DNA from: Nitrospirota bacterium
Lineage (GTDB): Bacteria > JACPQY01
DNA: 64,000 nucleotides
NCBI GenBank assembly: GCA_016180645.1
Contig: JACPAV010000005.1
Location: 122,917-186,916, forward strand
Direction: 5' to 3'
Part shown: positions 1 to 64,000 of the stretch, in pieces
Layout of the letters: the number at the start of each line of letters is the position of its first letter
Numbering within the stretch: the stretch's first letter is position 1
Program-made: the position numbers and the translations under genes
Notes under the pieces: model-generated
Told to the model about the DNA's origin: nothing
Database searches by the model: none
Seen by the model: only the letters and a program-made list of their open reading frames with translations

Positions 1-10
1 CCTGGGGTCA

Positions 11-841
11 ATGCTGAATGTTGACAAACTCACCGGTCCAGACAAGTCAATCTTCAAGATTGACCCCGTGTGGCCGGAGGGCAAGAGCTATGCCGTGGTG
101 CTCACGCATGACGTAGACTCCGGGTGGGCCTTCGAGCACACGGAGAATGTTGCCCCGCTTCTGAAAATCGAGTCCTCAGCCGGAGTACGGTCGGCCTGGT
201 ATTTTGTGGTCAAAACGATCCCAAGGCGTGAGATCCTGACACGGGGCTTGGAACGCGATGGCCATGAGATCGGATTTCACTGCTACAACCACGATCATCG
301 CTTCCCTTTTCTTTCCGAAGCCGCGATGCGCGCGCGGCTGGATCGTTGCCGTCCGTTTCTCGACCGGTTTGGCGTAAAGGGAATGCGATCCGCAAACTAC
401 CTCAAGAGTTCCCGATTCCTCTCCATCATGGGTGAGCGATTCGAGTACGACCTATCCTTCCGCGATTCCTACCATGGCGCAGGGGGCGCTCATGGCTGCT
501 CCACGGTGCACCCGTTTCGGATTGGGGGAGGCTCCCTCCTGGAAATCCCGACAACCATGCCGGATGACTACGACCTTTTTTCCCGCGGGCTGTCCCCCGA
601 GGAAGCCCTGAAGATGCAAATCGAATCGATGGAGAACATCAAGATACGCGGAGGCGTGGTCAATCTGGTCACACATACGGAGCCTCATCTTTCGGTGAAC
701 AAGAAGGGGCTATGCCTGTACCAGGAAATCGTTCGATACGTTTCATCGGACCCCGCCGCCTGGATCACCCTCCCCCGCGATCTCGCCGCGTGGCGGAAAA
801 GAGCCTCCCTGCTGGCCCCGCGTGAAACTCTGCCCACTTGA
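11..841 (+). CDS. polysaccharide deacetylase-like protein, possibly 5'-incomplete
   Basis: The product resembles the polysaccharide deacetylase (NodB/CE4) superfamily, metal-dependent enzymes that remove acetyl groups from glycans. The metal-site motif LTHDVDS lies near residue 31 and a GHEIGFHCYNHDHRF block near residue 85; a late NLVTHTEPH segment fits the His-containing motif near the end of the fold. The protein is 276 residues from the first ATG, a normal domain length without a signal peptide. The frame stays open to the first base of the window, so the true start may lie upstream. Family membership is fairly secure; the substrate is unknown. The stop codon abuts a 7-bp tandem repeat. 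Confidence 0.75.
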   Translation: MLNVDKLTGPDKSIFKIDPVWPEGKSYAVVLTHDVDSGWAFEHTENVAPLLKIESSAGVRSAWYFVVKTIPRREILTRGLERDGHEIGFHCYNHDHRFPFLSEAAMRARLDRCRPFLDRFGVKGMRSANYLKSSRFLSIMGERFEYDLSFRDSYHGAGGAHGCSTVHPFRIGGGSLLEIPTTMPDDYDLFSRGLSPEEALKMQIESMENIKIRGGVVNLVTHTEPHLSVNKKGLCLYQEIVRYVSSDPAAWITLPRDLAAWRKRASLLAPRETLPT

Positions 842-868
842 CGATTCACGATTCTCGATCCACGATCC
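841..868. repeat. heptamer tandem repeat, 4 x 7 bp
   Basis: Four 7-bp units read ACGATTC, ACGATTC, TCGATCC, ACGATCC. The array begins on the last base of the deacetylase stop codon. It belongs to a dispersed family with related arrays at 28684, 34652 and 56620. Confidence 0.75.
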
Positions 869-895
869 GTATGTTGCAAGTTTCGGACCTCGACG

Positions 896-959
896 CGCGG
901 GCTGAAGCCCGCGGCTACGAAGAGTGGGACCAGAGGTAGGCGCAGGCTTTATGCCTGCG
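896..959. repeat. REP-like pair of palindromes
   Basis: Two short hairpins lie between the deacetylase and tRNA-Ser. The first has 8-bp arms (896-903 with 906-913, CGCGGGCT/AGCCCGCG); the second has 7-bp arms (941-947 with 953-959, CGCAGGC/GCCTGCG). The second resembles the palindrome at 49899-49916. The rest of 842-1070 holds no gene I can support. Confidence 0.6.
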
Positions 960-1070
960 TACATTCCGCGCTGTCAGGTGAACAGTTTAGAGAAGTGCGT
1001 GACCAGCCAGGAGGGCGCGGTCGCGCACCATGGAGGACACGATGTCCTCGCGCCGTCAGGCGCACATTTT

Positions 1071-1157
1071 GGAGAGGTGCGTGAGCGGTTGAAACGGCAC
1101 GCCTGGAGAGCGTGTAGGGATTAACGTCTCTCGTGGGTTCAAATCCCACCCTCTCCG
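1071..1157 (+). tRNA. tRNA-Ser (anticodon GGA)
   Basis: A class II tRNA with a long variable arm. The acceptor GGAGAGG (1071-1077) pairs with CCTCTCC (1150-1156). The anticodon stem is CACGC/GCGTG (1098-1102/1110-1114) around loop CTGGAGA, giving anticodon GGA at 1105-1107, which reads UCC and UCU. The T arm GTGGG-TTCAAAT-CCCAC is canonical. The 3' sequence after the discriminator G is CA rather than an encoded CCA. Confidence 0.95.
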
Positions 1158-1215
1158 CATTCCATCAGTACTTACACCGGTTGAAATCCCGGCCCGAACG
1201 CGTTAAGAAGTGCGC

Positions 1216-1398
1216 ATGGAAGACGTCATCCCGACCGAACTGAAGTGCCCGTTTTGCCAAGGCATGTTTGTCATCTCCGGTCTCGCCCTCGACGAGGATC
1301 AGAGCATCTACTGCAAGTGCGGCCACTGCGGCAAGAAAGTTCAGTTCGCCAAAGTCGAACACCACGAATTGAAGTCCACTCCTACCAAGAAGAAGTAG
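1216..1398 (+). CDS. small zinc-ribbon protein
   Basis: A 60-residue protein with two zinc-binding knuckles, CPFC near residue 12 and CKCGHCGKK near residue 35, ending in a Lys-rich tail. It is probably a small zinc ribbon binding nucleic acid or protein; no specific family is recognised. Start choice: ATG at 1216 has a purine-rich AAGAAG just upstream; an in-frame GTG at 1210 is possible. It sits 58 bp after tRNA-Ser and 73 bp before the ThDP-enzyme gene. Confidence 0.6.
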   Translation: MEDVIPTELKCPFCQGMFVISGLALDEDQSIYCKCGHCGKKVQFAKVEHHELKSTPTKKK

Positions 1399-1471
1399 GT
1401 GGTGAAATTCCGATTGGATTCCGAGGCTGATTTCTTGTTGGCAATGGTGACTCAGATGATCCCCCTCCATA

Positions 1472-3112
1472 ATGGGTAGCATTCACGGCGGACTCATCGT
1501 CGCCAAGGCCCTGAAATCTATCGGCACGGAGTGCCTGTTCACCCTCTGCGGCGGGCATATTCAGAATATCTACGACGGATGCCTCACCCTCGGAATCCGG
1601 GTCGTCGATTTTCGCCACGAACAGGCCGCGGCCCACGCCGCCGATGGATGGTCCCGCGCCACCGGGAAGCCGGGCGTGGTCGCCGTGACAGCCGGTCCGG
1701 GTGTAACCGATGCCGTTACCGGGGTGGCCAACGCCTGGCGGGCCCAAAGCCCCATGATCGTCATCGGCGGCCAGGGGCCGAAATCCATGCAGGACAAGGG
1801 ATCTCTCCAGGAGATGGACCACGTTGAACTCATGCGGTCCATTACGAAGTGGTCGGTGTCCGTTCCAGAAACACGCCGCCTCGGTGAATATGTGCTTCAT
1901 GCCTACCGGGTGGCCCTCTCCGGAGTACCCGGGCCCGTCTTCCTCGAAATGCCCATCGACATCCTGATGAACTACGCCGAGGAAGCCGAGACCGGAATCC
2001 CCGATCGCCCCCCCGAAGTCCCTCCCATGGGACCCGATCCCGCTCAGGTGGAACGCGCCGCCGAGCTGATTCGGACGGCCCAGAATCCCGTCGCCCTCAT
2101 CGGAAGTCAGTTGGCCTGGTCGCGTCGCCGTGACATCGCCCCCGAATTCTGCGAGACGCTCCACATCCCCGCGTTTCTGAATGGGATGGCCCGCGGGGCC
2201 CTGCGCCCGGACCATCCCTGGTTCTTCCATCTCTGCCGCCGCCAGGCCCTGGAAAAGGCGGACGTCGTTCTGGTCTTCGGAACCCCGCTCGATTTTCGGC
2301 TGGATTATGGTCGAGTTCTCGGTGAGAAAGCAAAGATTGTTCAAGTAGACCTTGAAGGTAAGGAACTCGGTCGAAACCGTCCGCTCGACCTCGCCATACT
2401 CGGTGACACGGGGCTTGTCATGGATGGACTACTGCGCACCCTGGGCTCCCGCAAAGACGGCGCCCCGAATCACGGCTGGATCGAGTATCTCCGGCAAGCC
2501 GAGACCAAGGCCTGGGAGAAAATGAAGCCCGAGATGGAGTCGAATGACGTACCGGTGAATCCCCTCCGCTTTTCGAATGAACTGAGGAAATTTGTCGATG
2601 AAAACACCGTGCTGATCGGCGATGGAGGCGACATCGTGGGTACCGCAGCAAAGATGAATTTCCCGTACAAGATGGGGCAATGGATGGATCCCGGCCCGCT
2701 CGGAACGCTGGGCGTCGGCCCCTCTTTCGCGATGGCCGCCAAGCTCGCGAATCCCGAAGCACGGGTCATGATCGTATACGGAGACGGCTCATTCGGACTC
2801 AATGGATTCGAATATGAGGCTGCCATCCGCCAGAAGATTCCTTTTGTGGGCGTGATGGGCAACGATGCCGCATGGATGCAGATCCACCGCGGCCAGGAAA
2901 TGATCTTCGGCGCCGATCGAACCGTGGCCACCAAGCTCGATTTCACCCGGTATGATCGGATCGTGGAGGCCATGGGAGGTCACGGAGAGTACGTCGAAAA
3001 ACCGGCCGGGATCGGTCCCGCCATCGAACGATCTCTCGCCTCGGGAAAACCCGCGCTCGTGAACGTGAAAATCGGCCGCAGCGAATTCCGGAGGGGATCG
3101 CTCAGTGTGTGA
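1472..3112 (+). CDS. thiamine-diphosphate enzyme, acetolactate synthase / 2-hydroxyacyl-CoA lyase family
   Basis: A 546-residue ThDP-dependent enzyme with the usual three domains (PYR, central Rossmann, PP). The catalytic Glu is in FRHEQ (E50), and GDGSFGLNGFE near residue 437 forms the ThDP/Mg2+ motif with the later Asn-Asp pair in VGVMGNDAAW. VTAGPGVTDAVTGVANA is the cofactor-interface region. Family members carboligate or cleave 2-ketoacids or 2-hydroxyacyl-CoAs. No ilvN or other branched-chain gene is nearby, so a biosynthetic IlvB role is unproven and a lyase or decarboxylase is equally possible. The isochorismatase-like gene follows after 36 bp, suggesting co-transcription. Confidence 0.8.
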   Translation: MGSIHGGLIVAKALKSIGTECLFTLCGGHIQNIYDGCLTLGIRVVDFRHEQAAAHAADGWSRATGKPGVVAVTAGPGVTDAVTGVANAWRAQSPMIVIGGQGPKSMQDKGSLQEMDHVELMRSITKWSVSVPETRRLGEYVLHAYRVALSGVPGPVFLEMPIDILMNYAEEAETGIPDRPPEVPPMGPDPAQVERAAELIRTAQNPVALIGSQLAWSRRRDIAPEFCETLHIPAFLNGMARGALRPDHPWFFHLCRRQALEKADVVLVFGTPLDFRLDYGRVLGEKAKIVQVDLEGKELGRNRPLDLAILGDTGLVMDGLLRTLGSRKDGAPNHGWIEYLRQAETKAWEKMKPEMESNDVPVNPLRFSNELRKFVDENTVLIGDGGDIVGTAAKMNFPYKMGQWMDPGPLGTLGVGPSFAMAAKLANPEARVMIVYGDGSFGLNGFEYEAAIRQKIPFVGVMGNDAAWMQIHRGQEMIFGADRTVATKLDFTRYDRIVEAMGGHGEYVEKPAGIGPAIERSLASGKPALVNVKIGRSEFRRGSLSV

Positions 3113-3124
3113 CGTACGAGAGAT

Positions 3125-3145
3125 GGGAGGCGGGAGGCGGGAGGC
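3125..3145. repeat. heptamer tandem repeat GGGAGGC x 3
   Basis: Three perfect copies of GGGAGGC end 3 bp before the ATG of the next gene. The last copy supplies an AGG-rich Shine-Dalgarno-like sequence, so the array appears to serve as the ribosome binding site for the isochorismatase-like gene. Confidence 0.75.
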
Positions 3146-3148
3146 GAC

Positions 3149-3721
3149 ATGGCTGTTCCGTTGATGCTGCCTACTCCCCGGGATACCGTCGTGGTCGTCA
3201 TCGATGCGCAGGAGCGTCTGATGCCTGCGATGCACGCCGATCTCAGGGATCGCGCCCTTAAACACATGCAGGCCCTTCTCAAGGCTTCCGCCGTTCACCA
3301 GGTCCCGGTCGTTTGCACTGAGCAGTATCCCAAGGGCCTGGGAGCTACGCTCCCGGAGATTCGTTCCCTGATGGAGCCCTACGACCCCATCGTCAAGACC
3401 GCTTTCAGTTGCTGCGATGTCGAGCCTTTCACGCGCAAACTCGAATCACTCAACCGTCCCAATATCGCCGTGATGGGCATGGAAACCCACGTCTGCGTTT
3501 ACCAGACCGTCGTGGGCTTGCTCCAACGCGGCTACAAGCCTCTCCTGCTATCCGATGCCGTCTGCTCTCGGAAAATGATCGACTACGAGACGAGCGTGGA
3601 GCAAATGCGGGAGGATGGCGCCACGATCAGCACAACGGAAACTCTGCTCTTCTCCTGGACGCGCGAGGCCGGTTCGGAGGCCTTCAAGAAAATCTCACTC
3701 ATCGTCCGCGATTTGAGCTGA
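3149..3721 (+). CDS. isochorismatase-family cysteine hydrolase
   Basis: A 190-residue hydrolase of the isochorismatase/nicotinamidase superfamily. The catalytic triad is visible: Asp19 in VVIDAQE, Lys83 in IVKTAF and Cys116 in METHVCVYQT, with the conserved cis-peptide region before the Cys. The length suits the small YcaC-like subgroup. The substrate is unknown; enzymes of this type hydrolyse C-N or vinyl ether bonds. It follows the ThDP enzyme closely and overlaps the 3' end of the convergent membrane-protein gene by 23 bp (3699-3721). Confidence 0.85.
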   Translation: MAVPLMLPTPRDTVVVVIDAQERLMPAMHADLRDRALKHMQALLKASAVHQVPVVCTEQYPKGLGATLPEIRSLMEPYDPIVKTAFSCCDVEPFTRKLESLNRPNIAVMGMETHVCVYQTVVGLLQRGYKPLLLSDAVCSRKMIDYETSVEQMREDGATISTTETLLFSWTREAGSEAFKKISLIVRDLS

Positions 3722-5423
3722 CCCCCGGGTCGCCTCCGTCCCCTCCGCCGGTACGTTCAGCGACAACAAATGCCTTTGCGTTCTTGCCGCAGCTGAACCC
3801 TGCATCTTCCGGCGCCGGCACGTAGGGCAGGCGCTGGCGCTGGAACTCCTCCAAGGCCCAACACGTCCGCCTCCAACCTTTTTCCCTGATCGCGTCCAGG
3901 ACCACGATGATCCGATCCGGGGTTTGGTCCTCCACGATCCTTCGGATTTCCGCTTCGGGTGTCGATGGCCTCCATCCCGCGCGGAATATTCGTATCCCCG
4001 GCCCGTGCGAAAACAGCTGGATATCCCCGGCAAAGACATTCTTCCCGGCGGCGTGAAAGGCTGCAATGAAATCGCTGCCGAACACGCCGACCGTTTGCGA
4101 CGAGTCGATCGTCCGCAGTAGCCGCTTGAACGCCGCCTCGATCTCCGTCTTCGAGGCTGAGGACAACCGGATGCCACGCGCTCCCGGGATCTCCAGAACC
4201 GCATCGTACGCGCCGCGAACGGGATGGTCTCGCGCCGGGAACAGCGCTGAAGCGGAAAAAGGCACGAGCCGAAGCAGGGCCGGGCAGATGGCCCCGAGGA
4301 GGATCCCTCCCCCTACCCATCGGCCCCAAGAACCGATCCTTCCCGATCCCCACCGTCGTGCCCCGCGGAACATCGACTCGATCACCACGACCAGAAGGAG
4401 CGCCGTTGGCGCGCGCGCCACGGTTGTCGCCATCTGCCTGCCCGCGAACAGGAATTCCACGTCCGCAAGGATCGCCGCTCCAAGCAGGATCAGCATCGTG
4501 TCCGTGCGGCCCCGCTCACGCCCCGCGGACAGTCCTCCCGCCACCAGGATCGTCCCTGCGACCAAGGCCGTCATATCCAGGCCGACCAGGAGGGCCTCCA
4601 AAACGTCCGAGAACCGGTCGTCCGGAAGACCCCCCCGCAACACGGCCGCTTTCAGGGTGAGCAACGCAGACCCGAGATTCTCCAGGGGACCGAGGGGATG
4701 AAAGGTCATTCTTTCCGTGTACACGGGGTAGGGATAGAGGCGTCCGACCATGACATCCCATCCCGCCTGGGATCCGATGGTCGCGTAGACAACCGTTGTG
4801 ATCCCCGTTGCGACCACCGCAAACACCGCGACATGGCCCCACCCAATCTCCCCCCCACGCCTCCACGTCAAGCAAGCGATGAGGGCCGCCGCCCCGGCGA
4901 ACAGACCCACGCCCAGCGGCAGGGGCTTCGACAGCAGCCCAACCGCCGCGACCGCCGCCAGGGCGAGGACCTTGCCGGGCCGTGGCCTCTTGGCATACGA
5001 CGCCAGCAGGGCCGCCGCGGCCAGGAAGGCCGCAACCGCAAGATGATGATTGTATGTCGCCCGGGGCGGGAGGAACGCCCGCCCCGCCAGCAGGGCCGCC
5101 AACACGCTCCACCACGGTCCCATCAACCCACGGCAAGACGCGTACGCCGCGCCGTAGCCGATGGTTGCAAAGCCTACCGCCACCAGCCGCACATTCAGGA
5201 TCTCGTACGCCGCTCCCGTCAGCGAGAAAACCCACTGGAGCAGATACGGATACAGGGGCCCGTACATCCAGTCGATCTCCGAATAAAGTCCGAAACCCCA
5301 TCCAAGTCGCTGGACCGTGATCAGATCGCGGAATTCTTCGCCTCCGAGGTGGGTTCGGCACAGGGTAATATGGAATGCGAGATGAAGAGCCAGCCCCACG
5401 AAGAAGGGCGTACACCGCTTCAC
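3699..5423 (-). CDS. polytopic membrane protein, possibly a GT-C type glycosyltransferase
   Basis: A 574-residue protein with about ten hydrophobic segments in its first ~380 residues and a soluble C-terminal domain of ~170 residues. An acidic pair in the first periplasmic loop (GGEEF, about residues 28-32) and the downstream SEIDWMYGPLYPYLL segment resemble lipid-linked-sugar glycosyltransferases of the GT-C fold (mannosyltransferase/ArnT-like), which I infer rather than prove. It is last in a minus-strand operon: nucleotidyltransferase-like protein, aldo/keto reductase-like protein (24-bp gap), then this gene. It could glycosylate an envelope polymer or a peptide; the sequence does not decide. 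Confidence 0.6.
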   Translation of the reverse strand: MKRCTPFFVGLALHLAFHITLCRTHLGGEEFRDLITVQRLGWGFGLYSEIDWMYGPLYPYLLQWVFSLTGAAYEILNVRLVAVGFATIGYGAAYASCRGLMGPWWSVLAALLAGRAFLPPRATYNHHLAVAAFLAAAALLASYAKRPRPGKVLALAAVAAVGLLSKPLPLGVGLFAGAAALIACLTWRRGGEIGWGHVAVFAVVATGITTVVYATIGSQAGWDVMVGRLYPYPVYTERMTFHPLGPLENLGSALLTLKAAVLRGGLPDDRFSDVLEALLVGLDMTALVAGTILVAGGLSAGRERGRTDTMLILLGAAILADVEFLFAGRQMATTVARAPTALLLVVVIESMFRGARRWGSGRIGSWGRWVGGGILLGAICPALLRLVPFSASALFPARDHPVRGAYDAVLEIPGARGIRLSSASKTEIEAAFKRLLRTIDSSQTVGVFGSDFIAAFHAAGKNVFAGDIQLFSHGPGIRIFRAGWRPSTPEAEIRRIVEDQTPDRIIVVLDAIREKGWRRTCWALEEFQRQRLPYVPAPEDAGFSCGKNAKAFVVAERTGGGDGGDPGVSSNRGR

Positions 5424-5447
5424 GGTCGCCCGTGGAGATACGAGAAC

Positions 5448-6305
5448 CTAGGACAGATCTACGTCGCCCCGGAATCGATCCAGTTCGGCCACCGCGGTGC
5501 TGAAGACCGACGCCTTCGGCGCCTGTTTGTGCACCGCATCCCCCACCTTGCGCATCCACGTCAGCTCGTCTTCGACCATGGGCCCCTTCTCGAGAGCATC
5601 GACGGCCGATTTCATCTGATCGTGATTGGCCGGGCCGCTCATCACCACGTCGATCGCCGGATTCGACAGCGCAAAACGATAGCAATCCGTCGCTGTCGGC
5701 ACGGGTACGGAATCCGGCAGCCCCTTGGGACGCTTGAGCAGGGTTCCCCATCGTGTCGTTGTGTAGGTTACCAATCCCGGCCCGCCCTTTTTCACCTGGG
5801 GAAATATTTCCTTCTCGGCGCCTCGATGAGCGGCATTGTATCGGATGTGGAGGATGTCAAAGAGGCCCTTCTCCAGAATGGTGGCTCCGTACGGGCGGTG
5901 ATGGGATGAGAGCGCGAGGCAACGTACCTTTCCCTTCTCCACCAGGCGCGCAGCGGAATCCCGGATCCGCTCCGGAGGCTGGCGATTCCACCATCCGAGG
6001 AGGAGCACGTCCGCGCTATCGAGTTTCAAAGAACGAAGCGCCCGGTCCACGCTCCATTCCATCAACTTCGCCACACGCGAGTAGCTCTGGACCACTACGA
6101 CCATCCGATCGCGGTGCTTGGCGGACAGACTCCGCACGCCATCCCGGAACCCGGATCGTCTCGCCGATCCCCAGTAGAAGTAGTTCACGCCGCGCTCAAA
6201 CGCCCATTCGAGGTCTCGCGCCCCCACACCGTAGCTCGACGCCACGCCCAGGCGGCCGACTTTCATTCCCGTTCTTCCCAAAACAGCTTCTTTTCCGTTC
6301 TTCAT
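5448..6305 (-). CDS. aldo/keto reductase-fold protein with degenerate active site
   Basis: A 285-residue protein with the aldo/keto reductase (AKR) barrel pattern: a start MKNGKEAVLGRTGMKVGRLG typical of the family, a middle WSVDRALRSLKLDSADVLLL and a late SNPAIDVVMSGPAN NADPH-side block. The catalytic Asp-Tyr-Lys-His tetrad looks lost: FIDTA-type sequence is replaced by YFYWGS, the strand normally ending in Lys reads VVVVQSY, and the His position falls in LLGWWN. It may bind a cofactor without normal reductase chemistry. Start: ATG 6305, overlapping the upstream stop as ATGA, which indicates translational coupling to the nucleotidyltransferase-like gene. Confidence 0.75.
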   Translation of the reverse strand: MKNGKEAVLGRTGMKVGRLGVASSYGVGARDLEWAFERGVNYFYWGSARRSGFRDGVRSLSAKHRDRMVVVVQSYSRVAKLMEWSVDRALRSLKLDSADVLLLGWWNRQPPERIRDSAARLVEKGKVRCLALSSHHRPYGATILEKGLFDILHIRYNAAHRGAEKEIFPQVKKGGPGLVTYTTTRWGTLLKRPKGLPDSVPVPTATDCYRFALSNPAIDVVMSGPANHDQMKSAVDALEKGPMVEDELTWMRKVGDAVHKQAPKASVFSTAVAELDRFRGDVDLS

Positions 6306-7471
6306 AGGCGGGAGTCTAGCAGACCGAAAACCATTCTCAAATAGGCCGTCGGCACACGGCCGGCCGGTTGGAAGAACAGAGGCATGGCGAGCCGCTCCCT
6401 CCATCCCCCGATATCCCCTCGGAAGGCCGCATCTCTCAAGAAATCCAGCCGGCCGGCGAGCGGAAGATCCTCCTGCACAACGGCCTGCAATGGCGCCGGG
6501 TACCGTACCTCCCACCAGCGGGCCACCTGGCTCAGAGCGAACGCCGTGATCCCGGCCATTCTGAACCGCCGCACGTCATCTGCCCAAGCCTTCCACTCCA
6601 CTCGATCCCTCACGGCGCGGAAAACATACATCACATCCACGAAATCCGAGAGCATCGAGAAAGAGTTGGTGAAGGCGTGAAGGATGATGTGCAGGAAGGT
6701 CATCTCGGGGCTTAGCCGATGCCCCTTGAGGTCCGCGTTCTTCCACACGTCGTATTCAGCAAGGTCGAAATCGAATCGCGCGTGCAGTCCGAACTTCTCG
6801 GCGCAGAGTCCCCAGTGGAGATCGACCGGGGGCACCCGCGACCCGTTTGATCGGTGCGAGAAAGTCGCCTCATGGAATCGATTCAGCTCCGGCAGGGGGT
6901 GGAGAGGCAAGTAGCCCAGATCGCGGAGGATATCGGCGGCCTTGGGAACATCCTCGCGGTAAACCAGCAAATCGACATCCCCCGTCGGCCGGCATCCCAA
7001 ATCGGGAAAGGCCAACTCGCAGAGACCTACGCCCTTGAGCGCCAAGCACGGCACGTGCCGCCGCGCCATGAACCGGGTTACTCGTTCTTCCGCGGCCAGG
7101 ATAAAAAGATTCTTCGCCAGGGTGGTCCTCCGGACGGCCTGCGGAGTCGGCTGGAGGCGGCCACCGGCCCTGAGAATGCCACTCGCGATCTGCCGGGCAA
7201 TCAGCGGTTGAACACGCTGCCGTCCGGCCGTATTCCATTTGTCCAGCTCCACCACCGACCCCCGCTGTGGATCGACTGCAAGGAGTGTCAGGAGCGACCT
7301 AGAGCCTATCCCAAAACGTTTCGCGGACCCTGAAGGGCCCGCTACGGAGAAATCGCTTTTCCGCTGTAGTGGAGCCTTTAGGCTCCGCGAAGCCCGCTCC
7401 GGTTCCGTCAGGTTTTGGGATAGGCTTCTAGCTCGACTTTTGCCATTTTTTGAAAGGTTCATGTTGGTCAT
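6302..7471 (-). CDS. nucleotidyltransferase-like protein (NTP_transf_5 family), 5' end altered by MITEs
   Basis: About 389 residues; the recognisable part matches the uncharacterised nucleotidyltransferase family (PF14907 type). CLALKGVGL followed by CRPTGDVDLLV gives the Gly and Asp-x-Asp metal-binding pattern, then VDLHWGL. Such proteins often accompany lasso-peptide clusters, sometimes with HPr-kinase-like enzymes, and this gene lies next to one. The conserved region begins at about 7300; upstream codons come from two MITE-like repeats. The inner MITE adds exactly 43 codons in frame. No Shine-Dalgarno precedes the candidate ATGs at 7471 or 7462, so the start is uncertain and the gene may be weakly expressed or in decay. 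Confidence 0.7.
   Translation of the reverse strand: MTNMNLSKNGKSRARSLSQNLTEPERASRSLKAPLQRKSDFSVAGPSGSAKRFGIGSRSLLTLLAVDPQRGSVVELDKWNTAGRQRVQPLIARQIASGILRAGGRLQPTPQAVRRTTLAKNLFILAAEERVTRFMARRHVPCLALKGVGLCELAFPDLGCRPTGDVDLLVYREDVPKAADILRDLGYLPLHPLPELNRFHEATFSHRSNGSRVPPVDLHWGLCAEKFGLHARFDFDLAEYDVWKNADLKGHRLSPEMTFLHIILHAFTNSFSMLSDFVDVMYVFRAVRDRVEWKAWADDVRRFRMAGITAFALSQVARWWEVRYPAPLQAVVQEDLPLAGRLDFLRDAAFRGDIGGWRERLAMPLFFQPAGRVPTAYLRMVFGLLDSRL
7303..7427. mobile_element. MITE-like element, 125 bp, CTAG-flanked
   Basis: Terminal inverted repeats of 15 bp (AGCCTATCCCAAAAC at 7303-7317 and its complement at 7412-7426) enclose smaller palindromes. The tetranucleotide CTAG occurs on both flanks (7299-7302 and 7428-7431), like the 4-bp target duplications of IS5-type elements. 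There is no transposase. Element plus one CTAG is 129 bp, or 43 codons read through by the nucleotidyltransferase frame. Confidence 0.75.
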
Positions 7472-7618
7472 GATGCGTAGGGGAGGGTCTTCAGACCCTC
7501 CCGACAAGAGGGAGCATCTGAAGATGCTCCCCTACTTTCTCAAAATTCACGGCGTGGAAATGGCCTTCCCTCGTGAAGTGATGTTCACACAGCATGGAAA
7601 AATGGCAAAAGTCGAGCT
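7430..7618. mobile_element. MITE-like element, 189 bp, with 21-bp terminal inverted repeats
   Basis: A perfect 21-bp inverted repeat (7430-7450 and 7598-7618; outer end AGCTCGACTTTTGCC) encloses the REP composite at 7477-7535. It carries no coding capacity of its own, yet supplies the in-frame ATGs and first codons of the nucleotidyltransferase-like gene. The 125-bp element inserted at its left edge, so the two are nested. Confidence 0.7.
7477..7535. repeat. 59-bp REP composite, copy 1
   Basis: Two palindromes (GAGGGTCTTCAGACCCTC and GAGCATCTGAAGATGCTC) lie back to back between GTAGGG and CCCTAC ends. The same 59 bp occurs in inverted orientation and without mismatch at 29744-29802. Confidence 0.85.
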
Positions 7619-7673
7619 TAGGGTCATCCTCGGCTGCCATTGGGCAAGTCTATCACACACCGCCCCGGGCCGA

Positions 7674-7700
7674 TTGGCTTGGCCTCAACGCTGCTATAAT
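7674..7700 (+). promoter_or_regulatory. sigma-70-like promoter of the methyltransferase-kinase-cyclase operon
   Basis: A perfect -10 hexamer TATAAT lies at 7695-7700, 26 bp before the methyltransferase ATG. The best -35, TTGGCT (7674-7679), is only 15 bp upstream, so the -35 assignment is weak. Transcription would start near 7707. Confidence 0.5.
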
Positions 7701-7726
7701 CCCCGCGTGACCCCGCACCCACCTCA

Positions 7727-8959
7727 ATGGAAAAGTGGACAAGTGGACGAGTGCGCGCACATCACGGATGGCCGCTGCTTCACCGCCCGATCACCCGGAC
7801 ACTGGGCCACCTCCAAAAGGATAGCTGCAAAGTGACAGGGGATCTGCTCAACCACCATCGGGAATATCTCGATGACCGCATCGCGCAAGCCCTGTACCGG
7901 AGGGCCATTCGTCGAATCGTTCGACCGGGCGATGTCGTTGTCGACCTCGGAGCGGGCACGGGCATCCACTCCATGGAGGCGTGTAGAGCGGGGGCGAGGA
8001 AGGTGTATGCCCTGGAGTGTGGAGACATGGCCGTGCTTGCGAGGGACATCATCGGCGAATCACCGTTCAGCCGTCGAATCTCCGTCATTCACGAGCACTC
8101 CTCATTCGTGCGGCTGCGGGAAAAAGCGGACGTCATCATTTCCTACCTCGGCCCCAGCGACCTCGTTCGGTCGCTCCCGCCGGCCCGCGCGCGCTTCCTG
8201 CGCCGGGGTGGGCGAACCATTCCCTCCCACCTCCGGTTCCGGTTCGGCCCCGTGGAGGCGCCGGACGTCTACGCGGCGCGAATTGATGCCTGGAGAAGGC
8301 GGAGGGGCGCGGATTTCACGGCCGCGCGCCGATGCGCGGCCAACACGGCCCACACGACCCATTGGCTTCCCTCCCACTTTCTCTCTCGACCTCGCCCCGC
8401 GTTCACCCTCCCGTTGGATCCAGGCGTCCACCGGCCCTGGAAATCCAACGGCACATTCGTTTCCGCGCGCGACGGAACGCTCCACGGGATCGGGCTCTGG
8501 TTCGAGTTCCGGTTGGCCCGGGGGATCTGGCTCTCCACGCGACCCCCGCTCCGGCTGTCACCCGCCGTCCACAGGCACGCCTTTCTCCCGCTCGAACGGC
8601 CGCTGCCGGTGCGGGCCGGGGAGCGCCTGCGGCTCCGTCTGACTCTCCTGCCCGGATTTGAGTGGATGTGGAGATGGAGCGTCCATTCCTCATCTCATGC
8701 GCTTGCCGATCAGTCGTCCTTGGATGGCCTGCTCCTTTCAGCGGATCGAATTCAGGCCGCCGAGGGCTCCGCCCGCACAAGGCTGAACGCCCGCGGTCAA
8801 ATAACACAGTTCGTGCTTGAGAGGTGCCGGAAAGGCCACACCCTGGATCAGATCACCGCGGCCTTGAGCCGCCGCCCTATGACCCTCTCGGGCAACCGCC
8901 GGGAGGCGCTCGACGTCACCCGAAACATTCTCGCCGATTTTGCCCGGCGCCCCAGGTGA
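7727..8959 (+). CDS. PRMT-like SAM methyltransferase with C-terminal PqqD-like domain
   Basis: A 410-residue protein. Residues ~45-200 form a class I SAM methyltransferase resembling protein arginine methyltransferases: HREYLDDRIAQALYRRAI leads into motif I VVDLGAGTGIHSM, and VYALECG supplies the acidic ribose-binding residue. The last ~60 residues (LNARGQITQFVLERC, then TLDQITAALSRR) look like a PqqD/RRE winged helix, the fold that binds RiPP leader peptides; this part is inference from pattern. It heads the plus-strand unit methyltransferase, HPr-kinase-like, cyclase-like, and overlaps the next start by GTGA. A likely role is methylation of a lasso peptide recruited through its leader. GTG at 7832 is an alternative start. 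Confidence 0.7.
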   Translation: MEKWTSGRVRAHHGWPLLHRPITRTLGHLQKDSCKVTGDLLNHHREYLDDRIAQALYRRAIRRIVRPGDVVVDLGAGTGIHSMEACRAGARKVYALECGDMAVLARDIIGESPFSRRISVIHEHSSFVRLREKADVIISYLGPSDLVRSLPPARARFLRRGGRTIPSHLRFRFGPVEAPDVYAARIDAWRRRRGADFTAARRCAANTAHTTHWLPSHFLSRPRPAFTLPLDPGVHRPWKSNGTFVSARDGTLHGIGLWFEFRLARGIWLSTRPPLRLSPAVHRHAFLPLERPLPVRAGERLRLRLTLLPGFEWMWRWSVHSSSHALADQSSLDGLLLSADRIQAAEGSARTRLNARGQITQFVLERCRKGHTLDQITAALSRRPMTLSGNRREALDVTRNILADFARRPR

Positions 8960-9798
8960 AGCCGGAAACCGGGGTCCTGCTTCGCGAACTGGACTCGAAC
9001 GGGGAGGTCTCCTTCGAGGCTCGGGAAGGCCGGGGAGGGTACCGACTCCGATGGCCCCGGCTCGCCACCGTCCACATCACGAAGCGCAAGCAGCGAGTCA
9101 CCGTGATCCCCGAGCGGGGATCCCCCCGCGCCTCGCTTGCTCCCATCCGCCGCATCGCCCGGGCGTATGCGGTCAGCCTCGGCGGCAGGCAGCCTCTCCA
9201 CGCCACCGTGCTCACCGGTCACGGGGGAACGCTCGCCCTCCTCGGGACGCCCGGCGCGGGAAAATCGACACTGGCTCTGGCCATGCTCGACGAAGGTTGG
9301 CGCCTGGTCACTGACGATGTGCTGTTCTACCGGACGCATTCCCGCGCGATCCGACCCGTTCTGCGTCTCCCGATGCTGAAGGTCAGGCCCGACGGCATCG
9401 CGCCGTTCCCGAAGTTCCCCTCGATCCCGCCCCTGAGGCTCCGCGGCAAGCCGCGCTACGATCCTCGTTACGGAAAACTGATGATTCCCCTTCCGAAAAT
9501 CTCTCACGGCGGAAAGATCGATGTGTTTGTTCGCCTGCGCCGCTCGCGCAAGGGGCACATCAGCGGCCGGAGGCTCTCACCGTCCCAATCCACCTTGAAC
9601 CTCATCGTCGCCATGTTCAATGGAGCTCTGCGCCCCCGTCGCGTCCGTATCCGGCAAATCCTGGAGGCCGCATCCCTCGCCTCCAAGGTGCCCGTGTGGG
9701 AGCTCCGATATCCGACGGGAAAGAGACATCTGAAACGCGTGCCGGAGGCGCTGCAAGGCATCCTGCGACAAACTCAAGAGGGCCGAAGCCGGGACTGA
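8956..9798 (+). CDS. HPr-kinase-like protein, candidate lasso peptide kinase (module 1)
   Basis: A 280-residue P-loop kinase of the HPr serine kinase C-terminal type. The Walker A motif is GTPGAGKST near residue 95, followed by WRLVTDDVLFY, the paired-Asp segment typical of the family. Related enzymes in other lasso clusters phosphorylate a Ser of the peptide, the precedent for this call. The GTG start at 8956 overlaps the methyltransferase stop (GTGA), so a longer in-frame extension is rejected. The cyclase-like gene follows after 6 bp. It is clearly paralogous to the product of 18528-19355: both share an LHATV segment before the P-loop and an SPSQ block near the end. Confidence 0.75.
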   Translation: MKPETGVLLRELDSNGEVSFEAREGRGGYRLRWPRLATVHITKRKQRVTVIPERGSPRASLAPIRRIARAYAVSLGGRQPLHATVLTGHGGTLALLGTPGAGKSTLALAMLDEGWRLVTDDVLFYRTHSRAIRPVLRLPMLKVRPDGIAPFPKFPSIPPLRLRGKPRYDPRYGKLMIPLPKISHGGKIDVFVRLRRSRKGHISGRRLSPSQSTLNLIVAMFNGALRPRRVRIRQILEAASLASKVPVWELRYPTGKRHLKRVPEALQGILRQTQEGRSRD

Positions 9799-9804
9799 CC
9801 ACGC

Positions 9805-11469
9805 ATGGGCGGGATCTGCGGCATCCTCAACGCTACCGGCCACGCCTCGACCGGGGATCTGCACACGATGCTGTTCATGCTCTCCCACCGCGGCATCGGC
9901 GCTCCCGGCGCGTGGTCCTCCACCCCCGCGGCGCTCGGTCATTGGGATTCTCACACCCTTGACCCGGAACGTCGGGGGGTCCAGCCCTTTCACGACGGTT
10001 CCAACGGCCCTTGCATCGTCTTCGATGGGCGCCTCGACCACCGGGATGCCTTGCTGTCCGATCTGTGCCTCGATCGCGCAACGGACGTTGAACTCGCGCT
10101 GGCCGCCTACTTGCGTTGGGGAGACGATGCATGGACGCATCTCCTCGGCGACTTCGCGCTGGCCCTCTGGGACCCGCGCGAGGACTGCCTGCTACTGGCG
10201 AGGGACCCCGTCGGCGTCAGGCCTCTCTTTTACTCCGTTTGCCCGACCCGATTCGTTTTCGCCTCGGAGGCCAAAGCGATTCTGGCTATGACGGATGTCG
10301 TTCGCGCTCCGGATCCGGAGAGCATGGCGGAACTGAAGCGATATCGTTTCCGCCGTCATGAGTACACGTTTTTCCAAGGTATCCTCCGGGTGCGCCCCGG
10401 CCAGAGGCTCAGAGTCGACCGGCGAGGCATCGACCGGCGCGCATTCTGGAAGCCCGTGTGCTCCCCTCGCCCGAACGGCATGGAGCCGGAGGAGGCCCAC
10501 AACCAATTCAGAAGACTCTTCATCGAGGCGGTGCGAGACCGGCTTCCGGCCCGCGGAACGGCGGCGATCATGCTGTCCGGAGGTTTGGACTCCTCTTCCA
10601 TTGCGGTGGCCGCCTCCCATGCCCGCGGTCTGAAGACGACCGGCTGCCCCGCGCGTCTGGAAGCCTACACGCTGCTCTGGAAGGATGGAGAGGACGAACG
10701 ACGCCTGAGCCGGATCGCGGCCGAGAAGGCCGGCCTCCACGTATCCCCTGTGATGTTGGACGATGTGGAACTCGATCCCACCCCCGCGTTGGTCTTCGAA
10801 CACGAGACGCCGCTTCTCAACCCCATCGACCAGGTCTACGGCAAGCTGTACCGCGCGGCGGCCGCAGCCGGTCATCGCATCCTTCTGAACGGAGAATGGG
10901 GAGATGACCTCCTCCACGGCGGGGCCTTCCTGGCCGACCTTCTCGTCTCGGGGCGCTGGAAGGCATTCGCAAGGCAGATCCGGGGTTTCCGCGACAACGA
11001 GGGGATCCCCATTCGCTCGATGTTGCGCTACCTCCTCGAATGCCTTCTCCTGCCGCGCCGGGATACCCCGAAATTCGCCACCCACGCTCAAGAGCAAATC
11101 TACGAAGCGGTCTTTGTCCCTCTCAAACTGCTGGCCATCGAGAACCTCGAACGCGGGGCCGCCGCGCATGGCATCGAAATCAGACTTCCCTATCTGGATC
11201 TCCGGCTCATCGAATTCCTGTTTCGGGTCCCCGGCGAATGGCTCGCTGAGGAAGGAATCGGCAAACAACCGCTTCGGAAAGGTTTGGCCGACCTGCTGCC
11301 CGGGGAGATTTCCGGACAGCCCCGCAAAGACAATACGCCCTTGTTCCGCGTGCCCTCGACCTTCCCGGCGTCAGGACGGGAGGGCGATATGAGAGCCTAC
11401 TCTTCCGCCTGGTCCGCCAAGGCGGAAAGCGAATGGCGATCCGTCTGGTTCGGCCGGCCGGCTAAGTAG
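9805..11469 (+). CDS. asparagine-synthetase-like cyclase (lasso C-type), plus-strand copy 1
   Basis: A 554-residue asparagine synthetase B-family protein: N-terminal class II glutaminase fold (MGGICGIL start, FDGRLDHRD, LLARDPVGVRPLFY) and a C-terminal ATP-binding domain with PP-loop SGGLDSSS from residue 258. Residue 2 is Gly, not the nucleophilic Cys of true glutaminases, as in lasso cyclases, which adenylate a side-chain carboxylate and close an isopeptide bond. It follows an HPr-kinase-like gene and converges on the first lasso precursor. It groups with the product of 19352-20986 rather than with the two minus-strand cyclases, so it may carry out a second step. No precursor sits on its own strand. 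Confidence 0.8.
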   Translation: MGGICGILNATGHASTGDLHTMLFMLSHRGIGAPGAWSSTPAALGHWDSHTLDPERRGVQPFHDGSNGPCIVFDGRLDHRDALLSDLCLDRATDVELALAAYLRWGDDAWTHLLGDFALALWDPREDCLLLARDPVGVRPLFYSVCPTRFVFASEAKAILAMTDVVRAPDPESMAELKRYRFRRHEYTFFQGILRVRPGQRLRVDRRGIDRRAFWKPVCSPRPNGMEPEEAHNQFRRLFIEAVRDRLPARGTAAIMLSGGLDSSSIAVAASHARGLKTTGCPARLEAYTLLWKDGEDERRLSRIAAEKAGLHVSPVMLDDVELDPTPALVFEHETPLLNPIDQVYGKLYRAAAAAGHRILLNGEWGDDLLHGGAFLADLLVSGRWKAFARQIRGFRDNEGIPIRSMLRYLLECLLLPRRDTPKFATHAQEQIYEAVFVPLKLLAIENLERGAAAHGIEIRLPYLDLRLIEFLFRVPGEWLAEEGIGKQPLRKGLADLLPGEISGQPRKDNTPLFRVPSTFPASGREGDMRAYSSAWSAKAESEWRSVWFGRPAK

Positions 11470-11520
11470 CAGAGCGTTCAGGCTCTGCAAGCAGATGCGC
11501 GCAAAGACTCTTGTGCGCAT
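11469..11520. terminator. bidirectional terminator-like double hairpin
   Basis: Two hairpins fill the gap between the convergent cyclase and lasso precursor. The first has 7-bp arms GCAGAGC/GCTCTGC (11469-11475 and 11482-11488); the second has arms ATGCGC/GCGCAT (11495-11500 and 11515-11520) extended by an inner CAA/TTG. Neither has a clear U-tract, so this is a moderate call. Confidence 0.45.
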
Positions 11521-11522
11521 CC

Positions 11523-11717
11523 TTAGTTATGGTTGCTGAAGGCGGTCTTGTTCGTCGGATCTTTTTCGATGGATCCCCCTCCCCCGCGCGTCAACGCCGT
11601 CAGATCGCCGTATTCAATCAGCCGTGGAGCGGCGTAGCGTTGCCGAAGGCCGGTTGGACCGGCACTCCGGAGGGATCCAACGCCTGTGCCCTTCGAGCGT
11701 CTCCGCTTTTGAACCAT
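11523..11717 (-). CDS. lasso peptide precursor 1
   Basis: A 64-residue precursor. The leader contains YAAPRLIEYGDLTALT, matching the YxxPxLxxxG recognition motif of lasso leaders and ending with the Thr that marks position -2 of the cleavage site. Predicted cleavage after Thr-Arg gives the core GGGGSIEKDPTNKTAFSNHN. Gly1 can close on Asp9 (9-residue ring, most canonical) or Glu7 (7-residue ring). The ATG at 11717 has a strong GGGAGGAAGC ribosome site. The first 100 bp overlap the 3' end of the cyclase gene in another frame, so the two are probably coupled. An in-frame upstream extension is rejected. Both pathway context and motif support the call. Confidence 0.9.
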   Translation of the reverse strand: MVQKRRRSKGTGVGSLRSAGPTGLRQRYAAPRLIEYGDLTALTRGGGGSIEKDPTNKTAFSNHN

Positions 11718-13414
11718 GCTTCCTCCCAAGAGTTTCTCGCTGCCGCCCGCCAGAGCCTCATGGCCCCGCCGGGAGTTCCGTTCTTGTAGCCACATTCGGC
11801 CAGTTTGTTCGCCCAGAAAGCCGTGGCCACCGCCTTGCTGCGCCGCGCCGCGGTTCGCTCCGGAAGGATGCCTCTCAAACCCTCACGAAGGAGCCGTTTC
11901 CCAACCCCTGCCCGAATCCGCATCCCGGCAGGCATCCTGAATACCAGTTCGACCAAACGCCGGTCCAGAAAAGGAAAACAAACTTCCACCCCTTGATACG
12001 CGGCGCCCATGTCGAACGATTCCAGCGTCATCGTATGGTAGCAGCCGAAGAGGGAGCCGTAAAGTTCCCTTTGATTGCACGTGGGGAAGACCGGACCTCC
12101 GGTGTTGGGCAGAAGCAGATACCGGAGCGCCCGCATCAACGCCGCCCTCCAATTCCCGACGTCGCTTTCCCCGATCCGTCGGATCTCCCGGTAGAACTCC
12201 ACCGGCCGGCCGGCCCGGATCAGGTCCCCAAGAAAACTCATGCCGGCCATCATCTGATCGCCCCAGAATCCGGTGAACACCCTTCGCGCGCCCCGCTTCG
12301 CCGCCGCCCCGAACATGCCGACGTAAAGATTCGGATCCTGCACCTCCACGAACGGCGACTCCAATTCGACCGCAAGCCGGTCCAGATGGTCCGTCGGCCG
12401 GATATCGTCCGCGTCCACCACCGCATTCGGAAGCTTCAGACACGCCGCGGCCGGCCCAAAATGTTCCCTCTCATTCTCAAACGCGCCAAAAACGACCGAC
12501 TGTGTGTGCAGGCGGGATCGGTCCTCACCTTGTGCCACGTGCGAAGCGGCAGCGGCGATGGAGGTGGAGTCCAAGCCTCCCGAAAGCGTGAAGACAACGT
12601 TTCCCTCCTTGGGAATTCTCCGCCGAACGCCCTCCACAAATACCTTTCGGAAACGGCTCAACCACGCGGACTCGCTCAAACCTCCCATGGGCGGCCCGTG
12701 GGGAGGAACCCAATACGTCTCGCACCGCAAACGGTCCTCCTCTACGCGCATTCGCTCTCCGGGCAGAACGCGCCGTATCCCCTCGAAGAAACTGTTCTCC
12801 AGTGCTCGGAACTTGAACCGCTCGTATTCCGCCATTTTCAGTTCGCTTGGCCGGCACGGGACCCCCGGCACGGCCAGAATGGCTTTGGCTTCCGACGCGA
12901 AGATGAATCTTCGCCCATCCCGATAGTAGAAAAGAGGCTTGACCCCCAGGGGATCTCGGGCCAGCATGAGGCGGCCGCGTGGTCCATCCCACACCGCCAG
13001 AGCGAAATCCCCGAACAGCCACTTGGGGAGGTCCCACTCGAACTGCCGATACGCCGCCGCCAGCGCGCCTTCGGTGGTTCTCCTCAGATCCGCCGACGAG
13101 GCGGCCGTGTTCGAGCGGCGCGGGAAACCCTCATGCCCGCGTGCGCTGCCTTCGCGCCCTCGCCCCGCCGCGCGGCTGATCACATCCACGTTGTCGATCC
13201 GGCCGTCCATCACCATACTGACCCCATCGGAGCTCAGCGGGCGGAAGGTCGTCTCATCGACCACCATGAGGGCGTGGACGAGTCCAACGGGGCCATCGCG
13301 AACGATCTTCAACCCGTCGGGCGCCCGGTGCCGAAGGGCATACCCCATCCGCTCCAAATGATCCGCGGGAGCCCCGCGGCCGTCCACCTGGAGAATACCG
13401 GCTATGCCGCTCAC
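11618..13414 (-). CDS. lasso peptide cyclase (asparagine-synthetase family), minus-strand copy 1
   Basis: A 598-residue AsnB-family enzyme that should adenylate the ring Asp/Glu side chain of precursor 1 and join it to the core N terminus. The glutaminase-like domain starts MSGIAGIL with Ser at position 2 instead of catalytic Cys; MVMDGRIDN and LMLARDPLGVKPLFY follow; the synthetase PP-loop is LSGGLDSTS. The start is GTG 13414, chosen because the family begins at this SGIAGIL block. It lies 31 bp after the B1 gene, and its 3' end encloses the start of precursor 1. It is closest in pattern to 21103-22830. The ~35 residues beyond the conserved WEEAWF end are probably there because of the overlap. 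Confidence 0.9.
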   Translation of the reverse strand: MSGIAGILQVDGRGAPADHLERMGYALRHRAPDGLKIVRDGPVGLVHALMVVDETTFRPLSSDGVSMVMDGRIDNVDVISRAAGRGREGSARGHEGFPRRSNTAASSADLRRTTEGALAAAYRQFEWDLPKWLFGDFALAVWDGPRGRLMLARDPLGVKPLFYYRDGRRFIFASEAKAILAVPGVPCRPSELKMAEYERFKFRALENSFFEGIRRVLPGERMRVEEDRLRCETYWVPPHGPPMGGLSESAWLSRFRKVFVEGVRRRIPKEGNVVFTLSGGLDSTSIAAAASHVAQGEDRSRLHTQSVVFGAFENEREHFGPAAACLKLPNAVVDADDIRPTDHLDRLAVELESPFVEVQDPNLYVGMFGAAAKRGARRVFTGFWGDQMMAGMSFLGDLIRAGRPVEFYREIRRIGESDVGNWRAALMRALRYLLLPNTGGPVFPTCNQRELYGSLFGCYHTMTLESFDMGAAYQGVEVCFPFLDRRLVELVFRMPAGMRIRAGVGKRLLREGLRGILPERTAARRSKAVATAFWANKLAECGYKNGTPGGAMRLWRAAARNSWEEAWFKSGDARRAQALDPSGVPVQPAFGNATPLHG

Positions 13415-13445
13415 AACACCCCCATCGCCACTGGATTCGAAAGAA

Positions 13446-13739
13446 CTATCGGAGGCGAACCAACCCCTTGCCCGCAAGCGTCCGCGCCAGCGTGAGGATG
13501 TCGCGTTGGGCCCGCTCCGCCGTTACGCGGTAGTTCCGCAACAGTCTCCTGCCGATCGCCTCAACGGCCTCCCCGCGCGCGATCCCTTTCCATATCAGCG
13601 CCGCGGCATCTTGGAGACCGTAATACCTTCCCTTCCGGAGGTCCAGAAGAACGATTTCTCCTCCCACTTCGCGCCAGACCACATCCGGGGAGATCATCGC
13701 CCGCGATCCTACGCTGATTCTCCTTTTGTGATGCGCCAT
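13446..13739 (-). CDS. lasso leader-recognition protein B1 (PqqD-like RRE)
   Basis: A 97-residue PqqD-family protein: VVWREVGGEIVLLDLRKGRYYGLQ is cut short here to its hallmarks, a beta-rich start followed by GRYYGLQDAAALIW and the helix-turn-helix AIGRRLL. In lasso biosynthesis this RiPP recognition element binds the YxxPxLxxxG leader and delivers it to the B2 protease. It abuts the B2 stop directly (13740) and precedes the cyclase by 31 bp. It is the only stand-alone lasso-type RRE here, so it probably serves both lasso precursors, whose leaders carry the same YxAPRLIxYGDL motif. Confidence 0.9.
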   Translation of the reverse strand: MAHHKRRISVGSRAMISPDVVWREVGGEIVLLDLRKGRYYGLQDAAALIWKGIARGEAVEAIGRRLLRNYRVTAERAQRDILTLARTLAGKGLVRLR

Positions 13740-14231
13740 TCAGACCGCGCTCGTATTCAGGCGGCTGCCGGCGCGCAGCCGGCTGCCCTTGAGGGTTTCG
13801 CGCGAGGAGGACGCGGCGACTGCCAGAAGGGGCTTCACTCGGCCGAACCGTCCGGCCCGCATCACGTCACGGCTCCCCTCCCGCACCCAGGCATGCCCGT
13901 GCAGTCGACCTCTCTCCGGCCTCGCTGAGAGTCGCAACTCGACTCCAGGCGCCCCTCCCAAGAGCCAGTAGGCCGACAGTGCCCGGCGAAGGCAGGAACG
14001 CTCCCCCGGCACGAGGGGGTCCACCCTTTCAATCCAATGCGTGACCGCCGCAACATCCGAATCGACCGGTGCAGCGTGGTCGGCCCGCCATTGCAAGGCC
14101 CGGAGAATGATTTTGAAGGACACGACTCGGAGGGCCAGTTCGCAGACTCCCACGGCGGCGAGAGCGCGCACCGCGCGTCGCCTCTCGCGGGCTTCCAGGC
14201 GCCGGAAGCGCTGAAGCCGACCACGGCTCAT
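13740..14231 (-). CDS. lasso leader protease B2 (transglutaminase-like)
   Basis: A 163-residue cysteine protease of the lasso B2 family (Transglut_core3 type). The catalytic Cys80 is in GERSCLRRALSAYWLL and the catalytic His113 in LHGHAWV, the usual spacing. It cuts precursors after the leader, just past the conserved Thr. ATG 14231 overlaps the ABC transporter stop as ATGA, which indicates coupling; an in-frame extension upstream is rejected because the family starts here. The Arg-rich C-terminal tail (about residues 148-163) is not part of the conserved fold. It is the only leader protease in the island, so both lasso precursors, and perhaps the radical-SAM precursor, may depend on it. Confidence 0.9.
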   Translation of the reverse strand: MSRGRLQRFRRLEARERRRAVRALAAVGVCELALRVVSFKIILRALQWRADHAAPVDSDVAAVTHWIERVDPLVPGERSCLRRALSAYWLLGGAPGVELRLSARPERGRLHGHAWVREGSRDVMRAGRFGRVKPLLAVAASSSRETLKGSRLRAGSRLNTSAV

Positions 14232-16009
14232 GCCGATGATCGCGCCAGTGCGATCGGCCGAGTCTGGCGTTCCTCGGCCCGGACATGCAGCATCCACAGG
14301 TGGTGATAAAGCCCTCCACGCGCCAGGAGATCGTCATGCGTCCCTTGTTCGATGATTCGGCCTGCATCCATCGCGAGAATAATATCCGCGTGTCGGATCG
14401 TGCTCAAGCGATGCGCCACGGCGAGAACGGTCCTCCCCCTCCCCCATTCGGCGATCGCGTCCTGCACTCGCCGGTCCGTCTCGCTGTCCAGAGCGGACGT
14501 CGCTTCATCCAGAAGGAGAACCCGGGGGTCCTTCAGAACGGCCCGCGCGATGGCAATCCGCTGCCGCTCTCCCCCGGAAAGCATCACCCCCCTCTGTCCG
14601 ATCACGGTGTCCAGCCCTCGCGGCAGCGCCCGGATGAATTCCGTGACGCACGCGATTCGACAGGCATCCTCAATCTCTTTCTCGGTGGCGTCCAGCTTTC
14701 CATAACAAAGGTTTTCGCTCACCGTTCCCCCAAAGAGGATCGTCTCTTGAGGAACCCACGCGATCTGGCGATACAGACTTTCCTTCCGAACCGTCCGAAT
14801 ATCCTCGCCGTCCATCTCGATGCTCCCCGCGGACGGTTCGTAGAACCCGTGGATCAGTTGGATGAGAGTACTCTTCCCCCCGCCCGTCGGACCGACGACC
14901 GCCGCCACGCTCCCCGCCGGAATGTCCAGGCTCACGCCTCGAAGCACCGGGGGACCGTCGGGGTAGGAAAACTCGACCTCCCTCACACGAATTCGACCTC
15001 GCAGGCGTGGAAGGGCTCTCGCTTCGGTCGGCTTCGTCGGGTCTCCCGGTGTCTCCAGGAGCGAGAGCACACGCTCCGAGGCGCCTTGCGCCTCCTTCAG
15101 ACGACCCACAAGGCTGGTGGCGGTGATGAAGGGTCCCATGAGGAGACCGCCATACAGGGCGAAGGCCACCAGATCTCCCGCGCTCATCCCCCCCTCGATG
15201 ACCTGCACACCTCCGTACCACACCATCCCCGCCGCTCCCATCACCCCCAGGAGCGTCAGCCCCGGGGCCAGGATGGCATTCACCGCCGCCCTGCGGAGAG
15301 CAAATCGGACCCCTTCCCACACTTGGGTCCCGAACCGTTCCGCCTCGAATTCTTCCCGTTGGAACGATCGCACGGCGCGGATGGAGGAGAGCGCTTCCTC
15401 CGCGGTGGAAAGCGCCTCGGCCGAGCGATCATGGTAGTCGCGCGAGAGCCGCCGCATTCTCCGGCCGGACCACTTCGCCGCCACCACAACGGCCGGGACG
15501 ACCGCCAGAACCCAGAGCGAGAGGCGCGCGTTGAGATAGATCAGCAGGGCCGTCGCCCCCGAGAACGTTACCGCATGCCTGGCCAACTCCGAAGGCACGG
15601 TTTCCAGGAAGCTCTGGAGGGCGCCCACGTCGTTGGAGAGGCGCGACACGAGCTCTCCCGTCTTGTGACGCGAGAAATAGTCGAACGGTTGCGCCTCCAA
15701 CCGCTCGAAGAGCCGGACCTTGAGCCGCGCGCCCACCCGCTGCCCGAACCGAACAACCAAGTAGGCATGACCCACTCCGAATCCGGCCTGGAGAATGTAG
15801 AGGGCGCCGACCACGGCCATCACGCCGGGAAGCGCGGCGAGATTCTTCTCCGAGGCGATGACATCCACCAAGCGCCTGGCCTGCCACAAAAGAACCAGAT
15901 TCGCGCCGGCGCCGAGCATCTGCAGGGCCGACGCCGCCAAAAGGGAGGGGGTCTCGGGCCGAACGAACGGAACGAGACTGCGCAGAAATCCCGGCAAACT
16001 TCCGGTCAA
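14228..16009 (-). CDS. ABC transporter (fused permease-ATPase), RiPP exporter
   Basis: A 593-residue half-transporter of the MsbA/lasso D type. Six membrane helices span about residues 20-310, followed by an ATPase with Walker A VVGPTGGGKST, signature LSGGERQRIAIARA and Walker B VLLLDEATSALD. It lacks an N-terminal C39 peptidase domain, so it exports but does not cut leaders; this agrees with a separate B2 protease. The TTG start at 16009 overlaps the stop of the radical-SAM precursor gene as TTGA, coupling exporter translation to that precursor. It is the only exporter in the island and probably carries the lasso and the radical-SAM products. Confidence 0.9.
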   Translation of the reverse strand: MTGSLPGFLRSLVPFVRPETPSLLAASALQMLGAGANLVLLWQARRLVDVIASEKNLAALPGVMAVVGALYILQAGFGVGHAYLVVRFGQRVGARLKVRLFERLEAQPFDYFSRHKTGELVSRLSNDVGALQSFLETVPSELARHAVTFSGATALLIYLNARLSLWVLAVVPAVVVAAKWSGRRMRRLSRDYHDRSAEALSTAEEALSSIRAVRSFQREEFEAERFGTQVWEGVRFALRRAAVNAILAPGLTLLGVMGAAGMVWYGGVQVIEGGMSAGDLVAFALYGGLLMGPFITATSLVGRLKEAQGASERVLSLLETPGDPTKPTEARALPRLRGRIRVREVEFSYPDGPPVLRGVSLDIPAGSVAAVVGPTGGGKSTLIQLIHGFYEPSAGSIEMDGEDIRTVRKESLYRQIAWVPQETILFGGTVSENLCYGKLDATEKEIEDACRIACVTEFIRALPRGLDTVIGQRGVMLSGGERQRIAIARAVLKDPRVLLLDEATSALDSETDRRVQDAIAEWGRGRTVLAVAHRLSTIRHADIILAMDAGRIIEQGTHDDLLARGGLYHHLWMLHVRAEERQTRPIALARSSA

Positions 16010-16179
16010 TCTCGGGTCTTGACGCAGCTCGCGTTCCCAACCGTGCGGCAGGTGAAACCCGGAGATCGCGAGGAGTCACAGACGATCGCCAACGCCTCGA
16101 CCATCTTGCTGTAGACGAGTTCGGGTTTCTTATACGGCTTCCGGCCTATCGGTGATTTCCGATCTTGATTCTTCATCAT
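16006..16179 (-). CDS. three-Cys RiPP precursor for the adjacent radical SAM enzyme
   Basis: A 57-residue peptide gene. It has a basic leader with RKPYKKPELVYS, a Y-x-K-P-E-L motif that fits PqqD-type recognition, then a short hydrophobic stretch VEALAIVC and a Cys-containing C terminus with Cys34, Cys44 and Cys52 (spacings 9 and 7). It lies 13 bp after the radical SAM gene and ends inside the TTG start of the exporter, the classical position of a substrate gene. A GAAGGGA Shine-Dalgarno precedes ATG 16179; a second ATG follows at 16176. Thioether or carbon-carbon crosslinks at Cys-flanked residues are plausible but unproven. Confidence rests on position, leader motif and translational coupling. 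Confidence 0.75.
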   Translation of the reverse strand: MMKNQDRKSPIGRKPYKKPELVYSKMVEALAIVCDSSRSPGFTCRTVGNASCVKTRD

Positions 16180-16192
16180 TCGATCCCTTCGG

Positions 16193-17329
16193 TTATCCGG
16201 CTGTTGAATTGTCGCATGTTACCTGTCCGCAGGAACATTCGCTGCGGTTTCCAGATCCCTCCGTCAGCCCCGCGGCTCGCAGGGGAGCTGAGGTCCTCCC
16301 CTCTTTGCTCTGAACGGCCTGATACACAACCTCCGCCTGCTCACAACAGGTCGGCGAAGGCCCCTTGAGATCCCCGGTCTCCAGATGGGCCACGCCGGTG
16401 CATCGGCTGCAATAATCCTTCACGGAGCAACTCCGGCAGGTTTTCAGGTCCCCGAATCGAAGCGCGCGGATCTGCTTCAACTGTTCTTCTCCCCACAGAT
16501 CTCCGAAGGAGCGTTCCCGCAGGTTTCCGATGGCCACCCGCATCGCCACACACGGCATGAGATCTCCATAGGGAGAAATGTACGCGGAAGACGACCCCGC
16601 GCCGCACAGCGGATCGTCATTCTGATAGTCCCTGAGCACAAACTCTTCCGCAAATCCGGGGGTTGTCTCCTTGATGAAGCAGGCGAGCTCCGGAGGCATG
16701 AGACGGAGGCTTTGCGGCGATCGGTCGCCGTTGTCCTTCGGCACGATCGAAAGATCGCTTCGCAACTTTGCGCCGATCTTTTCCCCCAAGGCCATGACGT
16801 CATGGTACTGATCCTGATTCTGTTTCATGATCGGCATGTTCATGTACGTTCGGACGCCCCGTTCATTCAAGAGGCGAATTCCCCGCACGGACTTCTCGAA
16901 TGAACCCTTCCTGAGCGTGATCGAATCGTGAATGTCCGGATGCGCTCCATAGATGCTCACCAGAACCGCGAGGGGCTTCCAAGAGGCGATTTCGTCGGCC
17001 AGCGTTCCGTTCACCATGGTCGCAGTCGTCAGCAGGCGAAGGGCGAAGCCCAGTTCGCGCGATCGCCGGGCGATCTCGATGAAATCTCGCCGCATGAAGA
17101 TCTCCCCCCCGCTGAATGTGATGAACAGCGTGCCCGCACTCGCGAGCCCCTCCAACACGCCATACACCTGATCCGTCGTCAATTCCGGCCGGTCCATGAC
17201 CACGCGGTAGCAATGCACGCAGTCCAGGTGACACACGTTCGTGACGTCCCAGTGCACGGTGAGAGGGATGGCACGCTCATGCGCCTTGTCCAGAATCGTC
17301 TCGTAGTAGTCCAGAGTCTTCACGGCCAT
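16193..17329 (-). CDS. radical SAM/SPASM peptide-modifying enzyme
   Basis: A 378-residue radical SAM enzyme. The 4Fe-4S site for SAM is CHLDCVHC (CxxxCxxC) near residue 33, with SGGEIFMRRD as the GGE motif. A SPASM auxiliary-cluster domain follows: CGAGSSSAYISPYGDLMPC, then CRSCSVKDYCSRC and a CC pair; an extra Cys-rich tail (CSCGQVTC) ends the protein. Enzymes of this class crosslink or epimerise RiPP precursors. It is preceded by a PqqD-like protein and followed by the small Cys-containing precursor. Start ATG 17329, just after the PqqD stop; ATG 17350 is an in-frame alternative. Confidence 0.9.
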   Translation of the reverse strand: MAVKTLDYYETILDKAHERAIPLTVHWDVTNVCHLDCVHCYRVVMDRPELTTDQVYGVLEGLASAGTLFITFSGGEIFMRRDFIEIARRSRELGFALRLLTTATMVNGTLADEIASWKPLAVLVSIYGAHPDIHDSITLRKGSFEKSVRGIRLLNERGVRTYMNMPIMKQNQDQYHDVMALGEKIGAKLRSDLSIVPKDNGDRSPQSLRLMPPELACFIKETTPGFAEEFVLRDYQNDDPLCGAGSSSAYISPYGDLMPCVAMRVAIGNLRERSFGDLWGEEQLKQIRALRFGDLKTCRSCSVKDYCSRCTGVAHLETGDLKGPSPTCCEQAEVVYQAVQSKEGRTSAPLRAAGLTEGSGNRSECSCGQVTCDNSTAG

Positions 17330-17330
17330 G

Positions 17331-17621
17331 TCATGTGCCCCCTTCGGCAACCAGGAGTTTCTTGGAGGTAAGGGTGGCCAGCAGTTCTTCCACGTCTTTC
17401 AGCGCCGTCTCCGCGTCCACCTCGAAGGCGTCGCTGAGTCGTTGGGCCATGGCGCCGGCCGTCATCGAACCGTCCGCCAGCGACCACACAAAACTTCCCG
17501 TCTCGTTCAGGATGTGAACCTCCTGTGTCGAAGGATCGACGATCACGGCTTCTCCGTCCACGATCCGATGCGCCACATCGGGGGAGCGGCGGATCGTGGC
17601 TACGCCATTCCCCGCGCTCAT
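17331..17621 (-). CDS. PqqD-like peptide chaperone for the radical SAM enzyme
   Basis: A 96-residue PqqD-family RiPP recognition element with the standard pattern: an N-terminal beta wing (GEAVIVDPSTQEVHILN), then ETGSFVWSLADGS and the helix pair ending LTSKKLLVAE. It should bind the leader of the three-Cys precursor and hand it to the radical SAM enzyme. It is distinct in sequence from the lasso B1 protein. ATG 17621 overlaps the upstream kinase stop as ATGA, and its own stop lies 1 bp before the radical SAM start. Confidence 0.9.
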   Translation of the reverse strand: MSAGNGVATIRRSPDVAHRIVDGEAVIVDPSTQEVHILNETGSFVWSLADGSMTAGAMAQRLSDAFEVDAETALKDVEELLATLTSKKLLVAEGGT

Positions 17622-18346
17622 GCCGTGGCCTCCTCGAGAAACGGCTCGATGAGGTCACTCAAGTTCAGCGTCAACTTGAAGGCCGGTACCCGTTCCAGAA
17701 ACCGCAGCATCCGTTCCATCAATTGGTCCGGAGTCACCGCGGCGCCTTCCACCTGGGGGCGCAGGAGGAGGTCCGCCACGGCGCGCGCGGGCGAGAGTCT
17801 TTCGCGCCTGGATTTCTCCCCTTGCGCGAGCACAAATACCGCGTGGACGGGGTACCTTGGACCCTCCAGCGCCACGGGGGCCCAGGCCAGAGGACGTGAG
17901 TCCGTGAGCCCGTGAGCCCGTGAGCCGGAAGGATGGATGCAGACCAGGTCGTCGTGGAGAATGGGCCGGGCGAGGCGCGAAAGCGTGGTGGTCTTCCCCG
18001 CTCCGGAAGGGCCGCAGAAGAGGGTGGCTTCACCGTTCTTCATGGCGGCTCCGGCATGCAGGACGAAACCGCCCTCCCTATATGCAAGCACGGTCCTCAC
18101 GATCCGAAAGGCGTTCGTGCGCCCGAAGGGCTCAAATCCCGGCTGCACGTTGAACTTCGCCAAACCGGCCTCCCAGTCCATCCGGCCCGCATAGTGCTCG
18201 GTCTGAACGACGAGCGAATGGGTTGAATCTTGAATGACCGGGATGGCCGCCCCCGAATCCGGCTCGGCCGAGATCACGATCTGCACGGCCCCTGCCCTCG
18301 TACCCTGCTCCGAATCAAACCCTCTCACCTCCCATGGCACCATCAT
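17618..18346 (-). CDS. HPr-kinase-like P-loop protein heading the RiPP operon
   Basis: A protein of up to 242 residues with the HPr-kinase C-terminal fold: Walker A CGPSGAGKTTT near residue 111 and PILHDDLVCI, the paired-Asp segment. It diverges from the two plus-strand kinases. Its association with a PqqD-like protein and radical SAM enzyme suggests peptide phosphorylation or a chaperone-like ATP use; this is inference. The first codons overlap a possible -10 box (TATGAT), so translation may begin further in, for example at GTG 18286. An 8-bp tandem repeat (17895-17926) sits inside the coding region just after the HDDLVCI segment and adds a variable loop. Confidence 0.75.
   Translation of the reverse strand: MMVPWEVRGFDSEQGTRAGAVQIVISAEPDSGAAIPVIQDSTHSLVVQTEHYAGRMDWEAGLAKFNVQPGFEPFGRTNAFRIVRTVLAYREGGFVLHAGAAMKNGEATLFCGPSGAGKTTTLSRLARPILHDDLVCIHPSGSRAHGLTDSRPLAWAPVALEGPRYPVHAVFVLAQGEKSRRERLSPARAVADLLLRPQVEGAAVTPDQLMERMLRFLERVPAFKLTLNLSDLIEPFLEEATA
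17895..17926. repeat. octamer tandem repeat CGTGAGCC x 4 inside a gene
   Basis: Four 8-bp units (first CGTGAGTC, then three CGTGAGCC) lie within the kinase coding region. Because the period is 8, loss or gain of one unit would shift the frame; three units would restore it. Confidence 0.75.
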
Positions 18347-18527
18347 AGGAGAAGATCACCCCGGTGTCCAACCATGGATGGTGCGGCACCGATCCTGCCA
18401 AGCGAGCCAGGGAAGGCGAGCGCTGAAGATCGGGGCCAGCCATGGATGGTGCGGTACTTGGCGATACAAGGCAGACAGGAAGTCTGCCCTTTCAACTCTC
18501 TCGACCCGGTTGTGTTATCCCTCTCCC
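18342..18527. promoter_or_regulatory. divergent regulatory region with repeated operator-like motif
   Basis: This 186-bp region separates two divergent kinase genes. The 15-mer CCATGGATGGTGCGG occurs twice (from about 18373 and 18440). On the minus strand a weak sigma-70 match is TTGGAC (18371-18366), 18-bp spacer, TATGAT (18347-18342). A hairpin GGCAGAC/GTCTGCC lies at about 18472-18490, upstream of the plus-strand kinase. The duplicated motif could be a regulator-binding site for both operons. Confidence 0.4.
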
Positions 18528-19355
18528 ATGCGGTATTCAAGCTCGATGCCGGGAGTCTCAAGCAACGGGAGCAAGCGCGTGCTGGCCCGCCACAGGTTTC
18601 CCAGCGGCCGGATTGGATTCGAGGCCTTCGAAAACCGGCAGCGATACGAACTCCGGTGGGCGGGGGCTGCGCGCGCCCTTGTGCCGAAAACCGGCCTACG
18701 CGCGCGGGTCATTCCGCAGCCCAACGCCCGCCCCATCACGCTGGCGGTACTCCGGCATATCGTGGCGGCCTATGCATCGAGCCTGAGGGGAGTGGAATCC
18801 CTGCACGCCACGGTCGTGTCGAATCATCATGGCGCGATCGCTCTACTGGGACCCTCAGGTGAAGGAAAATCGACGCTCGCGCGCCACTTCATGATGCGGG
18901 GTTGGACCCTGCACACGGACGACATCCTCTACCTCAGATTCTCCCAACGTTCCGTGTGGCCTGCCCGCCGCCGCGCCTGGTTCAAGGTCGCCCCGGAGTC
19001 AGCGCTCCGTGCGCGCGGGGACCGGGACTATGACCCGAACTTCGGAAAGCGAATTACCCTTCTCCCGCCTCCTAAAGCGGCCAAGCCCATTCGGGCCTTC
19101 ATTCGGTTGAGCCGCCGGCGCGCTTGCCGAATTCATGCCACACCCGTGAGCCCATCCCAAGCAGCCCTCCACCTCATGGCCAACGCCTACAACGACATTC
19201 TTTGCCCACCCCCCGTCCTGGCGCGTCAGTTCCGTTGGTCCGCCCGGCTGGCCCAAGCGGTCCCGCTCTGGCAGCTCGAGTACCCGTCGGGCACACGCCA
19301 CCTGGGTCGAATCGAGCTGTCCTTGGCGAACCTGCTCAAAAGCCTCCCACGGTGA
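18528..19355 (+). CDS. HPr-kinase-like protein, candidate lasso peptide kinase (module 2)
   Basis: A 275-residue P-loop protein paralogous to the kinase at 8956-9798: the two align from the N terminus (FPSGRIGFEAFE against NGEVSFEARE) to the end. Walker A is GPSGEGKST, and the paired-Asp segment is LHTDDILYL. It begins a two-gene plus-strand unit; its stop overlaps the cyclase-like start as GTGA. Unlike module 1 there is no methyltransferase in front. ATG 18528 is chosen because upstream in-frame sequence is not conserved with the paralogue; ATG 18546 is an alternative, and neither has a good ribosome site. Confidence 0.7.
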   Translation: MRYSSSMPGVSSNGSKRVLARHRFPSGRIGFEAFENRQRYELRWAGAARALVPKTGLRARVIPQPNARPITLAVLRHIVAAYASSLRGVESLHATVVSNHHGAIALLGPSGEGKSTLARHFMMRGWTLHTDDILYLRFSQRSVWPARRRAWFKVAPESALRARGDRDYDPNFGKRITLLPPPKAAKPIRAFIRLSRRRACRIHATPVSPSQAALHLMANAYNDILCPPPVLARQFRWSARLAQAVPLWQLEYPSGTRHLGRIELSLANLLKSLPR

Positions 19356-20986
19356 CCGGAATCTGCGGGCTTCTCAGTCCCCGCCCTGAACAGGCCTCGG
19401 GGAAACTTTGGAACATGCTGTTCATGCTCAGCCATCGAGGAAACGGCATTCCTCAAATGATCCATCGGCCCCCGGCGGCTTTGGGCTTGCTTTCGCAAGA
19501 CGCAACATCCAACAGAATATCTTTGCGGAGCCGTACGACATGCCTCTTCGACGGTCGCCTGGACAACCGTCGGGAGATGCAATCGGCCTTGAACACGCAT
19601 GGAGCGACGGATGCCGACGTCGTTGGCGCCGCGTACGACCGGTGGGGACCCTACGCATTCCGAAAATTGAGGGGAGAATACGCGCTGGCACTCTGGGACC
19701 CGGAAAACCGGCGCCTGTATCTCGCGCGAGACCCGGTCGGTCTGCGCCCCCTCTACTATGCCTGCTCGCACGACACCCTCTCCTTCGCCACCGAGGCCAA
19801 GGCCCTGCTCAGCCTGCCTGACCTTCCTCGAAAGCCGGACACGGAGCGACTCCATGAAATGAACACAGGACGCTACCGATCAAGCGACCGAACCTTCTTC
19901 GAGGGCGTCCAAAGAATCGTCCCCGGCGAGTTCCTTCAGGCGACCCGGGAAGGAGTTGCGCGCGGGCGGCTGTGGGACCCCGATCTCCGATCATCCGTCC
20001 GTTTTCCCTCCCCCGAAGGCTATCGCGCACAATTCCGCGAGCTGTTCTTCAACGCCGTGCGGCGGTGCATGCCGCGAAAGGGAACCGTGGGCGTTCTCCT
20101 GTCGGGAGGCATCGATTCTTCCTCTGTAACCGCCGTTGCCGCCGAAATCGCGCGCCGTGAAGGATCGGGCGTTTCGGTCGAAGCCTTCTCGCTCTATTCC
20201 GACCGCTTCCCCGACGAGCGACTCTATTGCGAGGAGGTCGTTCGGACGGCCGGAATCCGGGGCCACGCCATTCGAGCCGACGACATCAGTCTTTCGCATG
20301 ATCTGTCACAGCGGCTCTTTGAACAGGAAATCCCGCCCGTTCCGCCCGAAGCCAATCTTTTTGACCGCGTATACAAAGAGGCCGCCCGCCGAGGAGTGCG
20401 GGTGTTACTGAGCGGCCACTGGGGAGACCAGGTCATGCTGAGCCACGCTTTGCTCGCGGATCTCCTTGCCTCGGGTAGGTGGTTCGAAGCCTGGAAATAT
20501 GTGCGCGGCTACCGTCGCCAGGATCGCGCCGCGGCAGGCCCCCTCCTCCGGTGCGCGGCGTCCTTTCTCGTCCTGCGACGACGAAGCACGCCGGACTTCC
20601 CCAGCCGCGCGCAAAAAGAGGTCTATGAAAACGTCTTCGAGCCGGTCAACGTGCTCTTCCGCGAAGCTCTTGAGCTCGCATCCGCCCACCGTGGCCTTCG
20701 GTTTCAGATGCCGTTTCTCGACCTCGACCTGATCGAATTCGTCTTGGCGATACCCGCCACGCAGCGGGTCAGCAACGGCGTCGGAAAACAACTGCTGAGG
20801 GAATCCCTGTCCGATCTCCTGCCCGCCAGGGTGCGCGAGCGAAAGGACAAACGGGACTACACGCTGTCCATTCCGCCCAGGCTTGCCCAAGCCGGATTCA
20901 GCGGCGACACCCCCGACGACCTTTCGGAGCACTGGTTCCGGCATGCGCGGGAGCAGTGGTCCAAAGCATGGTTCGACAACCCCTGA
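19352..20986 (+). CDS. asparagine-synthetase-like cyclase (lasso C-type), plus-strand copy 2
   Basis: A 544-residue AsnB-family protein paired with an HPr-kinase-like gene. It begins MTGICGLL with Thr at position 2, so it lacks the glutaminase Cys; LFDGRLDNRR and LYLARDPVGLRPLYY mark the N domain and LSGGIDSSS (Ser251) the PP-loop. It shares with copy 1 the early MLFMLSHRG segment that the minus-strand cyclases lack. GTG 19352 overlaps the kinase stop (GTGA). It converges on lasso precursor 2 with a 54-bp gap, the same layout as at 9.8-11.7 kb. Function: amide or isopeptide bond formation on a peptide, substrate uncertain. Confidence 0.8.
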   Translation: MTGICGLLSPRPEQASGKLWNMLFMLSHRGNGIPQMIHRPPAALGLLSQDATSNRISLRSRTTCLFDGRLDNRREMQSALNTHGATDADVVGAAYDRWGPYAFRKLRGEYALALWDPENRRLYLARDPVGLRPLYYACSHDTLSFATEAKALLSLPDLPRKPDTERLHEMNTGRYRSSDRTFFEGVQRIVPGEFLQATREGVARGRLWDPDLRSSVRFPSPEGYRAQFRELFFNAVRRCMPRKGTVGVLLSGGIDSSSVTAVAAEIARREGSGVSVEAFSLYSDRFPDERLYCEEVVRTAGIRGHAIRADDISLSHDLSQRLFEQEIPPVPPEANLFDRVYKEAARRGVRVLLSGHWGDQVMLSHALLADLLASGRWFEAWKYVRGYRRQDRAAAGPLLRCAASFLVLRRRSTPDFPSRAQKEVYENVFEPVNVLFREALELASAHRGLRFQMPFLDLDLIEFVLAIPATQRVSNGVGKQLLRESLSDLLPARVRERKDKRDYTLSIPPRLAQAGFSGDTPDDLSEHWFRHAREQWSKAWFDNP

Positions 20987-21040
20987 TCGATCCTGCCCCC
21001 GGTCCGTGATCGCATTATCCTCCGATGGAACGCTCCTGCA

Positions 21041-21181
21041 TCAATCCGACCCCGTGGCCCTGGTTTTGTTCGTTTCACTCTTAACCGTCCCCTTGGCCTT
21101 CGTCAGTGTCCGAAGGTCGCCATAGGCGATGAGGCGTGGCGCCTTGTAGGTTCTTCGCCGCTTCCTTTTGTTCCGAACCAT
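21041..21181 (-). CDS. lasso peptide precursor 2
   Basis: A 46-residue precursor with a very basic start (MVRNKRKRRR) and leader YKAPRLIAYGDLRTLT, nearly the same as precursor 1. Cutting one residue past the conserved Thr gives core AKGTVKSETNKTRATGSD, with Glu8 placed for an 8-residue ring closed by Ala1. If the site shifted by a residue the ring would no longer be canonical, so this register is preferred. A strong GGGAGGAGAT ribosome site precedes ATG 21181. The first 79 bp lie inside the 3' end of the cyclase gene, as in module 1. Both cores share TNKT in the tail. Confidence 0.88.
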   Translation of the reverse strand: MVRNKRKRRRTYKAPRLIAYGDLRTLTKAKGTVKSETNKTRATGSD

Positions 21182-22830
21182 ATCTCCTCCCAACGTTCTC
21201 TCGTGAAAGCCCTCCAAGGCCTCATGGCTCTCCCCACGGGCCGGCGTGGGAGCCCGGCTTCTTCCTGCATGGCCTCCCAGAAATCGGTCCAATCGCCCTT
21301 GCCCTTTCGGCTGGCGATGAAATCCGGGAGGATGCCGGCCAAGCCATCCCTCATCAATCTTTTTCCGATCCCATCGCGCACCCGCTCTTCCGCCGGAACG
21401 GCGAACGCAAACTCCACCAGGCGCCTGTCGAGGAACGGATACCGCACCTCGATCCCGCGGAACGCGGCGCCCAGATCGGCCGACTCGAGGGCCATCAGAT
21501 TGTACAAGCCAAACAGGGCGGAATGCAATTCCCTCTGATTGCACGTGGGGTAGAAATGCCCGCCCAAGCCGGGAAGCACAAGAAACCGCAACATCCGGCG
21601 GAGGCTTTCAAGCGTGCCGCCCGTGTAGGTGCGGCTGAGAATACGGAATTCCTTCCAAAGCGCCCCCCACTGCCCCGAGCGGAGCAGATCACCCAGGTAG
21701 CCGGTCCCCATCATGGCCTCGTCGCCCCAGAGACCCACCAGCAGAACGCGGCCGAGATCCGCCGCGCGTCGAAACAATCCCTCGTAGTAGTTGGGGTCGT
21801 ACACTTCCACAAAAGGCGTTTCAAGTTCATACGCCAGTCTATCCACATGCTCTCTCAACCTGAAGGCTGAAGCATCCACCACGATATTCGGCAGGTTCCA
21901 CATCTCGGCCAGCTTCCCGAAATAGCGGGACTCATCCGGAAAACGCCCGGGCACGCCTGAAATCGTGTGCAGCCCAAGCCCATGCCCCCCCTGTCCATCC
22001 GCCCCGCGCTTCGCGTGGAGGGCGGCCGCCGTGATGGACGTGGAATCCAGGCCACCCGAAAGCGTGACCACCATGTCTCCCTTTCCGGGCATCCTGCACC
22101 GGACGGCCTCCATGAACAGCTTTCTGAATCGCCTGAGATACACGCGACGCCCGTCGAGCCTGATCGGTTCGCACGTTGGCGGATGCCAGTACGAGGCGCG
22201 GAGGATCCTGCCTTTTTCTATCCCAATCGCCTCCGCCGGGAGAACCCTCCGAATGCCTTCGTAGAAGGTGAAATCCATGCCTCGAAACCGAAAGCGGTCA
22301 TACTCCTCGAGCCTGGATTCGCACGGCCGACAAGGAACTCCGTCCACCGCCAGAATCGCCTTTGCCTCGGACGCAAAGATGAACCGTCTCTCCTCCACCC
22401 TGTAGAAGACCGGCTTCACCCCGGCCGGATCCCGCACAAGCAACAATCTCTCCCGATTTGCATCCCAAATCGCGATCGCGAAGTCGCCCAGGAGCCACCG
22501 GGGGAAGTTCTCTCCCCAGCGCCCATATGCGCTCCAAACCACTTCCTCCGTCGTCTCCGCCCGATCCCCGAAGCGCCTGCGCAGAACCTTCTTCAAAAGG
22601 TCCGCATTGTCGATTCGGCCGTCCATGACCAGAGTGATCCCATCCCGCGAGATCGGACGCGGCGTGGTCCCGTCCACCTTCACCATGAGATGACCGAGGC
22701 CCGCCTCCCCCCCCGCGAAGACGGATGAACCGTCCGGTCCACGATGGGCGAGAGCGTCCAGCATCGGTTGCAGGTTCATCTCGCCCACGAGCGTTCCGTC
22801 GAAATGCAGAATCCCGGCTATGCCGCTCAT
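21103..22830 (-). CDS. lasso peptide cyclase (asparagine-synthetase family), minus-strand copy 2
   Basis: A 575-residue AsnB-family enzyme starting MSGIAGIL, with Ser at position 2, LVMDGRIDNADLL, LLVRDPAGVKPVFY and PP-loop LSGGLDSTS at about residue 255. It is the likely cyclase of precursor 2, whose gene begins inside its 3' end. It closely parallels 11618-13414. No B1, B2 or exporter gene accompanies it, so it must rely on those at 13.4-16.0 kb. Downstream of it on the minus strand is only the precursor; upstream (86 bp) is the exopolysaccharide kinase gene. Confidence 0.9.
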   Translation of the reverse strand: MSGIAGILHFDGTLVGEMNLQPMLDALAHRGPDGSSVFAGGEAGLGHLMVKVDGTTPRPISRDGITLVMDGRIDNADLLKKVLRRRFGDRAETTEEVVWSAYGRWGENFPRWLLGDFAIAIWDANRERLLLVRDPAGVKPVFYRVEERRFIFASEAKAILAVDGVPCRPCESRLEEYDRFRFRGMDFTFYEGIRRVLPAEAIGIEKGRILRASYWHPPTCEPIRLDGRRVYLRRFRKLFMEAVRCRMPGKGDMVVTLSGGLDSTSITAAALHAKRGADGQGGHGLGLHTISGVPGRFPDESRYFGKLAEMWNLPNIVVDASAFRLREHVDRLAYELETPFVEVYDPNYYEGLFRRAADLGRVLLVGLWGDEAMMGTGYLGDLLRSGQWGALWKEFRILSRTYTGGTLESLRRMLRFLVLPGLGGHFYPTCNQRELHSALFGLYNLMALESADLGAAFRGIEVRYPFLDRRLVEFAFAVPAEERVRDGIGKRLMRDGLAGILPDFIASRKGKGDWTDFWEAMQEEAGLPRRPVGRAMRPWRAFTRERWEEIWFGTKGSGEEPTRRHASSPMATFGH

Positions 22831-22916
22831 CGAGGAAGTTCGCTCTTTCGGGGCGGTTCGGGGAACGATCCGCGATCAGTCTGATGCGGACTCTTCAGCA
22901 TCCACGAACGCCATGA

Positions 22917-25244
22917 TCAGGCGGCTGGAGGACCTCCCTGAGGGGCCCTCACCGAAGAACCGCCCTTGGCCGCTCCCGGCTCCGCCGGATCGGATCCTTT
23001 CCGCTTCTTGCGGAATCCTTTCCACCACACCCTCCCCGCCCGCGCCATCTCTTTCGCGCCATCACGCGCCCGCTCCTGCCATCTCTTGTCCTCGAAGTCG
23101 GCCTCTGGAACGTAACGGTAGTACTGGTAGCGATACTGGTACCGCGAATAAAAGTACGGCCCATGATAGTCCACGTCGTTCAGCACGATTCCAATGATGT
23201 TCCCCTTCGCATTCCGAAGCTGATCGATCGTCCGCATGAGAAGATCCCGCGAGGTCTTCCCGATCCGATAGACCAGCAGGATCCCGTCCACGTGCGGCGC
23301 GAGCACGGTGGAGTCCGCCACGGGCATCGTCGGCGGGCAATCCACAATCACGGTCTCGAAGGTTTCCTTCAGCTCCTTGAGAATCCCTCGTTGCATGAGC
23401 AGGTCCAGCGTGGTGGGCGGATGCACGGTGGTCGGTCCGGCGTTCAGAATGTGGAAATTGTCCAGCCCCGGACTCATCTCCAGCGTCTTAAGGTCCAGTC
23501 CATTGGCCAGGAAGTGTTCCACCCCCTTCACGCACTGCCGCCAGTCGACCCCCTCCGAAGCCACATTGGTCAACCCGACATCGTTCTCGATGGGGAAGAT
23601 CTTGTGCATCGTCGGCCTCCGGGTATTCCCCTCCACCAACACCGTTTTCGAGTTTCCCTGGGCAAACGAAAGCGCGAGGTTCGACGTGACAAACGACTTG
23701 CCCTCCTGCGGCGTGGCGCTCGTGACCAGAATGACCCGCAGGTTTTCTTTCCGCCGAAGCACCATGCGCAGGCTCTGGAAATGCTCGCTCACCGGCGACT
23801 TCGGCCAATGATGCACGACCATGGTGGTGGCATACGTCAAATCCGGCGCGATCATCCTTTTCCGCAAACGCCTCTCCTGCTCAATCGTTTCCTGAAGGTT
23901 GAAGTGCGGCACGATGGCCAGCACGGGCAACTTGAGAAACGACTCCACCTCGTGAACGGTGTCAAGCGAGAAGTCGAACGATTCCCGCAGAAACGCGAGT
24001 CCCATCCCGAGAATCAAGCCCACCGCCATCATCGAAAACACCGGCAGGAGGGATACCCTCTGCACCGGTGCGGTCGGCGTCACCGCCAGTTCGACGATCC
24101 GCACGTTGGTACTCTGCATCGTCCCGCCGAGCTGGGCCTGCTGGTACGCCTCGTCGGCGTGGTCGATCATGGCCTGGAGCCGTGCCACCTGCCGCTCCAG
24201 CCGCCCCAGCTCGATCTGTGACTCAAGGAACAGGGCGTTCTTCCCTTCCAGATCCAGCCTGTCCTGGACCCATCGGTTCTCCCTCTCCTCCACTTCACGA
24301 AGGGCATGATCCAAAAGTTCAAAGAGCTGTCTCGCGAGCGACCGGATATGGTCCTCCGCGAAACGGATGTCCGGGTGGGACGCCGTGAGCAGGATTTCCT
24401 TTTCCCGTTTCTCCAGGAGGGCCGATACGAGCGATCCTCGGATACGCTCGTACTCGGCGGGTGCGCCGGTCCACTCGAAAGACGGCACCGTTTCCCGCTC
24501 CATGAGATCCTCACGTTGAAGGAGATCCATCAGCTCCGAGATCCGTCGCCGTCGTTGGGCCAAGTCTGAGAGCCCATCCTCGACTTCGGTCATCCGCCGC
24601 AGGTTGACCTCGACGTTCTTCTCCACGCCGAGAATCCCGTGTTCGCGCCGAAAACGGCTTACCGCCTCCTCCGCGGTCTTGAGCATGACCTCCATCGCTT
24701 CCTGGCTCTTGCTGCTCACCAGCCGGGTCTCGCGGCTCTTCTCGGCCGCCCGCTCGAGCCGGTAGTCCTTGAACGCCGTCGCCACCCCGTTGGCCATATC
24801 CCGGGCCTCGCGCGGGTCGGAGCTCACCGCCAGGATGTCCAGGATTCGCGTCGAGGCGCGCTGCCTGGCCGTTATCCGGTCCTGAAGCTTGTGCAGAATG
24901 GCCAACATCTTCTCGTCCTGGAGCGCCTGCTCAACACCGATGTCCGCCGGGATGCTCCCGATCCTCTTCGCCATGGACAGCATCACCGGCAAACTCGTGA
25001 TGACATGAATCTCCGTCGCGATCTCAACGGACTCATCCAGGTAAACGTAGGAATTCACGTTGAAGGGCGCCTGTTCGAACTCGATGGTGGACCGCGCCCG
25101 GAATTGGGCGGTCTGTTTTCGCATGAACGCAAGACCCACCAACATGGAAACGCCGGCCGTAAGGGCGATGATCCACTTCCGCTTCCGGAACACCCGGAAG
25201 ACGTCCGGGAGCGTCTGAACCCTCGCTGAGGGAATGTCCGTCAT
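22917..25244 (-). CDS. exopolysaccharide transport tyrosine autokinase (Wzc-like)
   Basis: A 775-residue inner-membrane protein combining a Wzz chain-length domain with a bacterial tyrosine kinase. Transmembrane segments lie near residues 27-45 and 415-435, with a long coiled-coil region between them (residues ~160-370). The cytoplasmic kinase has Walker A TPQEGKSFVTSNLAL near residue 515 and Walker B VIVDCPP; a Tyr cluster (YFYSRYQYRYQYYRY, near residue 720) is the autophosphorylation site. The Walker A' segment reads VLVEGNTRRP where most BY-kinases have Asp residues, so activity may be altered. It controls polymer length and export; no wza or wzx/wzy gene is in the window. Confidence 0.88.
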   Translation of the reverse strand: MTDIPSARVQTLPDVFRVFRKRKWIIALTAGVSMLVGLAFMRKQTAQFRARSTIEFEQAPFNVNSYVYLDESVEIATEIHVITSLPVMLSMAKRIGSIPADIGVEQALQDEKMLAILHKLQDRITARQRASTRILDILAVSSDPREARDMANGVATAFKDYRLERAAEKSRETRLVSSKSQEAMEVMLKTAEEAVSRFRREHGILGVEKNVEVNLRRMTEVEDGLSDLAQRRRRISELMDLLQREDLMERETVPSFEWTGAPAEYERIRGSLVSALLEKREKEILLTASHPDIRFAEDHIRSLARQLFELLDHALREVEERENRWVQDRLDLEGKNALFLESQIELGRLERQVARLQAMIDHADEAYQQAQLGGTMQSTNVRIVELAVTPTAPVQRVSLLPVFSMMAVGLILGMGLAFLRESFDFSLDTVHEVESFLKLPVLAIVPHFNLQETIEQERRLRKRMIAPDLTYATTMVVHHWPKSPVSEHFQSLRMVLRRKENLRVILVTSATPQEGKSFVTSNLALSFAQGNSKTVLVEGNTRRPTMHKIFPIENDVGLTNVASEGVDWRQCVKGVEHFLANGLDLKTLEMSPGLDNFHILNAGPTTVHPPTTLDLLMQRGILKELKETFETVIVDCPPTMPVADSTVLAPHVDGILLVYRIGKTSRDLLMRTIDQLRNAKGNIIGIVLNDVDYHGPYFYSRYQYRYQYYRYVPEADFEDKRWQERARDGAKEMARAGRVWWKGFRKKRKGSDPAEPGAAKGGSSVRAPQGGPPAA

Positions 25245-25294
25245 GTCCCTATGACCGGAAGCCCTTCAACGCCTTGAGAAAGGCTTTCGGAGGA

Positions 25295-26311
25295 TCACTT
25301 CTCTTTCTCTGGGCCGGGTGCCGCGACGTGCTTCCCGTCGTCCGAAACGGCCGGCGAATCCTGCACCTGCTCCTTGATGTAAAGCATCGGGCTCCGCTTC
25401 AGGTCGAGAACCTTCACCGCGGAAAGGCGCGCCACCGGCTCGCCCACCAATTCGACCACCGGCTTGAGAGGATTCGCCGAACTGGTCTTTAAGACCCGCG
25501 CCAGTTTCTCGTTCGACAACCGCACGAGAGTTCCAGGTGGATACGGTGTGATCCGGCGCAGGGCGGCAATCCAGACGTCTTTGGGAAACTTCTCCTTCCC
25601 CTCCGAAACGAGAATCTGAAATCCCTCATAGAAGGATTTTGGCTTCCGGTACGGGCGGAAGTGCGTGATGCTCTCGATCGTATCGCAGAAGCCGATGATC
25701 CGCGCATAGGTGTCGATCTCGTCGCCTTTGAGCTGCTGGGGATACCCGGTCCCGTCCTGCCGTTCCTGCTCCTGATAAACCAGCCGCGCAAACGCATCGC
25801 TCAGTTGCGATCCTTCCAACAACCTCCGGCCCTCCGTGGGATGGCTTTCAACGATGCGCCGTTCGCGCTCGGTCAGCGGCCGCGGCATGTCGATCAGGTC
25901 GGCCGGCAGCTCGCACATCCCGATGTCGTGGAGCAGCGCCCCGGCCCCGAGTATCAGGTTGTCCCGCCCCCGAACGTCCAGTTCGAAGCCCAAGGCCATG
26001 GACAGAATGCCCACGTTGAGCGAATGTTCGGCGATGAAATCTCCCTGGTACGCGGCCACGTCGTACTGAAAGACCTTTTCGATCCACAGCTCGGGGCGGC
26101 TCTCCATGTCGGTAAGAACATCGGTCAGGAGATTGAACAAATACGGCTCGTCAAAACTGCGCTGATTCTTCAGCCTGTCCAGAATTTTCTGGAATTCCTC
26201 CTTCAGACCCAAGTACTTGGAACGAACCATCTCCCGCTGTTCCTTCATCGCAGCGGAAAGCTCGTTCAAAGCCAGATCGCCGGCCGGCAAAACGGGACTC
26301 ATCCGGTGCAT
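25295..26311 (-). CDS. HD-GYP domain protein
   Basis: A 338-residue cytosolic protein with an HD-GYP phosphodiesterase domain: AEHSLNVGILS, ALLHDIGMCELP (HD, near residue 150), ESHPTEG and QERQDGTGYPQQLKG (GYP). Such domains degrade cyclic di-GMP. The N-terminal ~90 residues are helical and have no recognised sensor; the C-terminal ~80 residues are also unassigned. ATG 26311 is preferred because AGAAGG lies just upstream; a longer start at 26338 has none. The exopolysaccharide autokinase gene follows after 50 bp, consistent with second-messenger control of polymer export, which is inference. Confidence 0.88.
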   Translation of the reverse strand: MHRMSPVLPAGDLALNELSAAMKEQREMVRSKYLGLKEEFQKILDRLKNQRSFDEPYLFNLLTDVLTDMESRPELWIEKVFQYDVAAYQGDFIAEHSLNVGILSMALGFELDVRGRDNLILGAGALLHDIGMCELPADLIDMPRPLTERERRIVESHPTEGRRLLEGSQLSDAFARLVYQEQERQDGTGYPQQLKGDEIDTYARIIGFCDTIESITHFRPYRKPKSFYEGFQILVSEGKEKFPKDVWIAALRRITPYPPGTLVRLSNEKLARVLKTSSANPLKPVVELVGEPVARLSAVKVLDLKRSPMLYIKEQVQDSPAVSDDGKHVAAPGPEKEK

Positions 26312-26450
26312 AATACCTTCTCTCACCCTCCTTCGCAAACGATCCCCACACTCTGGGTGTCACGATGCTCGAAATGCCCCTCGCCGGAAGACCCAACCCA
26401 CCCACGTTTGCCTCCCTGGGGCGGGGGTTTGACCCCCGTCAGGTTTCCAC

Positions 26451-26479
26451 TTGACAAAATACCCCATGGCGACTATGAA
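26451..26479 (+). promoter_or_regulatory. sigma-70 promoter of the secreted-protein gene
   Basis: TTGACA (26451-26456), 17-bp spacer, TATGAA (26474-26479). The -35 is perfect and the -10 matches 4 of 6. Transcription should start near 26486, leaving a 5' leader of about 50 nt. Confidence 0.7.
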
Positions 26480-26480
26480 T

Positions 26481-26518
26481 GGACAAAACTTTGTTATTCA
26501 GGTAACCTATTTTTGTCC
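26481..26518 (+). promoter_or_regulatory. leader hairpin upstream of the ribosome site
   Basis: Arms GGACAAAA (26481-26488) and TTTTGTCC (26511-26518) with an inner GTTA/TAAC pairing make a hairpin that ends 4 nt before the GGAGGGAGG ribosome site. It could adjust mRNA stability or translation; no riboswitch class fits. Confidence 0.45.
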
Positions 26519-26536
26519 GATTTGGAGGGAGGCTCG

Positions 26537-28570
26537 ATGAAATCAGCGCTTCGAAACCTGCTAGGATTGTTCTTGATCGCCACCGCATTCACCGGCGCCG
26601 TCTGCGGAACCGAGACGCCGCCGGACAGCGGTGACATCGAAAAACTCGTTTCCAAACTTTATGTCAATTCGAATGACGCCCAAGCCCAGCAGGATCTTCT
26701 AAAAGCGCTGGCCACCGCGAAATCGGACATCTGCACCACCGACAAGGACGGCAATGGCGTGGTCCCCGCGATGGACGTGGTCAATCTGGCCAAGTCGCGG
26801 ATCAGCAATGCGCCGATCGAAAAGCCGGCGAGCACGAGCGCGACCTCCGATGCCGCGGCCAAAACCAACACGGAACTGTTCCTCGAGAGAATCTCCGCCG
26901 TCTGTCCCGAGCATAAGGCTGAAGCCAATTTCACCAAGACCATGTTCAAGGTCGGCCAAGCCATCGCTCCCATCTCGGATCTCCTGGGCCTCACTTCCGT
27001 CTTCTCCGGCGGAGGTACGCCCGACATCAACAAGCTCATCGGTCCCATCACCGGCATCCTCACTCCCGAAACCCCCTGCGCGGACAAAGGGCTCGCCCAG
27101 TGCGGCAAAGAAATGTCCGACGCCGTGGACGCCATGGGCGCGGACATCAGCGCCAAGACCTACGAGCTCACGGACGTGACGGTCACCGTGGACACGACCA
27201 CCGCCAACCTCAGCGGCAAGTATAATGAAGCGACGCTGCGCACGATCGGCGCGGTGGGATCCATGGTCCACGGCCTCTTCTACTTCCTCGCCGCCCACGT
27301 GGATCTCACGGCACTCCTCCCGGAAATCACTCCCCTGATTCCTCTCTTCACCGGCGGCGGCCTCGGCTTCGATACGGCCGGCCAAATTCTCACCACGGTC
27401 GACGCCTTGGACGGGGTGATCGTAAAGGTCCTCGAAGGTCCGATTGACCCGACCACGCGCGCCGTCAGCTCGGCCGGTTCCGAAAAACTGGCGACCTCGC
27501 GCGACAGCACGGCCCAGGCCATCAAGTGGATCAATGAAGACGGCAAGTCCAAGCCCGTCATCATCACCGCCGTCGAACAGAGCAAGGAAGACGGCCTCGG
27601 TGTCCGTTTCTACGATGACAACGGCAACGCCACCCTCGATGGATGCGACGAAATCCAGGTCAACCTGGGCTTCGTGTCGCAATTCCTCAGCGACTTCTAC
27701 ATGACCGCGAACGCCGAAGGCTGCACCGGCGGCGTGAGGTCCAGCTCTTTCGAGTTGCCCGCCAAGTCCGGCGACAAGAACATCGATTACACCAAGCTCT
27801 TTTCAGGGGCAGCCGCAACCCTCTCCCAGTTCCAGAGCGCCGTGTCCAACAAGAGCCTGCCCATCGCGGCACGCGACCTCAATACGATCCTTGTGGCCGT
27901 CGGCGAAGATGAGATCAAGGATGTCTTCCAGATCTATCCCGGCGTCGTCTTCGAGTCCGGCCTGAGCTTCATGACACCCGGCAAACCCGGCACGGCTGCC
28001 GGCAAAGCCAGCGCCCTCAAGGACTACTTCGAAATGGAAATCAGCGCGGATGCCCCGGCCTGTCCGGATGGGAAGACCAAGGACGGCGCGTTTGTCTGCA
28101 AGAGCAAGGACGGCAAGTCCGACCAATCGAAGCTCATCTCCCGGGGCGACGCCGATCATTTCGGCGGCGCGGTGACCAAGGACAGCATCTACGTCACCGA
28201 GAAGCTCCTGGATGTGAATGCAAAGAAAGCGGACGACACCTTCCGCGCGGCCGAGGGCGGCGGTTTCCTGCCCTACCTCCTCTTCAAGAACGCCGACCTC
28301 AAGGGCTTCGCGAAGGTCTCCAACACTCTGATCACCGAAATGACCACCGCTGTCGCCGACGCCGAGGCGGACGGCATCTGCAAGAGGAAAATCGCGCAGA
28401 CATCCGGGAGCATGGTGCCCGTCGATGCCCGGTTCATGAATGCGCTGATCAACTTCGGCCTCGTTCAGTCCATGGCCTGCGGAGTAGACAGCCAGCTCGG
28501 CGGCCTGCTCGGCGGCATGGATATTTCAAGCGGCCTCTCCATTCCGGGCCTGACGGCGAGCGCCCGATAA
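26537..28570 (+). CDS. secreted protein of unknown function with Ca-binding-like loops
   Basis: A 677-residue protein that I do not recognise. It starts with a Sec-type signal (MKSALRNLLGLFLIATAFTGAVC) truncated here at 20 residues as MKSALRNLLGLFLIATAFTG; a Cys follows shortly, but the residues before it are a poor lipobox. Two EF-hand-like Asp/Asn-rich loops are visible: DKDGNGVVPAMD near residue 74 and DDNGNATLDGCDE near residue 359. The rest is Ala/Gly/Asp/Lys-rich, mostly soluble, with several paired Cys. ATG 26537 has a strong GGAGGGAGG site and its own promoter, so expression may be high. An in-frame extension upstream to 25661 crosses the antisense HD-GYP gene and is rejected. Confidence 0.75.
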   Translation: MKSALRNLLGLFLIATAFTGAVCGTETPPDSGDIEKLVSKLYVNSNDAQAQQDLLKALATAKSDICTTDKDGNGVVPAMDVVNLAKSRISNAPIEKPASTSATSDAAAKTNTELFLERISAVCPEHKAEANFTKTMFKVGQAIAPISDLLGLTSVFSGGGTPDINKLIGPITGILTPETPCADKGLAQCGKEMSDAVDAMGADISAKTYELTDVTVTVDTTTANLSGKYNEATLRTIGAVGSMVHGLFYFLAAHVDLTALLPEITPLIPLFTGGGLGFDTAGQILTTVDALDGVIVKVLEGPIDPTTRAVSSAGSEKLATSRDSTAQAIKWINEDGKSKPVIITAVEQSKEDGLGVRFYDDNGNATLDGCDEIQVNLGFVSQFLSDFYMTANAEGCTGGVRSSSFELPAKSGDKNIDYTKLFSGAAATLSQFQSAVSNKSLPIAARDLNTILVAVGEDEIKDVFQIYPGVVFESGLSFMTPGKPGTAAGKASALKDYFEMEISADAPACPDGKTKDGAFVCKSKDGKSDQSKLISRGDADHFGGAVTKDSIYVTEKLLDVNAKKADDTFRAAEGGGFLPYLLFKNADLKGFAKVSNTLITEMTTAVADAEADGICKRKIAQTSGSMVPVDARFMNALINFGLVQSMACGVDSQLGGLLGGMDISSGLSIPGLTASAR

Positions 28571-28683
28571 CCCGAGGGGAAGCTACAGAAGTCAGTCATC
28601 CCACCCTGGCCCCGGCTCAAGCGTGCCCCTCCGCTGCCGGGGCCTGGCCCCTTCCCGCCACGGGACGTGGCGCGTGAAGCCTG

Positions 28684-28782
28684 AATCGTAAATCGTGAAT
28701 CGAAAATCGAGAACCCGACCCTTCCTCGCTCTCCTCGGCGTGCTTGCCACGCCGCTGTTACCGATTCTCGATTCTCGATTCT
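28684..28782. repeat. inverted pair of heptamer tandem arrays
   Basis: Four 7-bp units at 28684-28711 (AATCGTA, AATCGTG, AATCGAA, AATCGAG) face three CGATTCT units at 28762-28782 in the opposite sense. The second array lies within the signal-sequence codons of the SurA-like gene, the first around its GTG start. Confidence 0.75.
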
Positions 28783-29675
28783 CGTCCTCGACGTCCGCCT
28801 CGGAGGCTCGCACGATCGACACCATAGTGGCCGTAGTCAACGGCGAACCGATCACCTACTACGATCTGAAAACAACTTATGCCTTCGCCCAGGGTGAAGC
28901 GGCTCCCGCCCAGCCCAATCCACGAGATCCCACCAGCCGCCCCCTGCGCGCATTCCTCGAACAGCTCATCAACGACAAGATCATCGCCCAGGAGGTTGCC
29001 AAGCGGGGAATCCGCGTCACGGAGGAAGAGGTCGCCGAGCAGATTCGTCACATCCGCCGGCAAAACAACCTGACGGAAGAGGCCTTCCGGATGGCCCTCC
29101 AGGACCAGGGCATCACGTTCGATATCTACCGCGAGAAAATGGCCGAAGAAATGCGGAAAGGGCGGCTCATCGAAATGGACGTGCGGTCGCAGATCGACAT
29201 TACGGACACGATGATCCAGGCCTACTTCGCCCAGCACCAGTCCGATCTCGCCGTGCCCGGCAAAGTCACCCTTTCCAAAATCCTCCTCAGGAAAGGATCC
29301 GCCCGCGTTGCCGAGGTGACCCAAGCGATCAAGGCCGGGAAGGACTTTCAAGAATTGGCCCGAGGCTACTCGGAGGATTCCGTTACGGCCTCCCGCGGCG
29401 GCCGTGAGAGGCCGAAGGATCTCTCCGACCTGCACCCGCTCATCCGCGAAAAAGTGTCCACCGCGGGCCCAGGAGACATTCTCGGCCCTCTCGAAATCGA
29501 CAAGGACGTTTACTTCCTCCGGGTCGAGGATCTCCAACAGAAACGAACGCCGGTGCTCGAAGACGCGCGCGACTCCATTCACCGGAAGCTCACTCAAGAT
29601 CAAGTCTACGACAAGCTCCAGGTCTGGATCGACCAGCTTCGCTCCCGCTCGGTGATCGAAGTCTCCTGGGATTGA
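28695..29675 (+). CDS. SurA-like periplasmic peptidyl-prolyl isomerase
   Basis: Up to 326 residues: a signal segment (FLALLGVLATPLLPILD), a SurA N-terminal chaperone domain beginning IDTIVAVVNGEPITYYDL, and one parvulin rotamase domain (about residues 185-290; VTLSKILL, FQELARGYSEDSVTASRGG, GDILGPLEIDKDVYFLRVED). It would assist outer-membrane protein folding in the periplasm. E. coli SurA has two rotamase domains; this has one. The GTG start at 28695 falls inside a heptamer repeat array, and the second array encodes part of the signal region (ILDSRFSSS), so both the start and the cleavage site are uncertain; GTG near 28740 is an alternative. Confidence 0.85.
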   Translation: MNRKSRTRPFLALLGVLATPLLPILDSRFSSSTSASEARTIDTIVAVVNGEPITYYDLKTTYAFAQGEAAPAQPNPRDPTSRPLRAFLEQLINDKIIAQEVAKRGIRVTEEEVAEQIRHIRRQNNLTEEAFRMALQDQGITFDIYREKMAEEMRKGRLIEMDVRSQIDITDTMIQAYFAQHQSDLAVPGKVTLSKILLRKGSARVAEVTQAIKAGKDFQELARGYSEDSVTASRGGRERPKDLSDLHPLIREKVSTAGPGDILGPLEIDKDVYFLRVEDLQQKRTPVLEDARDSIHRKLTQDQVYDKLQVWIDQLRSRSVIEVSWD

Positions 29676-29683
29676 CCCTCCTC

Positions 29684-29841
29684 TATCGAGGCTAAGCCCC
29701 TCTATAGTGACCCGTCTCCCACTATAGAGGCTTAGCAGGAGGCGTAGGGGAGCATCTTCAGATGCTCCCTCTTGTCGGGAGGGTCTGAAGACCCTCCCCT
29801 ACTTGCTCCCTCTTCTTGTGAGGGCCTGAAGGCCCTCCCCT
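29684..29841. repeat. REP composite, including copy 2 of the 59-bp element
   Basis: This intergenic block holds a TATCGAGGCTAAGCC unit related to the palindromes at 32971-33020, an inverted pair CCTCTATAGTG/CACTATAGAGG, then the 59-bp composite at 29744-29802 that is identical to the complement of 7477-7535, and a further palindrome (GAGGGCCTGAAGGCCCTC). Nothing else is seen between the SurA-like gene and ccsA. Confidence 0.8.
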
Positions 29842-29941
29842 ACGAAGCTTCTCCTGACCGCCGATCCCTGATTCCTAGCCCCGCATCTGACCTCCGTCAT
29901 GTTTGTAATAGCCTCCCCTGTGATGATCTAATGGTGTGACC

Positions 29942-30754
29942 ATGCACGACACGGACCTCTTTCTCGCCGCCGGCGTCTGCTATGCCCTGGGTACCGTCGG
30001 CTACCTCCTCTACCTCGCGAAACTCTCGGTTTCGATGAAAACGCTGGGGTTCGGCGGCGTCCTCGCCGGACTCATCGTACAGCTCGTGGCCTTCGCCTGG
30101 AGGTTTTCTGCTCTGGGCTACCTTCCGATTGCCAGCTTCTACGAGGCCATCGCGTTCTTTCTTTGGTGCCTCCTGGCCATGCTCGCGGTTTTCCACACGC
30201 GCTACAACCTCGCCATCCTGGGCTCGTTTCTGTCGCCGCTGGCCCTGATCTTTCTCGTCCTCGGCGCCACCGCCCACAAGGGGCCATCACAGGTCCAGAT
30301 GCCCAGCAATCCCCTCTTCCCTTTTCACGTGGTTCTCTCCTTCCTCGGCGAGGCCGTTTTTACCATCGCCTGCGCCGCGTCCGTCATGTATCTCATCCAG
30401 GAGCGCCAGCTCAAACGCAAACACTTCGGCCCCATCTACCAGCGCCTTCCCTCCCTCTCCATGATTGAACAGCTCAACGCCCAGTGCCTCTACAGCGGAT
30501 TTGTGCTCCTCTCGGTCGGGGTGGCCCTCGGATTCATCATGGCCCGTCAGGAGTGGGGGCAGTTCTGGACGTGGGACCCCAAGCTGGTCTTCAGCACCGC
30601 CCTGTGGGCGCTCATCGCCTTGGCCCTCATTACTCGCCGCCTCCAGGGTTGGACGGGACGACGGTCCGCCGTCTTTATCCTCTTCACCTTCGTGGCCGTC
30701 CTGATGACCTTCATGGGCGTCAATTTCATGAGCGACCGTCACCGCTTCGGGTAA
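29942..30754 (+). CDS. ccsA: cytochrome c assembly protein, CcsA/HemX type
   Basis: A 270-residue polytopic membrane protein with about eight hydrophobic segments and the WTWDPKLVFS haem-handling motif near residue 205 (WWD-like), flanked by conserved His-containing loops. CcsA/ResC proteins move haem for system II cytochrome c assembly; HemX-type relatives adjust GluTR levels. It ends 1 bp before hemA, the layout seen in Geobacter-type heme operons. ATG 29942 is preferred; GTG 29936 is in frame, and neither has a clear ribosome site. The two-haem cytochrome at 55.8 kb could be a client. Confidence 0.85.
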   Translation: MHDTDLFLAAGVCYALGTVGYLLYLAKLSVSMKTLGFGGVLAGLIVQLVAFAWRFSALGYLPIASFYEAIAFFLWCLLAMLAVFHTRYNLAILGSFLSPLALIFLVLGATAHKGPSQVQMPSNPLFPFHVVLSFLGEAVFTIACAASVMYLIQERQLKRKHFGPIYQRLPSLSMIEQLNAQCLYSGFVLLSVGVALGFIMARQEWGQFWTWDPKLVFSTALWALIALALITRRLQGWTGRRSAVFILFTFVAVLMTFMGVNFMSDRHRFG

Positions 30755-30755
30755 G

Positions 30756-32078
30756 GTGGAGCTGTCTCTTCTGCTCGTCGGCATCAATCACAAGACCTCG
30801 GACATCGAGATCCGCGAGAAGCTCTATTTCACCGAGGACCGCGCCCGATCCTTCCTCCGAACCCTGCCCGCCGACCTTCCTTCGGCGAAGGAAAGCGTCC
30901 TCATCTCCACGTGCAATCGCACGGAATGCTATTTCATGACGAGCCATTCTGATGACACCGCTTCCGCGCTGCTCCGTCGGCTCGGCAACGGAATACCCCG
31001 CATCGAGGAGCTCTTGAACGGCTCCGCCTATCGTTGGTCCGGACTGCAAGCCATGGAGCACCTGTTCTCCGTCACCTCCAGCCTCGATTCCATGCTCCCC
31101 GGAGAGACCCAGATCACCGGCCAAGTGCGCGACGCCTATCGATGGGCCCACGAGGAAGGAACCGTGGGCTACTACATGCACAAGACCTTCCAGAAGGCCC
31201 TTCAAGTGGCCAAGCGCGTCCGGCGTGAAACCCGAATCGGCGAGAACGTGGTCAGCCTGAGTCATGCCGCCGTCGAACTGGCCCGAAAAGTGTTCGCGGA
31301 CTTCTCCGAACGCACGCTTCTCGTTATCGGAACGGGAGAAATGGGGGAATTGGCCGCCCATCAGGCGAGGAAGCAGCAGGTGAAGAAATTGATCGTCACG
31401 AGCCGCACCGAGCAACGCGCGGCTGCGCTCGCTTCTCAAACCGGCGGCATCCCACACTCGATCACCGAGTTGGAAAGCCTTCTTCGGGAGTGCGACCTCG
31501 TCATTGCCTCCGCGGCCGCCCCCGAGCCGATGGTCACGACGGAGATGGTCCGCCGCATCCTTCCCCACCGAAGGGGCCGGACGCTGGTGCTGATCGATCT
31601 CGGCATGCCGCGCAACATCCAAGCCGATATCCACACCCTGGAAAACGTATACGTGTACGATCTCGACGATCTCCAGCAGATCATTCACGACAGCCTGACG
31701 CTCCGCCAGGAGGAAGCGGCCAAGGGCCGACTTATCGTGCACGAGGCGGCAGAATCCTTCATGGGCCAGTTTCATTCGCAGGATATCGAACAGGTCATCG
31801 TCTTCTTCCGCCAGAAGCTGGAGGCCATCGGCAAGAAGGAACTTGATCGATTCCTCCCCAAAATGGATGGCCTTTCGCCGGAGCAGAAGGAACTCGTCCA
31901 AAACGTCACGCATAACATCGTCCAGAAGGTTCTCCACGAGCCGATCACCCGCTTGAAACAGGAATCTTCCCAAGGATCCGGTCTGGGCGGTCCCGATGCA
32001 CCCAGCTCACGCGAGACGGCTTCGAAGGACTGGCTCAAGGAGGCGCTCGTGGAACTGTTCAACCTCAAGCCTTCGTGA
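30756..32078 (+). CDS. hemA: glutamyl-tRNA reductase
   Basis: A 440-residue first enzyme of C5 heme synthesis, reducing glutamyl-tRNA to glutamate-1-semialdehyde. The catalytic Cys53 lies in LISTCNRTE; LDSMLPGETQITGQV and the NADPH-binding VIGTGEMGELAAHQA are visible, followed by a C-terminal dimerisation helix. Length is normal. GTG 30756 lies right after the ccsA stop. It overlaps hemC by GTGA. The partner aminomutase gene hemL is 5 kb away on the other strand. Confidence 0.95.
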   Translation: MELSLLLVGINHKTSDIEIREKLYFTEDRARSFLRTLPADLPSAKESVLISTCNRTECYFMTSHSDDTASALLRRLGNGIPRIEELLNGSAYRWSGLQAMEHLFSVTSSLDSMLPGETQITGQVRDAYRWAHEEGTVGYYMHKTFQKALQVAKRVRRETRIGENVVSLSHAAVELARKVFADFSERTLLVIGTGEMGELAAHQARKQQVKKLIVTSRTEQRAAALASQTGGIPHSITELESLLRECDLVIASAAAPEPMVTTEMVRRILPHRRGRTLVLIDLGMPRNIQADIHTLENVYVYDLDDLQQIIHDSLTLRQEEAAKGRLIVHEAAESFMGQFHSQDIEQVIVFFRQKLEAIGKKELDRFLPKMDGLSPEQKELVQNVTHNIVQKVLHEPITRLKQESSQGSGLGGPDAPSSRETASKDWLKEALVELFNLKPS

Positions 32079-33037
32079 CCCCGTCCACCGTTCTCATCGG
32101 AACCCGTGGGAGCACCCTTGCCCTCACCCAAAGCCGTGCGCTGATCGAACGCATTCAGGCGAAGTTCCCTCACATTCGATTTGAACTGAAGGTAATCAAG
32201 ACACAATCGGATCGCATGCCGGACGTCCCCTTGAGCGAATTCGGCGGAAAGGGACTGTTCATCAAGGAAATCGAGGAGGCCCTGCTGCGACACGAGATCG
32301 CCCTCGGCATCCACAGCCTCAAGGACATGACCGCCGAGACCACCGCCGGCCTCGGGATTCTGGGCGTAACCGAACGCGAAGATCCGCGCGACTGCGTGAT
32401 TTCGTACGGACGCCGTCTCTTCCGGGACTTGCCGAAAGGAGCCCGCGTTGGCACATCCAGTTTGAGACGAACCCTGCTGGCCCATGCGCTGAGGCCCGAT
32501 GTGCAATACGTTCCCCTGCGGGGCAACGTGGATACGAGAATTCGCAAGGCCGCATCGGGCGAAGTCGACGCCGTCATCCTCGCCTTTGCTGCTCTGAAGC
32601 GGCTGGGCCGCCAGGATGAAGCCACCGAGTGGTTCGATCCGGAAACCTTCATCCCCGCCGCGGGACAAGGACGGCTGGCCGTGGAGGGACGCGTCGGCGA
32701 TCCCGATGCCCTCGCCTGGGCGAAGGCCGTCGATGATCCTTCAGAACACCTCTGCTGGAAGGCTGAGCAGGCTTTTCTCTTGAGGCTCGAAGGCGGCTGC
32801 AAGATTCCGCTCGGCTCACACGCCATCCTGCGCGACGGCAGGATCTTCTTGCGCGTCGTGAAGGGGACTCAGATCGGCGAGCCTTTGTACCGTGCAGAAG
32901 GGTGGGGTTCGGCGGACGAGCCGGAAGCCCTCGGAATACGGCTGGCCGAAGACGTCCTCCGCCAGGAACCATCGAGGCTAAGCCTCGATGGCGGCTATCG
33001 AGGCTTAGCCTCGATAGCCGGGAAGCCACGTGGCTAG
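32075..33037 (+). CDS. hemC: hydroxymethylbilane synthase (porphobilinogen deaminase)
   Basis: A 320-residue enzyme joining four porphobilinogens. IGTRGSTLALTQS opens the protein, SLKDMT and GTSSLRR mark the active site, and Cys242 in EGGCKIPLG carries the dipyrromethane cofactor. GTG 32075 overlaps the hemA stop; the stop overlaps the cobA-hemD start by 8 bp. The last ~20 codons are made of two palindromic repeats (32971-33020) and encode SRLSLDGGYRGLASIAG, which is not part of the conserved fold, so the repeat lengthened the C terminus. Confidence 0.95.
   Translation: MTPSTVLIGTRGSTLALTQSRALIERIQAKFPHIRFELKVIKTQSDRMPDVPLSEFGGKGLFIKEIEEALLRHEIALGIHSLKDMTAETTAGLGILGVTEREDPRDCVISYGRRLFRDLPKGARVGTSSLRRTLLAHALRPDVQYVPLRGNVDTRIRKAASGEVDAVILAFAALKRLGRQDEATEWFDPETFIPAAGQGRLAVEGRVGDPDALAWAKAVDDPSEHLCWKAEQAFLLRLEGGCKIPLGSHAILRDGRIFLRVVKGTQIGEPLYRAEGWGSADEPEALGIRLAEDVLRQEPSRLSLDGGYRGLASIAGKPRG
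32971..33020. repeat. two palindromic repeats inside the hemC 3' end
   Basis: ATCGAGGCTAAGCCTCGAT (32971-32989) and a 29-nt palindrome with 14-bp arms (32992-33020, centre GAGGCTTAGCCTC) lie within the coding sequence. A related unit occurs at 29684. Confidence 0.85.
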
Positions 33038-34628
33038 ACCGCCGGCAGGACGCCGCAGCGGTTCCGGAAGCGACCAGGACGGTCGACCCGGCCCGCCCGG
33101 CAAAGTCTACCTCGTCGGCGCCGGACCCGGTGACCCAGGGCTCATTACCCTGAAGGGGATGGAATGCATCCGAAAAGCCGATGTGGTTCTCTACGATGCA
33201 CTCATCCCCCAATCGCTTTTGGCCGGTGCGCCACCCCACGCCAAGCTGGTCTACGTGGGCAAACGATCAGGTCCCGGTCCGCGCGTGCAGGAGAAACGCC
33301 AGCAGACGGCCGAGAACCTGATGATCCGCCACGCGCGTCGGGGAGGGACTGTCGTGAGGCTCAAGGGAGGCGACCCCTTCGTGTTCGGTCGAGGAGGCGA
33401 GGAGGCCGAAACGCTCCGCCGCCATCGGATTCCCGTCGAATTCGTTCCCGGCGTCACCTCGGCAATTGCCGCCCCGGCGGCGGCCGGAATTCCCGTGACA
33501 CACAGGCAGCATGCCTCCTCGGTCCTCTTCCTCACAGGCCATGAGGACGGCGGAAAACCTCTTTCTCACCAACACCTGCGAATGCTCGCCGGGTTCGACG
33601 GTACCCTTGTGCTCCTCATGGCGCTCCGGGCGCTCCCGGATCTGGTCAAAGATTTGATCGAAGCCGGTAAGTCCCCGGACACACCCTCCGCCGCCATTCA
33701 ATGGGGCACGACCCCCATGCAGAAATCGGCATTCGCCCCTCTTGGCCGGCTCCCTGCGGAAGTCAGCCGCATGGGCATTGGCCGCCCTTGTGTCATCGTC
33801 ATCGGTCCCGTCACACGTCTTGCAACCCGTTTGCGGTGGCTGGAGTCCAAGCCGCTCTTCGGAAAAACCATTCTCGTCACCCGCCCCATGGACCAGTCCA
33901 CCGCCCTCATGGCCTCGCTGGAGGACGCGGGAGCCCGTGTCCTCGCCTGCCCCACGATTCGGATTGAACCGCTCGCCATCGGGGCCGCTCTCCGCCAGGC
34001 GTTCCGGTCCCTCGACAAGTACAATTACATCATTTTCACCAGCGCGAATGGCGTGCGCCTTTTCTTCGATCGGCTGGCGAAATCCAAGCGCGACATCCGG
34101 GACCTCCACCGCGCCCATACCGTGGCCATCGGACCGGAAACGGCCAAGGCCCTCCAGTCCACAGGGATCCACACGGATGTGCTTGCCGACGATTTCATCG
34201 CCGAGGGAATCCTGTCCAAGCTCAAGGGACCCCACATCGCCGGGAGCCGCATCCTCATCCCAAGGGCAATCGAAGCACGTGAGGTGCTTCCGGAAACCTT
34301 GCGCCGCAGGGGCGCCCGCGTCGATATCGTTCCCCTCTATCGGGCCATTCCCGAACCGGGTCTTCGGTCGCGCATACGCGGAATCTTCGACACCGAATCC
34401 ATCGACTGCGTCACCTTCACCAGTTCCTCCACGGCGACCCACTTCTTTACGCATGCGCCGCCATCTCTCCTCACCCGCCGTCCGCGATTCCTCGCGGGAT
34501 CGATCGGTCCCATCACAACCCGCACCATCCGCTCGCACTACTCCGGTCCGATCCTCACCGCCTCCGTCCACACCGCCCAGGGGCTTGTCGACGCCCTCAT
34601 TCGGCGGTTTCGGAAACGCCGCCCATGA
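33030..34628 (+). CDS. cobA-hemD: fused uroporphyrinogen-III C-methyltransferase / uroporphyrinogen-III synthase
   Basis: A 532-residue bifunctional protein. Residues ~24-270 are the SAM-dependent methyltransferase that makes precorrin-2 (VYLVGAGPGDPGLITLKG, VVRLKGGDPFVFGRGGEE, VPGVTSA). Residues ~285-530 are uroporphyrinogen-III synthase (ILVTRPMDQ, IIFTSANGV, CVTFTSSSTATHF). The fusion channels hydroxymethylbilane from HemC to uroporphyrinogen III and toward sirohaem, d1 or cobalamin, and is common in Deltaproteobacteria and Firmicutes. GTG 33030 overlaps hemC. The first ~23 residues are an unconserved Arg/Gly-rich extension next to the hemC repeat. Confidence 0.95.
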   Translation: MARPPAGRRSGSGSDQDGRPGPPGKVYLVGAGPGDPGLITLKGMECIRKADVVLYDALIPQSLLAGAPPHAKLVYVGKRSGPGPRVQEKRQQTAENLMIRHARRGGTVVRLKGGDPFVFGRGGEEAETLRRHRIPVEFVPGVTSAIAAPAAAGIPVTHRQHASSVLFLTGHEDGGKPLSHQHLRMLAGFDGTLVLLMALRALPDLVKDLIEAGKSPDTPSAAIQWGTTPMQKSAFAPLGRLPAEVSRMGIGRPCVIVIGPVTRLATRLRWLESKPLFGKTILVTRPMDQSTALMASLEDAGARVLACPTIRIEPLAIGAALRQAFRSLDKYNYIIFTSANGVRLFFDRLAKSKRDIRDLHRAHTVAIGPETAKALQSTGIHTDVLADDFIAEGILSKLKGPHIAGSRILIPRAIEAREVLPETLRRRGARVDIVPLYRAIPEPGLRSRIRGIFDTESIDCVTFTSSSTATHFFTHAPPSLLTRRPRFLAGSIGPITTRTIRSHYSGPILTASVHTAQGLVDALIRRFRKRRP

Positions 34629-34651
34629 CCCCGCGCCGCTCCTTCTTCCTT

Positions 34652-34686
34652 TCGACTCACGATTTACGATTCACGACTCACGTCTT
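34652..34686. repeat. heptamer tandem repeat, 5 x 7 bp
   Basis: Units TCGACTC, ACGATTT, ACGATTC, ACGACTC, ACGTCTT end 3 bp before the ATG of the HDOD gene and occupy the place where its ribosome site should be. Confidence 0.75.
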
Positions 34687-34689
34687 GAA

Positions 34690-35628
34690 ATGAGCCTCCA
34701 CAAACGCAAACAAGTCCTCCTCACCTTCGATAGTTTCGGCGACCTCCCCACCCTCGCGCATATCGCGTTTCAAGTCATCGCCGTCGTCAGCCAGGATAAC
34801 AGCTCGATGCGCGACGTGGCCCGCCTCGTCATGCAGGATCCGCCTCTCGCGGGCCGTGTCCTCCGCGTGGCCAATTCCGTCTACTATGGGCTTCGACAAC
34901 CCGTCAGTTCCATCTCGCAGGCCCTCGTGGTGCTCGGCCTCAACCGGATCAAGGAAATCGTCTCCGGGATCGCGATTCTAAGCTTATTCCCCACCGTACC
35001 AGGAGAGCCGGTATTCGACCGCGCCCGCTTCTGGAACCACTCCGTAGCCACCGCGTTTGTCTCGCGCTATCTCTCCCAGCTCGGGCGAATCAAGCTCCAG
35101 GGTGAAGAGTTCGCCGCCGGCCTCCTCCATGACTTGGGTCTCATCTTCTTCGACCAGTATTTCCACTACGACATCATCGCGGCCCTCGCCCTCCAGGAAA
35201 AACAGAAGCTTCCCCTTTCCCAGGCGGAAACCCGCATCCTCGGCCTCACCCATCCCGAGGCTGGGGCCATGCTGGCCGAACGGTGGAAACTGCCGGCATC
35301 GCTCGTGGATGCGATCCATTTCCACCATGAGCCTTGGAAAGCGAAAATCGAACCCACCCTGGCCGCCTTGGTCCGGATGGCGGAACTGATGGCCACGGGT
35401 CGCGGCGTCGGATTTGACGAGGCTGAAAAATCCAAGAATCCCCTCGTCGATCCCGCCTGGCAGATCCTCACCCGTCAGCATCCCGTTTTCGCCAAACTGG
35501 ACCAGCGCGAGGTCATCGCCCAGTTGGATGAAGTGCTCCAGAAAGCCCAGGAGTTTGTGCGGCTGGTTCAGACCGTGGCGTCTGAACCGCCTCCCCCCGG
35601 CGATGACCTGCTCACCCTCCCGGCCTGA
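34690..35628 (+). CDS. HDOD-domain signalling protein
   Basis: A 312-residue protein with an HDOD domain (a degenerate HD fold): residues ~15-215, with LPTLAHIAFQVIAVVSQ, MRDVARLVMQDPPLAGRVLRVANS (first 20 shown as MRDVARLVMQDPPLAGRVLR), VLGLNRIKEIV, ELLHDLG-like GLLHDLGLIFF and HPEAGAMLAERWKLP. Such proteins act in signalling or regulation, often near c-di-GMP proteins; the catalytic HD is only partly kept. ATG 34690 has no Shine-Dalgarno because the heptamer repeat lies there. A much longer upstream frame runs through hemD in another phase and is rejected. It follows cobA-hemD by 61 bp. Confidence 0.85.
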   Translation: MSLHKRKQVLLTFDSFGDLPTLAHIAFQVIAVVSQDNSSMRDVARLVMQDPPLAGRVLRVANSVYYGLRQPVSSISQALVVLGLNRIKEIVSGIAILSLFPTVPGEPVFDRARFWNHSVATAFVSRYLSQLGRIKLQGEEFAAGLLHDLGLIFFDQYFHYDIIAALALQEKQKLPLSQAETRILGLTHPEAGAMLAERWKLPASLVDAIHFHHEPWKAKIEPTLAALVRMAELMATGRGVGFDEAEKSKNPLVDPAWQILTRQHPVFAKLDQREVIAQLDEVLQKAQEFVRLVQTVASEPPPPGDDLLTLPA

Positions 35629-35707
35629 CCCCACCACCTGCAACAGGCGGCGGAGCGGCCTCCCGATCCCTCGGCTCGCCAGGCGGGCCGATTGCAGGTG
35701 GTGGGGT
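35628..35707. terminator. long inverted repeat between convergent genes
   Basis: Perfect 16-bp arms (35628-35643, ACCCCACCACCTGCAA, and 35692-35707) enclose 48 bp with smaller GC-rich palindromes. It lies between the ends of the HDOD and RidA-like genes and could stop transcription from both sides. Confidence 0.5.
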
Positions 35708-35716
35708 GATCCCTCC

Positions 35717-36226
35717 CTAAGCTTCCTTCGCCGCCTCCCCGGGCAGATGTGGCGCACCCGTATCGTAGGTCCGGTATTCGAAAAGGAATTCGATCTCAAC
35801 CGCGGATCCCAAGGGCAACTCGGCCACGCCCACGGAAACCCGCGCGTGCTTTCCCCGGTTGCCCAAAACCTGCACGAGAAGGTCCGACGCGCCGTTCACC
35901 ACCTTCGCGATCTCGGTGAAATCGGGCGCCGACCGGACGTAGCCCGCCACTTTCACCGTTCGCCTGACCTGTTCCAGATTTCCGAACTCTTGCTGAAAAA
36001 TCCCCAATGCGTTCAGAGCGCACAGACGCGCCGCTTTCGTAGCGTCTTCAACGGATACGTCCAGTCCGACGCGCCCCTTGCACGTCAGCTTTCCATCTTC
36101 CATGGGAAGCTGCCCGGAAACAAATACGAATCGGCCCGCCTTCATGGCCGCCACGTAGTTGCCCACCGGCTTCGGCGGGCTCGGGAGAGCAATGCCCGCC
36201 TTTTTCAGGCGCTCTTCGATGGTCAC
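35717..36226 (-). CDS. RidA/YjgF-family protein
   Basis: A 169-residue member of the RidA superfamily, which hydrolyses reactive enamine/imine intermediates. VGNYVAAMKAGRFVFVSGQLP opens the fold, and HARVSVGVAELPLGSAVEIEF shown in part as ARVSVGVAELPLGSAVEIE covers the conserved end. The Arg-x-Ser-type active-site Arg is present (HARVSVG). It is longer than standard RidA (~130), as in YjgH-like relatives. It is translated in overlap (ATGA) with mtnA and ends the long minus-strand operon; its ~20-residue C-terminal tail is unassigned. Confidence 0.88.
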   Translation of the reverse strand: MTIEERLKKAGIALPSPPKPVGNYVAAMKAGRFVFVSGQLPMEDGKLTCKGRVGLDVSVEDATKAARLCALNALGIFQQEFGNLEQVRRTVKVAGYVRSAPDFTEIAKVVNGASDLLVQVLGNRGKHARVSVGVAELPLGSAVEIEFLFEYRTYDTGAPHLPGEAAKEA

Positions 36227-37296
36227 GCCACCGCCACTCTCCCTCCGGAATCGTCTTTCATCGCCTGGGCGATGCTTTGTACATACGGAGCCTTCAACAC
36301 CCCCCGATCCGTCATAATCGCCGAAATCAAATCATTTGGCGTTACATCAAACGCAGGATTGAAAACCTTCACCTTCCGGGGGGCTATCCGTCGACTCCCC
36401 ACCCACTCCACCTCCCGCCTGGATCGCTCTTCGATTGGAATCTCTCGGCCATCGCGGATCTCTACGTCAAACGTCGTCAACGGCGCCGCGACATAGAATG
36501 GAATTCCCAGGCGTTTTGCGGCGCATGCAACACCGAATGTTCCGATCTTGTTGGCGGTATCCCCGTTCGCCGCGATACGATCCGCTCCCACGATGGCCAG
36601 ATCGATCTTTCGATCCCTCATCACCGAGGCCGCCGCGCCGTCGACGATCAACGTCACCGGAATCCCATGCCTCTCCAACTCCCAGCAGGTCAGTCGCGCT
36701 CCCTGGAAAAGCGGGCGCGTTTCGTCGGCAAAGACTTCCACCTTCTTCCCTCGTCTCGAAGCTTCGATCACCACGCCCAACGCCGTGCCAAAGCTCCCCG
36801 TGGCCAATGGCCCCGTATTGCAATGGGTCAGAATGCGCGCCTCCGTGGGTACCAGATCCGCTCCCGCCAGACCGATCCGCCGGTTGCTTTCCTCCTCAAT
36901 TCCCACAAGACGTTCCGCCTCTTCCAAAATGGCCGCTCGAACTTCGGGCGCGGCCGCGCTCGCCAGCTCGCTCAGTTTCTTCCGCATCGCTTCCATCGCC
37001 CAGAAGAGATTTCTCGCGGTCGGGCGGGTCCGGGCCAGGCGCTCCACGGCCTCCAGGATGGACTTCCGGACGCGCGCCCCATCCCCGCCTTTCGACTTCC
37101 ATGCCGCCAAAGCCACGCCCCACGCACCGGCCACCCCGATCGCAGGCGCGCCACGAACCGCCAACGTTTCGATCGCCCGGGCCACCTGTTCCACGGAATT
37201 GCATTTGAGGATTCGCACCCGATCCGGCAAGGCCCGTTGGTCGAGCAATCTCACCACACCCTTCCTGAATGAAATGATTGGCGGATACCGCTTCAC
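36223..37296 (-). CDS. mtnA: S-methyl-5-thioribose-1-phosphate isomerase
   Basis: A 357-residue methionine-salvage enzyme that isomerises methylthioribose-1-phosphate to the ribulose form. Key blocks: VRGAPAIGVAGAWGVALAA, THCNTGPLATGSFGT (active-site Cys) and IVGADRIAANGDTANKIGT (catalytic Asp). Length is standard. It overlaps ridA (ATGA) and follows hemL by 4 bp. No other methionine-salvage gene is in the window. The eIF2B-alpha-like family can include ribose-phosphate isomerases, but the motifs favour MtnA. Confidence 0.93.
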   Translation of the reverse strand: MKRYPPIISFRKGVVRLLDQRALPDRVRILKCNSVEQVARAIETLAVRGAPAIGVAGAWGVALAAWKSKGGDGARVRKSILEAVERLARTRPTARNLFWAMEAMRKKLSELASAAAPEVRAAILEEAERLVGIEEESNRRIGLAGADLVPTEARILTHCNTGPLATGSFGTALGVVIEASRRGKKVEVFADETRPLFQGARLTCWELERHGIPVTLIVDGAAASVMRDRKIDLAIVGADRIAANGDTANKIGTFGVACAAKRLGIPFYVAAPLTTFDVEIRDGREIPIEERSRREVEWVGSRRIAPRKVKVFNPAFDVTPNDLISAIMTDRGVLKAPYVQSIAQAMKDDSGGRVAVA

Positions 37297-37300
37297 GAAC

Positions 37301-38599
37301 TTATGCCTTAGCCTCTCCCATGTCTCGGAACGCCTTTTCCCACCTTTTCAGTGCCCCCGCAAGGATCTTCTTTGTGTGGAAGGGAGACACAAAACATGCC
37401 TCAAACGGTGAGGGTGGCACATACAGCCCGTTCGCAAGCGCGGCGTGAAAGAAACGGGAGAACGCCGGTCGATCACACGCCAAGGCGTCCTCATAGCTCA
37501 CCACCGGCCTCGGTGAGAAGAACAGCGTGAACATGCCGCACACCCAGGGAACCTGCACCTCGTATCCATGAGATTCCGCCAGCTTCGCCAGCGCCCCGGC
37601 GAATTTCTGCGTCGTTTTCTCCAGAGCGAGATAAGGCTTTCGCGTGGCAAGCCAGTCCACCGCCGCCGCCCCACACGCCATGGCGGCCCGGTTTCCGGCC
37701 AGCGTGCCCGCTTGGTACACGGGGCCCAGCGGCGCAACACATTCCATGATGTCTTTCCCGCCGCCATAGGCGCCCACCGGAAGCCCCCCCCCCATGATCT
37801 TCCCCAAGCACACCAGATCCGGCCGGATCCCCGACCACTCCACGGCCCCCCCGTGCCGCACGCGAAAGCCCGAGATCACCTCGTCGAAAATCAGAACCGT
37901 CCCGTGCTCAGAGGTCATCCGGCGGATTTCCCGCAGAAAGCCGTCCCGAGGACGTACCAGACCCATGTTGGCCGCGATTGGTTCGACGATCACGGCGGCA
38001 ATTTCTCTCCCTTCCGCCGCAAACAGCCGCCTGAGGGCTTCGACGTCGTTGTACGGCACCACGCGGGTTTCCGCCACGAACGACGCGGGCACTCCGCTCG
38101 AATCTGGAAGCGAAAGGGTCGCCGCTCCGGACCCGGCCTTGGCGAGCAGCCCGTCTGAGTGACCGTGGTAGCACCCGGCAAATTTCACGATCCGACTCCG
38201 ACCGGTAAAACCACGCGCCGCTCGAACCGCCGACATGGTGGCTTCCGTCCCGGAATTCACAAACCGGATAAGCTCCAACATCGGGAAGGCCTTCCGAATG
38301 GACCGCGCGAGATGGATTTCCTCCGGCACGGGAGCGCCGAGCACGGTCCCGCGACGGGCGGCCGCCGTCACCGCCTTCGTCAAAAGCGGATTCGCATGTC
38401 CCAGAAAGACCGCCCCATAGGATTGGACGAAATCGATGTACCGGTTTCCATCGACATCCCACACCCAGGGTCCCCTGCCCCGCTCAATGAAGACGGGATT
38501 TCCGCCCACGGATTTGAACGCACGCACCGGGCTCGACACCCCGCCCACCAGAAGCGCGGAGGCTTCGCGAAAGAGTCGGTCGGACTTCGACGTCTTCAC
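37301..38599 (-). CDS. hemL: glutamate-1-semialdehyde 2,1-aminomutase
   Basis: A 432-residue PLP enzyme that converts glutamate-1-semialdehyde to 5-aminolevulinate, the step after HemA. The PLP Lys is in CLGKIMGGGLPVGAYGG (about residue 270), LIFDEVISGFR carries the cofactor Asp, and GGVSSPVRAFKSVGG is the N-terminal substrate region. It is in an operon with rapZ (9-bp gap upstream) and mtnA (4-bp gap downstream), not with hemA. Confidence 0.95.
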   Translation of the reverse strand: MKTSKSDRLFREASALLVGGVSSPVRAFKSVGGNPVFIERGRGPWVWDVDGNRYIDFVQSYGAVFLGHANPLLTKAVTAAARRGTVLGAPVPEEIHLARSIRKAFPMLELIRFVNSGTEATMSAVRAARGFTGRSRIVKFAGCYHGHSDGLLAKAGSGAATLSLPDSSGVPASFVAETRVVPYNDVEALRRLFAAEGREIAAVIVEPIAANMGLVRPRDGFLREIRRMTSEHGTVLIFDEVISGFRVRHGGAVEWSGIRPDLVCLGKIMGGGLPVGAYGGGKDIMECVAPLGPVYQAGTLAGNRAAMACGAAAVDWLATRKPYLALEKTTQKFAGALAKLAESHGYEVQVPWVCGMFTLFFSPRPVVSYEDALACDRPAFSRFFHAALANGLYVPPSPFEACFVSPFHTKKILAGALKRWEKAFRDMGEAKA

Positions 38600-38608
38600 G
38601 ACCGTCGC

Positions 38609-39466
38609 TTACAAGTCCCGATGCATCACCGACACCGGCCAACCCGCCTTTCGCAATCCGGCTGCCATTTCCTCAACGACCGCCACGGAGCGGTGTTTTC
38701 CACCCGTGCATCCAAAAGCGATCGTCAGGTACGATTTTCCCTCTCGCTCATAACGGGGCAGGAGAAAATGGAGGAGACTGCTCGTGCGCTCCAGAAACTC
38801 AGTCCAACCCTGGTCCTGCCGCAGAAATCCCTTCACCTCATCCGTCCGGCCGTCCATGTCTCTCAAACCTTCCTGAAAAAAGGGATTCGAGAGAAATCGC
38901 ACATCGACCACCAGATCGCTGTCTTGCGGAACTCCATTCCTGTAGCCGAAGGACTTGAGATTGACGCGGAGGCGGTCCTTCCCCTTCGGCGCTCCAAACC
39001 GCTGAGTGACAAATTCCCGAAGCTGGTGGACCGTATACTCCGAGGTGTCCAAGACCATATCCGCCAAGTCCCGGAACGCCTTCAACTGCCGCCGTTCGGC
39101 ATCGATGCCCTCTTGGACGCTCCCTTCCGGGGAGAAGGGGTGCTTGCGTCGGGTCTCCGAGAATCGACGGATCAGGGCTTCGTCTCGCGAGTCCAGAAAA
39201 AGGATCTCCAAACGTGGCGCGCGTTCCTTGATCTCCCCAATGGTCTTGTCCAAGCCTGCGAGAAAGCCCCGTTCTCTGCCGTCGATGGTCAACGCGAGCT
39301 TTTCCACCTCCCCCGTCGTCTGCTCAAACAAGTCGATCAGTTTGGGAAGCAGCACGCCGGGGATGTTGTCGACGCAGTAGTAACCGGAGTCTTCCAACGC
39401 CTTGCTCGCCGTGGATTTCCCCGAGCCCGACAGCCCGGTGACGACAACGATCCGGAGATCACTCAC
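38609..39466 (-). CDS. rapZ: RNase adapter RapZ (P-loop nucleotide-binding)
   Basis: A 285-residue RapZ/YvcJ-family protein. Walker A is VVTGLSGSGKST near residue 8, then YYCVDNIPGVLLPKL; the C-terminal domain keeps FGCTGGKHRSV, which binds RNA or metabolites in RapZ. In E. coli RapZ steers the small RNA GlmZ to RNase E to control glucosamine-6-phosphate synthesis; whether that circuit exists here is unknown. It sits 24 bp after hpf in the widespread rpoN-hpf-rapZ order. Confidence 0.93.
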   Translation of the reverse strand: MSDLRIVVVTGLSGSGKSTASKALEDSGYYCVDNIPGVLLPKLIDLFEQTTGEVEKLALTIDGRERGFLAGLDKTIGEIKERAPRLEILFLDSRDEALIRRFSETRRKHPFSPEGSVQEGIDAERRQLKAFRDLADMVLDTSEYTVHQLREFVTQRFGAPKGKDRLRVNLKSFGYRNGVPQDSDLVVDVRFLSNPFFQEGLRDMDGRTDEVKGFLRQDQGWTEFLERTSSLLHFLLPRYEREGKSYLTIAFGCTGGKHRSVAVVEEMAAGLRKAGWPVSVMHRDL

Positions 39467-39490
39467 TCTTCTGGCCGAAGGGATCGCTGT

Positions 39491-39817
39491 TCAGGCGGTC
39501 TCCGCATCTTTCTCCCGATGGTGATCCTGTACCTTTTCCTTGCGCTTCTGGAGCTGAATGCGAATCTTATGAAGGGCCTCCGTCACCGATTCAACGGCTG
39601 AGTGACCCCGGCCGCTGCCTGTGACGTGTCCACCCTTCGACCGAAGGGTGACCGACGCCAGGACTCGGCCGCGCTCTTCGGAAATGGAGGCGTCCAGGTG
39701 AGGCTCCTCATTGCCGCCCCGGGACTTCAAGAGAAACTTCCGGAATCGCTCCAGGTGATCCGTGATGAGGGCTTCCACCGTGGGATCCGGTTCAACCTTG
39801 CGGTAATGAATGTTCAT
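39491..39817 (-). CDS. hpf: ribosome hibernation promoting factor, short form
   Basis: A 108-residue HPF/RaiA protein: MNIHYRKVEPDPTVEALI, HLDASISEERGRVLASVTL, then SAVESVTEALHKIRIQLQKRK in part as SVTEALHKIRIQLQKRK. It lacks the C-terminal dimerisation domain of long HPF, matching the gammaproteobacterial short form. It binds 30S subunits to silence ribosomes when growth stops. It lies downstream of rpoN (76-bp gap). Confidence 0.93.
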   Translation of the reverse strand: MNIHYRKVEPDPTVEALITDHLERFRKFLLKSRGGNEEPHLDASISEERGRVLASVTLRSKGGHVTGSGRGHSAVESVTEALHKIRIQLQKRKEKVQDHHREKDAETA

Positions 39818-39893
39818 CCCCCACCTATCCTTTCAGTGCTTTCGGATGTGAGAGCCGGTTGTCGCCATCTCCGCGGAGGCGGCCACCCATCGA

Positions 39894-41360
39894 CTACCTC
39901 TGCTTTCTCTGGAAGGCCGGCGGGATGCCCGCCTGCTCGCGATACTTGGCCACGGTCCTGCGAGAGATGTTGATTCCCTTTGCGCGCAGGTGTTTGGCGA
40001 TTTCCATGTCCGACAGGGGCCGCCGCTTGTTCTCGTTCTCCAACAATATCATGAAATCGTGCTTGATGGATTCGGTGGAGATACTCGTTCCCTGACGGGT
40101 CACCATCCCCGTCGAGAAGAACTCCTTCAATCGCAGGACGCCCTGCGGGGTTTCCGCATACTTGTTGCTCGTGACCCGGCTGACGGTCGATTCGTGGACA
40201 CCTACCTCACGCGCGATATCCCTCAGGGTCAGGGGCTTCAGAAAGCCCACGCCGTGATCCAGGAAATCCCGTTGAAACTTGACCAACGCGGTGGCGACCT
40301 TGAAGATCGTCTTTTGGCGCTGGTCGATGCTCTTGATCAACCAGAGGGCGGACCGGATCTTGTCTTTCACATACATCTTCTCTTTTTCGCCCAGGTCCCG
40401 ACGTTGCGCGAGCGCGCGGTAGATGGGATTGATGACCACCGTCGGCACGCCCTGATTGTTCAGCCGGATCTCGTAGTCGTTGCCCACTTTCTCGATCGTG
40501 AGGTCCGGCGTCACGTAGGGTGCTTCTTCATTGGAGAAGGACCTCCCCGGCTTGGGATTGAGCCCCTTGATCAGGGTGAGCGCGTTTTGCGCCTCGCGGA
40601 GGGAAATATCGAGGGCCTTCGAGAGTCCCTTCGGATCGTTCTTGGCCACAAAGTCAAGACCTTCGGTGACCGCCCGCACGTACGCGGGACGGTCCACACC
40701 CATCTGACGAATCTGAATCAACAGGCATTCCTTCAGGTCCCTCGCCCCGACGCCGGCAGGATCAAGGGTTTGGATGACTCTCAGGGCCTCCTGCATGACC
40801 CCGGGGTCCATCTGGTTCTGTCCGGCCAAAGACTGGATATCCTCATCCAAGTATCCGTTGTCGTCCAGATTGCCCACGATGATTTCGGCGGCCCGGTACA
40901 CCTCGGCGGATAGTTTGTTCAGTCCGAGCTGCCAAACCAGGTGATCTCTCAGGTTCCCCTCGCGCGAAACGATGTTCTCGTAACTCGGACGATCGGCGGT
41001 CCCCGCGAAATCGGGGATCCGGACGTCGGATTCCCGGGCGACATTTTCCAGATACAGGTCGTCGGAACCTTCCGCCTTGGTCTCCTTCACCGGTGCCTCG
41101 ATCGACTCCGGGTCGAAGGCATCGGAGGGCTTGGTGGTGGTGCCCGCCCCATCGGGCTTCCCGGTTTCCAGGCGCTCTCCTTCGAGCTTGTTTTCCTGGA
41201 TCGTCACTTCTTCCAAGGCCGGATTCGCCTCCAATTCCGCCTTCAAGTATTCCTCGAGATCCAACCTCGGCATCTGGAGGAGCTTGAGAGAAAGCTGGAG
41301 CTGCGGAACCAGGATGAGCTGCTGGCTCAGCCTGAGTTCCTGCTTGATGTCAAGTCCCAT
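39894..41360 (-). CDS. rpoN: RNA polymerase sigma-54 factor
   Basis: A 488-residue sigma-54. Region I starts MGLDIKQELRLSQQLILVPQ; the acidic region II is residues ~50-130; the helix-turn-helix is DIAREVGVHESTVSRV; and the RpoN box reads SRRTVAKYREQ (usual first residue is Ala). Sigma-54 needs AAA+ activators, none of which is in the window. ATG 41360 starts 8 bp after lptB. The lptB-rpoN-hpf-rapZ order is conserved in Proteobacteria. Confidence 0.96.
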   Translation of the reverse strand: MGLDIKQELRLSQQLILVPQLQLSLKLLQMPRLDLEEYLKAELEANPALEEVTIQENKLEGERLETGKPDGAGTTTKPSDAFDPESIEAPVKETKAEGSDDLYLENVARESDVRIPDFAGTADRPSYENIVSREGNLRDHLVWQLGLNKLSAEVYRAAEIIVGNLDDNGYLDEDIQSLAGQNQMDPGVMQEALRVIQTLDPAGVGARDLKECLLIQIRQMGVDRPAYVRAVTEGLDFVAKNDPKGLSKALDISLREAQNALTLIKGLNPKPGRSFSNEEAPYVTPDLTIEKVGNDYEIRLNNQGVPTVVINPIYRALAQRRDLGEKEKMYVKDKIRSALWLIKSIDQRQKTIFKVATALVKFQRDFLDHGVGFLKPLTLRDIAREVGVHESTVSRVTSNKYAETPQGVLRLKEFFSTGMVTRQGTSISTESIKHDFMILLENENKRRPLSDMEIAKHLRAKGINISRRTVAKYREQAGIPPAFQRKQR

Positions 41361-41368
41361 GCAGTCTC

Positions 41369-42112
41369 CTAGAAACGAAACGTCGGGCCGAGGTAAAATT
41401 GCTTGGCCGCTTCGCTGGCGGCGATTCGGGACGGCGGCCCGTCCTCCAGAATCTTCCCCTGGTGGATCAGATACGCGCGATCGCACACTTCCAGCGTGTC
41501 CCGCACGTTATGGTCGGACAGGATGATCCCCACGCCCTTTGAAGCGATGTACTTGATGAGCTGTTGAATCTCGCCGACGGTGATCGGATCGATGCCGGAG
41601 AACGGTTCATCCAGAAGAAAAAAGAGCGGCTCGAGGGCGAAGGCCCTTGCGATCTCCACCCTACGGCGCTCCCCTCCGGAGAGCACCATGGCCTTCTTGT
41701 CTTCCAGGTGGGTAATTCGGAATTCATCCATGACCGAGTAAAGTTTCTCGCGGCGCTTGCGGGAGTTCAGGGGAAGAATCTCCAATGTCGCCAGAATGTT
41801 CTCGGCCACGCTCATCTTTCGGAACACGGAAGGCTCTTGGGGCAGATAGAGGAGGCCGTACTGGGCGCGGCGGTGAATCGGGAGACGCGTGATTTCCGTG
41901 GAGTCCAGCCAGATGCCTCCGGCGTCCGGCTTCACGAGACCGGTCATCATGTGAAAGGTCGTCGTCTTTCCTGCGCCGTTGGGACCCAGGAGCCCCACGA
42001 TTTCGCCCGGCCCGACGTTGACATTGACGCCATCCACTACGCGCCGCTTCCGGTAGCTCTTGACGAGGCCCTCCGTGCGAAGCTTCTTCGAGTGGGTTCG
42101 CGATTCTTTCAC
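41369..42112 (-). CDS. lptB: LPS export ABC transporter ATP-binding protein
   Basis: A 247-residue ATPase that powers LPS extraction by LptFG-LptC. Walker A is LLGPNGAGKTTT, signature LSGGERRRVEIARA, Walker B LFFLLDEPFSGIDP. GTG 42112 with a GGGGTGGGGGGATT ribosome site gives the usual LptB length; an upstream ATG at 42217 would add 35 residues encoded by a GC-rich repeat (42113-42190) and is judged less likely. rpoN follows after 8 bp. No lptF or lptG is in the window. Confidence 0.93.
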   Translation of the reverse strand: MKESRTHSKKLRTEGLVKSYRKRRVVDGVNVNVGPGEIVGLLGPNGAGKTTTFHMMTGLVKPDAGGIWLDSTEITRLPIHRRAQYGLLYLPQEPSVFRKMSVAENILATLEILPLNSRKRREKLYSVMDEFRITHLEDKKAMVLSGGERRRVEIARAFALEPLFFLLDEPFSGIDPITVGEIQQLIKYIASKGVGIILSDHNVRDTLEVCDRAYLIHQGKILEDGPPSRIAASEAAKQFYLGPTFRF

Positions 42113-42190
42113 AATCCCCCCACCCCAGCCCTCTCCCGCAAAGGGCGCAACGCGGCCCGGGGCCGGGTGAGGGCCGCCTGCCGGCACACT
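42113..42190. repeat. GC-rich intergenic repeat between lptCA and lptB
   Basis: A block reading CCCCACCCCAGCCCTCTCCC in part, with a complementary GGGAGAGGGCTGGGGTGGGG sense on the minus strand, of a kind common as dispersed intergenic repeats. On the minus strand it supplies the ribosome site for the GTG start of lptB. Confidence 0.5.
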
Positions 42191-42203
42191 CTCCGTCTGT
42201 TGG

Positions 42204-43022
42204 CTATTGCCGGACATCTTTCTCCGGAACGATCGTCTGGACCGGCTGCTTGTCCGAGCCCAGGACGACCATCTTCTTGTCGCTGAGGGTGACCAGCACC
42301 TTGTCACCGGCGGAAATCTTGTCCCCCTGGTGGATTCGCGGCTCCCCCGTCAGGACGATCTCTCCGTTCTTCTTGTCGTACACCCCCTCTTTCCCCTCTC
42401 CCCAGGTTGTCGGATCCTTCCGATCGATGACTTTGACCGAGCCTTTGCCGGTAAAACCCAGGATCTCGTGGGTCTTGGGGTCGTAGTTCGCGTCCATGGT
42501 TTCGGCCTTGACGAAATAGTCCGCCGTGGTGGCCACGACGTTCCCCTCGAAAGTCGCCTTATTGTCCTTCTCATGGGCCGTCATCCGGTCGGACTTGATT
42601 TCGATTTTCTCCGTCTTTTTCTCGCCGACCGTCGGCTCCGGCGCCACGTTCACATCGGCCACCGTGAGCACGCCACCGGATAATTCGAATACGTCTACGG
42701 GGCGATCGACACGCCCCGTCGGGGCGCGACTTTCGAGGCTTTCGGAATCGTTGAGGCGCGAATCGACGTGGACGGCGGTGAATTCGATGTGGTCCCAAGA
42801 CTCGTCCGCCACCGCTTCATCCGCCCGGATGTCCCAGTCCAACTTTCCATCCCTGAACACACTCATGCGCACACCTTCGAGGTGCCGGTCGGTTGGGGAT
42901 CTGACCTCGATGGGTGACCGGACGCTCGCGTCTTCTTCCCGGGCCAGTTTCACTACCGCCCACGAGATCCAGCCGAGGACGGCCAGCGATCCCAGGAGGT
43001 AGGCCAACACGCGAAATCGCAC
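42204..43022 (-). CDS. LptC-LptA fusion protein of LPS transport
   Basis: A 272-residue protein. An N-terminal signal anchor (VLAYLLGSLAVLGWISWAVV) is followed by an LptC-like domain (VRMSVFRDGKLDWDIRADEA, residues ~50-130) and an LptA/OstA-like domain (IEIKSDRMTAHEKDNKATFE, EGNVVATTADYFVKAETMDA, residues ~140-255). In most Proteobacteria lptC and lptA are separate genes; here one chain would link the inner membrane to the periplasmic bridge. lptB follows. The stop lies before the GTG of lptB by about 90 bp. Confidence 0.85.
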   Translation of the reverse strand: MRFRVLAYLLGSLAVLGWISWAVVKLAREEDASVRSPIEVRSPTDRHLEGVRMSVFRDGKLDWDIRADEAVADESWDHIEFTAVHVDSRLNDSESLESRAPTGRVDRPVDVFELSGGVLTVADVNVAPEPTVGEKKTEKIEIKSDRMTAHEKDNKATFEGNVVATTADYFVKAETMDANYDPKTHEILGFTGKGSVKVIDRKDPTTWGEGKEGVYDKKNGEIVLTGEPRIHQGDKISAGDKVLVTLSDKKMVVLGSDKQPVQTIVPEKDVRQ

Positions 43023-43170
43023 ACGTTCACGTTAACACCAATCGCCCGGAGAGTAAAGAAAATGACCCGGTTTTGGCCCTCCGATTGCTATAGCAACGGA
43101 TGCCAATCCGAAATCAGCAAGATCGGTGCCGTTAGGTGACCTTGGATTCCCAACGCCGGGCCGGCCGGAC

Positions 43171-44148
43171 CTAGCGTTGCGGCAGCTCCTTGTGGGCCGG
43201 AACCACCCCGAGGCCATCCGCCTCCCTCACCGCACGAAAAACCGCCTCGGAGGCTACGTGGGCGGCCGCCGCCCCCACGTTCTTGACGTCGCACCCGTCC
43301 TTCCGGAGCGAGAATGCCATGACCACGTCTCCATCGACTGGCGTCTGGAAGGGCCGGATCACCCTCGCCAGACCCGTGGAGGCCATCCGCGCCACGACCC
43401 CCAGTTCGGATTTCGACAGATCGGCATCGGTCGCGATAAGGAGAAGCGTCGTGTGCTGGCCGTGGATCAGATCCTCCCTCACAAGGCCGCCCCGAAGGGC
43501 GGCCTCGGTGTCCAGGAATCCCCCCCCGGGAGTCCTGGCGCCCGCCACGAGGCGCCCGGAGCCGGGGTCGAAGATGTCGCCGAAGGCATTGACCACTACA
43601 AGCGCGCCCACACGAATTCCCGGCGCGATCTCGCAAAAGGCCGACCCCACCCCTCCCTTGCACGCCGAGAGGAATCCATTGAATTTCCCCACGGTCGCGC
43701 CCGTCCCCGCGCCCACACTTCCCTCTTGGACGCGACCGTCCGATGCCGACACACATGCCTGGTAGGCCAGATCCGGTGAAGGCCGCTCCATCCCCCCCGA
43801 CCGGGCGATACTGAATGGAACATCGAAAATGACGGAAGTGGGGACCACGGGGATTCTCGCCAGCTTGAGGTCCAACCCGACACCCTTCTCCTCCAGGTAG
43901 CGTACGACGCCCCCCGCAGCATCCAGGCCGAATGCACTTCCGCCGCTAAAAAGAACCGCGTGCGCTTCCCCCCCCGTGTGGTGGGGAAACAGGCCATCGA
44001 CCTGCCTCGTGCTCGTCGCCCCTCCCAACAACAGAATGGAGCCGAGGGCCGGCTGATCGAACAGAATCACCGTCAACCCCGATCCCCCCTTCGGTGTTGA
44101 CGCATGCCCGACCCGGATCCCCCCCAGACCGGTCAGGGTGTCGTTCAC
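43171..44148 (-). CDS. P1-family (DmpA-like) peptidase
   Basis: A 325-residue Ntn-type aminopeptidase of family P1/S58. The self-processing site and nucleophile lie in QEGSVGAGTGATVGK, and GGSAFGLDAAGGV and VGALVVVNAFGDIFDP are conserved. Members cleave D-amino-acid esters or beta-peptides; the substrate here is unknown. The GTG start overlaps the BamD-like stop. It is last of the minus-strand envelope operon. Confidence 0.9.
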   Translation of the reverse strand: MNDTLTGLGGIRVGHASTPKGGSGLTVILFDQPALGSILLLGGATSTRQVDGLFPHHTGGEAHAVLFSGGSAFGLDAAGGVVRYLEEKGVGLDLKLARIPVVPTSVIFDVPFSIARSGGMERPSPDLAYQACVSASDGRVQEGSVGAGTGATVGKFNGFLSACKGGVGSAFCEIAPGIRVGALVVVNAFGDIFDPGSGRLVAGARTPGGGFLDTEAALRGGLVREDLIHGQHTTLLLIATDADLSKSELGVVARMASTGLARVIRPFQTPVDGDVVMAFSLRKDGCDVKNVGAAAAHVASEAVFRAVREADGLGVVPAHKELPQR

Positions 44149-44867
44149 TTCGGTTCCGGAGGCAGGATCCCTTCGCCCAACTTTCCCCGCGCCTCCAGAG
44201 AAGCCACGCCCGCCCTGGCCTTGGAGATCAGGTTGTCGATTTCGGGCCGGTCCATCTGATCCGAGTAGTCCGCCGCCAGTTGGTCCAACCTGTACAGTGC
44301 CGCGCGGTATTCCCCCCGCCGGAGGTAAAACTTGGCCACATACAATTCATACTCGGCGGCCCGCTTCCGAAGCTTGCCCAGTCGTTCCGAGGCCTGGCCC
44401 GCAAATTCGCTTGCGCCGTACTGTTGGACGACGTGCCGGTACTGGTCGATCGCGTTCAGCGTGGCCGTGGGGTCTCGGTCCATCGAGAGCATATCTTCCT
44501 CGTACGATCGACCGATCATGAAAGCGGCATGCGGGACCTTCGGATGACTCGGGTGCATCCGGATGAACTCCTCATACCCCACCACCGCTTCCGAGAACTT
44601 CCGGTCCTTGAAATACACCTCCCCGATCATGAGCCTGGACAGCGAGGCATACTCGCTGTAGGGATAGTCGTCGACGATCCGTTTGAAATTGTCCAGCGCG
44701 CGCTCATAGTCCGGTAGGGCCGGCAGAAACCAGAGCTTGGTGCCTTCCACCCAGCGCATCGCCTCGTCGTACAATTCCTGCGCGGTCTTTTCCTTCTTCT
44801 CCTGAGTCGCCGCGCAGGACAGTCCTAGAGCGGCGCCTATCCATACCGCCGCCATCCACGTCTTCAT
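44145..44867 (-). CDS. BamD-like outer membrane lipoprotein
   Basis: A 240-residue TPR lipoprotein. The signal MKTWMAAVWIGAALGLSC ends in a lipobox (LGLSC), then TPR-type repeats: YERALDNFKRIVDDYPYSEY, FSEAVVGYEEFIRMHPSHPK and RGEYRAALYRLDQLAADY. BamD is the essential BAM partner; this family also includes CpoB-like proteins. ATG 44867 overlaps the epimerase stop as ATGA. Longer upstream reading is rejected because the signal would be displaced. Confidence 0.85.
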   Translation of the reverse strand: MKTWMAAVWIGAALGLSCAATQEKKEKTAQELYDEAMRWVEGTKLWFLPALPDYERALDNFKRIVDDYPYSEYASLSRLMIGEVYFKDRKFSEAVVGYEEFIRMHPSHPKVPHAAFMIGRSYEEDMLSMDRDPTATLNAIDQYRHVVQQYGASEFAGQASERLGKLRKRAAEYELYVAKFYLRRGEYRAALYRLDQLAADYSDQMDRPEIDNLISKARAGVASLEARGKLGEGILPPEPK

Positions 44868-45811
44868 CCCACGCTCCCATTCACGTACCACGCGTGCGTC
44901 TTTCTGAGGCCCTCTCGAACGGCCACCCGAGGCCGATATCCCAGAATTCGCCGTGCCGCAACGATAGAGGCCAGGGAATCCTTCACGTCCCCAGGCCGGA
45001 TCGGACCATGAATGGGGCGCACGACGGCGCCCGTGATACGACGGACGGCATCCGCCAGATCATTCACGCTGATCCGCTTCCCCCCGGCTATGTTGAACAC
45101 CGTTCCCCCGAGCCTCCTCTCCGTCATGCCTGCCCGGACAATGCCCCTCACGCAATCCTCCACAAAGGTGAAATCGCGAGTCTGGCGTCCGTCCCCGTGG
45201 ATCGTAGGACTTCGACCGGCGAGAAAGGCCGCGAAGAAGCGGGGAATGACCGCGGCATAGGCGGAGTGAGGGTCTTGCCTCGGTCCATACACGTTAAAGA
45301 AGCGAAGGGCGACCGTATCCAGGCCATAGAGAGCTGAAAATATCCGGCCATACAACTCTCCCATGAGTTTCGTGATGGCGTACGGAGAGCGTGGTAGAGG
45401 AACCATGTCCTCCCTTTTGGGCAGGGTGCGTATGTCCCCATAGACGGAGGAGCTGGATGCAAGAACAACGCGGTCCACCTTCGCCTCCCGTGCCGCCAGC
45501 AACACGTTGAGCGTTCCCGTTGCGTTCACCTCGTGGGACGTTTTCGGGTCCGCCACCGAGCGGGGAACCGACCCGAGGGCCGCGAGATGATAGGCCACCG
45601 CCACTCCAGCCATGGATTTCTTCACATCGGCGAGCTTCCGGATGTCTCCCCGAAGGATCTCTACGCGGCTTCCCACTCCGGCGAGATTTCTCCGCGTTCC
45701 GGTGGAAAAATCGTCGAGCATTCTGACGCGGACCCCTTTCTTCGCCAGTTCCTCCACCAGGTGGGAGCCGATGAACCCGGCGCCACCGGTCACGAGCACG
45801 GCGTTAGACAT
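44864..45811 (-). CDS. NAD-dependent nucleotide-sugar epimerase/dehydratase
   Basis: A 315-residue extended SDR enzyme. GGAGFIGSHLVEEL binds NAD, and catalytic Ser-Tyr-Lys lie in ASSSSVYG and SPYAITKLMGE. FNVYGPRQDP is typical of UDP-glucose 4-epimerase relatives. It probably supplies an envelope sugar together with the upstream dehydrogenase. ATG 45811 is preferred over an in-frame GTG at 45835. Substrate is undetermined. Confidence 0.88.
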   Translation of the reverse strand: MSNAVLVTGGAGFIGSHLVEELAKKGVRVRMLDDFSTGTRRNLAGVGSRVEILRGDIRKLADVKKSMAGVAVAYHLAALGSVPRSVADPKTSHEVNATGTLNVLLAAREAKVDRVVLASSSSVYGDIRTLPKREDMVPLPRSPYAITKLMGELYGRIFSALYGLDTVALRFFNVYGPRQDPHSAYAAVIPRFFAAFLAGRSPTIHGDGRQTRDFTFVEDCVRGIVRAGMTERRLGGTVFNIAGGKRISVNDLADAVRRITGAVVRPIHGPIRPGDVKDSLASIVAARRILGYRPRVAVREGLRKTHAWYVNGSVG

Positions 45812-45867
45812 GTATCGCAAGAGTCCTTGATCCACTCGCCGTGCGGTAGGCCCAAACAGGGCCGTAC

Positions 45868-45928
45868 GTACCCTGTTGAGCCTGGATACATCTCCGTGAA
45901 AACTTGCAGAACTTCATCAACAGGGTAC
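45868..45928. repeat. inverted repeat between dehydrogenase and epimerase genes
   Basis: Perfect 12-bp arms GTACCCTGTTGA (45868-45879) and TCAACAGGGTAC (45917-45928) frame a 37-bp loop in a 140-bp gap between two same-strand genes. It could be an attenuator or a small repeat element. Confidence 0.5.
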
Positions 45929-45951
45929 GAGAGCCCGGATGCCGCTCGCCT

Positions 45952-47259
45952 TCAAAGTTTGACAACCTTGGAACGGCCGGGGATGGACTTCGTCGCATTC
46001 CGGGTATCCATCACCAGCCTGGCGGAGCGCACAACGAAGTTCCAATCGAAGGCATCGTGATCCGTTCCAATGACCACACAATCCGCGCGGCCCAGCCGCG
46101 CCCGATTCAACGGGACCGAATGAAGGACGTGTCCGCCCACGCCGAGCTTCGGAACGTGGGGATCGTGGTAGCTCACCCGTGCCCCCTTCCGCAGCAGCAG
46201 GGAAAGAATGTCCAGGCACGGGGATTCCCGCAAATCGCCGATATTTTTCTTGTAACTCACGCCCAGCATGAGGATATCCGCGCCTCGCACGGCCTTCGAG
46301 CGCCGGTTAAGCGCATCCACCACTTTTTCCACGACATACTCCGGCATTTTCGTGTTGATCTCCGTGGCCAGCTCGATAAACCGCGCGGAGTAGTTCAGCG
46401 TTTTCAGCTTCCACAAAAGATACTGGGGGTCCACCGGAATGCAGTGCCCACCCAACCCCGGTCCCGGATAAAACGGCATAAAGCCGAAAGGCTTGGTCGC
46501 CGCCGCGCCGATCACCTCCCACGTGTCCAGTCCAAGATGGTTGCACATGATGGCGATCTCGTTGACCAAGCCCACGTTCACGGCGCGAAACGTATTCTCC
46601 AACAGCTTCGTCATCTCCGCCGCCCGCGTGGAACTCACCGGATGGACGGTCTCCACGATCGTTTCATAGAGAGCGCGAACCGCCCGGGAGCAGGAGGGCG
46701 TGATCCCGGCAACGATCTTGGGCGTATTTCTCAGGCCGTAGGACTTGTTTCCCGGATCAATGCGCTCCGGGGAAAACCCCAGAAAGAAATCCCGCCCCAC
46801 TCGAAGCCCCGATTGGGCCAGCACGGGGAGCGCGACCTCGTCCGTCGTGCCGGGGTAGGTCGTGCTTTCCAGAACCACCAACTGGCCCTTGTGAAGATGA
46901 TCCCGGATGTTCCCGATGGCCTGAAGGATGAACGACATATCCGGATCACGCGTTTTCGAGAGGGGCGTGGGGACGCAAACGATGGCCGCGTCGAGCTTCG
47001 CGAGACCGGAAAAGTCCATGGTCGCCTTCAGCTTCCTCGATCGGACCAGGACGGAGAGCCGTTCCGAATCCACATCCTGCACGTAGGATCGTCCACCACG
47101 GATCCGCGCAATTTTTTCCCGATCCACGTCGAATCCGGTGACCGCAAAACCCTCCTCGGCGTATTCCACGGCGAGAGGAAGGCCGACGTACCCCAACCCG
47201 AGAACTCCGATCCGGGCCTCGCGGTTCCGGATGCGCAGAAGGAGTTGGTCCAGAATCAT
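45952..47259 (-). CDS. nucleotide-sugar dehydrogenase (WecC/UDP-ManNAc type)
   Basis: A 435-residue UDP-sugar dehydrogenase. The NAD site is GVLGLGYVGLPLAVEYA, the middle helix contains ENTFRAVNVGLVNEIAI, and the catalytic Cys lies in GLGGHCIPVDP. Such enzymes oxidise the C6 of UDP-N-acetylhexosamines to uronic acids for capsule or O-antigen. It lies downstream of panD (79-bp gap) and upstream of the epimerase. Confidence 0.9.
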   Translation of the reverse strand: MILDQLLLRIRNREARIGVLGLGYVGLPLAVEYAEEGFAVTGFDVDREKIARIRGGRSYVQDVDSERLSVLVRSRKLKATMDFSGLAKLDAAIVCVPTPLSKTRDPDMSFILQAIGNIRDHLHKGQLVVLESTTYPGTTDEVALPVLAQSGLRVGRDFFLGFSPERIDPGNKSYGLRNTPKIVAGITPSCSRAVRALYETIVETVHPVSSTRAAEMTKLLENTFRAVNVGLVNEIAIMCNHLGLDTWEVIGAAATKPFGFMPFYPGPGLGGHCIPVDPQYLLWKLKTLNYSARFIELATEINTKMPEYVVEKVVDALNRRSKAVRGADILMLGVSYKKNIGDLRESPCLDILSLLLRKGARVSYHDPHVPKLGVGGHVLHSVPLNRARLGRADCVVIGTDHDAFDWNFVVRSARLVMDTRNATKSIPGRSKVVKL

Positions 47260-47338
47260 CAGGGATGTAGGCCGATGGGCAGGCGCCGGTGGCCCCGAAG
47301 ACTAATCAGACGCGCCGTGGGGCGTCCACCGACTGAAC

Positions 47339-47734
47339 TCAGCCGAGTCCCGCCTGGCGGCCGGGCATTTGGAGAACGTGGGCTTTCTCGATGGGACGAT
47401 TGTGCGCATTCACGTAGACGAGCCGCGGTTCATGCCTCAGGGCCTCCGCTTCCTCGTATTCCGCATAGCTGGCGATGATGATCAAATCGTCTTTCTCCAC
47501 TCTTCGGGCCGCCGCGCCATTCACAACGATCTGCCCCGAACCCGCCGCACCGGGGATGACATACGTGGTGAACCGTTCGCCGTTGTTGATGTCATATACA
47601 TCCACCTGTTCGAACGAGACCAAGTCCGCCTGTTTCATCAGGTCTGCGTCTACCGTGATACTTCCCTCGTACGCGATGTTCTTGTCCGTCACCGACGCAC
47701 GATGCACTTTCGACTTAAGTAAGGTCCGCTTCAT
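47339..47734 (-). CDS. panD: aspartate 1-decarboxylase precursor
   Basis: A 131-residue pyruvoyl enzyme making beta-alanine for pantothenate. The self-cleavage site is the Gly-Ser in IAYEGSITVD (Gly24-Ser25), giving the pyruvoyl group on Ser25; YVIPGAAGSGQIVVNGAAA is the conserved core. A near-perfect AAAAGGAGGTACCC ribosome site precedes ATG 47734. It is third in panB-panC-panD. Confidence 0.96.
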   Translation of the reverse strand: MKRTLLKSKVHRASVTDKNIAYEGSITVDADLMKQADLVSFEQVDVYDINNGERFTTYVIPGAAGSGQIVVNGAAARRVEKDDLIIIASYAEYEEAEALRHEPRLVYVNAHNRPIEKAHVLQMPGRQAGLG

Positions 47735-47754
47735 GGGTACCTCCTTTTAATTGA

Positions 47755-48594
47755 TTATCTTAGCACGATATTGTCGATGAGTCTTGTATCTCCCGCCCAC
47801 ACCGCTGCCAAGAGAACCGTGCCCGGGCGCACCACCGCTTCCGGCCGGAGCGTTCGGCCCGAGCGGGCTTCAACGTAGTCTACTCGCAGGCCGTCCGCTT
47901 CGAGTTTTCCCCGAACTTCCACGGCCACTTTTCCGGCATCGACCAAACCCCGGCGGGCGATTTCCCGCGCCTCCCGGAGTGCCCTTGCCAAGGACTTCGC
48001 CCGTTCCCGCGCTTCCGGTGAGAGGTACGCGTTCCGCGAACTCATGGCGAGGCCGTCAACTTCCCGCACGGTCGGATACTCGATAATCCTCACGGGGATG
48101 CTCAGGTCCTCCACCATGCGTTGAATGACTCTCACCTGCTGGAAGTCTTTTCGGCCAAAGAGGGCCACGTCCGGCTGAACGATATTGAAGAGCTTCGCCA
48201 CCACCGTGGCCACGCCCCGGAAGTGACCGGGACGGGATCGGCCACAAAGACCCTCGGAGATTTTCTCGACCTCAACGTGCGTCTGGAAGCCTTCGGGATA
48301 GAACCGATCTTCCCCGGGCGCGAAGAGGACATCCACTCCCTCCTTCCGCAAGAGGGCGGCGTCCCGACGATGCTCCCGGGGGTATCGGCCCAAATCCTCG
48401 CCCCTCCCGAACTGGAGTGGATTCACGAAAATGCTGACCACGGCCCGGTCCGCGATCGAACGCGCCCTTCGCACAAGCGCCAGATGCCCGGCGTGGAGGG
48501 CGCCCATGGTGGGCACAAAGCCGATGCTTTTCCCGCGCCGGCGCTGGTCCAGCGCCCACTTCTGCATCGCGCCGTTGGACCGAATCGTTCTCAT
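47755..48594 (-). CDS. panC: pantothenate synthetase
   Basis: A 279-residue ATP-dependent ligase joining pantoate and beta-alanine. The nucleotidyl-transfer motif is PTMGALHAGHL, and FGRKDFQQ and AMSSRNAYLS are conserved. ATG 48594 has a GGGGAGAAGAAC ribosome site; the longer upstream frame crosses the heptamer repeat and is rejected. panD follows after 20 bp. Confidence 0.95.
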   Translation of the reverse strand: MRTIRSNGAMQKWALDQRRRGKSIGFVPTMGALHAGHLALVRRARSIADRAVVSIFVNPLQFGRGEDLGRYPREHRRDAALLRKEGVDVLFAPGEDRFYPEGFQTHVEVEKISEGLCGRSRPGHFRGVATVVAKLFNIVQPDVALFGRKDFQQVRVIQRMVEDLSIPVRIIEYPTVREVDGLAMSSRNAYLSPEARERAKSLARALREAREIARRGLVDAGKVAVEVRGKLEADGLRVDYVEARSGRTLRPEAVVRPGTVLLAAVWAGDTRLIDNIVLR

Positions 48595-48606
48595 GTTCTT
48601 CTCCCC

Positions 48607-48641
48607 CTCTCGCCTCTCACCTCTCGCCTCACGCCTCTCGG
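48607..48641. repeat. heptamer tandem repeat, 5 x 7 bp
   Basis: Units CTCTCGC, CTCTCAC, CTCTCGC, CTCACGC, CTCTCGG fill most of the 49-bp gap between panB and panC. On the minus strand the array is purine-rich and lies just upstream of the panC ribosome site. Confidence 0.75.
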
Positions 48642-48643
48642 CC

Positions 48644-49447
48644 TCAAAACGAATTTTCCGGACCCGGAAAGCGGCCCGAACGAACGTCGTCCGCATATTC
48701 GCGCACGGCTTGACCGACCTCCTTGCCGAGCTCCGCATACCGTTTCACAAACTTGGGAGAAAAATCCTGAAAGAGGCCCAGCAGATCGTAGATCACAAGA
48801 ACCTGGCCATCGCACCCGGCACCGGCCCCGATGCCGATCGTCGGGATCTTGAGCCGCCGGGTTACTTCGGAGGCCAGCGCTGAAGGCACACCTTCGAGGA
48901 CCACACTGAATGCCCCCGACTCTTGCACGGCTTCCGCGTCCTCGATAATGCGAGCGCGATCAGGTTCAGCCCGTCCCTGAACCTTGTAGCCGCCCATCTG
49001 ATGGATCGATTGAGGCGTCAACCCGACGTGTCCCATCACCGGAATTCCAAGTTCAGTCAGTCGGCGGATCGTGGGCGCAATCGCCCGCCCTCCTTCGAGT
49101 TTGACCGCCTCTGCTCCACCCTCTTTCAGTGCCCTGCCGCAATTTCTGACGGCCTCTTCCAAGCCGGCTTGGTAGGACAGAAAGGGCATGTCCATAACCA
49201 ACAGCGCCCTCTTCCGACCTCTGGCCACGGCCCTCGTATGATAAAGCATTTCCTCCATAGTCACAGGTAAGGTACTGGAATATCCTGAGAATACTGATCC
49301 AACAGAATCACCGACAAGAAGAATATCCACCCCTGCCTCATCCAGTATTCTCGCCATTGTGTAGTCGTAGGCGGTGAGGACGACGATTTTCTTCTGCTCC
49401 GTCTTGAGTCGGAGAATTCCGGGAGCGGTGATCTTTTCGTTTTCCAT
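48644..49447 (-). CDS. panB: 3-methyl-2-oxobutanoate hydroxymethyltransferase
   Basis: A 267-residue TIM-barrel enzyme that makes ketopantoate from ketoisovalerate and methylene-tetrahydrofolate. VLTAYDYTMARILDEAG, DILLVGDSVG, VKLEGG and GHVGLTPQS are diagnostic, and GIGAGAGCDGQVLV closes the active site. First gene of panBCD; ATG 49447 is divergent from the small hypothetical gene at 49525. Confidence 0.96.
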   Translation of the reverse strand: MENEKITAPGILRLKTEQKKIVVLTAYDYTMARILDEAGVDILLVGDSVGSVFSGYSSTLPVTMEEMLYHTRAVARGRKRALLVMDMPFLSYQAGLEEAVRNCGRALKEGGAEAVKLEGGRAIAPTIRRLTELGIPVMGHVGLTPQSIHQMGGYKVQGRAEPDRARIIEDAEAVQESGAFSVVLEGVPSALASEVTRRLKIPTIGIGAGAGCDGQVLVIYDLLGLFQDFSPKFVKRYAELGKEVGQAVREYADDVRSGRFPGPENSF

Positions 49448-49524
49448 CGGTTCGTCTCAGCCCCGCGCCCGACGTGGCGCATGGGTCCAAGCGATATGAA
49501 GACTATGCTAGACTTCAAGCCGGC

Positions 49525-49878
49525 ATGAGTCAAGTTTCCGGGGTTTCCTCAGAAGTGATGGAACTATCGCGCACCCTCGCTCCACATTTCCCGTGGGATC
49601 CCAGAGTCGGCGATACGTATCACTGCGGTGGAGCATTGCGAATGGTATGGCAGCTCCCCGCACCCTGCCACAAGAGCGACTTCCGAATTCTGGGACTCTA
49701 CGAGGCGAAGGCGTGGCTGAGGGAACGCGGATTCCAGGACATCGAAATCGAACACCACGGATCCAAATGGACGATCACGGCCTGCGACCACCCCGCTGGA
49801 TCTCCCCTCACCGCCGCGGGCGGATCGGATGTCGAAGCCGCCCTGCGCTTGGTCCTTCAGGTCCTGGGCTCTGTTTGA
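49525..49878 (+). CDS. hypothetical protein
   Basis: A 117-residue soluble protein that I do not recognise, with four Cys or Trp-rich spots (YHCGGALRMVWQLPAPC) and an alanine-rich end (VEAALRLVLQVLG). ATG 49525 follows a TATGCT hexamer at 49504-49509, which could be a -10 box; a longer GTG start at 49474 is possible. It diverges from panB. A REP block follows. Confidence 0.5.
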   Translation: MSQVSGVSSEVMELSRTLAPHFPWDPRVGDTYHCGGALRMVWQLPAPCHKSDFRILGLYEAKAWLRERGFQDIEIEHHGSKWTITACDHPAGSPLTAAGGSDVEAALRLVLQVLGSV

Positions 49879-49892
49879 GAACGTATTTCCGT

Positions 49893-50053
49893 GGTAGCCG
49901 CAGGCTTTAGCCTGCGTCCGAAGACGCACCCGTAAAGGCCATGTTCCATGCCGTGCCGTCCGTGGCACGGCGACATATCATGGCCCCATACCGTCCTCGG
50001 CAAGGGGGTGCGACTACCAAGCCCGCGTCCTGACCGCAGCCTGAAGGCTGCGG
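49893..50053. repeat. REP-like composite with three hairpins
   Basis: Palindromes at 49899-49916 (CGCAGGCT/AGCCTGCG), 49950-49971 (GCCGTGCC/GGCACGGC) and 50034-50053 (CCGCAGCCT/AGGCTGCGG), with TGGTAG at 49892 matched by CTACCA near 50013. The pattern suggests a small non-coding insertion. No gene is seen between 49879 and 50067. Confidence 0.6.
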
Positions 50054-50067
50054 CGATAACAACCGCC

Positions 50068-50841
50068 TTATCGTTTCTTCGGGGCGGAGGGCGTCAGCGA
50101 ATCGACGAATCGCGCAAGCTTCTGCACTTCAAGCATGTACGACCTGAACAGGGGCGCCGCCTCACGCTTCGTCGGATCGATTCGCTCCAAGCGATACTCC
50201 CAAGCCTTGCGCACGGCATCGAGGTGAAACCCCACGGCTTTTTCCAGTTCCGAGATCACCAGGTCTCCGTCGACTTGAAGTTCCTGGTGGCCGAGCCAGA
50301 CGAGATATCGGCAAACGCGCACCAGCATCCCACCCGATTTCCGAAGCGTCTGTAGCAGGATCTTCGGCTCGGTCCCCGCCTCCAGCAATACACGCTGGAG
50401 CATCAGGAGGGTCCCCTTGAGTTCGCGCTCGCACTGTCGACGCACCGATTCATTCGAAGGGATCAGCCGCTCAAAAGGATCTTCTCCCCACAGGATTCTC
50501 CGCTTGATCGACATCTCCAGCAGCTCGATGGGATACGTGTCCAGTGCCCCGCTCATGTAGGATCTGTCAAGCAAGAGCGGCGATACCACGCGGAGTTTCC
50601 GCCAATCGCTCACGTAAGGAGTTAATCTGGCCACGTGCTCAAATTGCACCTCTTCAAGCACCAACAGCAGGTGAAGCTCGGATCTCTTGGGATGAAAGTA
50701 TCCCCGCGCCGCGCTGCCGAACAGCACGATACTCTTTAGATCTACCGGGAAGAGATTGCGTACCGTCCGGACGCACTGTTGAAGGGTCCTCTCGTGTTCC
50801 GCCGGAAGACCGGCCGATGGCCCGCTCGCTCCCGTCGCCAT
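50068..50841 (-). CDS. nucleotidyltransferase-fold protein (MNT-like)
   Basis: A 257-residue protein whose N-terminal ~100 residues fit a DNA polymerase beta-type nucleotidyltransferase: SIVLFGSAARGYFHPKRSEL contains the GSxxRG motif, but the usual DxD pair downstream reads ELHLLLV, so one metal ligand seems missing. The helical C-terminal half resembles HEPN/KNTase accessory helices. Start ATG 50841; ATG 50886 is in frame. Function unknown; it diverges from the dehydrogenase operon. Confidence 0.65.
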   Translation of the reverse strand: MATGASGPSAGLPAEHERTLQQCVRTVRNLFPVDLKSIVLFGSAARGYFHPKRSELHLLLVLEEVQFEHVARLTPYVSDWRKLRVVSPLLLDRSYMSGALDTYPIELLEMSIKRRILWGEDPFERLIPSNESVRRQCERELKGTLLMLQRVLLEAGTEPKILLQTLRKSGGMLVRVCRYLVWLGHQELQVDGDLVISELEKAVGFHLDAVRKAWEYRLERIDPTKREAAPLFRSYMLEVQKLARFVDSLTPSAPKKR

Positions 50842-50917
50842 GATCCCGGAACTGTACACGTCCCTGTCTGAGATTGCCACGGCCATTCTTGATGTGGATT
50901 CTGGACTTCAGGGGTCC

Positions 50918-50946
50918 TTGACGTTCTGAGGCCAAACCAGTAGACT
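50918..50946 (+). promoter_or_regulatory. sigma-70-like promoter of the dehydrogenase pair
   Basis: TTGACG (50918-50923), 17-bp spacer, TAGACT (50941-50946), 26 bp before the first dehydrogenase ATG. Confidence 0.6.
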
Positions 50947-50971
50947 ACCACCCGCTTCAACGGGAGGTTCT

Positions 50972-51844
50972 ATGGGTTCGGAAAAATTGGCCGTCATCGG
51001 ATGCGGCACGATGGGTTCGGGCATCGCCATTCTGTGCGCGGATGCCGGGCTGGACACGACTGTGGTGGAATCCACGCAGTCGCGCGCGCGGGAGGGCATG
51101 AAACGCATCGATGCCTACTTCGCGCAGAGCGTGGCGAAAGGAAAGGCCACCGAGCAGGAGAAACGAGACCGCATCGACCGAATTCACCCCACTTCGGAGC
51201 TGGGGCAGACCGCGGAATGCGATTTCATCATCGAGGCCGTCCCCGAGGATCTTGTCATGAAGAAGCGGCTCTTCGGAGAGCTTCACCACATCTGCAAGAA
51301 AGACGCTCTCCTGCTGACCAATACCTCGACCCTGTCGATCACGGCGATCGCCTCCGGGTGCGGCCGGCCGGACAAGGTCGCCGGCATGCACTTCTGCAAC
51401 CCCGCCCCGATCATGCCGATGATCGAAATTGCGCGCGGCCTTCACACCAGCAATGAAACCTTCGATCGGGTCAAATCCCTCTGCTCGAGCCTTGGAAAGA
51501 AGTTTGTTGTCGCCAAAGACACTCCCGGTTTCCTGACCAACTTCTTTCTCGTCTCATTCGTGCTCGACGCCGTCCGGCTTCTGGAGGGCGGCATGGCCTC
51601 GGCGCAGGATATCGACAAGGCGTGCAAGCTGGGCTTGGGCCATCCGATGGGCCCCTTTGAGCTGATGGACACCGCGGGACTCGACATCACCTGCACGGTG
51701 GCTGAATCCCTGTACGACCAGACGAAGGACACCCGATACGTTCCCCCCGCCCTGCTGCGACAGATGGTGGATGCCGGCCTCCTCGGCCGCAAGTCGGGCC
51801 GCGGGTTCTACGAGTACGGTTCGTCCGGAATCTACGGGGCATAA
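50972..51844 (+). CDS. 3-hydroxyacyl-CoA dehydrogenase, copy 1
   Basis: A 290-residue short-chain 3-hydroxyacyl-CoA (3-hydroxybutyryl-CoA type) dehydrogenase. NAD motif GCGTMGSGIA, then FIIEAVPEDL, HFCNPAP (catalytic His) and the C-terminal LGLGHPMGPFELMDTAGLDI. It converts 3-hydroxyacyl-CoA and acetoacetyl-CoA. Its own promoter precedes it and copy 2 follows after 13 bp. The two are clearly related but distinct. Confidence 0.92.
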   Translation: MGSEKLAVIGCGTMGSGIAILCADAGLDTTVVESTQSRAREGMKRIDAYFAQSVAKGKATEQEKRDRIDRIHPTSELGQTAECDFIIEAVPEDLVMKKRLFGELHHICKKDALLLTNTSTLSITAIASGCGRPDKVAGMHFCNPAPIMPMIEIARGLHTSNETFDRVKSLCSSLGKKFVVAKDTPGFLTNFFLVSFVLDAVRLLEGGMASAQDIDKACKLGLGHPMGPFELMDTAGLDITCTVAESLYDQTKDTRYVPPALLRQMVDAGLLGRKSGRGFYEYGSSGIYGA

Positions 51845-51857
51845 CCGGGACACCTCC

Positions 51858-52724
51858 ATGGCTAAGTTTGAAACCGTAGGCGTCATCGGGAGCGGCACCA
51901 TGGGCTCAGGAATCGCCCAACTCTGCGCTCAGGCGGGCATGTCGGTAAAAATGCTTCAGCGCAGCGCCGCCTCGCTCGAAAAAGGTGTGAAGCGGATCGA
52001 CGATTTCCTTACAGGCAGTGTCAAGAAAGGAAAGATGACCGAAGATCAGAAAAAGGAAACCTTGGGACGCGTGTCCGGCACCATGGAGATGAAAGACCTC
52101 GCCGGCTGCGATGTGTTCATCGAATGCACGTACGAAAACATGGAGCTCAAGCGCGAGATCTTCACGGCGATGGATGAGATTGCCAAGCCCAACGCCGTCC
52201 TTTCCACGACAACCTCTTCTCTCTCGATCAGCGAGATCGCTTCCTCAACCCGGATGCCGGGGCGTGTCATCGGGCTCCATTTCTTCAACCCCGCACCCAT
52301 TATGAAGCTTGTGGAGGTCATCCGCGGGATCCAGACTTCTGAGGACACGGTGGAATCGGCCGTGGACTTCACGCGCCAGATCCGAAAGGAGCCCGTGGTC
52401 TGCAAGGACAGCCCAGCCTTCATCGTCAATCGTCTGCTCATCCCGATGCTCAATCAGGCGGTCCAGGCGTACGACGACGGTCTGGCCACACGAGAAGACA
52501 TGGACGCCGCCGTCGAAATGGGGCTCGGTTATCCCTTGGGCCTTCTGAAACTGGCCGACCTGATCGGACTGGATATCTGCTGCAACATGGCCCAAGGCCT
52601 GTACGACGGCTACCGGGAGGTCCGCTTTTCCCCCCCGCCGCTCATGAAGAGCATGGTCAAGGCCGGCCTCCTCGGCCGCAAGTCCGGCCGCGGTTTCTAC
52701 TCCTACAACGGCAACAAGAAGTAG
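51858..52724 (+). CDS. 3-hydroxyacyl-CoA dehydrogenase, copy 2
   Basis: A 288-residue paralogue of the preceding gene: GSGTMGSGIAQLC, VFIECTYENMELK, LHFFNPAPIMKLVEVIRG in part as LHFFNPAPIMKLVE (catalytic His) and LGYPLGLLKLADLIGLDI. The C terminus LLGRKSGRGFYSY matches copy 1. ATG 51858 is chosen because the upstream frame is the end of copy 1. It ends 16 bp before the convergent cyclase gene. Different chain-length specificity is plausible. Confidence 0.92.
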   Translation: MAKFETVGVIGSGTMGSGIAQLCAQAGMSVKMLQRSAASLEKGVKRIDDFLTGSVKKGKMTEDQKKETLGRVSGTMEMKDLAGCDVFIECTYENMELKREIFTAMDEIAKPNAVLSTTTSSLSISEIASSTRMPGRVIGLHFFNPAPIMKLVEVIRGIQTSEDTVESAVDFTRQIRKEPVVCKDSPAFIVNRLLIPMLNQAVQAYDDGLATREDMDAAVEMGLGYPLGLLKLADLIGLDICCNMAQGLYDGYREVRFSPPPLMKSMVKAGLLGRKSGRGFYSYNGNKK

Positions 52725-52740
52725 GTGCCCGCCCGGCGAA

Positions 52741-55700
52741 TCATTCCGCCGTCAGCGAACGGCGTAGGATTCGCACCGCGAACCGAAGGTCCGGACCGCC
52801 CCGTGCCATGACCGCCTGAATTTTGTTTTCTGCCGTCTGGCGAAAGGCCTTGGCGGCGGCGGCATCTCCCTCCGATGCGGCCTGTCGGCTCAACGCGCAA
52901 TCCAAGTGCCCTCGCTCGAGGTGGAGTAGATCCTTCAGCGACTCGTCGTGACCCGCCTCGGCCAGCTTCTCCGCTCCCTCGAACGCCTCCCGGGAGCGCT
53001 CGATGTGACTTAATTCCGCCTCCGCCGTGCCCAAGTGACCCAGAGTGATGGCCTCCAGCCGGCGATCTCCGATTTCCCTCTGGATGGCCAACGCCAATTG
53101 AAACAGCTCCCAAGCCTCTTCCGCGCCGCCCCGATCCAGATGCACCGTCCCCATGTCGCGCAGCACAATGCTCTCAAATCGCCTCGACCCCACCTCGCGG
53201 TGGATGGCGAGGGCGCGTTCCAAGTGGTGCCAGGCCGTCTCGTGATTTCCCTCATCGAATTCCAGGACCCCCAAATTCCCAATAACAATCCCCTCGAATC
53301 TCCGATCGCCCACCTCACGGAGAATGGATAAGGCCAGATCGAAGCTCTCCCGCGCCTCGCGTCTCACCCCTTTCTCCATGTGGAGGTGACCGAGATTCCC
53401 GAGAGTAATGCCTTCCAATCGCCGGTTTCCAACTTCGCGGTGAATCCGAAGGGCTTCCGCGTACAGTGAAGCCGCTTCGTCCAAACGCCCCTGATCCTGG
53501 GCCACAATCGCCACGTACCCGGTGACCGTACCCTCCATGCCCCTGTCGCCGGCCGCCTTCTGGTCGGCCAGCGCCCGCTCCAAATACGGCTGCGCCTTGT
53601 CGATCTGCCCCAGATCCCGATACAGCGTTCCCAGATCGTACAACACCATCCCCTCGATGGACCGGTTCCCCACCTCTTTCGAGATCTCCAAGGCATTTTC
53701 GAAGTCGGCCAATGCGTCCGTCAGGCGACCGCGCGCCCTTCTGGCCCGACCCCGCGACTCCAATAGCCTGGCTTTCAAGACCGGGTCCACGCCGGGAACG
53801 TTCATCATGCCGCGCGCGGAGTCCAGAATGGATAGGTGCGCATCGAAGGGCCCGCGCATCGAAAGGACCGGGTCGATAGCCAGGACCGCCCTGAGTGCCT
53901 GGGATACACGTTCGGCGTTCAGGGTCGAGCCGACCAGTGCCCGCTTGTGGATGGCCATCAGGTTTTCCGACTCCAGCGCCAGAAATCGCATGACCTTGAT
54001 GCCGTCCGGCCCTTCGATCTTCCCGCCGATCTCCGATCCCATTTGAACGTAGTACTCCGCGTGGCGGTGAAGGGCTGCCTCGCTCCGTCCGGCTTCGGCC
54101 AGTTTCTCGGCGGCGTACTCCGCGATGCTCTCGTACAGACCGAACCTCAGCTCTCCGGGCAGACCGGCGGGTTCGAAGGAGCGCAGGAGCGACTTGTCAC
54201 GGAGGGCCTGGATGACATCCAACACCCAAGGGGGTCCCGGGAATTCCCCGAGATCGATGATCGCCTCGGCCGCCTCCATCATGAATCCTCCCTTGAAGAC
54301 GGAGCACTGAGCGAGAGCGGACTTCTCCCACGGCTGAAGAAGATTCCACGACCAGTCGATGGCCCCTCGGAGGGTGGATTGACGGGAGGCCGCGTCCCGG
54401 TCTCCCCCCCCGAGGACCTCGAAGCGTCTCGGGAGACGTTGGAGCAGCTTGGCCGGCGTCAGAACACCCATCCGCGCCGCGGCCAGTTCGATGGCCAGTG
54501 GAATGCCATCCAAGTGTCGGACAATGGCCACCACGGCCGGCGCCTCATCGGCCGTCAGCGCGTAGTCCTGCCGGACGGCCCGAACGCGATCGACAAACAG
54601 TTGCACCGCCTCCGATGCGGCGAATTCCGCATCCTCTTTCGGAAGACTCAGCGGTCCCAACGCATGGGTCATCTCACCCGGCAGCCGCAGTCGCTCTCTT
54701 GAGCTGATAAGGAACTGCGCGTCCGGGGAAAGTTCCAGCCACCGTCCCACCGTGGCCCGCGCGGACTCCACCACCTGTTCGAAATTGTCGAGGATCAACA
54801 GGACCCGCCCACGCCCGGCCAGCGCCTGCCCCAACTGGTAAGCGGTTTCGGACGGCGACCGACCCGCCGCAATGGAAACGTTGAGGGCCTTCGCTACGGC
54901 CGTAAACACGCCGTCGACGCCCGTCGCCTCCGAGAGATCGCAGAACCACACGCCACCACCCCCATCGTGTGAAAAATGGTCCAATTGAAGCAGACCGTAT
55001 TGCGACGCCAGCCGGGTCTTCCCCGTGCCACCGGGACCGAGAATGGTGACGAGGCGTTCCCCGCCGGCGAAATACTCATGCAGCCTCTGTAGGTCCGGCT
55101 TCCGGCCGACGAAACGAGTCGGCGCGGCGGTCAGATTGGTTTTGCGAACTTCGGCCGTACGAAGAGGAGGGAATCGCCGCCCCGCAAGCGACTTGGGCAT
55201 GATCTGGATGATCTGGATGACCTGTTCGGCGGATTCCAATCCCTTCAGACGGTACTCGCCCAAGTCCATGGTATGGGGCGATCCCAGGAGCGCGAGTTGG
55301 GCTTCGATCTCCTGCCAAACCCACCCGGTCACAACCACTTGGCCTCCGTGAGCAGCGGCAGCCACCCGCGCGGCACGGTTCACCATCGGGCCGAAGTAAT
55401 CCATCCGGCCCGTCACGGGATCCGGACGACATTCCGGCCGGCCGATGTGAACGCCCATCCGAAGACGCAGGCCGCTAAAGAGCCGTTCCCCATCGGGCTT
55501 GGCCTCTTCCCGCGCAGCCTCGTGGGCGAGGATCTCTGGAGGCCATTGAACAGCCGCCAGACCTTCCTGCGCGGCCAGGCACCAGCGGACCGCTTGGATC
55601 GCGCTTCCGAAAGCGACCATGAAGGAATCCCCTTCCGTCTTGACCTCATACCCCCCGCAGTCGGCCAGCGTCCGTCGCAGGAACGTATTGTGGATTTCCA

Positions 55701-55827
55701 GCGCGGAACTCATCGCGCCGGGATATCGCTCCCAGAGCGATGTGGAGCCTTGAATATCGGTAAAGACGAGGGTGACGACGCCGGTCGGCGCCGACGGGGA
55801 ACCGTGTTGTGAGTTTCCCTCAACCAT
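52741..55827 (-). CDS. nucleotide cyclase - ATPase - TPR regulator
   Basis: A 1028-residue multidomain protein. Residues ~15-190 are a class III adenylate/guanylate cyclase domain (VTLVFTDIQGSTSLWERYPG, EVKTEGDSFMVAF, GVHIGRPE); residues ~240-560 are an NB-ARC/AAA-type ATPase (Walker A ILGPGGTGKTRLA, LLILDNFEQ); residues ~650-1000 are about ten tetratricopeptide repeats containing EVGNRRLEGITLGNLG-like units. Related proteins act as signal integrators or pseudo-regulators. Cyclase metal Asps appear present (FTDIQ, TEGDS). It converges on the dehydrogenase pair and is alone in its unit. Confidence 0.9.
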   Translation of the reverse strand: MVEGNSQHGSPSAPTGVVTLVFTDIQGSTSLWERYPGAMSSALEIHNTFLRRTLADCGGYEVKTEGDSFMVAFGSAIQAVRWCLAAQEGLAAVQWPPEILAHEAAREEAKPDGERLFSGLRLRMGVHIGRPECRPDPVTGRMDYFGPMVNRAARVAAAAHGGQVVVTGWVWQEIEAQLALLGSPHTMDLGEYRLKGLESAEQVIQIIQIMPKSLAGRRFPPLRTAEVRKTNLTAAPTRFVGRKPDLQRLHEYFAGGERLVTILGPGGTGKTRLASQYGLLQLDHFSHDGGGGVWFCDLSEATGVDGVFTAVAKALNVSIAAGRSPSETAYQLGQALAGRGRVLLILDNFEQVVESARATVGRWLELSPDAQFLISSRERLRLPGEMTHALGPLSLPKEDAEFAASEAVQLFVDRVRAVRQDYALTADEAPAVVAIVRHLDGIPLAIELAAARMGVLTPAKLLQRLPRRFEVLGGGDRDAASRQSTLRGAIDWSWNLLQPWEKSALAQCSVFKGGFMMEAAEAIIDLGEFPGPPWVLDVIQALRDKSLLRSFEPAGLPGELRFGLYESIAEYAAEKLAEAGRSEAALHRHAEYYVQMGSEIGGKIEGPDGIKVMRFLALESENLMAIHKRALVGSTLNAERVSQALRAVLAIDPVLSMRGPFDAHLSILDSARGMMNVPGVDPVLKARLLESRGRARRARGRLTDALADFENALEISKEVGNRSIEGMVLYDLGTLYRDLGQIDKAQPYLERALADQKAAGDRGMEGTVTGYVAIVAQDQGRLDEAASLYAEALRIHREVGNRRLEGITLGNLGHLHMEKGVRREARESFDLALSILREVGDRRFEGIVIGNLGVLEFDEGNHETAWHHLERALAIHREVGSRRFESIVLRDMGTVHLDRGGAEEAWELFQLALAIQREIGDRRLEAITLGHLGTAEAELSHIERSREAFEGAEKLAEAGHDESLKDLLHLERGHLDCALSRQAASEGDAAAAKAFRQTAENKIQAVMARGGPDLRFAVRILRRSLTAE

Positions 55828-55848
55828 CGGCTGGGAGCATGAACCCCG

Positions 55849-56628
55849 TCACGGCTTCCCCGCGGACCTCAGCCAGCGGATATAGGCCTTGATGGATTCG
55901 ATATCTCCCTCGTCCAACACATCCTTGTAGGCCGGCATTTTGATCGTCTGGCGATTGAGAAAGAACCGGGCGAGCGGATTCCTTTCCAGGCGAGGGTTGG
56001 TCCCTTCCCGAATCCAGTGCTCCAGTTCGGCGTCATCCTTCACCAGTTCGTCGTAGTCCGCGCCGCTCCATGACGGGATGTACCCGGTGAGCGAGGATGG
56101 ATTTCCTGGGGTCCCCTTTCCGCCCGGACCGTGACAACCGAAGCAACCGTGCTCCCGCGCCTCCTCGTAGCCCTCGTGCTCGGGAGTATCCTTCGAAGGC
56201 TCCTCCATCTCGGAAACGGCCTTGAAATATTTCACTAGATCTTCCAGTTGCCCGCAGCAGAGCTTCCCTTCGTAAGCGGGCATCTTGATGAGCATGCGCC
56301 TGCGATTCTCTTGGAACGCCGCGTCGTTTTCCTTGCGTTTGGGGTAGCCGTAGAGAATCCACTCGCGCAGATCCGCCTCGCTCTTTTCGTGGATGTACAT
56401 CATCTGAGTTCCACCGACCCACGCCGGAACCTCCTGTTCCTCCGCGCCGGGATTCGCGATGCCTTGGAGGCCGCCGTCGCCGTGGCAGTTGAAGCAGCCC
56501 GCTTTCATCGCCACCCGCCGGCCCCGCTCAATCGGGGAGATGTTCCGGCACCTCACCCACCACAATCCCCCTCCAACAGCGACCAGAAGGACCGCCGCGG
56601 CCAGTCCGATTTTCTTCCTTCGACTCAC
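55849..56628 (-). CDS. membrane-anchored dihaem cytochrome c
   Basis: A 259-residue protein with an N-terminal anchor (IGLAAAVLLVAVGGGLWWV) and two class I cytochrome c domains, each with a CxxCH site: CFNCH near residue 45 and CFGCH near residue 161. Distal Met candidates are in MPAYEGK and MPAYKDV. It would carry electrons in the periplasm. It follows the small secreted protein gene (24-bp gap) and precedes the cyclase gene; the GMC oxidoreductase further upstream could be a donor. Confidence 0.9.
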   Translation of the reverse strand: MSRRKKIGLAAAVLLVAVGGGLWWVRCRNISPIERGRRVAMKAGCFNCHGDGGLQGIANPGAEEQEVPAWVGGTQMMYIHEKSEADLREWILYGYPKRKENDAAFQENRRRMLIKMPAYEGKLCCGQLEDLVKYFKAVSEMEEPSKDTPEHEGYEEAREHGCFGCHGPGGKGTPGNPSSLTGYIPSWSGADYDELVKDDAELEHWIREGTNPRLERNPLARFFLNRQTIKMPAYKDVLDEGDIESIKAYIRWLRSAGKP

Positions 56629-56654
56629 GACTTGCGTCTCACGATTTACGCCTC
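56620..56654. repeat. heptamer tandem repeat, 5 x 7 bp
   Basis: Units TCGACTC, ACGACTT, GCGTCTC, ACGATTT, ACGCCTC. The array spans the junction between the cytochrome start and the end of the upstream gene, overlapping the cytochrome start codon region. Confidence 0.75.
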
Positions 56655-57060
56655 AGTGTTTGTGTTCCCCACCCGATTCCTTTGATTCCACCTTGGGCGC
56701 CGCCCCTTTCAGCTCCTTCACCGAATCCACGATGATGGCCGTCGCCCCTCCCTTTTCGATCCGTTCTCCCTTGATTTCCACGCGCTCCGCCGCCAGCTTC
56801 TTCACGTCGTCGAAGGCCGATTCATTGTCGTGGCTCGGCAGGAGCAGCAGGACCTTCTGGTCGTCCGTCAGCAGCGCCGCCGGAATGCCTTTCCGCAGGC
56901 ACGTCTGCGCGCACTTCTTGTGCCCCCTGCCTTTTTCGTTGTGAGTGAAATAGCAGGTGGAATCGATCACCTCCCCCTGAACGGTCACCTGCTCGCCCGC
57001 TATCACCACATTCGCACTTAGAATCATTCCAAGAACACCGTAAATGAACCAACGGTTCAT
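56653..57060 (-). CDS. small secreted protein of unknown function
   Basis: A 135-residue exported protein: signal MNRWFIYGVLGMILSANVVI cleaved near IAGEQ, then a soluble domain with three Cys (VIDSTCYFT, KKCAQTC) and a His-rich end (GGEHKH). The Cys set and HNEKGRGHKKC resemble small metal- or redox-handling periplasmic proteins next to cytochromes; no family is assigned. A strong AAAGGAGAAACTC site precedes ATG 57060. Confidence 0.7.
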   Translation of the reverse strand: MNRWFIYGVLGMILSANVVIAGEQVTVQGEVIDSTCYFTHNEKGRGHKKCAQTCLRKGIPAALLTDDQKVLLLLPSHDNESAFDDVKKLAAERVEIKGERIEKGGATAIIVDSVKELKGAAPKVESKESGGEHKH

Positions 57061-57101
57061 GAGTTTCTCCTTTCGTAACCCTTCAGCACCCCCCATCCTA
57101 A

Positions 57102-57220
57102 CCTTCCCCCTCAAGGGGGGAAGGGATAAGTGAGAGTGCGCTTCCCTTTCTTTCTCCCTCCCCCTTCCAGCCTTCGCAGCCGGAGCTGCTCCCGCCTTCG
57201 CGAAGCCCGCTTCGGCGGGC
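57102..57220. repeat. GC-rich hairpin cluster
   Basis: A CCTTCCCCC/GGGGGAAGG hairpin (57102-57124) and a GCCCGC-TTCG-GCGGGC hairpin with a stable UUCG loop (57205-57220) fill the gap between the GMC oxidoreductase and the small secreted protein. Either may act as a terminator; no U-tract is present. Confidence 0.5.
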
Positions 57221-57288
57221 GAAGGAAGGTCGGCGGAGTAGGCCGACGGGGAAGGGTCAGGGTGGAGGTGAACGCTTATCTCCTTTCG

Positions 57289-59328
57289 TTACGACTGAGC
57301 TGCCAGGTGCTCCGCCAGCCGGTGGCCCAAGGCCATCGCCGTAAGTTGCGGCGGAACACCAATGGAATCAGGATACAGGCTGGTGTCGCACACGTAAACC
57401 CCTTTGACCCCGAACACCGCCCCATAGGGATCGGCCGCACCCTTGGTGGGATCCGAGCCGATTCCGCACGTAGACTGAGGATGGACCGACACGTAGGGCA
57501 CGGAACGCATGTCCACCTCGGCGATCCTCGTGATCTCCTCCGGCTTCTCGAGAATCGCTCCCTTCGGCATCGTCAGCATGACTTTCTTCGCGCCCGCAGC
57601 GAACAGCAATTTCGCACAGTGCACCCAGGATTCTCGAAGCGTCTCCAAGTCGCTCGGCGTGAGCGCATATTTTATTCGCGGTCGGCCTGCGCCGTGGACG
57701 CTCACCTGCCCTTCCGTCCGGTCGTGGATGAAGGGTGAGAGCGCCGCGACGTGCCGATATTGCGTCATGGCGTCCCGATGGAATCGGCCGACACCGGGCA
57801 CGATTCCGGAGAAAAGCATGGGGTGGCCGAAGGCCGAAACCACCACGTAGGATCCCTCGGGCCGCGGCTTGAAGAACTCCGTAACCACGACGCTCTGGGG
57901 AAGTCCCCGCCATCCCTCGATCGGTTCATCGAAAAGGCCGGCCACGCTCGTCCCAGGGTGTAGATGGAGACCCGCTCCAATCCGTGGGTTGCTTGCCCCA
58001 AGCCCCGATCGAATCAGCAGCACCGGAGAGTCGATTCCCCCCGCGGAGACGATCACACGCTTGCAACGGATCTTCATGGTGCGTCCGGCCGCTGATTTCG
58101 CTTCGACCGCCACGACCGATCCACCTTCCACCGCGATCCGTTGCGCCCGGCAATTCGTGACGACCTTACCTCCATGGGCCACGAACGAGGGGAGAAAGGC
58201 CACGGGAATATTGTTCTTACGATCATAGGCGCAGCCCAATTCGCAGAAGCCGCTCCCGAGACAGTCCGTCCGGTTATGCCTTGCCACCTCGAAAAGCCAT
58301 CCCAGCTTTTGGGAGCCGCTCACCGCCACTTTGTTGTTGAGATTGACTTGGCTTTCGTCAATCCGAGTTACCCGGATCCGCGTTTCCACCGCCTGGTAGT
58401 GGCGCTCCATGCCGGCCACGCTCATGTCTTCCACTCCCGAACGGCGCCGCCAATCTTCGAAGATCCACTCCGGGGCGCGGTAGCAGAGGTTGATGTTATG
58501 GACGGTCGACCCGCCCACGCCGCGGCCCTGGATCACGTTGATCCGGCGGTCCGCCGTCTGCCGGAATCCGAATTCGTTGAACAAGCGCGGGATCATTTCT
58601 TCTTCCCGCTGATTCATTTGATCGCTTGTGACGTAGGCCCCCGCTTCCAGTGCGAGCACTTCCACTCCGCGGTCGGCCAGCTCCGTCGCCGCGACGCCGC
58701 CACCCGCGCCAAACCCAATCACGACCGTGTGGGCGTCCATCTCAGCCGGCGTTTCCGGATCATCCGCCGAGGACACGCCCGATGTCACCTTCACGGGAAC
58801 ATGGGGCATGGGAATGCGGCCGACCCACGGCCCGTCGTATCCGATTTCCGGCCACACCTCCTCACGCCCGTAGTGGGCCATGGCGCAGAGGGTGCGCAAA
58901 AGAACCATGAGCATTCGCCGCGAATCGATCCGGCTGTCGAGCCACCCCTCAAGAACTTCTTCCTGTTCTTCCCGCGTAAGCCGTCCAAAGGTCTTGAAGC
59001 GAAGCCCAAAGACAGGCTGATAATGGATCACCCGCGCCAGAATACTCACGACCTTGACGAGATCGATCTCCGTGCTTGGAAATACTTTTCGAACCAATCG
59101 ATCGACGCTCTCGGGATCGAAGGGCTTGTCCTGTGGACCGAGTCCCAGCAGCGCCGTTCCCACCACGGCCAGGACGCCATGGTGGCTGCCATCGCTCCCA
59201 GCCGCCTTTGGTCCATTCCCGCATGAGGCCGCCAGAAGCACTCCAAACGCGCTGTTGCTTCTTAGAAAGTCCCGACGCGTGAACCGTTCGACTTCAGCCA
59301 GCGAAAGCAGATCTCTACCGTTCGACAC
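57289..59328 (-). CDS. secreted GMC-family oxidoreductase
   Basis: A 679-residue flavoprotein. The N terminus carries a twin-arginine signal (FTRRDFL) followed by a hydrophobic stretch to LLAASC, a possible lipobox. A helical N-terminal part (residues ~60-190) precedes the FAD motif VVIGFGAGGGVAATEL near residue 203; GRGVGGSTVHNINL and the C-terminal VHPQSTCGIGSDPTKG and PPQLTAMALGHRLAEHL match the GMC family (cholesterol oxidase/gluconate dehydrogenase type). It should be exported folded and oxidise an alcohol. The substrate is unknown; the downstream cytochrome c may accept its electrons. Confidence 0.88.
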   Translation of the reverse strand: MSNGRDLLSLAEVERFTRRDFLRSNSAFGVLLAASCGNGPKAAGSDGSHHGVLAVVGTALLGLGPQDKPFDPESVDRLVRKVFPSTEIDLVKVVSILARVIHYQPVFGLRFKTFGRLTREEQEEVLEGWLDSRIDSRRMLMVLLRTLCAMAHYGREEVWPEIGYDGPWVGRIPMPHVPVKVTSGVSSADDPETPAEMDAHTVVIGFGAGGGVAATELADRGVEVLALEAGAYVTSDQMNQREEEMIPRLFNEFGFRQTADRRINVIQGRGVGGSTVHNINLCYRAPEWIFEDWRRRSGVEDMSVAGMERHYQAVETRIRVTRIDESQVNLNNKVAVSGSQKLGWLFEVARHNRTDCLGSGFCELGCAYDRKNNIPVAFLPSFVAHGGKVVTNCRAQRIAVEGGSVVAVEAKSAAGRTMKIRCKRVIVSAGGIDSPVLLIRSGLGASNPRIGAGLHLHPGTSVAGLFDEPIEGWRGLPQSVVVTEFFKPRPEGSYVVVSAFGHPMLFSGIVPGVGRFHRDAMTQYRHVAALSPFIHDRTEGQVSVHGAGRPRIKYALTPSDLETLRESWVHCAKLLFAAGAKKVMLTMPKGAILEKPEEITRIAEVDMRSVPYVSVHPQSTCGIGSDPTKGAADPYGAVFGVKGVYVCDTSLYPDSIGVPPQLTAMALGHRLAEHLAAQS

Positions 59329-59498
59329 GACTCCGATTATAGGTGAATCCTGGCCGCCAAGTCAGCAAGATTATGAGACAGTCGACCTTCTGACTTCTTC
59401 CCACCCGCGCCCGCGTCACGCCAAAAGTGGTGGCCTGCGCACCGGGTGAGGAGCGACGTAAGGATCGCAGGGATAGATTGCGTAGGCAGGACTCTCCC

Positions 59499-59527
59499 TT
59501 GACCTTAGTCACGCGACGCGTTATTAT
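59499..59527 (+). promoter_or_regulatory. sigma-70 promoter of higBA
   Basis: TTGACC (59499-59504), 17-bp spacer, TATTAT (59522-59527). Transcription should start near 59534, only about 2 nt before the TTG start of higB. Confidence 0.65.
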
Positions 59528-59535
59528 TCACCGCA

Positions 59536-59814
59536 TTGATCAAGTCGTTCAAATGCGCCGACACGGAAGCTCTTACGAAAGGCCGGCGGGTCAAACGGTT
59601 TGTGAACATCGAGACCGTTGCCCGGCGCAAGCTTCGTCAACTCGAAATCGCAGGCCGGCTCGAAGACCTCCGCGTCCCGCCTGGAAACCGTCTGGAACCG
59701 CTCAGGGGCCATCGCGCGGGCCAGCACAATATTCGCGTGAATGATCAGCACCGCGTGTGCTTTCGCTGGACGGACGCGGGCGTCGAGGATGTGGAGATTG
59801 TCGATTACCATTAG
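59536..59814 (+). CDS. higB: HigB-family toxin
   Basis: A 92-residue RelE/HigB mRNA interferase: MIKSFKCADTEALTKGRRV opens the fold, and RRKLRQLEIAGRLEDLRVPPGNRLEPL in part as RRKLRQLEIAGRLEDLRVPP and QHRVCFRWTD carry the conserved basic/aromatic residues of the active site. TTG 59536 aligns with the family start and lies next to the predicted transcript start, so translation may be leaderless. higA follows after 12 bp. Confidence 0.92.
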   Translation: MIKSFKCADTEALTKGRRVKRFVNIETVARRKLRQLEIAGRLEDLRVPPGNRLEPLRGHRAGQHNIRVNDQHRVCFRWTDAGVEDVEIVDYH

Positions 59815-59826
59815 GGGAGGAATGGC

Positions 59827-60162
59827 ATGCGTAGACTCAGGCCTGTGACGCCCGGCGAGCTTCTGCGGGAGGAGTTCCTGAGGCCCATGGGGCTCAGTCA
59901 ATACCGCTTGGCCAAGGAGATTGGGGTACCTGCTCAGCGAGTCGGCGAGATCGTGGCCGGCAGGCGGGCCGTCACAGCGGACACCGATTTGCGTCTGTGC
60001 CGATTCTTCGGCCTGTCCAATGGCTACTGGTTGCGGGCGCAGGCGGCCTACGACACCGAGGTGGCGGAGAGAGTCCTCGGCCATGCTTTGGCCAGGATCA
60101 AACCATGGGCAAAATCGGTGAACCGTGGAGAGCCGCAGGGCTTCCGTTCAACCGGCCCGTAG
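59827..60162 (+). CDS. higA: HigA-family antitoxin
   Basis: A 111-residue XRE-type antitoxin with TPGELLREEFLRPMGLSQYRL and a helix-turn-helix LAKEIGVPAQRVGEIVAGRR. It should bind HigB and repress its own operon; the promoter ahead of higB is the expected operator site. The last ~20 residues are not part of the core. An ATG at 59827 has a GGGGAGGAATGGC ribosome site. Confidence 0.93.
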   Translation: MRRLRPVTPGELLREEFLRPMGLSQYRLAKEIGVPAQRVGEIVAGRRAVTADTDLRLCRFFGLSNGYWLRAQAAYDTEVAERVLGHALARIKPWAKSVNRGEPQGFRSTGP

Positions 60163-60396
60163 TCCTGGGAGCTTGAAGCGCTCCCAATCAGTTTTCGGCG
60201 CAGTCAACTCAACTTCAAATCATCATCCTCTCGAACGGATTCAGGGCATTTCGACAGGCGCATCTCTCCGGTAGTGCCATCAGCGAATTTCATGGAGACT
60301 CGACCGCTCAAGAATGGAGGCCCGCCCTTGCCCATTCCACGACCGGGGTCATTGAGGCGCGGAGATCCACCGTGATACTGTACCCAGGAAACGGTC

Positions 60397-60789
60397 ATGG
60401 CATTCCATCTGGTAACGCTGATTTTCGCGGGCGAAGTGCCGACGCTGAACGCCTATTCGCAGACGTGGGGCGATGAGTTCCGGATCTCGGCCCTGACCGA
60501 CATCAGGCAATCGGAATCCAGGCGGGAGAAGGGGCTAGGCGGCTCCCCCCTGTTCCGGATCGTCATCAATCTGATCCCGCCATTCCGACCCGAGCTTCTG
60601 GGCTCGCTCGCGAGCAAGATCGAAGAATCGCTCGTTCTCCCCGGGTCCGGCCAGGGTGACGCCGTAGAAATTGAAATCATCCTCCCCGACCTCACGGAGA
60701 AGATTCTTGTCCGTCCCAACCGCTACGAAGACCTTGAATCGATCCGTGCCGTCTGCCTGAAACTGCGCGGGTTCGTCGAGCCGCGTTAG
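60397..60789 (+). CDS. hypothetical protein
   Basis: A 130-residue soluble protein that I do not recognise, mixed alpha/beta in appearance (VTLIFAGEVPTLNAY, FRIVINLIPPFRPELLGSLA). ATG 60397 has no strong ribosome site. It lies between higBA and a long empty stretch. Codon usage looks like that of its neighbours, so it may be real but short. Confidence 0.45.
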   Translation: MAFHLVTLIFAGEVPTLNAYSQTWGDEFRISALTDIRQSESRREKGLGGSPLFRIVINLIPPFRPELLGSLASKIEESLVLPGSGQGDAVEIEIILPDLTEKILVRPNRYEDLESIRAVCLKLRGFVEPR

Positions 60790-61200
60790 TCGCGCAACCG
60801 TCGGGGCCGGGCGACGTACCTTCCCGAGTCAGCGGAAGTCTCGGGTCACAAATCGAAGGAAATCTGGGGACACCATACCTCTTTCGGTGAAAGGGGCTTC
60901 GAGGGTCGGGCCGGGGCCTAGGGCTTCGAGGGTCAGACATGGGGGTTGACAATGCGAGGATGGAGGCGAGCGGGAGGATGAGCATCACCCTCGTTCCTTC
61001 TCTCGGCCCTTATGGCCTCGTGGAAGCTCGGGTACCGCATCCTGTCCAAGGGTCAGGTCTTGCGTTAGCAGATGGACTGTGAGTAATAGAAGGATCATTT
61101 CGTGGAATCACGCCCGCTCACATCGCCGCTCAGTAGTATCAAGTCAAGATTTGACCCCATAGCTTCCTGAATATTCTCGCCCTCTGACCCTCCAGTCCGG
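60790..61200. other. intergenic stretch without a supported gene
   Basis: About 410 bp with no gene, RNA or clear repeat array. A short direct repeat (GGGCTTCGAGGGTC-type, near 60895-60940) and a self-complementary AAGTCAAGATTTGACC-type segment near 61140 are visible but carry no further signal. Confidence 0.6.
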
Positions 61201-62622
61201 CTAGTTACTTTGGAAGTCATTGCCTTCGCCCACACAAACTTCGAGGTCCGTAATCTCGGAGTCGTGAACCGTGTCCAATAGGAACGATTCACCGGAATCC
61301 AGATTGCTCAGCCACACGGAACTCGAGTGGCGAATCTGGGAGCAATCAGCAGAGGCACAGACGGTCGAGTTCACATGAATCACCTGCCTTCGATCCACCC
61401 ACTGGTATGTGTCAATATTAACCCACCTTCTCCTTTCCGTCTCGCCAAACGGAAATTGGTATTCGAGGTGGGTCGCTCGCGAATTTGGAGAAAGTATGTT
61501 CTTAATTACGTAGAAACTGGTGCCACGGCGATCATCCTTGAGAAATCCCAGTTGCATGCCTTCCGGCGCGAACTTTGGCTGCAATGATTTCTCCACTACT
61601 GATTCCGCGCGGCCGTTCGCCAGATTGACGAGAACCGTATTCCACCCCACGAACGAATCGTACTCATCGTCCGCCTCCGTCGGGTTATTGGCATTAAAGG
61701 CGACAAAATTGCCGGATGGACTCCAAGTGATGGGTCGGTACCCATCAAAAATGAGAGTCCAAGGGTCAAGATTGTCCAGCGCGGGCCGAAGTCGTCTCTC
61801 GTTGACATCATAGAGCAGAATCTGTTCGACCCCATCACAGTGAGGTGGTATTGGAAGGGACTTGATTCCAACGGTACTTCCGTCCGGGGACCAAGCAGGG
61901 CTTCCAATATGCCCATCACACGGTTCACCTGTCCTGTTACGCGGCTGGAATATCAAATCGATCTGCCCGGTAAGCGGATTCAGGAGGTAAACGCCAATTT
62001 GCCCGGGATTTGCGTGTCCCGCGAGTGCGACATGACCACCCCGCGGAGACCATCTCATACTTTGAGTATTGAATCCTCCCGGAACGGGCAAGACCGTTGA
62101 AGCATGATTTTCAGAAACGTCGCGTATCTCATCCATCCACCAAGAAGATTCGGTCGACAACGATTCGTCGACCCAGCTGGATGCCAGGACATCTCGGCAA
62201 TCAGGGGAAACCGCAAACGCCGTCACTCTCTGGGAAAGCACTTGCCTCCGACCGGTGGATACGTCCAAGCGGACCAACTGCGCTTCCAATTGACTACGCA
62301 GAATATGAGGACCACCGTCATAGTACTGCACCCAATGTTTTTGGATATCGTATTGTGAAAGATAGAAAACTGACAAGGAGCGTCCTTCCGAATCTTTTAC
62401 GCCAGGTCTCCAGAAGGTCGCCTCGGTGGAAGAATCTCCCTCGGACTTGGATTCACCATTGAAAGGCTTTTCCTCATCAGAGATACCCGCGTCCCGTCCG
62501 GAACTCTTGGAGCCTGCGTGGTCTCCCGGCAAGCCGCAGCCGATGTCCAAAAGAAGGGCAAATACATACAGGGGGCAGTTGAAAAAACCGCCGCTCAAGA
62601 TCCTGACCGCTCGATCACGCAT
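61201..62622 (-). CDS. TolB-like beta-propeller protein
   Basis: A 473-residue exported protein. An N-terminal hydrophobic segment (LYVFALLLDIGC) ends in a Cys but the lipobox is imperfect. The body has TolB/WD40-like blade motifs: MRWSPRGGHVALAGHA, PAWSPDGSTVGIKS and ITWSPSGNFVAFNA. Beta-propellers of this kind bind proteins in the periplasm. The region is visibly less GC-rich than the operons before it. ATG 62622 has a GAGGAG site 8 nt upstream. Confidence 0.7.
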   Translation of the reverse strand: MRDRAVRILSGGFFNCPLYVFALLLDIGCGLPGDHAGSKSSGRDAGISDEEKPFNGESKSEGDSSTEATFWRPGVKDSEGRSLSVFYLSQYDIQKHWVQYYDGGPHILRSQLEAQLVRLDVSTGRRQVLSQRVTAFAVSPDCRDVLASSWVDESLSTESSWWMDEIRDVSENHASTVLPVPGGFNTQSMRWSPRGGHVALAGHANPGQIGVYLLNPLTGQIDLIFQPRNRTGEPCDGHIGSPAWSPDGSTVGIKSLPIPPHCDGVEQILLYDVNERRLRPALDNLDPWTLIFDGYRPITWSPSGNFVAFNANNPTEADDEYDSFVGWNTVLVNLANGRAESVVEKSLQPKFAPEGMQLGFLKDDRRGTSFYVIKNILSPNSRATHLEYQFPFGETERRRWVNIDTYQWVDRRQVIHVNSTVCASADCSQIRHSSSVWLSNLDSGESFLLDTVHDSEITDLEVCVGEGNDFQSN

Positions 62623-62662
62623 CCATGCGCTCCTCACTTGGTTCATCATAGCACGGTCGAAG

Positions 62663-64000
62663 TTACTTTATCAACTCACTCCTCTTGGCGCTGAAGCTCT
62701 TCACAACCAGGAAGTCCCGAGAACCGTTCTTGTTGCTGAAGGTGAACTCAAGTTTCGGGACAGTGAATAAATCATCGCCATCCCCGGCGACCCCGTTCCC
62801 GCCTGCGTCTAAAAAGTAAATCGGAATCACGAAGGACGGCGCGATTTGGACCCCTCCCCACGGGTAGAGACAGCGCGCCTGAGGAGCCTTGAATCTACGC
62901 GGTTGAGGCGACTGGGTGGGGATTTCCTCTACGCCCCGCCCCGCGGCATCCTGAAGCTTGCTACTGGGGTCCTCGCTCAAATCCACCGCGATCACAAAGG
63001 AGGACATGGAAACATCCGTTATGTGATGCCTGAAATTCAGAACAACGGAATCAAGGAAAGCATGTTTCAGGTTAGGAATTGCCCCCTCTGGACGAACGAC
63101 AATCAGCCGATCCTTCGTGTTGGTCAAACCAAACATTATGGTTTCCATCTCATTCGGATTCCGGGCTTCACCGTAGATCGTGAAGAATCCGCTGGTCGGG
63201 TTAAAATCCGTGAATGCGCTTTTCCCGTCCGAATCCGCGTTCGCGTACTGCTGGGCCGTGGGATACTCATCCACCCCCGACCAAGCGGTATTCGGGTGTG
63301 GAGGATTGAAAACTGTGAAACTTGATGGGTCCACATGTTCGACCATCGACCCCGTCTTGTCCCTTCCCGAATACGCAACAACCCGTGCGCTAAACAGCAC
63401 GAAATCACTTGGGCCAGATGCGGGATTGGGCGCCAGCGTTGATGCGGCGATCCGTACCAGACCGGTGGGAACGAGGGGCGGCGCACCTTGCGTCCACCAG
63501 TGAGTCGTAGTGGGGTTGTTCCCAACGAATACTTGAGGAGATGGGAATACAAGACTGTTGAGAACCTCCACAGACCCTACCGAATCAATCCCCCAGTTCA
63601 TTTCTAACCCCGTTGGGAAGCCTGAAGTCAGATCTTTCTTCTGCAGGCCTCCCACCTCCGCGCACAGTTCACTTACCGGAATCCTGATTTCGCCGCCGTC
63701 AATAAACGTGCTGTTGGGTCGCGATGCTATGGAAAACGAGAGTATCGCAAGCGGGCAGGCGCAGTCCGCGGGGCAAATGTGGCATCTTTCCCCCGCTTCA
63801 CAGACGCCGTTCCCGCAGACGGCCCCGGAGGGCGGGGGTGGCGGCGGTGGGCAACAGTCCTGCGCACAGGTCAAGCAACTCTCGCCCGTTTCGCAGATAA
63901 TGTTTCCGCAGGCGGGGCAGCCCCGACACGAGTGGACAAGTCTGCCCGGGCGATCGAGCGCCACGGCATGGATCTTGCCTTTCCACACAACGCCCGAAGG
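62663..64000 (-). CDS. Cys-rich modular secreted protein, 5'-incomplete
   Basis: The frame is open at the window end, so the start lies beyond 64000; at least 441 residues are visible. Near the visible N terminus are repeated Cys modules of the CGNGVCEAGERCHICPADC type, with a Pro-rich linker between copies; related CGNxxCExGE motifs occur in secreted or cell-surface proteins. The rest is a beta-rich domain (RIAASTLAPNP, SFVIPIYFLDAGGNGVAGD) with Asp-rich turns. No catalytic motif is seen. Low GC compared with the rest of the window. Confidence 0.65.
   Translation of the reverse strand, partial: PSGVVWKGKIHAVALDRPGRLVHSCRGCPACGNIICETGESCLTCAQDCCPPPPPPPSGAVCGNGVCEAGERCHICPADCACPLAILSFSIASRPNSTFIDGGEIRIPVSELCAEVGGLQKKDLTSGFPTGLEMNWGIDSVGSVEVLNSLVFPSPQVFVGNNPTTTHWWTQGAPPLVPTGLVRIAASTLAPNPASGPSDFVLFSARVVAYSGRDKTGSMVEHVDPSSFTVFNPPHPNTAWSGVDEYPTAQQYANADSDGKSAFTDFNPTSGFFTIYGEARNPNEMETIMFGLTNTKDRLIVVRPEGAIPNLKHAFLDSVVLNFRHHITDVSMSSFVIAVDLSEDPSSKLQDAAGRGVEEIPTQSPQPRRFKAPQARCLYPWGGVQIAPSFVIPIYFLDAGGNGVAGDGDDLFTVPKLEFTFSNKNGSRDFLVVKSFSAKRSELIK

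Follow-up and report, generated by a model that had tools for sequence, protein, structure and literature searches.

Lasso peptide biosynthesis is understood as the work of one peptidase and one cyclase, and the HprK kinase of the paeninodin pathway acts on a C-terminal serine. The lasso peptide kinases of the PadeK/ThcoK type carry an H-K-D-D motif (PMC9266682). The closest described systems to the locus reported here, the paeninodin- and pseudomycoidin-type clusters, comprise the same gene set of precursor (A), cyclase (C), B1, B2, exporter, HprK kinase and NTP transferase (PMC9266682, PMC13381572). A search confined to the open-access literature turned up no account of a lasso precursor served by two cyclases.

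Here, we analyze such a locus at positions 7727–22830 of the window (the whole 64-kb stretch of DNA under study). It encodes four lasso-cyclase-like proteins, two lasso precursors and one B1-B2-exporter core, with a second PqqD gene, a radical-SAM enzyme, a third HprK-like gene and a Cys-containing precursor-like ORF as extras in the core. With one flanking gene, the features are as follows (a slash marks the predicted leader cleavage).

6302–7507, minus strand: NTP_transf_5 nucleotidyltransferase-like gene, divergent from the methyltransferase (PF14907, 115.6 bits)
7727–8959, plus strand: PRMT-like SAM methyltransferase, extended by helices at the C-terminus (PrmA/PRMT matches; AlphaFold model)
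8956–9798, plus strand: HprK1, lasso-type HprK-like kinase (TIGR04352, E 1.3e-12; H-K-D-D motif)
9805–11469, plus strand: C1p, plus-type lasso cyclase paralogue, copy 1 (NF033535, 281.7 bits; motifs; tree)
11494–11521, no strand: terminator-like 11-bp GC-rich hairpin between the convergent C1p and A1
11523–11717, minus strand: A1, lasso precursor ...YAAPRLIEYGDLTALTR/GGGGSIEKDPTNKTAFSNHN (NF033521, 25.4 bits)
11618–13414, minus strand: C1m, minus-type lasso cyclase, copy 1 (NF033535, 283.9 bits; motifs; tree)
13446–13739, minus strand: B1a, PqqD/RRE leader-binding protein (PF05402, 56.4 bits; NF033530, 52 bits)
13740–14231, minus strand: B2, transglutaminase-like leader peptidase (NF033537, 42 bits, cut-off 33)
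14228–16009, minus strand: MsbA-like ABC exporter (PF00664 and PF00005)
16006–16179, minus strand: A3, ORF resembling the precursor of a different RiPP (Cys-containing core behind a YxxPxL leader)
16193–17329, minus strand: radical SAM/SPASM peptide-maturase-like enzyme (PF04055, 76 bits; PF13186, 47 bits)
17331–17621, minus strand: B1b, second PqqD, adjoining the radical-SAM gene (PF05402, 64.6 bits)
17618–18346, minus strand: HprK3, HprK/ScmC-like, of the radical-SAM cassette (TIGR04249, 27.9 bits)
18546–19355, plus strand: HprK2, lasso-type HprK-like kinase, copy 2 (TIGR04352, E 1.3e-10; H-K-D-D)
19352–20986, plus strand: C2p, plus-type lasso cyclase paralogue, copy 2 (NF033535, 273 bits; motifs; tree)
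21041–21181, minus strand: A2, lasso precursor YKAPRLIAYGDLRTLTK/AKGTVKSETNKTRATGSD (NF033521, 20.5 bits)
21103–22830, minus strand: C2m, minus-type lasso cyclase, copy 2 (NF033535, 328.6 bits; motifs; tree)

A first-pass annotation had assigned the core one B1, one B2 and one exporter; the single exporter and the B2, present once genome-wide, stand, but there are two PqqD genes (13446–13739 and 17331–17621). It did not list the radical-SAM/SPASM gene, the HprK-like gene at 17618–18346, the Cys-containing ORF at 16006–16179 or the NTP_transf_5 gene at 6302–7507, which we take to be a PsmN-type tailoring enzyme of lasso clusters.

All four cyclase-like ORFs of the first-pass annotation are intact, AsnB-like and glutaminase-dead. 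Identity is 49% within the minus pair, 39% within the plus pair and 31–37% between plus and minus. C1p lacks Cys1, has DGR in place of NGE and retains SGGLDS; in 6/6 proteins compared, the N-terminal Cys and NGE of asparagine synthetase B are absent, with MSG/MGG/VTG and DGR in their stead. Proteins of both strands show the lasso cyclase pattern of an AsnB fold without the glutaminase Cys and with an intact PP-loop. NF033535 is the best NCBIfam model for the window cyclases, at 273–329 bits against a cut-off of 525; NCBIfam types this model as 'exception', and L111 cyclases, from B1-B2-C-C-A clusters, also score below the cut-off (455–458). A scan with the plus-type N-terminal motif matched only G001, the other genome of the phylum that we examined (n=1), and a polysaccharide-locus AsnB of Terriglobia.

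Phylogenetic trees place the plus type as sister to the minus-type lasso cyclases (support 99/98 and 100/100; 100/99 for the synthetase domain alone). A 100/100 split separates the plus pair, together with the lasso cyclases, from the genome's own Cys-bearing AsnBs. The plus/minus split predates that of the two genera, both types having been retained. Block duplication, as originally proposed, holds for the minus pair, in which C1m and C2m group at 98/94; for the plus pair it is only not rejected (AU p 0.18), although the unconstrained tree groups C1p with its G001 counterpart.

As first described, the precursors are embedded in the 3' ends of the minus-strand cyclase genes: A1 overlaps C1m by 100 nt and A2 overlaps C2m by 79 nt, both in another frame, and the W-E-E codons of the cyclase supply a GGGAGGA ribosome-binding site for each. 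Both exceed the cut-off of 19 of the curated lasso-leader model NF033521. Because they are the only two sites of the strict leader motif in the whole 64 kb and the only matches above noise of the precursor family profile in the genome, A1 and A2 are not chance ORFs; a weak profile match elsewhere (G000:C15, E 0.05) contains no precursor-like ORF. Both have a YxxPxL...G leader and a core that starts with a small residue and has an acid at positions 7–9, the candidate ring acids being E7 or D9 in A1 and E8 in A2, whose second acid occurs only at the C-terminus. The C-terminal residues are Asn (A1) and Asp (A2) and not the Ser of a lasso kinase substrate; among the seven two-cyclase modules compared, only the G001 precursor ends in Ser. 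In the tail, the invariant K-[ST] is the candidate target for phosphorylation of A1 and A2 by HprK1 and HprK2.

HprK-like genes lie immediately upstream of C1p and C2p, with the methyltransferase before the first, in keeping with the initial description; HprK1 has a GTG start overlapping the methyltransferase stop, and the C2p start overlaps the HprK2 stop. HprK1 and HprK2 are 40% identical, and the H-K-D-D catalytic residues are kept in all 13 HprK-like proteins compared, these two included. The methyltransferase, whose true start may be at about 7823, has a PRMT fold: its AlphaFold model (mean pLDDT 70) matches PRMT6 at E 3.5e-24. It lacks the double-E loop and reads ADVIISYLGPSD there; by eye, the loop is present in the paralogue L071. 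An RRE domain in its C-terminus was considered and is not claimed, as the model has three helices there but profile comparison gave just 17% probability. Homologues of the methyltransferase adjoin HprK in L017, L117 and L119, and NTP_transf_5 homologues occur inside lasso clusters L017 and L111–L114. An initial scan of genome contigs with an HprK query found nothing.

The convergent block, with HprK and cyclase on the plus strand facing precursor and cyclase on the minus strand, is also present in G001 in single copy, so the arrangement extends to a related genome, where the first-pass annotation had suggested looking. Copy 2 occupies the site common to G001, with the same Wzc and HD-domain neighbors (51% and 37% identity). 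Two cyclases per precursor, noted from the window at the outset, recur in a second phylum in five clusters with tandem cyclases, four of which have one intact precursor; there both cyclases lie in one gene run with that single precursor. The tandem clades are kept in four genomes as adjacent same-strand ORFs, alongside one recent pair (L113, 100/99). A K-x-D-[FWY]-T loop, present in most single cyclases, has been lost from the up clade. Approximately unbiased (AU) tests rejected a common origin of the second cyclase in the two phyla (p 1.5e-5 and 1.5e-4); judged by these trees, cyclase doubling is convergent and arose independently in each. The phyla of G365, G189 and G349, at 2–8 genomes each, were too few to contribute.

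In the window, G001 and L111–L114, both members of each pair keep the PP-loop SGGxDS and the downstream G[GA]D, every member has lost the glutaminase Cys and NGE, and the active-site Lys is kept with one Lys-to-Arg exception (L113_2051). Setting aside L115 (frameshifts) and L124 (contig edge) leaves seven two-cyclase modules. In a post hoc comparison, all seven of their cores combine a basic composition with no more than two bulky residues, as do 2/18 one-cyclase cores; in 5/7 the sole acidic side chain is the one at position 8. That doubling always accompanies the same lysine-rich kind of peptide suggests a second step in lasso making. The one-cyclase clusters L123 and L125 have the same core type, so the peptide does not strictly require a second cyclase.

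From these features we infer a pathway, its second-cyclase reaction above all. In the reading we favor, at a little short of even confidence, two diverged module copies each devote two specialized cyclases to one precursor. B1a would bind the YxxPRLxxYGDL leader, B2 would cut after Thr(−2)-X(−1), and the minus-type cyclase would close the N-terminal macrolactam after adenylating the acid of core position 8 (position 7 or 9 for A1). That peptide would also receive a second ATP-dependent acylation, catalyzed by the plus-type paralogue, which is produced along with an HprK-like kinase. The C-terminus is the only other carboxylate in most two-cyclase cores, so the second bond would likely join it to a core Lys amine or an external amine. 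Copy 2 would borrow the B1, B2 and exporter of copy 1. This reading is supported by the finding of a single precursor type in each module with no orphan precursors outside them, by motif retention, the old plus/minus split, independent recurrence and core composition; against it count L123 and L125, the C-terminal acid of A2, the two ring-acid candidates of A1 and the absence from A1 and A2 of the C-terminal Ser that is the paeninodin-type HprK site. A more specific version, which we regard as doubtful, is that the second amide pins the threaded tail covalently, for instance by joining the C-terminal carboxylate to a Lys. The lasso would then be closed twice over, as a bicyclic or catenane-like structure, and the added bond would make up for the bulky plug residues missing from lysine-rich cores. 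If a second amide-forming step exists, its product would be a mechanically interlocked peptide of a new kind.

The main rival, unlikely but to be weighed seriously, is an obligate heteromeric cyclase making one macrolactam, in which one subunit activates the acid and the other shapes or holds the core; retention of two cyclases per precursor points to this or to a second amide-forming step. Neither paralogue has been lost from either genus of the window's phylum, and four second-phylum genomes keep the two as neighboring ORFs on one strand; loop loss in the up clade suggests division of labor. However, ATP-site motifs are intact in both members, related one-cyclase clusters (L123, L125) process the same core type, and the cyclase genes of the window and G001 are convergent and thus cannot share one operon transcript.

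That the two cyclases have the same activity, yielding a dosage effect or two ring isomers (such as A1 E7 and D9), we consider improbable. Lasso genes duplicate readily, as in L113, and A1 has two possible ring acids, but the plus/minus and up/down pairs have diverged with catalytic motifs kept, the pairing is conserved in separate lineages and five of the seven cores offer a single acid.

It is very improbable that the plus-strand unit is a merely neighboring pathway with its own precursor. Although it has its own strand and kinase, a methyltransferase in copy 1, and parallels in HprK-C pairs that stand alone in Azospirillum, the window has no additional leader motif, and neither genome has another precursor-family match that rises above noise; moreover, the convergent block is conserved in G001, and the second phylum has both cyclases with a single precursor in one gene run. 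Finally, the plus pair matches PF00733 and TIGR01536, but its motifs (no Cys1, DGR for NGE), best NCBIfam model and position with the lasso cyclases rule out ordinary AsnB, the outcome the first-pass annotation had itself proposed checking by tree, and make a role as ordinary asparagine synthetases or polysaccharide amidotransferases scarcely credible.

The second PqqD, the radical-SAM enzyme, the third HprK-like gene and A3 are probably a separate RiPP pathway nested in the locus. A3 matched no curated family and is not a lasso precursor; the same radical-SAM cassette, HprK3-like gene included, also occurs in L080. The genes at 16193–18346 resemble the radical SAM, PqqD and HprK-like set of the SynChlorMet cassette (ScmC/ScmD/ScmE), but all matches fall far below curated cut-offs and the precursor differs.

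Compared with paeninodin/pseudomycoidin-type clusters, the window shares discrete B1 and B2, an H-K-D-D kinase, NTP_transf_5, an MsbA-like exporter and a YxxP leader. It differs in having two cyclase paralogues per precursor, a precursor gene that follows and overlaps that of the cyclase, A1 and A2 without C-terminal Ser, and a plus-strand half that forms a separate convergent unit. L123 and L125 of the second phylum resemble the window in lysine-rich core type, leader, HprK-like kinase and B1-B2-C-A order but have one cyclase only. The LPP RiPPs beside paeninodin-like clusters likewise combine two RREs, a second RiPP pathway in a lasso locus, HprK and an NTP transferase; their second pathway uses a signal peptidase and gives linear products, whereas that of the window has a radical-SAM enzyme, and, unlike the window, LPP clusters lack a second lasso cyclase (PMC13381572).

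Each of the two lasso-peptide modules in the window combines a plus-strand cyclase paralogue (C1p or C2p) with a minus-strand one (C1m or C2m) and a precursor (A1 or A2). The window comes from contig 5 of a genome of 4.7 Mb that is 97% complete, and its lasso genes are laid out as below, where HprK1-HprK3 are HprK-like genes, B1a and B1b are PqqD genes, B2 is a transglutaminase-like leader peptidase and A3 is a Cys-containing precursor-like ORF (16006-16179).

Gene layout of the lasso region
Plus strand, copy 1: PRMT-like methyltransferase, HprK1, C1p
7727-8959, plus strand: this methyltransferase, of PRMT fold without the double-E loop
Plus strand, copy 2, further on: HprK2, C2p
Minus strand, in transcription order: HprK3, PqqD gene B1b, radical SAM gene, A3, exporter, B2, PqqD gene B1a, C1m, A1
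Minus strand, copy 2, further on: C2m, A2
16006-18346, minus strand: genes for a radical SAM/SPASM enzyme, PqqD and an HprK/ScmC-like protein, plus A3, which is 57 aa long and has a YxxPxL leader

Alignment revealed that all four cyclases, together with both proteins from G001, the other genome of this phylum, lack the catalytic Cys, carrying M[SGT]G instead, and that DGR replaces NGE; the Cys-bearing AsnBs aligned alongside (n=15) have MC[GA] (or VCG) and NGE. The same six proteins retain SGGxDS, the later GD and the active-site Lys. The best NCBIfam model for the four window cyclases is the lasso cyclase model NF033535, at 273-329 bits and short of its cut-off of 525. In our tree the plus and minus types form sister clades on the lasso side. 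Restricting the tree to the synthetase domain still kept the two types together (100/99) and recovered the minus clade (100/98), while the plus clade alone fell to 78/27.

We compared MAG assemblies, in which the window's phylum is represented by two genomes, the window's own and G001, a groundwater MAG ('Nitrospirae bacterium NC_groundwater_665', contig JACPQY010000003.1). G001 contains a single block in which HprK and a cyclase on the plus strand converge on a precursor, a cyclase and B1 on the minus strand, and this block adjoins the same HD-domain and Wzc genes as copy 2 (37% and 51% identity, respectively). B2 was not found in G001, which is 84% complete. The sister relationship of C1m and C2m in the tree (98/94) is evidence that the block was duplicated within the window lineage. 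A clade of C1p and C2p was not rejected (AU p 0.18); the best tree instead joins C1p with the plus-type cyclase of G001.

The precursors overlap the minus-type cyclases. A1 and A2 both start within the cyclase gene in another frame, and their ribosome-binding site, GGGAGGA, doubles as codons of a conserved W-E-E near the cyclase C-terminus, with the start ATG out of frame with the Trp codon that comes next. This overlap recurs in G001, where CTG or GTG stands at the corresponding position. Because the plus-type cyclases terminate shortly past the W-E-E region, the tails of the minus type look like overprinted extensions.

Searching 95 genomes of a second phylum, that of genome G355, we identified five clusters in which two lasso-type cyclase genes lie side by side.

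Two-cyclase clusters of the second phylum
L111, L112, L114: B1-B2-C-C-A-HprK
L113: B1-B2-C-A-C-HprK
L115: two-cyclase cluster, frameshifted

The pairs of L111, L112, L114 and L115 split into an upstream and a downstream clade (100/100 each), and the two cyclases of L113 arose by recent duplication. Grouping the plus type with either tandem clade was rejected (p 1.5e-5 and 1.5e-4), so two-cyclase lasso clusters have at least two separate origins, and a third if L113 is counted. Two cyclases were not seen in any lasso locus inspected from the remaining sampled genomes.

We numbered precursor cores from the leader Tyr, with core residue 1 at Tyr+17. Six of the seven two-cyclase precursors place the predicted ring acid at core position 8, the exception being A1 with E7 and D9, and five of the seven have no further acidic side chain. 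Every two-cyclase precursor has K-[ST] in its tail, and position -2 is Ala instead of Thr in the G001 precursor. At least two Lys/Arg combined with at most two bulky residues occur in 7/7 two-cyclase versus 2/18 one-cyclase precursors (Fisher p 7e-5), a contrast that is a lead and not a test because it was defined after the data were seen and several sequences are related.

The gene set at 16006-18346 probably represents a second RiPP pathway lying inside the lasso cluster and probably shares the cluster's exporter, and a related radical SAM-PqqD-HprK cassette is present at locus L080 (5305-7864). A 22-nt direct repeat, CCAACCATGGATGGTGCGGCAC (18368-18389 and 18436-18457; copies 91% identical, 68 bp apart), lies in the divergent region separating HprK3 and HprK2 and is a possible operator. 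L059 pairs one cyclase with two lasso-like precursors (at 3109 and 9559) that contain Cys and are of the YxKPxLxRFGSxRELT type. The PRMT-fold methyltransferase of 7727-8959 has counterparts beside HprK in many lasso clusters that belong to another phylum and have one cyclase (L017, L117, L119); the cores of these clusters terminate in GPMMM-type tails. L017 further encodes a 530-aa gene without lasso-protein matches (3546-5138), flanked by a second B1-B2 pair and the lasso-cluster cyclase. L018 (7936-10513) combines a PRMT-like methyltransferase, an HprK-like kinase and PqqD without any cyclase, possibly a non-lasso peptide pathway.

In lasso biosynthesis the leader is delivered by B1 and cut by B2, and the cyclase activates the acid by adenylation and then closes the ring (PMC9266682, PMC13352647). 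We assign ring closure provisionally to the minus-type cyclase, the one encoded together with A and B1 and, for copy 1, with B2. The main rival reading is that the two paralogues form one heteromeric enzyme. Since the ATP site of the plus type is complete and this paralogue has been retained with its partner through long divergence, the most economical reading is that the plus type would instead carry out a reaction of its own on the shared peptide. For such a distinct plus-type reaction the C-terminal carboxylate would be the remaining acyl donor, since most cores have one acidic side chain. A C-terminal Ser cannot be the kinase target in A1 or A2. This is the residue phosphorylated by the HprK-like PadeK, and hexose addition is catalyzed by the NTP transferase PsmN (PMC9266682, PMC13352647).
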